Source of the DNA: Candidatus Eiseniibacteriota bacterium
Lineage (GTDB): Bacteria > Eisenbacteria > RBG-16-71-46 > CAIMUX01 > WJJG01
NCBI GenBank assembly: GCA_030601305.1
Contig: JAUVTV010000004.1
Coordinates: forward strand, 1-39,054
Reading direction: 5' to 3'
DNA length: 39,054 nucleotides
Shown: piece by piece, positions 1 to 39,054 of the stretch
Layout of the letters: each line of letters begins with the position of its first letter
How positions within the stretch are numbered: the first letter of the stretch is position 1
Notes under the pieces: generated by a model
The model's input: only the letters and a program-made list of their open reading frames with translations
Told to the model about the DNA's origin: nothing
Databases searched by the model: none
Program-made: the position numbers and the translations under genes

Positions 1-985
1 TACCGTCGGTATCCCTTTCGACGTCTTCCAATCCGCCCAGTCCTCGAAGGCGTCCGTCATCCCGGAGACTGCTGCGCCACTGGTCCGCACGTCATCCGTG
101 ATGATCAGCATGTTCACCGGCGGCCCTTCCAGCGATGGGAACTCCGTCGGCCGGAAACCACCGAAGGGTCTCTCCTCCTGGACCGCGGACATGGCAAGGG
201 GTGTATCGAACCCACCCGAGCCCCCGGGGCGGTAGAACGTGGCGAAGCCTTCGGGATTGAGGACATGATTCATGAGCGAGCGCACTTCGGGCCGGTACTC
301 CCACGGCCTCCAGTCCTGCCTCCGGGGCGTGAAGACACGTGCGCTCTCCTCGGCGGTCAGGGGAATCACCGAGGCACCCACCTTCACTTCGGTCACCACC
401 AAGATCTTCTCCAACGCCCCCACGAACTGCAGCGGCCATACCTGGAGGGTCGCGAGGTGATAGCCCTGCATGTACCCGTCCACGGTGAGCAGGGCCGGCT
501 CTGCCGGATACGGCTCGTAGGAGCCATAGATCTCGTCATCGGGTGGGACGAACTCATCCTCCTCGGACTGGATGGGTAGGGGCCAGTACGATCCCTCAAG
601 CTGCGATGTGGTCCTCACCCTGACGACCAGATCGTCGACCTTGGTCCCCGGTGGCAGGATGAAGTGGTGGGTGAAGACTGGAAGGCGTGGGTGGCCGATC
701 CGGGAGCGGGCTTGATCGGGCTCAGCGCCTCGGTAGCTGAGGAGGTCGTAGTCCCCAATAGCGCGAACATCGACTTCTTGGGCGGAGTACCCGAATGTGT
801 GCTCCGCAACGACACCTGTGGGGCCCTCCGCCACGGCGCTATCCCCCGCGAGCAGAAGCAGGGTGGATAGCATCAGCACGAGTACAGCAGCACCAGCAGA
901 AGGCGACGCGTCTAACTTCCGCCCCCCCCTTATGGTTAGGGCGACAACTCACCAATTCGTGGGACACGCGAGCTTTCATGGGCAT
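1..985 (-). CDS. Peptidase C25 (gingipain-like) family protein, N-terminal part; truncated by window start; apparent frameshift at G8 run
   Basis: Minus-strand translation reads ...VLVLMLSTLLLLAGDSAVAEGPTGVVAEHTFGYSAQEVDV...GHPRLPVFTHHFILPPGTKVDDLVVRV...VNMLIITDDVRTSGAAVSGMTDAFEDWADWKTSKGIPTV, matching a C25 propeptide plus the start of the catalytic domain. ATG candidates at 985/979 are in a different frame and join only if one G of the run at 922-929 is removed. Confidence 0.72.
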
Positions 986-1092
986 CCCCCTCCCTGGTCG
1001 ATGCTGCCAGGAGGCGGACGGTCGAACAGACTCCGTCTCCCCGACAGCCGTGCACGTTGGACTGACACATTCCCTGTTGCTGCCTATCGACT

Positions 1093-1121
1093 AGAATAGC
1101 ACAAAGCCGTCTGGCGGGCAA
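1093..1121 (-). promoter_or_regulatory. Sigma70-like promoter for the C25 gene (TTGCCC-N17-TATTCT, extended -10)
   Basis: Minus strand TTGCCC gccagacggctttgtgc TATTCT with 17-nt spacer, about 110 nt upstream of the candidate ATG. Confidence 0.5.
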
Positions 1122-1153
1122 GATCACGGTGATCGGTGTGGCGCACATTCGAT

Positions 1154-1191
1154 CCAGCCGCCCGTGGCAGAAGCCATCCGGGCGACGGCTG
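1154..1191 (-). repeat. Dispersed hairpin element, copy 3 (loop GGATGGCTTCTGCCAC)
   Basis: cagcc/ggctg plus gccc/gggc arms with a 3-nt bulge; the loop shares GGATG[A/G]CTTCTGCCAC with copies at 16471 and 34639. Confidence 0.6.
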
Positions 1192-1195
1192 TCGT

Positions 1196-2506
1196 TCACA
1201 TCCGCGGCAGGTGGGCGTAGCCGCTGGCGTGCATTTCCTCGACAAGCGCAAAGTAATCGCTCGGGGTTGCGCAGACGAGCTGCGGGGAAGCGTAGGTGCG
1301 GTTCCAGTGACGCAGCCAGCCGCCGAGCTGCTTCCAATCCTCGGGCTGGCTGAGGAAGAGCGGCAGGAAGCCCCGCACCTGGGGTTCCTGCATCTGCGGG
1401 CTCATGCGCGGGGCGAACGCCACCGGGACGGCAACGGGTTTCTTCGCGCCGGGCATTTCACGCGCTGCCTGCGCACGCGCGCTGGCTGCCACCCGGTCGA
1501 TGAGCGCGATCGTGTAAGGCAGCGGCTTCTCACCCAAGGGACACGGCGGCGGCTGCGCGGTCAAGACGTAGAGCAGGAGCTGGGTGTCCTCGAGGGTGAT
1601 GCGTCCCGGGGCGCCCGGGAACGGGTTTCCCGGCAGGGCAATCGAGTCGTCCGGACTGTCGGGAAGCACGATCAGGCCGCGCAGGCCCATGGCGCGCTCG
1701 CGAGCAGGCGGGGCTCCGCGCGAGCAGATGCCCGCTCGGACGGGGAAGGGCAGGTCGAGGCGCCCGGTCGTTTCGGCATGGCCTTCAGCCGTCGCGAGCA
1801 CTTCGAGGCGCCCATCGGCCGCCAGGTGCTGCAGGCGATCCGCGTCCGCCGGCTGTGCCCAGGTCTCGGGCAGCGCCAGGCGCAGCGCGCGATCGTGCTC
1901 GGCCGCGTGCAGTGCCGCATTCAGCAACGCGCGCGCCTCGGTGGGGGTCTCCTTGGGCTGCAGAGGAAGCATCGGGGCGAGGTAGAGGGTTGCTTCGGCA
2001 GCCGCCGTGCGGAAGGTGATGGGGCCACTCGAAGGCTCGTGTGGCGCCGCATTCGGGGCCGTGCCGGAGACGATCTCGAGCAGCAGATTCGCCTGCGCGG
2101 TCGGGCCGAACTTCTCCCGCCCGAGATTCGCGGAGAAGACGAGCGGCCACCCTTGCGCCTCGCCGGCGAAAAGGCGCGCGAGGCACGCAGCCAAGTCGGG
2201 GTGGGCGGCCGCGCTCTGTCCGTCCTTCCACTCGGCGGTGAACTCGTCGCGCCGCTCGGCGCTGATGACGCCCAGCCGCACCTTGCCGGTGAACCCGGGC
2301 GGGGGAAAGAGGAGCAGGAGCTGCGCGCGCCGCTTGCGATGCTTCTGCAGAATGGACGTCGCATGGATCTGCCAGTCGCCGAACGCGATCACGTTCCCGT
2401 CCTGTTCGTTCGCGGACACGACGGCTACCGTTCCCGGCACAGGCGAATGAGGCTGCGCCAGACGCGCCGCGGATGATCGCACGCCAGCGAGCTCATGTGC
2501 GCACAC
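1196..2506 (-). CDS. Hypothetical protein (start uncertain, overlaps upstream gene)
   Basis: Long minus-strand ORF in the same orientation and directly downstream of the 2425-3396 gene; no family recognised. True start is probably internal (GTG near VSANEQDGN). Confidence 0.6.
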   Translation of the reverse strand: MCAHELAGVRSSAARLAQPHSPVPGTVAVVSANEQDGNVIAFGDWQIHATSILQKHRKRRAQLLLLFPPPGFTGKVRLGVISAERRDEFTAEWKDGQSAAAHPDLAACLARLFAGEAQGWPLVFSANLGREKFGPTAQANLLLEIVSGTAPNAAPHEPSSGPITFRTAAAEATLYLAPMLPLQPKETPTEARALLNAALHAAEHDRALRLALPETWAQPADADRLQHLAADGRLEVLATAEGHAETTGRLDLPFPVRAGICSRGAPPARERAMGLRGLIVLPDSPDDSIALPGNPFPGAPGRITLEDTQLLLYVLTAQPPPCPLGEKPLPYTIALIDRVAASARAQAAREMPGAKKPVAVPVAFAPRMSPQMQEPQVRGFLPLFLSQPEDWKQLGGWLRHWNRTYASPQLVCATPSDYFALVEEMHASGYAHLPRM

Positions 2507-3396
2507 GCCTCGAAACCCCAGATGGCGACCGTCTGAGGGGCGTGTTGGAGAAGACGACGCACACCGTCCTGCAGGTCCTGCTCCTTCGCGGCTTCAATGC
2601 GGAACGCTTGGAGCCAGAGCATGACCGGCACGCCGGCTCGCTCGGCGGCCTCGCGTGCGGCGACCGCGTTCGTGTCGATGAACGCATCGCGCGCCTTCCG
2701 TTCCTCGATCCCGAAGGCCTGCCAGTAGGGATCGGTCCCGAACTCTTCCACTCCGGGCAGCGCGGCGACCTCCGCCCAGTCGAGGGGCGGCTGGCCCAGC
2801 GTGCCGCGCGGCAGCACGCAGATCGAGGACTGGAGCCCGCGATCCGATGCGTAGCCGGCCATGTCGCCCAAAAAGTCCACGACCCACCGAGCGCGCAGCC
2901 CGTCCCAGTCGGGCGCCTCACCCGCGTCGCGCGCGCGGACGCGGCAGTGCTCGCACGCGCACCGCTCCCCGGCCGGGTTGCTCGGTCCCTTGGGCGACCA
3001 GTGTGGCTCGTCCCAAAAGACCCAGCGGGCACCGGTTGCGGCGGCGGCATCGGTCCAGGCGTGCATCCGGTTCCGCAGGCCTGGGTGGTTGAGGCACGCC
3101 GCGCCGAGGGGCCGGCCCGAGGCGTCCCGCTGCATGAGGTCCGGATCTTCCGTGATCCAGTTTGAGAAGGCCTCGCCGCCGAAGACGCGCCCCACGCCCC
3201 AGGGGTCGAGAAGCACCTCGAGGCCGGCTTCCTGCGTGATGGCGACGATCTCGCGCATCGTGTCCGCGTAGAAACGGAAGTCGTTCTCGGAGAACGCGTG
3301 GATGACGCGCGTGAACCCGAGTTCGCGCAGGCGCTTGACATCGCGCTTGACGTGTCGCGGGATGCGACAACCGAAGTAGCTGGTGGCAAGCTGCAT
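2425..3396 (-). CDS. Hypothetical TIM-barrel / glycoside-hydrolase-like protein
   Basis: MQLATSYFGCRIPRHVKRDVKRLRELGFTRVIHAFSENDFRFYADTMREIVAITQEAGLEVLLDPWGVG...WVFWDEPHW; the pattern resembles GH-type barrels. ATG at 3396 fits the end of the upstream gene at 3407. Confidence 0.6.
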   Translation of the reverse strand: MQLATSYFGCRIPRHVKRDVKRLRELGFTRVIHAFSENDFRFYADTMREIVAITQEAGLEVLLDPWGVGRVFGGEAFSNWITEDPDLMQRDASGRPLGAACLNHPGLRNRMHAWTDAAAATGARWVFWDEPHWSPKGPSNPAGERCACEHCRVRARDAGEAPDWDGLRARWVVDFLGDMAGYASDRGLQSSICVLPRGTLGQPPLDWAEVAALPGVEEFGTDPYWQAFGIEERKARDAFIDTNAVAAREAAERAGVPVMLWLQAFRIEAAKEQDLQDGVRRLLQHAPQTVAIWGFEACAHMSSLACDHPRRVWRSLIRLCRER

Positions 3397-3406
3397 GATC
3401 TTCCCG

Positions 3407-4400
3407 TTAGCGCTGGGGGCCGCCGATGGGGGCATAGTCCTCCCCTCCTGCGGTCGCGGAGGTGCGTCCGCTGCGGTGCCCCAGGATTGTCCATTGCCGG
3501 GCTTGCTGGAACCCGCACTCCGTGTACAGGTCGCCGACGACGAAGGGCGCCTCCAGGCTTCCCGAAGCGGTCACGAAACGGGCGCGGTCGCACAGGCGAC
3601 GGATCGCTTCGCGCACGAGGGATGCGCCCAGACCTCGATGGCGATAGCGCGGCAACACCTCGAGCCAGTCGATGAACCCCTCTTCGAGTTCCTCGCAGTA
3701 GCCACAGATGGCGAGTCCCACACGCTTGGCCTCGCGCCGGTCCCGCAGGAAGAACCAACCGTCGCCGAAGAAGTAGTCCGTGCGGGTCATTTCCTGGAGC
3801 TTCTCGGGGCACGTGAGCTGCGGCAGACTGGGGTAGGCCTCGTTCATCAGCTTGGCGGCGGCCTGCGTGTCGCGTTCGGGGTGAAAGGGAACGATCTGGA
3901 ATCCGAGTGGGATGTTCACGGGCTGCGGCTCGGGATTCTGCAGGGTGACGCGGAAGTAGCGGCCGCACACGGGAAGCCCCAACATCTGGCTCCAGCTGCG
4001 ACGCCCGGTCTCGAGCACCGGCACGAAGGTGAGGTCGCCGAGGCGGTGCTGAACCTGGGCGATGAGGTTGCGCAACGTCTCGGCGCGCCCCGTGAGCGAC
4101 CAGGTGAACTCGATGGCCTCGCGCGAGTGGGCGACCACCGCACTCAGGTGCCGCCCGTCCGTCGAGATGAGGTACTGACATCCCGCGAGGACGTGCTTGA
4201 CCTTGCAGAAGGGCGTGTAGAGGGCCGCGTGGGGGCCTCGCGCATACAGCTTTTTGACCAGGTCGAGGCTCGTGGGCCATCCTCCCGACTGCGGCTCTGC
4301 CCGCGGTGGTGTGTGCCGCTCCCCTGGCGGCCGCGCGAGGTGTTGATCGGAGACGATCACGACCCCCGGAGCATAGAAAGCCGCCGCGAGGCGGTCAAGA
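3407..4400 (-). CDS. GNAT family N-acetyltransferase (start approximate)
   Basis: C-terminal half ...EGFIDWLEVLPRYRHRGLGASLVREAIRRLCDRARFVTASGSLEAPFVVGDLYTECGFQQARQW is a typical GNAT acetyl-CoA site (RHRGLGASL). N-terminal start not resolved. Confidence 0.72.
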
Positions 4401-4637
4401 TGCTGGGCCGGCGATTTCGAGCGTTTCGAGGACCTGTTCGTCCTCGTCCAGGAGCTCGACCCGGTCTCCGGGTCCCACCCGGCGGCCGCGACGGGTCTCC
4501 ACGCTGCCATTGACGCGCACCAACTCGGCGCGGATCAGGTGCTTCGCCTCCCCGCCGGAGCCGACGAGAGATGCGAACTTGAGGAGCCCGTCGAGCGCGA
4601 TGTCCGCGGTGTGGATCTCGACGCGTTGCTTCGCCAT
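4395..4637 (-). CDS. S4-domain RNA-binding protein (YbcJ/YaaA-like)
   Basis: MAKQRVEIHTADIALDGLLKFASLVGSGGEAKHLIRAELVRVNGSVETRRGRRVGPGDRVEL: small S4 domain. Confidence 0.8.
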   Translation of the reverse strand: MAKQRVEIHTADIALDGLLKFASLVGSGGEAKHLIRAELVRVNGSVETRRGRRVGPGDRVELLDEDEQVLETLEIAGPAS

Positions 4638-4647
4638 GAAGAACCGC

Positions 4648-6465
4648 CTATCTCACCAGAAGGAAACGCACCTGCGCCGAATGCGCATCGGGTGTGCTCG
4701 ATACCAGCCGCGCGAGATAGGCCCCGCTCGGGAGCCGCGTGCCGCGCCCGTCCGTCCCGTCCCACCCGATGGGGTTGCCGCGATAGGGGAGGCGTCGCAC
4801 CGTGCGCCCCGCCGCATCGTGAATCGAGAGCGTCCACGTCGACGCGGGGCCACCGGGAAGCGCGACGGTGAAGCTCGCGCGACCCACCACCGGATTCGGG
4901 GTGAGGTGTAGCTGCAGCGCGGCCGCCCGCGGGAACGCCTCGGGAGCGTCCGCCGGATCGGTGGAGGCGATGCGGAAGGCCGGGCTCGTCGCCCAGACCG
5001 CCTCCCACTCCTGCGTCATCGTGAGGCGAACATGCGCGCTCTCCGTGAGAGGACCGGGGACCGTCCATTGGTAGTGGCCGCTGTCGCACAGCTCCACGGC
5101 GATCGCGCTCCACGGGCCGTCGGGGCCGCTCACCGACAGATCGAGGCGAATGTCCACGGCCTCGTCTCCCACGTGAGCGGTGATCCAGCGGATGGTCTGC
5201 ACCGAGCCCATGAAGAACGTCTCGTTCCCGCGCGGGAACTCCAGGCGCGCCGTGCGCGTCAATGGCAGCGTAACTTCGCGGTAGACGTAGAGGTGGTTCT
5301 GATAGCTCGGCCACGAGCCCTCTTCCTGAACCAGGGCGGCGTCGGGGTAGCCGTTGTGATCCACGTCGCCGCCCACGCAGAGCGCCGCGCTGTCGACCGC
5401 GGGCCCGCCGTCGTAGCTGCCGATCTCCGTCCAGTTCCCCGCGCCGTCGCCCCCCCACACGGTGAAGACGCCGTCGCCGAGGGCGGCGACGTCCAGGAGA
5501 CCGTCGCCGTCCATGTCACACAGACGGGCGATGCCATAGATGCCGGTGGCCGGGAGCCCGTGCGAGGCCGGCGCCCACTGGTCACCCGCCCACACGTAGA
5601 CATGTACGCCGCCGGCCTTCGTATACGCGAGATCCGCGCACCCGTCGCCGTTCACATCGCCGAGGGAGACGCTGCTGAAGGTCACCGAGCCGGCATCGGG
5701 CAGGCCCTGGTCGCCCGACGTGAAACCGCCCTCGCCGTCGCCCAGGAAGATCGTCCCGTATTGGTAGCTGGCGGCGATGTCGGGGAAGCCGTCGCCGTTG
5801 ACGTCGCCGCAGCAGAGGTGCGCCCGCGCGTTGCCCCCGGTTCGCGCAAACGTCTGGGTCCAGGTGCCGTCGCCGTTGTTGCGGTAGACGTGCACGCCGT
5901 TGCCCGACCCGAAGGAGTTCGCGGCGAGATCGAGGTCGCCGTCGACGTCGAAGTCGGCGAAGTCGGTGGCGAACATGCCGTAGGACTCGCCGCCGGACGC
6001 GAGGCCGTCGTCCCACGGGATCCAGGCTGTGCCCGTGCCGTCACCCAGCGCGGCCTCGATGAGCTGATTGCCGAGGTCCGAACCCGAGTAATCGTGGTGC
6101 ATCCCGTAGCCGACATCCCACAGCCCGTCGTTGTTGACGTCGCCGACGGCGATGCCGCCGTACCCGAAGTTGCCCTCCATGTGGATCGACCAGCCGCCGT
6201 GGCCGTCGCCGAAGTAGACCATGATCCCGTGCTGGTCGGTGCCGATGTAGGGCGAGCCGTGATCGCCGATGCTCACGAAGTCGACGTTGCCGTCGGCGTT
6301 GATGTCGCCGAATTCGAGCTCGGTGTCGCCGCCGTCCCATTCGGGGAACGACGGGCCACTCGGGGATGAGTCGACGTAGGTGAGGGGCCGCGGACTTCCT
6401 CCGGGAAGAAGAGGCGTGGCGAGTATCAGGACGGCGAGGAGAGCAGTCGGTCTGGCGATGTTCAT
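4648..6465 (-). CDS. Secreted FG-GAP/VCBS-repeat protein with C-terminal FlgD/Ig-like domain
   Basis: Signal peptide MNIARPTALLAVLILATPLLPGGS; repeated GDVNNDG/GDVNGDGFPDIA motifs; C-terminus LHLTPNPVVGRASFTVALPGG...SIHDAAGRTVRRLPY...WDGTDGRGTRLPSGAYLARL...RFLLVR. Confidence 0.88.
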   Translation of the reverse strand: MNIARPTALLAVLILATPLLPGGSPRPLTYVDSSPSGPSFPEWDGGDTELEFGDINADGNVDFVSIGDHGSPYIGTDQHGIMVYFGDGHGGWSIHMEGNFGYGGIAVGDVNNDGLWDVGYGMHHDYSGSDLGNQLIEAALGDGTGTAWIPWDDGLASGGESYGMFATDFADFDVDGDLDLAANSFGSGNGVHVYRNNGDGTWTQTFARTGGNARAHLCCGDVNGDGFPDIAASYQYGTIFLGDGEGGFTSGDQGLPDAGSVTFSSVSLGDVNGDGCADLAYTKAGGVHVYVWAGDQWAPASHGLPATGIYGIARLCDMDGDGLLDVAALGDGVFTVWGGDGAGNWTEIGSYDGGPAVDSAALCVGGDVDHNGYPDAALVQEEGSWPSYQNHLYVYREVTLPLTRTARLEFPRGNETFFMGSVQTIRWITAHVGDEAVDIRLDLSVSGPDGPWSAIAVELCDSGHYQWTVPGPLTESAHVRLTMTQEWEAVWATSPAFRIASTDPADAPEAFPRAAALQLHLTPNPVVGRASFTVALPGGPASTWTLSIHDAAGRTVRRLPYRGNPIGWDGTDGRGTRLPSGAYLARLVSSTPDAHSAQVRFLLVR

Positions 6466-6613
6466 GGCGCACCTCCTACCTCTATCTTACTTCGTCGAAG
6501 GCAGGTACGGCAACGGAACTTTACCTCGCGCGGGCGAGATGGTAGGGTTTTCCGGGGCGGGGACCTCACCCTCTGGCCCCGCGTGGCGGCTTGAGGGACA
6601 GGAGGATACGGGA

Positions 6614-7045
6614 TTGGCAGAGACGCGACCTTCCAGGGAGAACGCACAGCTGGCCGTTGCCGCCGTACGGGTGCTGCTGCACAAGCACGTCCGTCCGCCC
6701 ACGCCCGCCGAGATCGGGGAGCTTCTGGATTGGGGCGATGAGGAAACGCACGTTGTGCTGTACGGTCTCGTGGAGGCCGGGATCCTCCGCGCGAACGAGA
6801 ACCCCTTCGAGGTGCGCTACGAATTGTTGGATCACCTGAAGGTGGAAGAGCTGCCCCTCGAGGCCGACCGGGAAGCCCTCCAGGACGAGGTGGACGACTT
6901 CAAGAAACGGAGCGAGTTGCGCCACAAGGAAATAGAGGAGATGCTTCGCGCGGGCGGGACGGACAACAAGAAGAAGCAGCAGATGGAAGAACTCGAGAAG
7001 CAGTTCTCCGACTTCAAGAAGGAGCCTCCGGTCGCGCCGGAATGA
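6614..7045 (+). CDS. Hypothetical protein, winged-helix-like N-terminus and coiled-coil C-terminus
   Basis: LAETRPSRENAQLAVAAVRVLLHKHVRPPTPAEIGELLDWGDEETHVVLYGLVEAGILRANENPFEVRYELLDH...; TTG start preceded by ggacaggagg; no family recognised with certainty. Confidence 0.6.
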   Translation: MAETRPSRENAQLAVAAVRVLLHKHVRPPTPAEIGELLDWGDEETHVVLYGLVEAGILRANENPFEVRYELLDHLKVEELPLEADREALQDEVDDFKKRSELRHKEIEEMLRAGGTDNKKKQQMEELEKQFSDFKKEPPVAPE

Positions 7046-7047
7046 GG

Positions 7048-7134
7048 CTACGACAGGATGCGTGATGAAGCCTCCCAGACGGCGTGAACCTCGTCGTAGT
7101 CCCCGGGGCGCATTTCAGCCACTGAAGCGCGCAT
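7048..7134 (-). pseudogene. Remnant of GNAT acetyltransferase N-terminus
   Basis: Minus strand encodes MRASVAEMRPGDYDEVHAVWEASSRILS then TAG, with a purine-rich ggggaggg upstream; resembles only the first segment of a GNAT domain. Confidence 0.35.
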
Positions 7135-7240
7135 GATCGCCCTCCCCTCAACAGCTCAGCAAATAAGTTGCGCCTGGGCCTCTTTCACACCCCATCTGGT
7201 GTACGCACAGGCAATTCCGGGGCGGGGGACGTTGATCCTG

Positions 7241-7269
7241 TTTGGAACGCAGCGCCGATCGAGTATACT
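7241..7269 (+). promoter_or_regulatory. Sigma70-like promoter upstream of candidate selenoprotein A (TTTGGA-N17-TATACT)
   Basis: TTTGGA at 7241-7246, 17-nt spacer, TATACT at 7264-7269. Confidence 0.4.
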
Positions 7270-7365
7270 CAGATATGAACACCCACAAGGGGAGAGAGTG
7301 TGGCCAGCCCACGGCAGGGTCGCATCTCCGAGGGAGTGAGGGGACGCAAAGAAGGAGGAACCAGG

Positions 7366-8430
7366 ATGCGCGACAGGAGGACCCTGTATGCCCTTTTGGG
7401 CATTGTCTTGCTGAGCATGCTCGCGCCCGTCGTGGCGCAGGCATTGCCCGATCGAGTCGTGCTGTGCGAGGGATACGGAAGGCCTGGCTGAGCGTACTGC
7501 CCTCATGCGTGGTGCGCGCTAGATATGGTCAAGGAGAACTACACCGACGGCGACAATGTCAGGGTAGTCGTGATGGAAGTCCAGACTTCGGGAGGCTACG
7601 CGATTCCCTGGGGACAGAGTCGTACCAGCTGGTATGGCATCTCCGCAGTCCCCCACGCCCGGTTCGACGGTCTCTACTTCGTGAGCGGCAGCTACGGGAG
7701 CTGTACGGCCACCTACAGCCAGTACGCGTATCGGGTCGACTATCGGTTCGATCACACGGACGGCAGCCCGGTCACGATCGAGGGTCACTACGTGATCAAC
7801 CGCGACACGATGACGCTGGAGGCCACGTTCACGCTCGAAGACGTGAATCCTCTGGAGAGCCCGAGGGCCACGATCGCGATCCTCGAGTCAGGTCTCTCGG
7901 TTCCGCCCTACACGGTGAACGATGTCGTTCGCGCGGCTTACGACGAGTACGTGACGCTCGTGACCCAGGGTGAGTATGTCACGCTGTCGCACGAATTCGC
8001 CATCAACCCGGCCTGGAACCTGGACAACGTCGAGTGCATCGCCTTCGTCCAGAAGACGACCCAGAACAAAGAGGTATATCAGGCGAACTACCTCGAGTTC
8101 GGCACCGCCGACGTGTTCGTGGATGATCCCGTTCTGAGCCTTCCGCGTTTCATCGATGTGGCGCCCAACCCGTTCATGCCGCTGCAGGCGGGTGAGGCGG
8201 TCGTGCGCATGGCCATGCCGGAGGCCGGCAGCCGTGACGTTCGGCTCGAGATGATCGATCCCAGCGGCCGCCTGGTGCGGACGCTCTCGCCCAACCGGAC
8301 GGGCGAGACGTGGACCGTCTCCCTCGACGGTCGCGACGAGCAGGGACGCCCGCTCGGCGCCGGGGCCTACTGGCTCCGCATGGTGGGCGCCGGGACGGAC
8401 GAGAGCACCCGTTTCGTAGTGGTTCGTTAG
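7366..8430 (+). CDS. Candidate secreted selenoprotein A: thioredoxin/Omp28-like with UxxC, C-terminal FlgD/Ig-like domain
   Basis: ATG 7366 (SD aaggaggaa). Reading TGA 7489-7491 as Sec gives MRDRRTLYALLGIVLLSMLAPVVAQALPDRVVLCEGYGRPGUAYCPHAWCALDMVKENYTDGDNVRVVVMEVQ... continuous to 8430 (about 354 aa). C-terminus IDVAPNPFMPLQAGEAVVRMAMPEAG...LDGRDEQGRPLGAGAYWLRM...RFVVVR. Confidence 0.75.
7489..7521 (+). promoter_or_regulatory. In-frame UGA (Sec) and candidate bSECIS hairpin, gene A
   Basis: UGA followed by A GCGUAC ... GUGCGC (6 pairs including one G-U) around UGCCCUCAUGCGUG. By eye only. Confidence 0.4.
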
Positions 8431-8519
8431 ATAGCGGCAGAAGTGCCCACGGCAAGCACGCGGGCGGGAGCAGGCCGAGCCGGTCTGTGACCCGCCCGTT
8501 TCCTTTGGAACCAAATGTG

Positions 8520-8526
8520 ATATAAT
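8520..8526 (+). promoter_or_regulatory. Extended -10 promoter (TGTGATATAAT) for gene B / C1A peptidase operon
   Basis: aaaTGTGATATAATt at 8515-8526, 18 nt upstream of the gene B ATG; no good -35 found. Confidence 0.4.
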
Positions 8527-8543
8527 TGCGCCTGGAGGTTCCC

Positions 8544-9626
8544 ATGGAGCGGACGGGGTTGCTCCGGCTCGCGCCGTTTGTCGCGTGCTGGATCGTGGTC
8601 CTGGCCGCACCGCTCGCCGACGCATCCGTCACCAAGGTGGTCTTGGCCGAGGACTTCGGCGCCACTTGGTGAACGACGTGCCATCGGGCTCGGTGCGGGC
8701 TCGGGATCATGGAAGAGGAGTTCGGCGATCAGCTCATCGTCGCCGAGCACCACATCTCGGGTGAGTACCGGAACGCCTGGGCAGACGCGCGGGGCGATTT
8801 CTACGGCGTGGGACCGATCCCCATCGTCTGGTTCGACGGTGTGTACTACGAGTGGGGAGCACAATCCTGCCTGGCCGCCGCGGACGCCTACCGCGGGTGG
8901 ATCAACCAGCGCCTGGATGACACCGGGGGCGTGAGTCCGGTCTCCATCGAGGGCGTCCACTGGTACTACGAGAACCAGATTTGGCTGACCGCCACGTTCC
9001 GGCTCGAGGATCCGGCCGACATCGTCGATGCGCAAGGGTTCCTGCTCGTCATGGAGAACGATCTCTGGTTCGAGTGGGAAACGTACGACCACGGCACCCG
9101 CGCGGCTTACGAGGTCCCGGTCGACCTGACGGAACCGGGCGACCAGGCCTACGTCACGTACACGTTCGACGTCGACCCGGAATGGGATTTGAGCGAGATC
9201 GAGTGCATCGCGTTCCTGCAGACCATGGGCTGCCCACCAGAGGTCTACCAGTCCGCGCGGCTCCCGCTAGGCGCGACCGGATCCGGCGTCGGCGGGCCCG
9301 ACCGCACGCACCACCTGCTCTCCGCCTGGCCGAACCCGTTCAGTGCGAAGTTCTCCGGCGGGAGGCTTGCGTTCAACCTGTCGGCAGTGTCGGACGGTGC
9401 GAATGGGCTCGGGAATGGGCTCGGGAATGAACTCGGGATCGAACTCCTGGATACGGGCGGACGCACGCTGCGCAGCCTTCGGGCTCGACGCGCGGCGCCC
9501 GGTCTGTGGACGGCGGACTGGGACGGGCGCGACTCAGCCGGGCGGCAGCTGCCGGCCGGCAGCTACTGGATCAGGTCCCGCGAGGCACGCGGGGCAGGAG
9601 GGGTGCACCTCATACTGGTGCATTGA
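8544..9626 (+). CDS. Candidate secreted selenoprotein B: thioredoxin/Omp28-like with UxxC, C-terminal FlgD/Ig-like domain
   Basis: ATG 8544 (SD ctggagg). Reading TGA 8670-8672 as Sec gives MERTGLLRLAPFVACWIVVLAAPLADASVTKVVLAEDFGATWUTTCHRARCGLGIMEEEFGDQLIVAEHHISGEYRNAWADARGDFYGVGPIPIVWFDGVYYEWG... continuous to 9626 (about 360 aa). Confidence 0.82.
8670..8706 (+). promoter_or_regulatory. In-frame UGA (Sec) and candidate bSECIS hairpin, gene B
   Basis: UGA ACGACGUGC CAUCG GGCU CGGUG: 5-bp stem (one G-U) with apical loop GGCU; G in the first loop positions fits the described bSECIS consensus. Loop starts about 14 nt after the UGA. By eye only. Confidence 0.45.
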
Positions 9627-9649
9627 GGGGAGACCGAGAGGAGGATGAG

Positions 9650-11806
9650 ATGACATCTGGGGACCATGCGCCTTGCAGGCGCGTCTCGCCCGCGGCGGGG
9701 CGCTTCCTTTTGCTGAGCTTCTGCCTCTTGCTGGGCCTGACCCAGCCGGCGTGGGCGGACGGCATACAGCGGCTGACTCCGGAAGAGGAAGCCGCACGCA
9801 TCGAACGCATTCGCGCGCGCATCGAAGCCCTGGGGTACGACTTCGAGGTGGGACCGACCTCGCTCACCAGCGTTCCCTGGGAGGTGTTCAAGGAGCGCTA
9901 CCTCGGCCTCGAGCTTCCCGAGGGATGGCAACCACGTCCGATCGTCGACGATCACGGCGCGGGTGACCGCGACCTGCCTGCGCGCTGGGACTGGCGCGAA
10001 CACGGGCCGGTGCCCGGCATCCGCCACCAGGGTGCTTGCGGGAGCTGTTGGTGCTTCTCCGCCGCGGCGGCGTTCGAAATGGCGATTCTGCGGACCGAGG
10101 GGTTCGAGGTCGACATCAGCGAGCAACAGGGCCTCTCGTGCAACACCGGCGGCAGTGGCTGCGGTGGGGGCTGGATGGACGACGCCTACGACGTCTGGGA
10201 CGGTTACGGCGCCTACGCCGAGGAGGACTTTCCCTACGAGGCCAACGACGGCATCGCCTGTCCGGGCGACACGTATCCCGCCATCGCGCGCATCGCATCG
10301 GTGCACAGCCTGGGCAACTCGGTGAGCCAGATCAAGCAAGCGATCTACGACCACGGTGCGGTGTCGACCACGGTGATGGTCTACGACGACCTGGTCGCCT
10401 ATCGCGGCGGATGCTACGAGCACAGCTGCAGCTGGGAGCTGAACCATGCGATCGCGCTCGTCGGATGGGACGACGACTACTGCGATGGGCAGGGTGCCTG
10501 GCTCATGCAGAACAGCTGGGGCACCGACTGGGGCATCGACGGCTACGCCCACATGAAGTACGGCACTGCCTGCCTCGGTGAGTACGCGACGTGGGTCGAA
10601 TACGTGGCAATCGCCAATCTGCTGGGCATCAACCATGTGCCGCTCGCCGACACCGAGAACACGAGCGACCCGTACGAGATGATCGCGGAGATCATCGCGA
10701 CCGGCGGCAGCGTCGACCTCGGTGCAAGCTACCTCGACTATCGCATCGACATGGGCTCATGGGTGCAGGTGCCCCTCAGCCACGTCTCGGGTGACGAGTA
10801 CGTCGCCCTGATTCCCGCCCAGTCGGCGGGCACGAAGATCGACTACTACCTGCACGCCGAGGACACGGTCGGAAACGAGAAGACCGTGCCGATGTGGGCC
10901 CCGGACGACACCTACCCGTTCGTCGTCGGCACCTTCGAGCAGATCGTCTTCGAGGACTTCGAGACCGAGTCCGGTTGGACGGTGGGCTACGAGGGTGACG
11001 ACGCGACAGCCGGGATCTGGGAGTGGGGTGATCCCGAGCACACCGACAGCAACGGGCGCACCGTGCAGCCCGAGGACGACCACACGCCCGCGCCGGGCCG
11101 CTACTGTTTCGTCACCGGTGCCGCGGCCGGGTCGGGCGCCGGATCCTACGACGTCGACGGCGGCCGCACGACGCTCCTCTCGCCGGTCTACGACCTGAGC
11201 GAGTACGAGCTGGTGGTCGTCGACTACCGCCGCTGGTACACGAACCGCCGCGGATCGGACCCCTACGAGGACATCTGGGAGGTGAGCGTCCGTTCCGGTG
11301 CCTCCGGTTGGGTGCCCATCGAGTACACCAGCACGTGTCGCGAGAACTGGAGCTACCAGGTCCACATCTTGAAGGACTTCGTCGACATGGGCCCCGAGGT
11401 GCAGCTGCGCTTCGTGGCCTCCGACGAGGACGGCGGCTCGCTGGTCGAGGCGCTCGTGGATGACCTCGAGCTGCGCGGCGTCCGCTCCGGGACCTCAGAT
11501 CTCGCGGATCGCACGCCCGGGCAGGTTCGCGAGCGCGTGATGCTCTGTGCCGCGCCCGTGCCGACCCACTCGCGCGCCGAGGTCGCCTTCTACCTGCCGC
11601 AGAGCGGCACCGCGCGCGTCCAGCTCCTCGACAACGGCGGGCGCCTGCTGCGCGTGCTGCACGCGGGGAGCGCACCGGCGGGGTGGACCCGTCTCGTCTG
11701 GGACGGCCGCGACGGCCAAGCGCGGGCGGTGCCCTCGGGGCTGTACCATCTGCTCGTCGAAACGGATCAGGGGGTCGCGACCCGGAGCCTGCCGGTCCTG
11801 CGGTAG
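9650..11806 (+). CDS. Secreted C1A (papain-like) cysteine peptidase with C-terminal FlgD/Ig-like domain
   Basis: MTSGDHAPCRRVSPAAGRFLLLSFCLLLGLTQPAWA signal peptide; LPARWDWREHGPVPGIRHQGACGSCWCFSAAAAFE; ELNHAIALVGWDDDYCDGQGAWLMQNSWGTDWG; C-terminus WDGRDGQARAVPSGLYHLLVETDQGVATRSLPVLR. ATG 9650 after gagaggagg. Confidence 0.93.
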   Translation: MTSGDHAPCRRVSPAAGRFLLLSFCLLLGLTQPAWADGIQRLTPEEEAARIERIRARIEALGYDFEVGPTSLTSVPWEVFKERYLGLELPEGWQPRPIVDDHGAGDRDLPARWDWREHGPVPGIRHQGACGSCWCFSAAAAFEMAILRTEGFEVDISEQQGLSCNTGGSGCGGGWMDDAYDVWDGYGAYAEEDFPYEANDGIACPGDTYPAIARIASVHSLGNSVSQIKQAIYDHGAVSTTVMVYDDLVAYRGGCYEHSCSWELNHAIALVGWDDDYCDGQGAWLMQNSWGTDWGIDGYAHMKYGTACLGEYATWVEYVAIANLLGINHVPLADTENTSDPYEMIAEIIATGGSVDLGASYLDYRIDMGSWVQVPLSHVSGDEYVALIPAQSAGTKIDYYLHAEDTVGNEKTVPMWAPDDTYPFVVGTFEQIVFEDFETESGWTVGYEGDDATAGIWEWGDPEHTDSNGRTVQPEDDHTPAPGRYCFVTGAAAGSGAGSYDVDGGRTTLLSPVYDLSEYELVVVDYRRWYTNRRGSDPYEDIWEVSVRSGASGWVPIEYTSTCRENWSYQVHILKDFVDMGPEVQLRFVASDEDGGSLVEALVDDLELRGVRSGTSDLADRTPGQVRERVMLCAAPVPTHSRAEVAFYLPQSGTARVQLLDNGGRLLRVLHAGSAPAGWTRLVWDGRDGQARAVPSGLYHLLVETDQGVATRSLPVLR

Positions 11807-12024
11807 GCCGGTGAGCCTTCACCCGATCTTGTATCCAAGATAAGAAGCCCGCTGTGGCACGACCGTGAGGGGCGTGCTAGGATCGGCCCCGTTCTACCCG
11901 GTAGTTCAGGGTCCGGTCGCGCATTTCTGTCCGCAGCCCAAGCAGGTGAACTCTCTGACGCGCGGGCATCCGGGTGACGGCATCCCCCCGGGCACGCTGC
12001 GGCCGGCGCTCCGAGGAGGCACAT

Positions 12025-12402
12025 ATGATGTACCGTTGGCACGCCGGCTATGTGGCCTGGCTGCTGAACCGGATCACCGGCATCCTCATTACCTTCTACC
12101 TCGTCATGCACATCTGGGTCATCCACCACCTCGCCCATGGACCGGAGAAGTACCGCATGGTCATGGACTTCCTCGGAAGCCCGATCTTCGTGTTCTTCGA
12201 GATCTGCATCATCGGCGTGGTGCTCTACCACATGATGAACGGGATCCGGATCGTGCTCGTCGACTTCGGCAACGGCGCCTGGACGCACAAGACCCTCTTC
12301 TGGGTGGTCATGGCCATCGGCGTGGTGCTCTTCGTGCTCTGCATCTGGGAGCTCGCCGGAGCGTTGCTCGGCCTGAGCCACGCGGTGGCGGCAACCCACT
12401 AG
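12025..12402 (+). CDS. sdhC: Succinate dehydrogenase cytochrome b556 subunit
   Basis: MMYRWHAGYVAWLLNRITGILITFYLVMHIWVIHHLAHG...EICIIGVVLYHMMNGIRIVLVDFG; first gene of the sdh cluster. Confidence 0.9.
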   Translation: MMYRWHAGYVAWLLNRITGILITFYLVMHIWVIHHLAHGPEKYRMVMDFLGSPIFVFFEICIIGVVLYHMMNGIRIVLVDFGNGAWTHKTLFWVVMAIGVVLFVLCIWELAGALLGLSHAVAATH

Positions 12403-12468
12403 CGGCGCCATGCGATCTCCGAACGCACACCGGAGGCCCGCAACCCGCGAGCGACAAGGGGAGGAGGC

Positions 12469-12828
12469 ATGAAAGAGAGAGGAATCGGATCGGGTGGCGC
12501 ACTTGCCTGGTTCCTGCAGCGATTGACGGGGATCGTGCTCGTGCCGATCCTGCTCGTGCACTTGCTCACCATGCATCGCTACCACGAACACGGGCTGGCC
12601 TGGGATCAGGTCACGCGCCTGATGAGCAACCCGTACTGGAAGGTGCTCGAGATCTCGTTTCTCGTCCTGGCGCTGTACCACGGACTGAACGGGATCTACG
12701 CGATCATCCAGGACTACGTGAAAGTCGCCTGGGTGCGTCTTGCGATCTTCAGCCTGGTGATCCTCGCCGGGCTGGTGCTTTTGGTGTTCGGTATCGTCAC
12801 CGTGCTTTCGATCAAGGCTCCCGCCTAG
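12469..12828 (+). CDS. sdhD: Succinate dehydrogenase membrane anchor subunit
   Basis: [30 protein letters not shown]...[24 protein letters not shown]; between sdhC and sdhA. Confidence 0.87.
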
Positions 12829-12895
12829 CGACCGAAGACGCCTCGGCAACGCGCCGGGGCGCTCCTCGCGCGGGATGGAACTCGAGGAAGGGGCC

Positions 12896-14647
12896 ATGAA
12901 GCTCGACGTGACCTATCACAAGCACGACGTGGTGGTTGTCGGCGCGGGGATCGCCGGTCTCTACGCGGCGCTCAAGACGAGCGGCGAGGTCGACACGGCG
13001 GTCATCAGCAAGGTCTACCCCACGCGCTCGCACTCGGGGGCCGCGCAGGGCGGATGTGCCGCCTCGCTGGGCAATATGATGGAGGACCACTGGGAGTGGC
13101 ACATGTACGACACCGTGCGCGGCTCCGACTACCTGGGTGACCAGGATGCCCAGGCGCTGCTCGTGCGCGATGCCGTACAGGTGATGTACGAGATGGAGCA
13201 CCTCGGCGTACCGTTCGACCGCACCGAGGAGGGCAGAATCGCCCAACGCCCCTTCGGCGGGCACTTCGGCAACTTCGGCAAGTCGCCGATGAAGCGTTCC
13301 TGCTATGCCGCCGACCGCACCGGACACGCCCAGCTCCACGCGCTCTACGAGCAGTGCGTGAAGAACGAGGTGCGCTTCTACAACGAATTCTACTCGCTCT
13401 TGCTGATCATGAAGGGCGGAACCTGCCTGGGCCTGGTTGCCTGGGACATCATCCGGGGCGGCCTGCACGTCTTCCACGCCAAGGCGGTGCATCTGGCGAC
13501 CGGCGGCTACGCGCGCTGCTGGAAGATCACCTCGAACGCGATGGCCAATACCGGCGACGGGCTGGCGCTCGTCATGCGCCAGGGATTGCCGCTGGAGGAC
13601 ATGGAGTTTGTCCAGTTCCACCCGACCGGTGTCTGGAAGCACGGCATGCTCGTCTCCGAGGCGGCCCGCGGCGAGGGCGGCTATCTGACCAACGACAAGG
13701 GCGAGCGCTTCATGAAGGAGTACGCCAAGGAGAAGATGGAGCTTGCCCCGCGCGACGTCGTTTCCCGCGCCGTGCAGACCGAGATCAACGAAGGACGGGG
13801 CATCGGCGGGCAGGACTGCGTCCACATCGATCTGCGCCACCTCGGCAAGGAGAAGATCTTGACGCGCCTGCCGCAGGTGCGCGAGTTGGCCTTGAAGTTT
13901 CTCGGGCGCGACATGATCACCGACCCGGTTCCCATCCAGCCCACGGCGCACTACTCGATGGGCGGCATCCCGGTGAACCTGGACACGCTGGTGCTGGGCG
14001 ACAGCCAGAAGGGAACCGTCCCGGGATTGTACGCCTCGGGCGAATGCGCCTGCGTCTCGGTGCACGGCGCCAACCGGCTGGGGACGAACTCGACGCTTGA
14101 GTGCGCCGTGTTCGGTCGCCTGGGCGGCCTCAAGATGCTCGACTATGTGCGCCAGCACTCGGGGCACGAGGACCTGCCCGCAGACGCGGCCGAGATGGCC
14201 CGCGAGGAGATCGAACACCTGCTCTCGACCGCCGGTACGAAGAGCGGCGTGCGGTCGGCGGACTTGCGCACCCGCTTGCAGGAGACGATGTCCGAGAACA
14301 TGGCCGTCTACCGCAACCAGGGGGATCTCGAGAAGCAGGTGAAGATCTGTCAGGAGCTGCGCGAGCAGTGTCGTCAAGTGGCGATCGACGACGGGGGTCT
14401 CTGTGCCAACACGGATCTGATCGAAGCGGTCGAGCTGGGACACATGCTCGACTACTCCTACGTCATCGCGCGCTGTGCCCTCGAGCGGACCGAGTGCCGC
14501 GGGGCGCATTGGCGGACGGATCACCCGGGCCGCAACGACAAGGAGTGGCTCAAGCACACGATGGCCTGGCTGGAAGGCGATCATGTCCGCCTCGAGTACA
14601 AGCCCGTCGTGATCACCCGGTTCCAGCCGGAGGAGCGGAAGTACTAG
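12896..14647 (+). CDS. sdhA: Succinate dehydrogenase flavoprotein subunit
   Basis: [90 protein letters not shown] 12896. Confidence 0.96.
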
Positions 14648-14671
14648 GGCTGTCAGGTAAGGGGAGATGCG

Positions 14672-15373
14672 ATGGAGCGGACGCTGCGGGTCTTCAGATT
14701 CAATCCCGAGACCGGCCAGGAGCCACACTACGACACCTTCACCATCGAGGTCGAAGATTCGTGGACGGTCTTGGACGCGCTCAACGAGATCAAGTGGCAT
14801 CACGACGGATCCCTGTCCTACCGGCGCTCCTGTCGTCACGGGATCTGCGGCTCGTGTGCCATGATGGTCAACGGCAAGAACGAGGCCACCTGTGAGAAGC
14901 CGCTCTCCGCGCTGAAGGGCACGATCACCGTCGAGCCGCTCAAATCGTTCCCCGTGATCAAGGACCTGATGGTCGACCAGGAGGACTTCTTCGAGAAACT
15001 GCGCCTGGTCAAGCCGTGGTTGATCAACCACAAGGCGCCCCCGACCGACAAGGAACGCCTGCAGAGCCCTGAAGACCGCAAGATCATCGACGGAACCTGG
15101 GAGTGCATTCTCTGCGGGGCGTGTACCTCATCGTGTCCCGCGTTCTGGGACAACCAGGGCTTTCTCGGGCCGGCAGCGCTGCTGAAAGCTTTCCGCTACG
15201 TGGGCGACACGCGCGACGAGGGTCTCGACGAACGCGTCGGCATCCTCGACAGCAAGATCGGCGTGTGGCGCTGTCACACGATCTTCAACTGCGTGGAGGC
15301 GTGTCCGAAGTCGCTCAATCCGACCGCCGCGATCGTCAAGCTGCGCCGGCGGCTCATTCAGGAGAAGCTGTAG
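14672..15373 (+). CDS. sdhB: Succinate dehydrogenase iron-sulfur subunit
   Basis: CRHGICGSCAMMVNGKNEATCEKPLSAL; CILCGACTSSCPAFW; CHTIFNCVEACPKSLNPTAAI. Confidence 0.96.
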   Translation: MERTLRVFRFNPETGQEPHYDTFTIEVEDSWTVLDALNEIKWHHDGSLSYRRSCRHGICGSCAMMVNGKNEATCEKPLSALKGTITVEPLKSFPVIKDLMVDQEDFFEKLRLVKPWLINHKAPPTDKERLQSPEDRKIIDGTWECILCGACTSSCPAFWDNQGFLGPAALLKAFRYVGDTRDEGLDERVGILDSKIGVWRCHTIFNCVEACPKSLNPTAAIVKLRRRLIQEKL

Positions 15374-15430
15374 GCGGGACGCGCGCCGCGGCGCGTCATT
15401 CCCCTGGCCCTCGCTTGAGGAGGTGTTGCG

Positions 15431-16474
15431 TTGGCAGATCGCACCGGTGGCTATGGGCGATTGCTCTTGCTATGCGCGGGCTACTTCGTGGGCTACGCGC
15501 TCTTTGGGGTCGCCCTGAAGTGGCTGCTGGACACACGACCGGGCTTCCCCGGGATGCCCGGGATGGAGACCCTCTTCAATACCACCGTCGGGGGCATGTC
15601 GATCTGCCTCCTGGTCGTTCTGGTGTTCTGGTGGCCCGGCCGACTGAAAAGCACGCTCTCCCCCATCTTCGGCGGCCGTCTGCCGGGCGAATACGCTTGG
15701 CTCATCCCCTCCGGGATCTGCACCGGCTTCGTCATCCCGACCACAACCTTGATGTACACCTACGGCTACTCGGTGATGGTGGCCATGGTGCTCATGCGCG
15801 CGTCCCTGATCATCGTCAGCCGGGTCGTCGACGCCATCCTGATCCGACAAGGCCATCTGGACAAGGAGGTCTACTGGCAGGAAAACGCCGCGGTTGTCGC
15901 TGCCGTCGCGGCCGTGAGTGTCGTCGTGTTCGCCGCCGGGCCGAAAGATTTCCAGTTCTTCGAGTCACCCGCGGCCATGATCACCATGGCGTTGTACATC
16001 GTCCCTTACGCACTGCGCATCTACATCTTGAATCGGTTCAAGGTGAAGGTAGATCATAGGGCGATCTTCGGCATTGAGCAGATATTCGCAGCTTTGACGG
16101 TCCTGGTGGTTTTGTTCGCCGGCATCTTGGCATTCCAGGCGGGATGGCAGCCGCCACAGATGGCGGGCGTGGTGCACGCGTTCTTCCATCCGTCATCTAC
16201 GGCCATCCTGATCGGCGTACCCTACGGGATCATCGCGTTTTTCTCCGTATTCATCTTCCTATACAGAGGCGGCACGGCAACCTTCAATACTACGGTGAAC
16301 CGATTGACCTCGCTGCTGGCCGGAACGGTGGCCACGTTGTTGTTCCACTTCCTCTTCCAGGGCAAGGCGGTTCGGGACTATCAGTGGGGGGCGCTGCTGA
16401 TCGTCTTCGCCGCCATCGGTTTCCTGGCCTGGGCCGGGAGAAGGCGCGCGGCCGAGGTCGGGACCGTGCGCTAG
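15431..16474 (+). CDS. DMT/EamA-like multi-pass membrane transporter
   Basis: About 10 hydrophobic segments, e.g. LLLLCAGYFVGYALFGVALKWLL, MSICLLVVLVFWW, GALLIVFAAIGFLAWAGRRR. Confidence 0.65.
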   Translation: MADRTGGYGRLLLLCAGYFVGYALFGVALKWLLDTRPGFPGMPGMETLFNTTVGGMSICLLVVLVFWWPGRLKSTLSPIFGGRLPGEYAWLIPSGICTGFVIPTTTLMYTYGYSVMVAMVLMRASLIIVSRVVDAILIRQGHLDKEVYWQENAAVVAAVAAVSVVVFAAGPKDFQFFESPAAMITMALYIVPYALRIYILNRFKVKVDHRAIFGIEQIFAALTVLVVLFAGILAFQAGWQPPQMAGVVHAFFHPSSTAILIGVPYGIIAFFSVFIFLYRGGTATFNTTVNRLTSLLAGTVATLLFHFLFQGKAVRDYQWGALLIVFAAIGFLAWAGRRRAAEVGTVR

Positions 16475-16506
16475 CAGCCAGGATGACTTCTGCCACGGGT
16501 TGCTAG
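16471..16506 (+). repeat. Dispersed hairpin element, copy 1
   Basis: CTAGCAGCC (16471-16479) / GGTTGCTAG (16498-16506), 9-bp stem with one G-U, 18-nt loop aGGATGACTTCTGCCACG. Confidence 0.75.
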
Positions 16507-16691
16507 GCTCGGATCGCTCATCGGGCGCCAACCGCTCATGCCCGTAGATTTGCTCAGGATCCAGAGTACTTCTACTCGCGATCGTGAGTAATCGGTTAGC
16601 TCCTTGGAGTTCAATATGTTCCAGGGACCCATCCGGGCTGAGATCAGGAAGCGTCTGGAGCCCGGCGGGAGAATGACTCGTTCGATAGGAA

Positions 16692-16729
16692 GATCCCTCC
16701 GCCACCCGATGATCACCGCCGGAGGGATC
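16692..16729 (-). terminator. Intrinsic-terminator-like hairpin after the VWA gene
   Basis: Perfect 10-bp inverted repeat gatccctccg / cggagggatc directly 3' of the minus-strand stop; followed on the minus strand by TTCCTATC. Confidence 0.55.
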
Positions 16730-16732
16730 CTA

Positions 16733-18859
16733 CTAGCGCTTCAGAGCGCCGGCCCGCTCGACGACCTCTTCGAATCTCACGACCTCGGGCTTGGCGCGGA
16801 ATTCCTCCGGCAGTGTGCGGAGCAGATCCAGGATGGCTGAGAAGGACCCTTCGCGCGCCCAGTAGCTCCAACGCAGGATCTCGGCGAACTCGGCGACGCA
16901 GGCGTCCAGCACCAGGTCGGGCACGGCGCTCTGCACGGATGCGTACAAGTGTCCGACCTCCGCCACCTGCTCCAGCTCCACGAACACCTGCTCCCAAGGC
17001 TGCTCGTAGCGGAGCCGGACGGTGGCCAGACGTCCGGAGGGAACGTCGCGGTTGAGCTTGATCTCGTACAACGCCGTGACCTCGTGACCGGCCCCGATCT
17101 CGGCGGCGTCCACGCGATTGTTGCGGAAGTCGGCGTCGCGCACGTCGCGGTTCTCGTACCCGATGAGGCGATACTGATGAACGTGCTGGGGATCGAACGT
17201 CACCTGAGCCTTCGTATTGCGCGCGATGATCTGAAGCGTTCCGACGAGGTTCTCGCGCAGCACGCGCACCGCCTCGTCCATGTCGTCCACGTAGGCGTAG
17301 TTGCCGTCGCCGGCGTCCGCCAGTTGCTCCATGAGCACATCGTTGTAGTTGCCCAGCCCCACGCCGATCGTGGAGAGCGTGATCTGATCGGCGTCGCCCC
17401 GCACCGATCGCAGGATGTTCTCCCAGCCGGTGACTTCGAGATTGGCGACGCCGTCGGAGAAGAAGAAGATCCGGTTGATCCAGCCCGGCCGGTGCCGTCC
17501 GCGCAGCATCCCGTAGCCCAGGTGGAGCCCGTGTCCGGCATTGGTTCCGCCGTGGGGACGCAGGCGCCACACCTTCTCCCGCAGAGCCGAGGCATCCCCC
17601 ACGTCACCGAGGGGGTGGATCACCTTCGCGCGCGGCCCGAAGGTGATGATTCCGACACGGTCGTCGGGCCGCAGCTCTTCGAAGAGCACATCGAGGGCGG
17701 CCTTGACGACCTCGAGGCGGTCTCCGCCCTTCATTGATCCCGAGGTGTCGATGACCAGTGCCAGCTGAGCCGGCAGCCGCTGCTCCTCTGTGACTACACG
17801 CCCGCGGACGCCGACACGCAGCAAGCGGTAGCTGCCGTCGTCCACGTGGGCGAACGGTGACGGCATGCCGTCGATGTGGATGCTGAAGTCTCCCGACTCA
17901 GGCGGCGCATAGTCCTTGCGGAAGTAGTTCACGAATTCCTCGACGCGCACCGCGGCCGCGGGCGGGAGGTGCCCCTCGTGGATGTAGCGCCGGCTGATCG
18001 TGTAGGAGCCGGTGTCGACATCCAGCGCGAAGGTCGATTGCGAATCCTCCGCGGCGATCACGAACGGGTTCGTGCCGGCGTGCTCGAAGAACATGTCGTC
18101 GGCCAGCTCGGCGTTGACCGGCCGCCCGCCACCCGTGCCCGAGGGATACGGGGGACGGCGCGGGACGTTGACCGGGGGCATCGGTGGCGGAGACCGCCGG
18201 GCTACCTGGTCGGGCCTCTTGACGTGCACCATCGGGTTGCCCGGGCTCGGCGAGGGCGGCGTGAAGGGTCGGAATTGAACGTCCCCGATCTTCTCTCCGA
18301 CAGGCACGCCGTCCACTTGGTACTGCACCTCGCCGGCGCGGCCACCGCGGAACTGCAGCTCGCCCCCCTTGGCGATGACCCCCGCCTGGAGGCGGATGAC
18401 CTCCTCGATGTTGTCCGCCGGCAGGTCAGAGAAATTTTCGGCGGAAATGGCGTGTGCGGTTCCCGTAGGGCCCTTGTAGATCTTCTCCTTCTTCTTCCCA
18501 GTGATCTGGACCTCGGCGAGCGTCGCGACAACCGCAGCATTCAGCGCCCCGCTGTCCGGCGGTGCCACAACCGCGTGCACCTCCTCACTGTCCGGGAACG
18601 CCGCCACCGCATCCACCCGCGGCATCCCGACGCCGGTCTCCAGCCGGGACGTAGACGCCAGCCACCAGGCGGCGACGACGAGAAGGATCACCCCGGCACC
18701 GACCATCACCCGCAGGGGCAGGACGCCCATCTGCTGGGCGCGTGACCAGCGCGCTGCGGTGTTGCGCCGGCGATCCAGCGCCCTGCGAAGCCCCGTCCAG
18801 ACGCGGTATTCTTCGTCTCGGTTCAGCTGGGCTCGCCAGTGTTCGAGCTCCCGTTTCAT
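16733..18859 (-). CDS. Membrane-anchored VWA-domain protein (YfbK-like) with TonB-plug-like segment; putative anti-sigma-type partner
   Basis: MKRELEHWRAQLNRDEEYRVWTGLRRALDRRR..., TM RVMVGAGVILLVVAAWWLA, plug-like ITGKKKEKIYKGPTGTAHAISAENFSDLPADNIEEVIRLQAGVIAKGGELQFRGGRAGEVQYQVDGVPV, VWA LALVIDTSGSMKGGDRLEVVKAAL (MIDAS). ATG at 18859 overlaps the sigma factor stop. Confidence 0.87.
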   Translation of the reverse strand: MKRELEHWRAQLNRDEEYRVWTGLRRALDRRRNTAARWSRAQQMGVLPLRVMVGAGVILLVVAAWWLASTSRLETGVGMPRVDAVAAFPDSEEVHAVVAPPDSGALNAAVVATLAEVQITGKKKEKIYKGPTGTAHAISAENFSDLPADNIEEVIRLQAGVIAKGGELQFRGGRAGEVQYQVDGVPVGEKIGDVQFRPFTPPSPSPGNPMVHVKRPDQVARRSPPPMPPVNVPRRPPYPSGTGGGRPVNAELADDMFFEHAGTNPFVIAAEDSQSTFALDVDTGSYTISRRYIHEGHLPPAAAVRVEEFVNYFRKDYAPPESGDFSIHIDGMPSPFAHVDDGSYRLLRVGVRGRVVTEEQRLPAQLALVIDTSGSMKGGDRLEVVKAALDVLFEELRPDDRVGIITFGPRAKVIHPLGDVGDASALREKVWRLRPHGGTNAGHGLHLGYGMLRGRHRPGWINRIFFFSDGVANLEVTGWENILRSVRGDADQITLSTIGVGLGNYNDVLMEQLADAGDGNYAYVDDMDEAVRVLRENLVGTLQIIARNTKAQVTFDPQHVHQYRLIGYENRDVRDADFRNNRVDAAEIGAGHEVTALYEIKLNRDVPSGRLATVRLRYEQPWEQVFVELEQVAEVGHLYASVQSAVPDLVLDACVAEFAEILRWSYWAREGSFSAILDLLRTLPEEFRAKPEVVRFEEVVERAGALKR

Positions 18860-19491
18860 GACGATACCTCCTCTGTCTCGGCGCCGCGGAGCCGCGCCGA
18901 CGATGTCCCGGCGTTCCTGCGCGGGCGCAAGAAGTCCCGCATCTTCTGGCGGGCGCGGAAATGGTGGACGCGGGCTGTCGACTCGCTGCACCGGGCGGCC
19001 TCGGCGACTTGCCGAAAGCTCAGGCCTTCCAACTCGCGAAGGAGGAAGATGGCGCGCTGACGACTCCCGAGGCGGGCGAGGGCCTGGTGCAGACGACGGC
19101 GTGCGTCCAAGTCGTCCGGCGCACAGCTGACCTTGCGCACGTGCGCGGCAAGCTGTTGCAAGACCCGGCGCCGGCGCGATAGCTCACGCTTCCAGTCGCG
19201 TGCGCGGCGTATGGCGATGATCGCGAGGTAGGCTTCGAGGGGCCCTGTACCGTGGTAACGGTGGATGCTTTTCAGGGCAGAGAGGTAGGTCTCTTGAAGA
19301 AGCTCGAGGGCCTCTTCTCGCTGCCCCGTATGGTAGACGAGCAAGGCGAAGAGCCGGTCGCGGGTTCGGTCGTAGATTTCGCGCCAAGCCTTCTCGCACC
19401 GGTCCGCAGCCCTTCTTGCCAGCGCCAGGTCCTGCGGGCAGTGGACGGCCTCCCCAACAGCCGCGCTCGCATGTGGATCGATCACCTCCAT
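18856..19491 (-). CDS. ECF-type RNA polymerase sigma factor (sigma-70 family)
   Basis: Region 2 YHTGQREEALELLQETYLSALKSIHRYHGTGPLEAYLAIIAIRRARDWKR; region 4 LARLGSRQRAIFLLRELEGLSFRQVAEAARCSESTARVHHFRARQKMRDFL. Confidence 0.92.
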   Translation of the reverse strand: MEVIDPHASAAVGEAVHCPQDLALARRAADRCEKAWREIYDRTRDRLFALLVYHTGQREEALELLQETYLSALKSIHRYHGTGPLEAYLAIIAIRRARDWKRELSRRRRVLQQLAAHVRKVSCAPDDLDARRRLHQALARLGSRQRAIFLLRELEGLSFRQVAEAARCSESTARVHHFRARQKMRDFLRPRRNAGTSSARLRGAETEEVSS

Positions 19492-19651
19492 GCCGCACCC
19501 CCTGTTTCACAGATGCAGTCGCACGAGCAGAACGAATCGTTTACTCGAATCTGCAATCACTGGAGGGGGTGCCAGAGGAGACCTGGCATCCGTTGAGACT
19601 TCTGATGGTAGTGTAGGTGGGTGGATCCGGGTTGGTGAGCGAGATCGGGGA

Positions 19652-20125
19652 CTACTTCGCCGGGGGCAGCCCGAGCACGCGATACCGCTGGCCGTCGTAG
19701 TCGACGCGGAACTCGGCCGTCACGTCATCGCTCCCCCGCCGCTTGAACGTGACCGTGACGAGGAAGCAGTACGGCTCGACGAGACGCACCTCGCGGATGG
19801 CAAACGCGCGGCAACAGTCCGGATGACTGCGCATGTAGGCTTCGAGGAGCGCGGCGACATCGGATGCGGGTTGCAGGCCGCCTGCGTCTTCAGGCGCGGC
19901 GGCCAACTTGAGCATCTCGCGCGGCCCGGCGAAGAGGCTTGCGGCCTGCGCGTACGCGCCTCGGTCCAGGCACGCGAGATACTGCTGGACCACTTGGCGT
20001 GCCATGGTGCACTTGTCGTAGCCTTCGACCTCCGGGTCGCGAGTGCAGCCCCGCGCCATGAGCAGGAGCATCCCGCAGGTGGCCAGGATCAACGCTCGTC
20101 TCGTCCGTCCGTTTCGCATGCCCAC
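19652..20125 (-). CDS. Hypothetical secreted/lipoprotein-like protein
   Basis: RRALILATCGMLLLMARGCTRDPEVEGYDKCTMARQVVQQYLACLDRGAYAQAASLFAGPREML...: hydrophobic N-terminus followed by Cys, then an NTF2/SnoaL-like pattern. Confidence 0.65.
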   Translation of the reverse strand: MGMRNGRTRRALILATCGMLLLMARGCTRDPEVEGYDKCTMARQVVQQYLACLDRGAYAQAASLFAGPREMLKLAAAPEDAGGLQPASDVAALLEAYMRSHPDCCRAFAIREVRLVEPYCFLVTVTFKRRGSDDVTAEFRVDYDGQRYRVLGLPPAK

Positions 20126-20266
20126 ATCCGCTTCTCGAATTGCAACCAGGGCTGGCGGTTAGAACCGAGCCTCCCCGCCGGCACCCTCACCCTGTAAGAT
20201 CGTTCATCCGGCCGGGATCTGTAGAGGGGATCGACCGGCGCCGCGGAGCGCAGACGGGGGAGAGAC

Positions 20267-20827
20267 ATGGAGCGGATCGCACGGTTCCTGTACGAGATAG
20301 GGCATCTGAAACGGGTCGCCCGGTCGGGGTGGTGGGTCGCGGGTGTCCGCCAGCCGGAATCCGTGGCCGAGCACACCTTCCGCTGCCTGTGGGTGGGCTA
20401 CTTCCTCGCGCTGGACGAAGGCGCCGATCCCGCCCACGTGCTCCTCATGTGTCTGGCGCACGACATCCAGGAAGCCCGCATCAACGACCTTCACAAGGTG
20501 GGGCAGGCATACCTCGATGTGAAGGCGGTGGAGCCGAAGGTGTTCGACGATCAGGTAGACGGTCTGCCGTCGGCGGATGAGCTGCGCCGACTGCGGGAGG
20601 AGTATGAGGCCGGCGAGACGCTGGAGGCGCGCATCGCGCGCGATGCCGACCGTCTCGAGTGCGCCTTTCAGGCGCTGGAGTATGTCAACGAGGGTCACGA
20701 GCCGTGCCGGCCTTGGTTCATCAACACGGCTCCGGTCCTGAAGACCGATGCGGGGAAGAAGCTGTACAAGGCGCTGGCAGCATCCGATCCGAACGACTGG
20801 TACCGGGAGCTGCCACGCGTTCCGTAG
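20267..20827 (+). CDS. HD-domain phosphohydrolase (YfbR/HDDC2-like)
   Basis: MERIARFLYEIGHLKRVARSGWWVAGVRQPESVAEHTFRCLWVGYFLA...LLMCLAHDIQEARINDLHKVGQAYLD. Confidence 0.88.
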   Translation: MERIARFLYEIGHLKRVARSGWWVAGVRQPESVAEHTFRCLWVGYFLALDEGADPAHVLLMCLAHDIQEARINDLHKVGQAYLDVKAVEPKVFDDQVDGLPSADELRRLREEYEAGETLEARIARDADRLECAFQALEYVNEGHEPCRPWFINTAPVLKTDAGKKLYKALAASDPNDWYRELPRVP

Positions 20828-20849
20828 TGGCGTAAGCGAGGTGAGCGCG

Positions 20850-21872
20850 ATGTCGCAGGAAGGAATCGAAGCCCGGTGGTGGCACACCGATGGCGAGTCC
20901 GTCGTCTGCGATCTCTGCCCGCGCGCGTGCCGCTTGCGCGACGGTCAGACCGGCTTCTGCAATGCGCGCCGCAACACCGCGGGGCGGCTGACGACCTTGA
21001 CCTATGGCCACCCCGTGGGCCTCGGGATCGATCCCATCGAAAAGAAACCGCTGTTTCACTTCCTTCCGGGATCGCCCGTGCTGAGCTTCGGAACCGTGGG
21101 TTGCACGCTGGCGTGTCGCTTCTGTCAAAACTGGAGCATGAGCCAGTCGGATGGGCGCGCCGGATCGCGCCGCGTGGCCCCGGAGGAGATCTTGGAGCTG
21201 TTGCGTCGCGATGAAGTACCGTCGGTCGCGTACACGTATAACGAGCCGACCGTCTTCGCGGAGTACGTCGTGGATGTCGCCCGCCTCGCCCGGGAGAACG
21301 GCATCCGCAACGTGATGGTGTCGAACGGCTACATCTCACCGCAGGCCCGCGATGAGGTCTTGGCCCAGATCGACGGCATCAACGTGGATCTGAAGGGCTT
21401 CAGCGAGCGATTCTACACGCGCGAGACGCGGGCGCATCTCGCACCGGTTCTAGACACGCTCGAGTGGATCGGCAAGCGGCCCGATATCTGGCTCGAGATC
21501 ACCACGCTGCTGATCCCCGGCCTCAACGATTCCGAGAAGATGCTGACCGAGGAGTGCGACTGGATCATCGGACATCTGGGCGTGGATGTACCGCTTCACC
21601 TCACCGCCTTTCATCCCGCCTACCAGATGCTCGATCGTCCGCGCACACCGCCCGAGATCCTGCAACGCGCCCGGGATACCGCGCGGAGCAAGGGGCTGCG
21701 CTACGTCTACACCGGCAACGTGGCCGATTCCGAAGGTCAGAGCACGCTGTGCCCGGCGTGCGAGGCGATCGTCATCGTACGCAGCGGGCACAGCGCACGA
21801 ACCGTGGGGCTCGAGAACGGTTGTTGCCGGGCCTGCGGGCAGGAAATCGCCGGCGTGTTCGCTGCCGATTGA
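20850..21872 (+). CDS. amrS: AmmeMemoRadiSam-system radical SAM enzyme (PflA-like)
   Basis: CDLCPRACRLRDGQTGFCNARRNTAGRLTTLTYGHPVGLGIDPIEKKPLFHFLPGSPVLSFGTVGCTLACRFCQNWSMSQS (CxxxCxxC cluster). The ORF-track start at 20748 overlaps the HD gene; ATG 20850 (or GTG 20841) is more likely. Confidence 0.92.
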   Translation: MSQEGIEARWWHTDGESVVCDLCPRACRLRDGQTGFCNARRNTAGRLTTLTYGHPVGLGIDPIEKKPLFHFLPGSPVLSFGTVGCTLACRFCQNWSMSQSDGRAGSRRVAPEEILELLRRDEVPSVAYTYNEPTVFAEYVVDVARLARENGIRNVMVSNGYISPQARDEVLAQIDGINVDLKGFSERFYTRETRAHLAPVLDTLEWIGKRPDIWLEITTLLIPGLNDSEKMLTEECDWIIGHLGVDVPLHLTAFHPAYQMLDRPRTPPEILQRARDTARSKGLRYVYTGNVADSEGQSTLCPACEAIVIVRSGHSARTVGLENGCCRACGQEIAGVFAAD

Positions 21873-21893
21873 CCGGGTGAAAGGAGACTGATC

Positions 21894-22292
21894 GTGGAGA
21901 CCTTCAGCGTTCAAACCCAGGAGCACGCCGACCTCGTCGACGTCACCGATCGCGTGCAGGCCATCGTGCGTGACGCGGGCGTGAGCTCGGGCGCCGCGCT
22001 CGTCTACGTCCCGCACACGACGGCGGGGGTGACGGTCAATGAGAATGCAGATCCCGCGGTCGTGCATGACGTGCTGGCCGATCTCGACCGCCTGGTGCCC
22101 TGGAAAGAACGTTACTACCAGCACGGCGAGGGCAACAGCGCGGGACACACGAAATCCAGCTTGGTCGGCTGCGATCAGTGGATCCCGATCGAAAACGGGC
22201 GGCTCGTTCTGGGGACCTGGCAGGGGATCTACTTCTGCGAATTCGATGGGCCGCGGACGCGCAAGGTGCACGTTCAAGTTTTGAAAGGCTAG
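21894..22292 (+). CDS. yjbQ: Secondary thiamine-phosphate synthase enzyme family (YjbQ/UPF0047)
   Basis: ALVYVPHTTAGVTVNENADPAVVHDVLADLDRLVPW...YYQHGEGNSAGHTKSSLVGCDQWIPIENGRLVLGTWQGIYFCEFDGPR. Confidence 0.92.
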   Translation: METFSVQTQEHADLVDVTDRVQAIVRDAGVSSGAALVYVPHTTAGVTVNENADPAVVHDVLADLDRLVPWKERYYQHGEGNSAGHTKSSLVGCDQWIPIENGRLVLGTWQGIYFCEFDGPRTRKVHVQVLKG

Positions 22293-22298
22293 GTACCC

Positions 22299-24839
22299 GT
22301 GCCGGTGGCATTCCCGAACAATCCAAGCGAGTTCTGTATCACGGACGTCGGCAGCACGACGACGAAGGCGTTTCTCTTTCAGAAGCGCGACACATGGCGC
22401 ATCTTCCATCGCGAGGCGGCGACCACGGTCGAGAAACCCGACGAGGACGTCACCATCGGCGTGACTGAAGCGCTTCGGGCGCTCGCGGAGGAGTCGGGCA
22501 GTCAGCTGATCAAGGACGGCGTCCCCGCGATTCCGTACCTCTCCACGTCGTCGGCGGGCGGAGGGCTCGCGATGGTGGTGACCGGTCTCATGCGCAGCGT
22601 CACCAGCTACAGCGCGGAGCGGGTGGCCCTCGGCGCGGGTGCCATCGTGCTCGACGTGATCGCCATGGACGACGGCCGCACGCCCTACGAGAAGGTCCAG
22701 GCGCTCATGCGGCTGCGGCCCGACATGGTGTTGCTCGCGGGTGGCTTCGACGGCGACGCCCTGAGCGGCCCGGTCTTCCTCGCCGAACTCATCTGCGAGG
22801 CGGGGCTGCGTCCCAAGCTCAGCCGCGAGGCACATCTTCCCGTGGTCTTCGCCGGCAACAAGCACGCGCGCCATCTCGTCGCCGACACGCTGGGTGACCG
22901 TTTCATGTTTCACCCCGTGGCCAACATTCGCCCGTCGAGCGAGATCGAAGATCTCGATCCCGCGCGCACGGCGATCCACGACCTCTTCATGGATCACGTG
23001 ATGTCCCAGGCGCCGGGATACGAACGGCTCGTCTCCTGGGTGAGCGCGCCCATCCTGCCGACACCGGCGGCCTTCGCCCGGATTCTCGAGATCGCCTCGC
23101 GCGAGCTGCGCAGGAAGATCCTCGCGATCGATATCGGCGGCGCCACGACGGACGTCTTCACCGCCGAGAACGGCACCGTGTTCAGGACCGTGAGCGCCAA
23201 TCTGGGCATGAGCTATAGCGTGCTGAACGTCGCGCGCACGGCTGGCATCTCGGCGATCCGCGAGCTTCTCCAGAACGGCATGAGCGATCGCGAGCTGTGG
23301 GACCGCATCGGTGACAAGTACCTGCAGCCCACGTGTCTGCCCACGGATGAGACCGGCGTGCGCGTCGAGTGGGCCACGGCGGCGGTCGCCATACGCGAGG
23401 CGGTGCGCGATCACCAGCGTGTGCGCGCCGGGATCTCGCTGAGTCGCGGCAAGGAGGAGCTGACCATCCGGGGCCTGCTCGATCGCGGCGGCGGCAAGCA
23501 ACACGAAACCGGAGAAGTCTTCAAGCTGGACGAGTACGACCTGGTGATCGGTAGCGGGGGCATCCTCTCGCACTCGCCGCGCGAGGCGGCGGTGACGATG
23601 ATGATCGATGCTCTCCGGCCGCGCGAGTCCGTCACCCTTGCCGTGGACAGCGCGTTCGTGTTTCCGCACCTGGGTGTGCTCTCCGTGCTGAACCCCGAGC
23701 TCGCGCTGCAGCTCTTCCAGGAGCTGGGTCTGGTGCGGCTCGGAACCGTTGCGGAGGTGAGGACCGAGCGCGCCTCGATCGACGCGCGGTCCGCCGTGCC
23801 TCCGGCCAGGGAGCGGCGGGCCGCCGCGAGAGAGCGCATCGAGCGGGGCGTGATCCGCTTGCGGCGGGAGCTGGCCGTCCCCGGTGATCTGTTCGTACGC
23901 AATGGCGCGAGCGTCAAGGCCGACACACTCATCGCGCGCAGCACGCGCCTTTTCCGGCGGCCCTTCTTCCTCGAGATCGCGCGTGTGCTGGGGATCCCGC
24001 CCGAAGAGGTTCCCGCGTGTGTTCTGAAGAAGACGGGGGACACCGTGGAACGCGAGGATCTCGTGGCGCGGCACAAGGTGAGTCTCATCAAGACCAAGGA
24101 GTATCGCTCGCCCGTGGCCGGCGTGGTGGAGCGTCTCCTTCCGTCGGGCACGCTGGTGATTCGCGAGAAGCCGGAGAGCGCCGCGGCACGGGCGGTCATC
24201 CAGGTTGCACAGGATCTCGCCGTCCATCCCGATCAGATTCGCCCGTACGTGAAGGTCGAGGTTGGACAGAGCGTGGAACGCGGACAGGTCGTCGCCTCGT
24301 TCCTGCGGCCCGGGACGGTGCGCCGGAGCTGCGCGCCGCTGCGCGGCAAGGTCAAGGAGATCAACTACGACTACGGGCTCATCAACATCGAACCGCTCCG
24401 CGAAGAGCTGGAGGTGCGCGCGTGGATGCCGGGGACGGTGGAAGCGCTCACCGATCGGGGATGCACGGTATCCGGTCGCGGCATCCGCATGGAAGGCGTG
24501 TGGGGTCTGGGGGGAGAGATCTCCGGTCGATTGGCGCTCGGTGCCCCGGAGTCCGGGTCCGTGCTGGTCACCGACTTCGCCGACCGCGAAACATTGGAAA
24601 CAGTCGCAGATCGGGGAGGCCGCGGTCTCATCACGGCGGGCCTTCACCTCGCGGACGTGCTGGAGATCGATCCGGGCTACACCATCGTGGTCACCGAGGG
24701 GTTTGACCGGCGCGCGATGGATCCGGGTCTGAAACAGGAGCTGGAACGCAACGTGGGTCGGGTTGTACTCCTGGACGGAACCACCGAGCTGCGCGTGGGC
24801 GTACGGCGACCGATCATGATCTTGCCGGAGGAGGATTGA
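22299..24839 (+). CDS. MutL-like (methylaspartate mutase accessory protein-like) ASKHA-fold protein with biotinyl/lipoyl-like C-terminal region
   Basis: FCITDVGSTTTKAFLFQKRDTWRIFHREAATTVEKPDEDVTIGVTEAL...LLAGGFDGDA...ILAIDIGGATTDVFTAENGTVFRTVSANLGMSYSV; C-terminus YRSPVAGVVERLLPSGTLVIREKP. Confidence 0.83.
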   Translation: MPVAFPNNPSEFCITDVGSTTTKAFLFQKRDTWRIFHREAATTVEKPDEDVTIGVTEALRALAEESGSQLIKDGVPAIPYLSTSSAGGGLAMVVTGLMRSVTSYSAERVALGAGAIVLDVIAMDDGRTPYEKVQALMRLRPDMVLLAGGFDGDALSGPVFLAELICEAGLRPKLSREAHLPVVFAGNKHARHLVADTLGDRFMFHPVANIRPSSEIEDLDPARTAIHDLFMDHVMSQAPGYERLVSWVSAPILPTPAAFARILEIASRELRRKILAIDIGGATTDVFTAENGTVFRTVSANLGMSYSVLNVARTAGISAIRELLQNGMSDRELWDRIGDKYLQPTCLPTDETGVRVEWATAAVAIREAVRDHQRVRAGISLSRGKEELTIRGLLDRGGGKQHETGEVFKLDEYDLVIGSGGILSHSPREAAVTMMIDALRPRESVTLAVDSAFVFPHLGVLSVLNPELALQLFQELGLVRLGTVAEVRTERASIDARSAVPPARERRAAARERIERGVIRLRRELAVPGDLFVRNGASVKADTLIARSTRLFRRPFFLEIARVLGIPPEEVPACVLKKTGDTVEREDLVARHKVSLIKTKEYRSPVAGVVERLLPSGTLVIREKPESAAARAVIQVAQDLAVHPDQIRPYVKVEVGQSVERGQVVASFLRPGTVRRSCAPLRGKVKEINYDYGLINIEPLREELEVRAWMPGTVEALTDRGCTVSGRGIRMEGVWGLGGEISGRLALGAPESGSVLVTDFADRETLETVADRGGRGLITAGLHLADVLEIDPGYTIVVTEGFDRRAMDPGLKQELERNVGRVVLLDGTTELRVGVRRPIMILPEED

Positions 24840-24840
24840 G

Positions 24841-25794
24841 GTGAAGAGGGGAGTGCGCGAACTCATGGCGGCGTGCGCGGGTGCGATGCTCTGCGGAAGC
24901 GCTGCCGGGGCCGAGGGTGTAACCTGGAGCGATCTCACGCTCGCCCAGGCGCTGGCCAAGGCCGACGATCTCGCCACGCTGGTGATGATCGATGTCTATG
25001 CCAGTCACTGCATGCAGTGCAAGGACATGGATCGTGAGGTGTGGGAGACGTCCGAGGGTGTCGAACTGGCCGAAGGGCTCATCATGCTGCGCATCCCTTC
25101 CGACAAGCCGGAGGGCCGCGCGCTGCAAGACAACTACCCGGTTCTCGGTTTGCCGCTGGTGATTCTGCTCGAGGCGGACGGCACCGAGAGCGGGCGCATC
25201 GTGGGCTATCGAACGCCGGAGCCGTTCTTCGAGCAGGCGCGAGCCCTCAAGGCGGGCTTCGATCCGCTTCCCGAGATGGAGGCCGAACTCGAGGCCCAGC
25301 CCACGTCACAGAAGCTCACCCTCGAGATCCTCGAGCAGTACCTCTACCGCCAGCGCGAAGCCGAAGCCGAATCTCTCCTCACGCGTCTTCTCGAGCTGGA
25401 TTCGAGACGGATCTCCACCTACGCCACCAAGGCTCTGGGGCTGACAGCCCGCTACTACGACTACTTCAAGCATGACAGCGAGAAGAGCCAGAAGTACTGG
25501 CGGATCGCGCTCCACGACTACGCCCAGTCGAGAGCCGTCAACGGCGCGCTCAAGGCGACCTACGAGTACCACCGGCAGAAGCGAACACTGACGCTGTGGA
25601 TCGAAATGGTTTGCGCCGTCGCGGACGCCAACCCCGAGGCCTCCACCTTGAACGCGGGGATTGCCCGTTGGGCCGTCCGGGGCAACCTGAGCCATCCGTG
25701 CCTGGCCGCGGCTGCGAGGCGCGCGCACGCCCTGGGGGCCAAGCCGGCGATCTTCGATTCACTGGCCATTGCTCTCGAGGGCATGCCCGACTGA
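24841..25794 (+). CDS. Secreted thioredoxin-like protein with CxxC (Cys form)
   Basis: GVTWSDLTLAQALAKADDLATLVMIDVYASHCMQCKDMDREVWETSEGVELAEGLIMLRIPSD...NYPVLGLPLVILLEADGTESGRIVGYRTPEPFFEQ. Confidence 0.85.
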   Translation: MKRGVRELMAACAGAMLCGSAAGAEGVTWSDLTLAQALAKADDLATLVMIDVYASHCMQCKDMDREVWETSEGVELAEGLIMLRIPSDKPEGRALQDNYPVLGLPLVILLEADGTESGRIVGYRTPEPFFEQARALKAGFDPLPEMEAELEAQPTSQKLTLEILEQYLYRQREAEAESLLTRLLELDSRRISTYATKALGLTARYYDYFKHDSEKSQKYWRIALHDYAQSRAVNGALKATYEYHRQKRTLTLWIEMVCAVADANPEASTLNAGIARWAVRGNLSHPCLAAAARRAHALGAKPAIFDSLAIALEGMPD

Positions 25795-25905
25795 CCTTCG
25801 CTCGAAGCCGGCTTCCCGAGCAAAGGTCAGTCCGCAGCGAAGGCCGTCCGCCTTCCCTCCTCCCGCTTCGTGATGTACAATGGTGAGAGCGAAGGAGGTG
25901 CCCAT

Positions 25906-26991
25906 ATGTCCAGAGTTGGCTCGGTCGCAGGACTCACCCTTCTCCTGGCCTTCACCTTTACTGCGGGCGAGGCGCTCGCAGCGGAGCGGATGGTCATCCT
26001 CGAGTATTTCACCAGCACCACGTGAGGCGGCTGCGCCGGAGCCAGCCGTGAGCTGGACGAACTCGCCGCCGACTACGCCGACCGGGTCGCTGCCATTGCC
26101 TACTACACGGGTGGCTCAGACCCCTTCTACACGCAGGAAGGCTCTGATCGCTGGAACTTCTATCCGCCCCCCTACTGGTACTTGAGTACTTGGTACTACG
26201 CGTGGCCGTGGCTGTGGATGGACGGCAACAAGCATCCCGGGTGGCAGTACGGTACATGGGAGGGCTATCTCCAGGCACAGCTTCCCGTGGAGTCCGAGCT
26301 TGTCATGGATCTCGAGGGCGGCTACGACAGCGGTGCGCGCATGGGTTGGCTCGGCATCTCCATTCACAACGTGGGAACCGAGACGCTCTCGGGCGACCTG
26401 CAGTGTGTTCTCACGGAGTCCGGCTTGTACTACCATGCGCCTAACGGCCTTGACTGGCACCATCACGTGATGCGCGACATGATTCCCACCGAGACCGGAA
26501 CGCCCGTGACGATCGCCCCGGGGGAGACCGAGTACATCGCGCACCAGTTCATCCTCGACTCGTCCTGGGACGAGACCGAGTGCGAGTTCGTCTGCTTCGT
26601 GCAGCACGATTATCTCCAGCCGGACAGCACGAAAGAGGTCTGGCAGGGCGCCAAGATCGCTCTCACCGAACTGGTGGGCGGCGCGGCGGACGTCTCCGAG
26701 GACCCTGTCGCGAATCCCTTCGCTCTCCATCCGTGCAGTCCCAACCCCGGTCGGCCGGGCACCGAGATCGCCTTCGACCTGCCGCGGGAGTGCGAGGTGA
26801 GCCTTGCGGTCTACGACGTGACGGGGCGCCGGGTGATCACGCTGTACGAGGGCGTGCGCGCGGCCGGCAGTCACGCCGTCGCATGGCGCGGCTCAGGCGA
26901 GAACGGAGAACCCGTTCCTTCGGGAATGTACTTCTACCGGTTGGATGCCGGCGCATTCAGCCGGACACGGCAGGTGTTGATCGCGAGGTAG
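25906..26991 (+). CDS. Candidate secreted selenoprotein C: thioredoxin/Omp28-like with UGGC, C-terminal FlgD/Ig-like domain
   Basis: ATG 25906 (SD gaaggaggtg). Reading TGA 26023-26025 as Sec gives MSRVGSVAGLTLLLAFTFTAGEALAAERMVILEYFTSTTUGGCAGASRELDELAADYADRVAAIAYYTGGSDPFYTQEGSDRWNFYPPPYWYLSTWYYAWPWLWMDGNKH... continuous to 26991 (about 361 aa). Confidence 0.85.
26023..26049 (+). promoter_or_regulatory. In-frame UGA (Sec) and candidate bSECIS hairpin, gene C
   Basis: UGA G GCGGCU GCGCCGGAGCC AGCCGU: 6 pairs (one G-U) with loop beginning G. By eye only. Confidence 0.45.
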
Positions 26992-27010
26992 ATGCTCCTT
27001 ACCTCGCGAT
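26980..27010. terminator. Perfect 11-bp inverted repeat at convergent gene ends (candidate bidirectional terminator)
   Basis: atcgcgaggta gatgctcct tacctcgcgat; the first arm overlaps the stop codon of candidate selenoprotein C. Confidence 0.5.
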
Positions 27011-27065
27011 TCCCATCTGCCAGAGGACGAAGGCGTAGTCGAGCGCCATCTCCTTGGCGAGGAGG

Positions 27066-29582
27066 TCAGCGGAGGCGAATGATCCGCCGCACCTCTTCGG
27101 AGCGCTCGCCCCGGCTGCGCAGGCGGTAGAAGTAGAGTCCCGCGGGAACCGGGCGACCCGCCTGGTCGCATCCGTTCCAGGTGATCCGATGGCGGCCGGG
27201 TTGCACGCTGCCGCGCACCAGGTGGCGGATCACGCGTCCCTCGAGGTCCAGGATGCTCAGCTCTACGTCACCGGGACGGACTACGTCGTAGAGGATCGCC
27301 GTGCGGTCCTTGAAGGGACACGGTCCGGCGACCTGAAGCCCGGGGCGCAATGGCAGCTCCTCGGCGACGATCGCATCCGCCGGCAGGCTGCTGGAGCCCA
27401 AGACCATCACGTCGTCCACGTACCAGCCTTCCTGCCCCTCGCTGCCGTTGCTGCCGAAGCGGAATCGGAAGCGGATGGTGCCTTCGTAGCCGGTGAGCTC
27501 GAAGACCTCCTCCTGCCAGCCGCAGAAGCCCGAGAAGACGGGGGTCTCCGGCGGGAACGGTCCGGGCGGCTCGCTCGCCGCGATGAGGAACTCGTAGCCG
27601 GTGGCCGGATAGACCTGCTGCCAGCTGCCGCCATTGATGGAGGCCTCCACGATCCCGCCGTCCAGCACATACGTGAAATGACCGGGGGCCATCTCGGCGC
27701 GGATGTAGTGCCAGAAGCGCAGCTCGGTGTGCGTCGCCAGCGTGACCTCGGGTGTGACCAGGATGGCATCGAGCATGTCGGCGTAGACGCCGCCCGAGTC
27801 GACCGCGCCGCACTTCCAGGACCACGAACCGCCGGGCGTGTGATTGCGCAACATGCTGCGATGCCACGCGTCGCCGTACCCCGGCAGGCCGGAGAGATGC
27901 TCCCACTCCCCAGTGCCGCCCTCGACGTTGTCGGCGAACCCGCCCACCGGAAGCTCGAAGGCCACCTCCCGTGAGATTCCCAAGTCGGCGCTCACGTTCA
28001 CGGTGAACGGTAAGATCTCGGGATCCGGACAGTCGGGCGAGACGAGGATTTCGAACGGGGGAAAGAGGGAATCGCTTTCACCACGCTGCAGGGAATCGAG
28101 GTTCGCGATGTCCTGCAGGATCTCGACGTGCGGCGAGAACGTGCGCAGGCGACCGGTCAGTCCGGTGGCGCCCTCGCTGCCCCCGTTCCTCAGCCACACC
28201 AGGAGCGATGCGATCTCGCCCGGGTCGAGAAGCCCGTCGTCGCCATCATCCACCGCGTAGCCGCTGAAACCGATGCTCGGCGCGCCCGAGAAGAGGGTGA
28301 AGGTGTGGTGCCAAAACTGCGTTTCGCGATTCAGTTCCGCGCTTACCTCCAGTGTGAACGACGTCGCGTGATACGCCGGCACCTCGGGGTCCATGTGAAT
28401 GACGAAGGGCAAGAGCGGCTTGCCCTCGTCGCCGGGGCCGAGGTCGGGGAAGGTGGCGACGCTGTCGAGAACCACGCACAGGCTGTCGCTCGTGCGCAGC
28501 ACGGCCGAGATCTGCGTTGCGCTGCTGCCGCCGACATTCCGCAGGGAGGTCCGGATCTCGCCGGTCTCGCCGGCGTCCATCTCGTCATCGTCATTGCCCT
28601 GACTCGCCCCGAGCGTGTCGTCATCCACGTACGCCGCCATGAATGACAGCCAGCAGCCGGGTGGCGGGTAGACGGTGACGATCTCAGGTGCTCCCGTGGC
28701 CGTGAAGATGCCCAAGCTCTTGGGCGGCAGCACGAACCATCCGCTGGTGTCGCTGCCCACCGGCTCCGACGCGATCACGAAGCACGCCGCGAGCTTCTTG
28801 TAACGGATCTTGTAGCGCTCCTGATTGTTCGGATCGAAGCGTAGCGCGAAGAGCGAGTCGCCGTCGCTGAACAGACAATTGGCGGCCGTCTGAATGGCCC
28901 CCGCCTCGTGGAGGCCGAGTGCCGCCGCGGCGATCGCGTCTCCCGTGGCGTGGCTGCGGGTGCCGTCTCTGCGTTCCACACCGCGCTCGCGGTGCTGGAG
29001 CACGTACAGGAAGAACAGCTCGCTGTCGAGATAGGGGTTTTCGTAGTCGGGGGGGTGCTTTTCCAGGTACTGCGGGTCGTCCCGCAGAATCAAGTCGGTC
29101 AGCGTCAGCTTGGCCAGGGTACCGTTGTGTGCGAAGACGATGTCATCGCGACGGAAGGGATGCGGGTTGGGAATGTCCTCGTGGCCGCTGGTCGCGTTGC
29201 GCACGTGAACCAGGCCGCACACCGGATCCAGGGCGAGCATCTCGAAGACGGCGTCGTCGTAACGCACATCGAATTCGTGGTCGGCTTCGGGACCCGCTCG
29301 CACGACAACCGGGTGGGTAAGGCCGGCGGCTTCGAGCGCCGGGGAGTAGTAGACCACGCTCCAGCCGTCCGGATTCGAGTTCCCGAGTGCCTTCAGCGAG
29401 TAGAGTCCCGTGACGAGTTGGTCGGTGAGGATCGGGTCTTCCCAGGCGGTCCCGATCGCGCCCCAGAAACGGCAGGCATGCTCCCGCACCGGATGCGGCG
29501 TGAGGGATCCCGCAATCGGGGTGACGGCGAGGAGTACCAGGAACCAGCCCACTCGCCGCCGGCGCTGTTCGTTGCTCTTCAT
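27066..29582 (-). CDS. Secreted class II glutamine amidotransferase (GATase_4-like) with C-terminal Ig-like/FlgD modules
   Basis: MKSNEQRRRRVGWFLVLLAVTPIAGSLTPHPVREHACRFWGAIG...DDIVFAHNGTLAKLT...YLDSELFFLYVLQHRE; C-terminus LDLEGRVIRHLVRGSVQPGRHRITWNGCDQAGRPVPAGLYFYRL...RRIIRLR. Confidence 0.85.
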   Translation of the reverse strand: MKSNEQRRRRVGWFLVLLAVTPIAGSLTPHPVREHACRFWGAIGTAWEDPILTDQLVTGLYSLKALGNSNPDGWSVVYYSPALEAAGLTHPVVVRAGPEADHEFDVRYDDAVFEMLALDPVCGLVHVRNATSGHEDIPNPHPFRRDDIVFAHNGTLAKLTLTDLILRDDPQYLEKHPPDYENPYLDSELFFLYVLQHRERGVERRDGTRSHATGDAIAAAALGLHEAGAIQTAANCLFSDGDSLFALRFDPNNQERYKIRYKKLAACFVIASEPVGSDTSGWFVLPPKSLGIFTATGAPEIVTVYPPPGCWLSFMAAYVDDDTLGASQGNDDDEMDAGETGEIRTSLRNVGGSSATQISAVLRTSDSLCVVLDSVATFPDLGPGDEGKPLLPFVIHMDPEVPAYHATSFTLEVSAELNRETQFWHHTFTLFSGAPSIGFSGYAVDDGDDGLLDPGEIASLLVWLRNGGSEGATGLTGRLRTFSPHVEILQDIANLDSLQRGESDSLFPPFEILVSPDCPDPEILPFTVNVSADLGISREVAFELPVGGFADNVEGGTGEWEHLSGLPGYGDAWHRSMLRNHTPGGSWSWKCGAVDSGGVYADMLDAILVTPEVTLATHTELRFWHYIRAEMAPGHFTYVLDGGIVEASINGGSWQQVYPATGYEFLIAASEPPGPFPPETPVFSGFCGWQEEVFELTGYEGTIRFRFRFGSNGSEGQEGWYVDDVMVLGSSSLPADAIVAEELPLRPGLQVAGPCPFKDRTAILYDVVRPGDVELSILDLEGRVIRHLVRGSVQPGRHRITWNGCDQAGRPVPAGLYFYRLRSRGERSEEVRRIIRLR

Positions 29583-29606
29583 GGTCTCGGTCCTCTCACA
29601 GCACGG

Positions 29607-32600
29607 CTATCTGAGCAAGGTCATCTTGCGGACCCAGGTTTCGGACCCGGCCTTCAATCGGCAGTAGTAGATGCCGGCGCCGGCCGCCCGTCCGTCGCTG
29701 TCGCGGCCATCCCACACGATCCAGTGGAGGCCGGCGTCCAATTGCCCGTGGACCAAGGTTCTCACCAGGCGTCCCTCGGCATCGTGGACGGTGAGATGCA
29801 GGTTGCGCGCATCCGGCAGACGCAGTGCGACGCGCGTCTCGGGCGCGAACGGATTGGGCCGGTTGGGGCCGAGTAGCGGCAGCTGCACGAACCCCGCCGC
29901 TTCATCGGCATCCGAGGGCGGCGGCCACGACAGCAGCTCGGCGTCGTCGATGTACCAGCCTTCGCGCGTCTCGGCGCCGTCGCTCCCGAAGCGGAAGCGA
30001 ACTTGCACGGAATCGCCCGCGACCTCGAGCACGAAGACCTCGCGCTGCCAGTCGCGCGTTCCCGAGAAGACCGGGGTTCCCGCAGGGAACGGCCCGGGTA
30101 TGGATCCTTCGCGGATCGTGTAAGGGTAGCCGCTCTCGGGTGTGATCTGATTCCATGCCCCGGCGTCGACGGAGATCTCGACCAGGGCGCCGTCGTAGCA
30201 CTCACCGGGATAGGTCTGAGTTGCCTCGGCGTCGATCCAGTGCCAGAAGGAGAGCTGCACCGTCTGGGCGATCGCCATCGCCGGCATGGTGAGCACGCCG
30301 TCGGCCAGGTTCGCGTAGTCGCCGCCCGCGTCGTCCCCGAACTTCCAGCTCCACCCGCCGCCCGGCGTGTGATTGCGCGCGCTCGAGCGATGCCACTGGT
30401 CGAGGAACCCGCCGCCCGCGACCGCGTGGGTCCACGCTCCCTCGCCGTCTTCCATGTCGTCATCGAACGCGCCGATGCCGAGCGTCACGGGGAGCTCGGC
30501 CTCCAGATCCCAGTCGCCGTTCAGATCCAACGTGCACAGGATGATCGTCGGCGAGAACGCCTCGGCGTCCACGGTCACCTCGAACACCGGAAGCAGATTG
30601 GCCACGCCGCCGGGCAACACCTCGGCGCACGCGGCATCCGGCTGCGTGATCGTGAGCCACGGGTTGTGCGTCAGCAGCGTGGCATTCACCTCTGTCGCCG
30701 CGCTGTGGCCCTCGTTGACCAGGCGTACGGTGACCGCGGCGCTTTCGCCGGGCCCCAAGCTGCCGTCACCGTCTCCGCCGGCGGAGTCGTCGATGTGCAG
30801 CGAGGAGATGCTCAGCACGGGCGCCGAGGCGACGTAGGTGAAAGCCCCCGTCCACTCGCCGTCGGAATCGTCTTCGATCGCCAGATCGAAAACGAGCGGC
30901 TCCTGGTCCGGGCAGTCGCCGGTCACGCGGAACTGGAATGAACCGGCCTTGACCTCATCGCCGGCGAAGTCGCCGTAGAAGGCTTGCGCATCGGTCACTT
31001 CCACATACGCGCTCTGACCCGAGAGCGTGGCATTCACACCCGTGATCGTCCCCGACCAGACGTTGTGCAGCTCCACGGTGAGCTCGATGGTCTCGCCGGC
31101 ATCGCAGTCGCCGTCGCCGTTGCCGCCCCCGGTGTCGTCGAGCGCGTGGCCCTCGACGAGGATGTAGGGTCCGGCGGGGAGGATCTCGAAGGTCTCCTCG
31201 GTGACGAGCAGGTTGGCGTCACTCACAACCAGATGCATCGTCCCCGGAACCGTTGGCGCGGGATCCAACGCGACCTCGCCGCCCGCATCGGTCACGCCGA
31301 AATCGTAGCCCGTGCCGGCATCGTCCCACAGACAGACGCGCGCGCCCTCCACGGGAAGCCCCGCGAAGCGCACGGTGATCGGGTACGCGCCCATGCCGAG
31401 GAGAAAGATGCCCGCGTGCTCCAGTTCCGGGGTCCGGGGTGTGGTCGTCCAGATGGGCATGGCCGGATCGCCGAAGGCGGTGATCTCGTAGTGCACCCAG
31501 CGGTTCGCCTCGTACTCGATGTAGCCAACGTTGTCGACGCGCGAGTCGTCGTTCGCCCCCGCGAGCTCGTTGATCCCCTCGCTCATGAAAGCGTCGACGA
31601 ACTGGCGATGGTAGTACTGCGAAGATCCGTGGGTCGATCCGTGCACGGCGAACCCTAGTCGCGTGTTGCCGACAAAGGCGACGAATCCGGTCGGCGAGTT
31701 CACCCACTCCTCGTTGATGCAGTCGGCGGAGTCGAACTGGCCCGCGTGGCACCCCTGCGTGTAACCGATGCCGTACGTGTGGGTGATGCCGTCGGCGGTG
31801 AAGGAGGAAACCTGGGTGACGGACACCTTGATGGCGAAGTCGAAGGACGTGTGGCCCAGGTGGTGGGCCATATGCATGCCGGCGTTCATCCGGTTGATGA
31901 ACGTCCATCCGGTCCAGCCGCCGTCCATCTCGTAGTGGGTGACCGTCTTCCACGGCGGCGAGACGCCGGCGGTCTCGTAGTCCCAGTTGTCCGATCCCAG
32001 GCGGACCTCCTCCATGTACTCGCCGCCCCACGTGTCCTGCCAGAGGAACTCGCCGAAAAAGGCGGCCGTCTCGATCTCGTCGGCGACCGGCTCGCGCTCG
32101 TAGCGCAGGAGTTTGTCGATGAACGCCTGCGCCTCGGTGCTGTTGTCCGTGCAGACGCGCGCGACGTGGATGTCGGGGATGAGGTCGGCTTCGCCCACTT
32201 CGCCCCAGCGGTTGTCGTGGTCGTCGTTCCAGGTGCCGTCGAGCCCGCCGTAGTAGAGCTCGCAGCAGAGGTCGTTCGTCTCGAGAGGCTCGCCCTCATC
32301 GTAGATGAAGCAGTAGCAGTCGCGATCGGGGATGACGTTGACGTCACCGGCGATGAGGACGTACTCGGTTTCCCAGTTCTGGAACGCGTCGAGGAGAAAA
32401 TTGCGGATGCGCTCCTGATTGTCGCGACCGTCGTAGGTCGAGAGGATCGCGTCGCGTGTGACGACGGCCGCGGGGAGGCCCTTCCGCGTGCGGTCTTCGG
32501 CCAGCGGTTCGTAGACCGGTTCGAGAGACGTACTCGTGAGAATGACGTACAACTTCGTCTCGGCGGGATCGACGAGACTCCGTGCCGGGGTAGCTCCCCG

Positions 32601-33287
32601 TTGCACGCTGCCGGCGTAGCGGTCCGCCATCTCGGGGTTGTCGCTGCCCCGCGCCAGCCATGCTCTTGTCGACGGCGAATCGCGATAGGTCTTGGACGTC
32701 TCGACGAGGAGGCCTTCGCGCGGCGCGGTCGTGACCTGCAGCTCGAGCGCAGGTGTGAATGCAACCTGCCCTGCTGCGGGATGCGCGCGCAGGGGAAAGA
32801 GGTTGATGTACGCAATGCGATGGCCGCGGTAGGTCTGGACGGTGGCGAGACGGGCGGCGCTTTGCGGGAACGCGCTGGCGGAGGAGTAGATCTCTCGCCT
32901 GGGTTGTGCCTGCGGGAAGGGTCCCGCGAAGCAATAGGGGTGCTCGGCGTCGGCGGGAGCGGGGAGATGCGCCGAGGGAACGGAGGCCGCTTGCGGGACG
33001 ACGCGCACGGAGACGACATCCTCGCCGGGCGGCAGAAGGATGCGCGCCGTGAAGACCGGCAGGAGCGGCTCGCCGGGGTGTCCGATGGTGCGCGCGCCCG
33101 CAAGGGCGGGGATCTCGTAGCCGCTCCAGTCGGGCGATGCGGTCCATGTGGGAGCCGGGAAGGTGTAGCTGTGGCGGATCTCCGTGGAACGTGCGCTCCA
33201 ACAGATTGCGCTACAGGCAATTAGGGCGACGACCAGGGTTCCGGCCCAGCGGCCACGTGTCCCTCGTGTCATCCCGCGATCCTCCAC
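29607..33287 (-). CDS. Secreted peptidase C25 (gingipain-like) with Ig-like repeats and C-terminal FlgD-like domain
   Basis: GHPGEPLLPVFTARILLPPGEDVVSVRVVP (C25 propeptide); LYVILTSTSLEPVYEPLAEDRTRKGLPAAVVTRDAI; HMAHHLGHTSFDF; IGYTQGCHAGQFD; C-terminus WDGRDSDGRAAGAGIYYCRLKAGSETWVRKMTLLR. Confidence 0.9.
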   Translation of the reverse strand: MEDRGMTRGTRGRWAGTLVVALIACSAICWSARSTEIRHSYTFPAPTWTASPDWSGYEIPALAGARTIGHPGEPLLPVFTARILLPPGEDVVSVRVVPQAASVPSAHLPAPADAEHPYCFAGPFPQAQPRREIYSSASAFPQSAARLATVQTYRGHRIAYINLFPLRAHPAAGQVAFTPALELQVTTAPREGLLVETSKTYRDSPSTRAWLARGSDNPEMADRYAGSVQRGATPARSLVDPAETKLYVILTSTSLEPVYEPLAEDRTRKGLPAAVVTRDAILSTYDGRDNQERIRNFLLDAFQNWETEYVLIAGDVNVIPDRDCYCFIYDEGEPLETNDLCCELYYGGLDGTWNDDHDNRWGEVGEADLIPDIHVARVCTDNSTEAQAFIDKLLRYEREPVADEIETAAFFGEFLWQDTWGGEYMEEVRLGSDNWDYETAGVSPPWKTVTHYEMDGGWTGWTFINRMNAGMHMAHHLGHTSFDFAIKVSVTQVSSFTADGITHTYGIGYTQGCHAGQFDSADCINEEWVNSPTGFVAFVGNTRLGFAVHGSTHGSSQYYHRQFVDAFMSEGINELAGANDDSRVDNVGYIEYEANRWVHYEITAFGDPAMPIWTTTPRTPELEHAGIFLLGMGAYPITVRFAGLPVEGARVCLWDDAGTGYDFGVTDAGGEVALDPAPTVPGTMHLVVSDANLLVTEETFEILPAGPYILVEGHALDDTGGGNGDGDCDAGETIELTVELHNVWSGTITGVNATLSGQSAYVEVTDAQAFYGDFAGDEVKAGSFQFRVTGDCPDQEPLVFDLAIEDDSDGEWTGAFTYVASAPVLSISSLHIDDSAGGDGDGSLGPGESAAVTVRLVNEGHSAATEVNATLLTHNPWLTITQPDAACAEVLPGGVANLLPVFEVTVDAEAFSPTIILCTLDLNGDWDLEAELPVTLGIGAFDDDMEDGEGAWTHAVAGGGFLDQWHRSSARNHTPGGGWSWKFGDDAGGDYANLADGVLTMPAMAIAQTVQLSFWHWIDAEATQTYPGECYDGALVEISVDAGAWNQITPESGYPYTIREGSIPGPFPAGTPVFSGTRDWQREVFVLEVAGDSVQVRFRFGSDGAETREGWYIDDAELLSWPPPSDADEAAGFVQLPLLGPNRPNPFAPETRVALRLPDARNLHLTVHDAEGRLVRTLVHGQLDAGLHWIVWDGRDSDGRAAGAGIYYCRLKAGSETWVRKMTLLR

Positions 33288-33412
33288 ACGTACCTACCCA
33301 CCACCTACTATTCTACCCCATGAGCGCCATCCGGTAGGGTCCAGATCGCACGCCACGCCGCCTGGCCGGTGGTAGACTGGCCTCCCCCCCGGCGGCAGAG
33401 GAGGAGACAAAG

Positions 33413-34594
33413 ATGCACCTACGCCGTGTTTCGGTTCGAGGGATGCCTTTCCTGCTTCTCTGGATGGCACTCCTTGCATCCCCCGCCGCGGCTGAGCCTG
33501 CCCAAGTCGAGAATGACGACGTGCCGACCCGAGGTTCGCGCGAGGCTCGCCTAGTCGAACGCTGGCGTCTGGGCTACGACGACGAGCCGGTGTTGGGCGT
33601 GCTCGTTGACGCCGTCATGGACGCTGCCGGCACCGTCTACGTTCTCGACGAACAGCTGGGCCAGATCGCGGTCATTGAACCTGGCGGCAGGGTGAATCGC
33701 GTCCTCTCGCGACAGGGCGAAGGTCCCGGCGAACTGAATCGTCCCCGCGATCTCCTGTGGCTGCCGGACAGCACCTTGGGCGTGGCGGACGCCAAGCCCG
33801 GCGAGATCACGTGGCTCGCCCGGGACGGCACGCCCCGCGATCCGTTGCTGCTGAAGCAGGCGGACGGCCTGGTGCTCCGCTCCCACCACATCCTGAAGGC
33901 CGAGTGGCGGACCGGTACCCTGGCGATTGGTGCGCTGGAATCTGCGGTCGTGGACGGTGAACGACGGAACCAGGCTTTCCTGGCGCTTGTGGATGTGAAC
34001 GGTGTGCCCTTCAAGCGACTGCTGACGGTGACCCGCGGCTGGGATTTCAGCAAGCGCCGGTACGTCGAGCGAAACGAGTACTTCTATCACCAGGGATACT
34101 GGACCCTCGCACCCGATGGACGGCTCTGCGCCGTCCTGGATCGCAACCGGTACCGCATCGACGTCTTCGATGCCACGGGCACGCCCCGCCTCGTCATCAC
34201 GCGTCGTTTCGAGCCGCACGCCCGCTCGAAGGACGAGAAGCAACAAGTCGCCGACGGCCGCACCATGATCCTCAACGGGGTGAAGGTGAAGATCGACTGC
34301 CGGATCGAGGATCACGACCCCTGCATCAGAGCGCTGTTCGCGGACGCGGACGGGCAACTCTGGGTTCGTCCGTGGCGCGCCGCCGGCGAGGGAGATGATC
34401 CGAGTACGGTTGTCTACGACGTCTTCGACACACAGGGACGGTACGTGGAGCGTGTACGTTACGCGGCCGATTTCCCTCTCCAACACCACCGCCTGATCAT
34501 GTTCTCGCCGTCGCGGTTCGTGCTGCTGGAGGATCCCATGGCAGCGGCCGAGGATGACGAGCCGTTCAAGGTGATCTGCTTTCGCGCGAAGTAG
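33413..34594 (+). CDS. Secreted 6-bladed beta-propeller-like protein
   Basis: Signal MPFLLLWMALLASPAAAEPA; DAAGTVYVLDEQLGQIAVIEPGGRVNRVLSRQGEGPGELNRPRDLLWLPDSTLGVADAKPGEITWLARDG. Confidence 0.78.
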   Translation: MHLRRVSVRGMPFLLLWMALLASPAAAEPAQVENDDVPTRGSREARLVERWRLGYDDEPVLGVLVDAVMDAAGTVYVLDEQLGQIAVIEPGGRVNRVLSRQGEGPGELNRPRDLLWLPDSTLGVADAKPGEITWLARDGTPRDPLLLKQADGLVLRSHHILKAEWRTGTLAIGALESAVVDGERRNQAFLALVDVNGVPFKRLLTVTRGWDFSKRRYVERNEYFYHQGYWTLAPDGRLCAVLDRNRYRIDVFDATGTPRLVITRRFEPHARSKDEKQQVADGRTMILNGVKVKIDCRIEDHDPCIRALFADADGQLWVRPWRAAGEGDDPSTVVYDVFDTQGRYVERVRYAADFPLQHHRLIMFSPSRFVLLEDPMAAAEDDEPFKVICFRAK

Positions 34595-34599
34595 GATCG

Positions 34600-34628
34600 T
34601 TGCGCCATATCCGGAATTGTGCTATTCT
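34600..34628 (+). promoter_or_regulatory. Sigma70-like promoter (TTGCGC-N17-TATTCT, extended -10)
   Basis: TTGCGC catatccggaattgtgc TATTCT; shares TTGTGCTATTCT with the promoter at 1093-1121. Confidence 0.5.
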
Positions 34629-34638
34629 TTCGATGCAG

Positions 34639-34674
34639 CTAGCAGCCTGGATGACTTCTGCCACGGGCTGCCAG
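34639..34674 (+). repeat. Dispersed hairpin element, copy 2
   Basis: CTAGCAGCC (34639-34647) / GGCTGCCAG (34666-34674), 8 of 9 pairs, 18-nt loop tGGATGACTTCTGCCACG. Confidence 0.72.
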
Positions 34675-34737
34675 ATCCGAGGCTACCCCGATTCCCATTT
34701 GCTGAAGAGCGGACCGTGACACGGGGAGGAGAGTCGC

Positions 34738-35847
34738 ATGAAGCCTTTGCTTGCACTTCTCCTGATGCATGCCGTCGTCGTCGCGATGCCCGGTGCCACC
34801 AGTTGGGATCTCTGCGACGGCGTGTTCATTGCCCACCACGCGCCTAGCCTGGAGTACACCGATGTTCCTCCCGAGGGAGGTTGGGGCGAAGCGCTTCAGA
34901 ACTCCGCGGACGCAATTCACGGCTGTGAGGATCAGAACAACCGCATCGATGTCATGGGAATCTATGCGATGTGGTTCGTCGTGTGCGCCTGGCACGAGGA
35001 CAAGATGTGGCGTACGACGGAATTCGGCATCACCGGCTATCCGGCTGATCTCTGGGTCTTCGAGGATTCCGGTCCGTGTTATCCCGGCGGAATCGGAGGG
35101 CTAGAGATCTACACCGCCAACTTCCCCCACGGAGATCCTCCTGGGGGGCCGTCCGGGGTCATCTTCGGCCCCGAAGCAAGCGAGTGGTCCGGAAACTTCG
35201 TGCCGGTGTGGTACTTCAACGGCTATGCCTACGGTACATCGGGTGTGACGCCGACGATGAGCGGATCCGGGCAGATCGCGCTGGGTGTGGATCCTTCGAC
35301 AGACTTCGGCGGCTGGTATAACTGCGAGATCCCCCCGTGGGAGTTCGCCGCGGGCTGCTTTGGCGCACTTGGCTTGAACGAGGACGGCGCCTACTGCTGT
35401 CCGCCGCCGGTGGAGATGTATGCCTGCTGTTACGAAGACGGCGCCTGCGAGGTCTTGACCGAGTTCATGTGCCAGTACACGGGCGGCACGTGGCATTTCG
35501 TCACCACGTGCTATCCGAATCCCTGCCCGCAACCTCCAACGGAGCAAGTGTGCTGTTTCGACAACGGTTCCTGCCAGCTGCTATTCGAGGACGACTGCGA
35601 GACGCTGGGCGGCACCTGGCATCCAGAAGAGCCCGGCTGCGACCCCAATCCCTGTCCGCCGCCGGTGGGCGCTTGTTGCGTCGGTGAGGGAATGGAGTGG
35701 GACTGCTACGACACGACCGAGGAGGAGTGCTGGGAGCTGGGTGGCGACGCCTGGTTTGAGGGCATCTACTGCGAGCCATGCAATCCCTGCCCTGTTGGGA
35801 CCAGGGAGACGACCTGGGGCTCGATCAAGGCGATGTACCGGGACTAG
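34738..35847 (+). CDS. Secreted hypothetical protein with three tandem Cys-rich repeats
   Basis: MKPLLALLLMHAVVVAMPGATS signal; repeats CCYEDGACEVLTEFMCQYTGGTWHFVTTCYPNPCP / CCFDNGSCQLLFEDDCETLGGTWHPEEPGCDPNPCP / CCVGEGMEWDCYDTTEEECWELGGDAWFEGIYCEPCNPCP; C-terminal TTWGSIKAMYRD. Confidence 0.85.
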   Translation: MKPLLALLLMHAVVVAMPGATSWDLCDGVFIAHHAPSLEYTDVPPEGGWGEALQNSADAIHGCEDQNNRIDVMGIYAMWFVVCAWHEDKMWRTTEFGITGYPADLWVFEDSGPCYPGGIGGLEIYTANFPHGDPPGGPSGVIFGPEASEWSGNFVPVWYFNGYAYGTSGVTPTMSGSGQIALGVDPSTDFGGWYNCEIPPWEFAAGCFGALGLNEDGAYCCPPPVEMYACCYEDGACEVLTEFMCQYTGGTWHFVTTCYPNPCPQPPTEQVCCFDNGSCQLLFEDDCETLGGTWHPEEPGCDPNPCPPPVGACCVGEGMEWDCYDTTEEECWELGGDAWFEGIYCEPCNPCPVGTRETTWGSIKAMYRD

Positions 35848-35895
35848 CCGAGCACTCCCACCAGCGAAGCACTCGCGATCTGCGACCACCTCTCC

Positions 35896-37599
35896 CTACG
35901 GTTTGCACCCCGCCGCACTCGGCGTCACACCCGCGCCCTCTTCCTTCTCCCGCCGCAGCAACACCCACTCGTCCTCGGTGACCGAGCAGCGTCCGCGGCG
36001 ACCATGCGTGGCGTGGTAGTTGTAGGTCCAGGAGAGCTCCTTCGACCCACCCCCGTTGTGCGTGGTGACGAAGGCGCGATTGGAGAGCCGGCCGATGTAG
36101 TCCGCCTGGCCGCCGGGTGTCGCCTGATCGCCGCCGCTGGGATCGATGGGGATCCAGCCGTACCCGGGCAGATAGACCTCTACCCACCTGTGGTGCACAT
36201 CGTCCACGCTGGCGTCGTCGCCGCGGACCATGGCGCCCGCCTCGTAGCGCGCCGGCAGCCCCGCCGCGCGACACAGCGCGATGAACAGGAAGGCGTACTC
36301 GGAGCAGGAACCGGTGCCGCGCTTGATCAGCGTCTCGGGCACGTCCCAGCCCCCGATGCGCTCGTACTCCAGCGCTTCGATCACCCAGTTGAAAATCTTG
36401 CGCGCGATCCAGTAGGGGTTCGTCTCGTCGCCGACGATTTTCCGGCTCGTCTCCTGTACAAGCTCGGACCCCACCTGCAGCCGCTTACCGTCTACCGTGT
36501 AGGCGGAGCGTATGTCCGCTGGAATCTCGTCCAACGATCCGACCTTCTCGGGGATGAGGATGTAGTTCAGTTCGCCCATGCGCACACGCGCGGTGTAGCC
36601 CACCTGGAAGCGTTCGCCGGGCTTGATCACTGAGCGCCGGAAGGTTGCGAGTTTCTGCCCCCAGCTGTCCGTGCCGAAGACGGGCGGTCCGGGCTCGAAG
36701 ACGAGCTCGCCGAGTAGCTCCTGGTTCTCCAGATTCCGGGGCATCGCGAAGTTCACAACGACGTCCACGACGTCGCCCGGCCCGTCGTTCGCGATGCGGT
36801 AGACCATGCGCACTTCGGCCTCGCGCCACTCGCGCGTCTGGTAGCTCTGCGCCTCGCGTGGGGCGCACAGGTACGCGAGGCCCGTCTCGAAGTCGGCCAC
36901 CCACAGGCGGCCGTTCGGCGCGGGCGCGATGCCGCACGGGTAGGGTCCCGGTGCGCGGAAGCTGGTCACGACGGTGCCGTCCTTGGGGAGCACCATGTAG
37001 ATGCGGTCGTGGCGTCTTTGCGCAACCCACAGGTAGGTGCCGTCGAAGGCCATGCCGCTGGGCCCGCGCTGCGGCGAGGCGAAGTAGGTGAGCGCGGTTC
37101 CGTCGTGCGGGATCAGCCGCTGCAGCGTGTGGTCGCGGTCCTCGGCGAGCCACAGCGCCTCGCCGTCCCAGGCGAGTCCCATCCCCGTTTCGGTGGGGGC
37201 GCGGTAGACGGCGGCGGTCACCTCGCTCTCGGGATCGTAGACGAAGACCTCCCCGCTGAAGTCGTCGGCGACGTACAGTTTCCCGTCACCCCAGGCGAGC
37301 CCCCGCGGGCGGTAGCAGGGCGCCTTCCGGCGGACCAGGCAGCCTCCCTTCGCGGGGTTCACCTTGAGCAGCTCGCCCGCCTCCCAATCGGCCACCCAGA
37401 GCGACGTGCCGTCCCACGCGAGGTCACCCGGCGTGGCGGTGGGCAGCGGAATGGTGCGTATGACCAATCCGAACTCGTCCGGCGCGTCCGGGGCGCCCCC
37501 CCCGAGGCCGACCTGGTCGGCGAGGCAGACGGCGGTGCCGGATGCTGCCAGAACCACGGTGACGGTCAGGACGATCAGAGGATGAAGACGCGCGATCAT
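35896..37599 (-). CDS. Secreted NHL/SMP-30-like beta-propeller plus transglutaminase-like domain protein
   Basis: Signal MIARLHPLIVLTVTVVLAASGTAVCLA; DLAWDGTSLWVADWEAGELLKV repeats; GTGSCSEYAFLFIALCRAAGLPARYEAGAMV...DDVHHRWVEVYLPGYGWIPIDPS (Cys-His-Asp transglutaminase core). Confidence 0.9.
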   Translation of the reverse strand: MIARLHPLIVLTVTVVLAASGTAVCLADQVGLGGGAPDAPDEFGLVIRTIPLPTATPGDLAWDGTSLWVADWEAGELLKVNPAKGGCLVRRKAPCYRPRGLAWGDGKLYVADDFSGEVFVYDPESEVTAAVYRAPTETGMGLAWDGEALWLAEDRDHTLQRLIPHDGTALTYFASPQRGPSGMAFDGTYLWVAQRRHDRIYMVLPKDGTVVTSFRAPGPYPCGIAPAPNGRLWVADFETGLAYLCAPREAQSYQTREWREAEVRMVYRIANDGPGDVVDVVVNFAMPRNLENQELLGELVFEPGPPVFGTDSWGQKLATFRRSVIKPGERFQVGYTARVRMGELNYILIPEKVGSLDEIPADIRSAYTVDGKRLQVGSELVQETSRKIVGDETNPYWIARKIFNWVIEALEYERIGGWDVPETLIKRGTGSCSEYAFLFIALCRAAGLPARYEAGAMVRGDDASVDDVHHRWVEVYLPGYGWIPIDPSGGDQATPGGQADYIGRLSNRAFVTTHNGGGSKELSWTYNYHATHGRRGRCSVTEDEWVLLRREKEEGAGVTPSAAGCKP

Positions 37600-37718
37600 G
37601 AGCCGATCCTCCCTATGAGCGGTACCCACAAGCGGTACCCAGAGGCTTGCAGTTTCGCCCCTGAGGATGCAACATCGGGTGAGCCTTGGAAAGGATTGAC
37701 TCGAACACGGGGGATTCC

Positions 37719-38537
37719 ATGAAAGCGGCCCGCAAGTTCACCTGGGCAGGCATCGTCCTCTCTCTCTTCCTGCTGTCGTGCGCGAAAGCCCCGCTGACCG
37801 GGAGAAGCCAGCTCAACCTGATCCCGGACCATCACCTCAACTCCATGGCCCGGACGCAGTACACCAACTTCCTCGCCACCCACGAGGTCAGCCAGAGCAA
37901 AGAGGACACCGAGATGGTCACGCGGGTGGGGACCCGGATCCAGCGCGCCATCGAGGCGTTTTTCAAGGAGCGCGGTGAGTCCCACGTCCTCGAGGGCTAT
38001 GCGTGGGAGTTCAACCTGGTCGAGGACCCGCAGGTCAACGCCTGGTGCATGCCGGGCGGCAAGGTGGTCGTCTACACCGGCCTCCTGCCCGTCACACAGA
38101 CCGAACCCGGCCTCGCCGTCGTCATGGGACACGAGATCGCCCACGCGGTCGCCGGGCACGGCAACGAGAGAATGAGCCAGGGGCTGCTGACAGAGTTCGG
38201 CGGGATGGCGCTGGAAGCCGCCATGAAGGACAAACCCGCGGAGACCCGGGCGCTCTTCATGACCGCCTACGGTCTGGGGTCGCAGGTCGGCGTGCTCTTG
38301 CCCTACAGCCGCCTGCACGAGTCGGAGGCCGACTACTTGGGTCTGATCTTCATGGCCATCGCGGGCTACGATCCGAACGAGGCGATTCCCTTCTGGGAGC
38401 GGATGGCTGCGGAGAAAGGCGGTGCGGGACCGCCGGAGTTCCTCAGTACGCATCCCTCGGACGAGACGCGCATCGCCAGCATGCGCGAGAAGATGCCGGA
38501 GGCAATGGGCTACTACAAGCCGATCCGGAAGAGATAA
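37719..38537 (+). CDS. M48-family zinc metallopeptidase lipoprotein
   Basis: MKAARKFTWAGIVLSLFLLSCAKAPLTGRSQLNLI (lipobox LLSC); AWCMPGGKVVVYTGLL; VVMGHEIAHAVAGHGNERMSQ; HESEADYLGLIFMAIAGYDPNEA. Confidence 0.95.
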   Translation: MKAARKFTWAGIVLSLFLLSCAKAPLTGRSQLNLIPDHHLNSMARTQYTNFLATHEVSQSKEDTEMVTRVGTRIQRAIEAFFKERGESHVLEGYAWEFNLVEDPQVNAWCMPGGKVVVYTGLLPVTQTEPGLAVVMGHEIAHAVAGHGNERMSQGLLTEFGGMALEAAMKDKPAETRALFMTAYGLGSQVGVLLPYSRLHESEADYLGLIFMAIAGYDPNEAIPFWERMAAEKGGAGPPEFLSTHPSDETRIASMREKMPEAMGYYKPIRKR

Positions 38538-38542
38538 CTGGG

Positions 38543-39054
38543 CTAGTTCAGGAACTTCTCGTCGTCCAGTGACGCCGGCCGGCTCTCCTCGTCGTCTGCG
38601 GGACGCAGGAGCGCCAGGGCGGCCGCCCGCGTGTGCAGGTAGTTGACGCCGCGGATGGGTCCCATCTCGCCGAAGCTCAAGAAACCGGCCATCGGCACGC
38701 GATAGCCCAGCGCGCGCTCGACCTGGCGCACGGGCACCAGCGACCGATTCGGATCACGCCCCTTCTGAGCCCAGCTGCCGAAGAGGATTCCCCCGTGCGC
38801 GCGCGTGTCCAGCCCCTGCGGCAGGAGGAGCATCTGCATGTCGTCCACGAGATTGTCATCCCACACATGGAAGCAGATGGTCTGGCCTTCGTCGACCTCA
38901 CCGGGTAGCGTGATCGCGTTTGCCGACTGATTCACGTCGAGTACCGGCAGCACCAGGAAGCCGCCGCGCCCGAATCTCTCCTTGGCTTCGCGTACCGCCT
39001 GCCCGAGCATCAGCCCGCCCTGGAGCATGCTGCGCTCGTCGGCCGGAAGCTCAT
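38543..39054 (-). CDS. FIST C-terminal-domain-like protein, partial (runs off window)
   Basis: ...RFGRGGFLVLPVLDVNQSANAITLPGEVDEGQTICFHVWDDNLVDDMQMLL...GGILFGSWAQKGRD...VPMAGFLSFGEMGPIRGVNYLHTRAAALALL, resembling FIST_C (G[FA]xSxGE[IM]G). Confidence 0.65.
   Translation of the reverse strand, partial: ELPADERSMLQGGLMLGQAVREAKERFGRGGFLVLPVLDVNQSANAITLPGEVDEGQTICFHVWDDNLVDDMQMLLLPQGLDTRAHGGILFGSWAQKGRDPNRSLVPVRQVERALGYRVPMAGFLSFGEMGPIRGVNYLHTRAAALALLRPADDEESRPASLDDEKFLN

Follow-up and report, generated by a model that had tools for sequence, protein, structure and literature searches.

Three genes in this stretch of Candidatus Eisenbacteria DNA each carry a single in-frame TGA, which raises the question of whether these codons are read as selenocysteine (Sec, U) and what kind of proteins the genes encode. 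The window, that is, the whole stretch of 39,054 nucleotides analysed, is contig 143 of the source assembly. We predict that genes 1–3 are almost certainly selenoproteins in which the internal UGA specifies selenocysteine. The joint reading, which we hold to be very probable, is that they encode true selenoproteins, that the products are exported UxxC oxidoreductases, and that they form a divergent Eisenbacteria branch related to GOS_C/NF045500.

Reading frames around the internal TGA

When TGA was translated as U, the three genes gave uninterrupted frames on the plus strand, each with a single in-frame TGA where the initial annotation had placed it. Gene 1 (7366..8430, +) encodes 354 aa with the candidate Sec codon at codon 42 (7489..7491, +) and a UAYC motif; gene 2 (8544..9626, +) encodes 360 aa with the codon at position 43 (8670..8672, +) and a UTTC motif; and gene 3 (25906..26991, +) encodes 361 aa with the codon at position 40 (26023..26025, +) and a UGGC motif. 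All three products are predicted to be exported Omp28/thioredoxin-like selenoproteins, with a FlgD-Ig C-terminus in genes 1 and 2 and a FlgD-Ig/T9SS-tail-like C-terminus in gene 3. The contexts GRPG-U-AYC, GATW-U-TTC, and TSTT-U-GGC match those described earlier, and the frames remain open for 312–321 codons past the TGA. Inspection of the sequence by eye also recovered a Shine-Dalgarno element (GGAGG-type) ahead of every gene and a signal-peptide-like N-terminus with an AxA end in each product. The genes between 9627 and 25905 are outside the feature.

The mis-splitting of these genes was reproduced as well: a mechanical caller returned truncated ORFs at 7525-8430, 8709-9626, and 26182-26991. 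Because only the part after the TGA is called under the usual code, ordinary gene calling strips such proteins of their catalytic motif and signal peptide.

We scanned the window for stops preceded by an ATG 30–60 codons upstream and followed by at least 300 open codons. The scan resulted in four TGA sites, three of which are genes 1–3, one TAG site, and no TAA site. Openness after the TGA is weak evidence because the DNA is GC-rich and long open frames are common, and it was rejected as sufficient proof, as one further TGA and one TAG site pass in the window. The homologues and the RNA signal, not openness, raise the case for the three TGAs far above chance.

Homologues, hairpins, and decoding machinery

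Of the 47 genomes covered by profile searches, 12 contain the family; with one exception, these belong to the same order. A closer six-member alignment served as the query for a contig scan of homologues. The homologue set comprises 42 translated sequences, including one on a Phycisphaerae contig. One column is TGA in 26 of these sequences and Cys in the other 16 (15 TGC, one TGT), counts that do not represent independent events because the homologues are related. The TGA sequences are spread over 11 Candidatus Eisenbacteria genomes, and the Cys sequences, which had been proposed as a check, align exactly at the TGA position (15 within the phylum and one in Phycisphaerae). The column of the gene 1 TGA holds TGA or Cys in 41 homologues. 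The gene 2 codon is placed by its frame with TGA read as U and by the homologue column, and the gene 3 codon is also TGA in its orthologues from genomes G004 and G010 (TSTTUYGC and TSTTUGGC). The segment VVLAEDFGATW-U-TTC of gene 2 corresponds to VVLAEDFGATW-C-VDC in G004 and to VILAEDFTATW-C-PYC in G003; VVLAEDFGATWCVDC is the sequence of its nearest Cys relative, which is in G004.

These data bear on the possibility that the TGAs are assembly errors or that the genes are decaying pseudogenes, a reading favored by the fragmented state of the source assembly (2.24 Mb in 219 contigs, 69% complete). We consider it extremely improbable, as TGA occupies one column in 26 genes from 11 separately assembled genomes with differently named assemblies, a repetition that answers the assembly-error concern of the initial annotation. 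Furthermore, the matched stretches of the 42 homologues are free of TAA, TAG, and any second TGA, and the synonymous sites downstream are constrained toward a hairpin. Separately, a TAA inside one homologue (contig C172 of G001) was discarded as a candidate interruption, since it lies outside the domain when the family's own profile is used.

In a 38-row tree, the Sec/Cys label requires five changes, at least three of which are forced by well-supported branches. Gene 1 groups with TGA homologues from other genera, and the gene 3 clade is separate from genes 1 and 2.

The bacterial SECIS model has a loop of 3–9 nt with an early G, located 16–37 nt after the UGA (PMC13188914); the bSECIS criteria used here also comprised a stem of 4–16 bp and a minimum free energy (MFE) of at most -7.5 kcal/mol. 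Loop, stem, and spacing lie within these bounds in genes 1–3. The SECIS-like hairpins, all on the plus strand, are found at 7507..7519 in gene 1 (GCGTG-GTG-CGCGC, loop from 20 nt past the TGA), at 8684..8704 in gene 2 (TCGGGCTCG-GTG-CGGGCTCGG, loop from 20 nt past the TGA, -11.0 kcal/mol), and at 26042..26056 in gene 3 (CCAGC-CGTGA-GCTGG, loop from 21 nt past the TGA). The CGTGA loop recurs in both gene 3 orthologues. The 48-nt MFE is -14.8, -16.3, and -21.3 kcal/mol for genes 1, 2, and 3, respectively; the core stem alone attains -7.5 kcal/mol in gene 2 only and is modest in genes 1 and 3 (-4.3 and -6.2).

The same arrangement extends across the family. A model-type hairpin was detected in 25 of the 26 TGA genes, with the loop always starting at +18 to +23, and 24 of the 26 have such a loop in a hairpin of -4 kcal/mol or lower. 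We then replaced codons by synonymous ones, sampled according to codon usage within the family, in 1000 trials; the mean hairpin energy of the TGA genes was matched in none of the 1000 shuffles (z=-8.3), and the Cys genes showed a slight hairpin excess too (z=-2.2). Where an Arg codon feeds the loop of a TGA gene, it is CGG, CGT, or AGG and always has a final G or T (23/23, background 43%); CGC, the commonest background Arg codon, is the choice of both aligned Cys genes of the Arg type. Treating the genes as independent would give this bias a probability of 4e-9, but their relatedness makes the figure a guide only. Gene 1 has Trp (TGG) instead of this Arg and therefore retains the same GG. All 17 TGA genes that have Cys at codon 8 pair codon 6 with codon 9, but this feature was dropped as non-discriminating, as the two comparable Cys genes pair too. 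Rfam models at gathering scores gave no match in the window or around selA.

Profile searches of the source genome recovered selA (547.6 bits), selB (336.3 bits), and selD (412.9 bits), each above its curated cut-off, and a tRNA-Sec with anticodon UCA is present, so that selA, selB, selC, and selD, which the initial annotation had suggested looking for, were all found. As selB exceeds its cut-off in 37 of 47 genomes from the phylum, finding it is required for the Sec reading but carries little information. It accompanies the TGA versions in 10 of 11 genomes; no selB match was obtained in G007 (TGA-bearing, 68% complete) or, at the threshold used, in G015, which has Cys versions only.

A change of the genetic code, in which TGA would encode a different residue (Trp or Gly, as it does in certain other bacteria), would likewise explain why the homologues read through an in-frame TGA. 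However, TGA ends 7 of the 27 genes in the window, gene 2 included, and the code is therefore not reassigned. The sole internal TGA also falls where homologues have the catalytic Cys, and the genome contains the full Sec machinery; we give code change almost no credence.

Domains, fold, and related families

The proposal of exported Omp28/thioredoxin-like proteins with UxxC replacing CxxC was supported by Pfam and NCBIfam matches, the fold model, and the sequence itself. The FlgD/Ig-like C-terminal modules were found by Pfam FlgD_ig in all three genes, marginally in gene 1 (26.9 bits, just below the 27-bit cut-off). Pfam Omp28 (PF11551; gathering score 34.9) resulted in 41.5 bits for gene 3, 26.8 bits, below the gathering score, for gene 1, and no match for gene 2.

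The AlphaFold2 model of the mature gene 2 protein (mean pLDDT 80.9) combines a thioredoxin fold with an Ig-like domain and a C-terminal module that is modelled with less certainty. The Sec/Cys pair sits where the first long helix begins, and Pro66 is invariant. The best fold match among solved structures was HBP35 of Porphyromonas gingivalis (PDB 5y1a; E=7.2e-14), which, like the products of genes 1–3, has an exported thioredoxin domain and a C-terminal domain, but is Cys-based and shares 12% identity with the gene 2 model over the alignment (TM-score about 0.55). Recombinant HBP35 has thioredoxin activity, which is lost on mutating its two active-site Cys, and the protein also binds hemin (PMC2907840).

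The hemin binding of this nearest solved structure, together with the metal binding predicted for some bacterial selenoproteins in a 2026 review (PMC13188914), would fit selenoproteins whose Sec is mainly a metal or heme ligand and is not engaged in disulfide exchange. We judge this unlikely, as two traits are typical of oxidoreductases, namely the UxxC that opens the first thioredoxin-fold helix and the invariant Pro66, and the thioredoxin activity of HBP35 needs its two Cys. The gene 1–3 products are probably exported thiol/selenol oxidoreductases.

The initial annotation had further considered a possibly new selenoprotein family. This claim found no support in that form and was lowered because all three genes match NF045500, a known selenoprotein family whose NCBIfam name is Omp28-related selenoprotein (Omp28_seleno). 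In an inventory from 2026, which covers 119 families of prokaryotic selenoproteins, NF045500 appears under the name hypothetical protein GOS_C and with the motif UxxC (PMC13188914); in 2008, GOS_C had been described with a Trx-like fold and comprised 74 Sec and 312 Cys sequences (PMC2398784). Genes 1–3 share with it the UxxC motif, the Trx-like fold, and the occurrence of Sec and Cys forms (on the GOS_C side, taken from the family description). The scores were 49.6 bits for gene 1 (residues 29-249, E=3.7e-13), 44.4 for gene 2, and 33.3 for gene 3 versus a curated cut-off of 200; because of this range of 33-50 bits, the genes were not filed as NF045500 members. The model exceeds its cut-off in 0/47 genomes, and the current family model misses the Eisenbacteria branch.

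The genes might still be plain members of GOS_C/NF045500 in which only the sequence divergence is new. All 16 aligned members match NF045500, no other NCBIfam model scores higher with genes 1 and 2, and UxxC with a Trx-like fold is as described for GOS_C (PMC2398784). Weighing against this are the scores of 33-75 bits among these members, the lack of any passing genome among the 47, the C-terminal FlgD-Ig module, and the better fit of gene 3 to the Omp28 lipoprotein model NF033782 (54.8 vs 33.3 bits); plain membership is quite possible, but we lean away from it. The comparison supports a divergent, uncatalogued branch beside the known GOS_C/NF045500 family, and the proteins appear to work like NF045500 members.

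Within the Omp28 family (PF11551; NF033782, outer membrane lipoprotein), gene 3 remains below the NF033782 cut-off of 150 and has Sec instead of Cys, and the signal peptides of the gene 1–3 proteins differ from those of the lipoproteins in having no visible lipobox. The thiol:disulfide interchange, DsbA-like, and DsbG-like selenoproteins (PMC13188914, table 1) share UxxC in a thioredoxin fold but belong to other Pfam/NCBIfam families, none of which outscores the Omp28 models.

Proposed function outside the cytoplasm and the type IX question

In the proposed mechanism, SelB and Sec-tRNA(UCA), with the hairpin about 20 nt downstream, would recode the single internal UGA to selenocysteine. The product would consist of a signal peptide, an N-terminal thioredoxin domain with Sec-x-x-Cys, an Omp28-type Ig domain, and the C-terminal FlgD-Ig module. 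It would act outside the cytoplasm in thiol/selenol-disulfide exchange, in which Sec would attack as the nucleophile and the Cys three positions later would serve as the resolving residue. The claims on recoding and fold draw on sequence evidence and a predicted structure; we infer catalysis, substrate, and surface display. DsbD-type membrane proteins, a possible electron supply, occur in four of the five family genomes, and none was seen in the source genome (69% complete). The sequence evidence records selenocysteine for exported proteins of a phylum that has hardly been studied; in the open-licence literature, we found no paper on Eisenbacteria selenoproteins, Omp28-related selenoproteins, or type IX secretion in Eisenbacteria.

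The sortable C-terminus suggested by the initial annotation stands as plausible only. The tail of gene 3 matches TIGR04183 (T9SS C-terminal sorting domain) with 27.9 bits at a cut-off of 23; no such match was reported for genes 1 and 2. SprA is above its cut-off in three of the five family genomes, and a type IX route therefore exists in close relatives; against this, the source genome (69% complete) gave weak local SprA matches only, none above the cut-off. Surface display of the gene 1–3 products by a type IX-like route is tentatively suggested. Slightly more doubtful is a lineage-wide radiation in Candidatus Eisenbacteria of type IX-secreted, surface-displayed selenothioredoxins, with up to seven Sec copies per genome and at least three Sec/Cys switches, as a subfamily distinct from GOS_C.

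Compact Sec/Cys pairs also exist, two of which adjoin on one contig (C172 of G004); such pairs provide material for the question of when selenium takes over from sulfur outside the cytoplasm.

Putative FlgD-Ig cargo and a possible type IX route

The profile search of the window's own genome, a partial assembly of 2.2 Mb, resulted in about 75 further places matching the FlgD-Ig C-terminal part of the selenoprotein family profile, which suggests a large cargo set with a common sorting or anchoring route. A papain-family C1 cysteine protease (9650-11806) with a FlgD-Ig C-terminus is encoded directly after the tandem selenoprotein genes 1 and 2. With the TIGR04189 cut-off as the threshold, SprA-like type IX translocon genes scored above it in the Candidatus Eisenbacteria genomes G004 (contig C106, stretch L154) and G002 (contig C152, L155). 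A literature search combining Candidatus Eisenbacteria and type IX secretion found no connecting paper.

Family expansion and shared constraint

Seven TGA-bearing family members were retrieved by profile search from the 75%-complete related genome G010, an unusually large expansion. In gene 2 (at 8691-8699) and its homologues, the GGTG of the SECIS loop overlaps the codon of a third conserved Cys (UxxCx4C); therefore, these bases are common to the protein and RNA constraints.

Gene neighbourhoods and other window genes

A MutL-like gene (PF13941; within 22299-25794) lies upstream of gene 3 and, likewise, of its orthologue in G004 (contig C181, L150); however, the intervening gene is a Thioredoxin_7 gene in the window, whereas an amidophosphoribosyltransferase-like frame occupies this place in G004.

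The secreted protein at 34738-35847 harbors cysteine-rich repeats (CCFDNGSCQLLFEDDCETLGGTWHPEEPGCDPNPCP), and its Pfam search returned no match at E<=1e-5. The YfbK-type von Willebrand protein (16733-18991, minus strand), whose gene is adjoined by a sigma-factor-like gene (18856-19491), contains a TonB-plug-like stretch (EVIRLQAGVIAKGGELQFRGGRAGEVQYQVDGVPV) in its N-terminal part.
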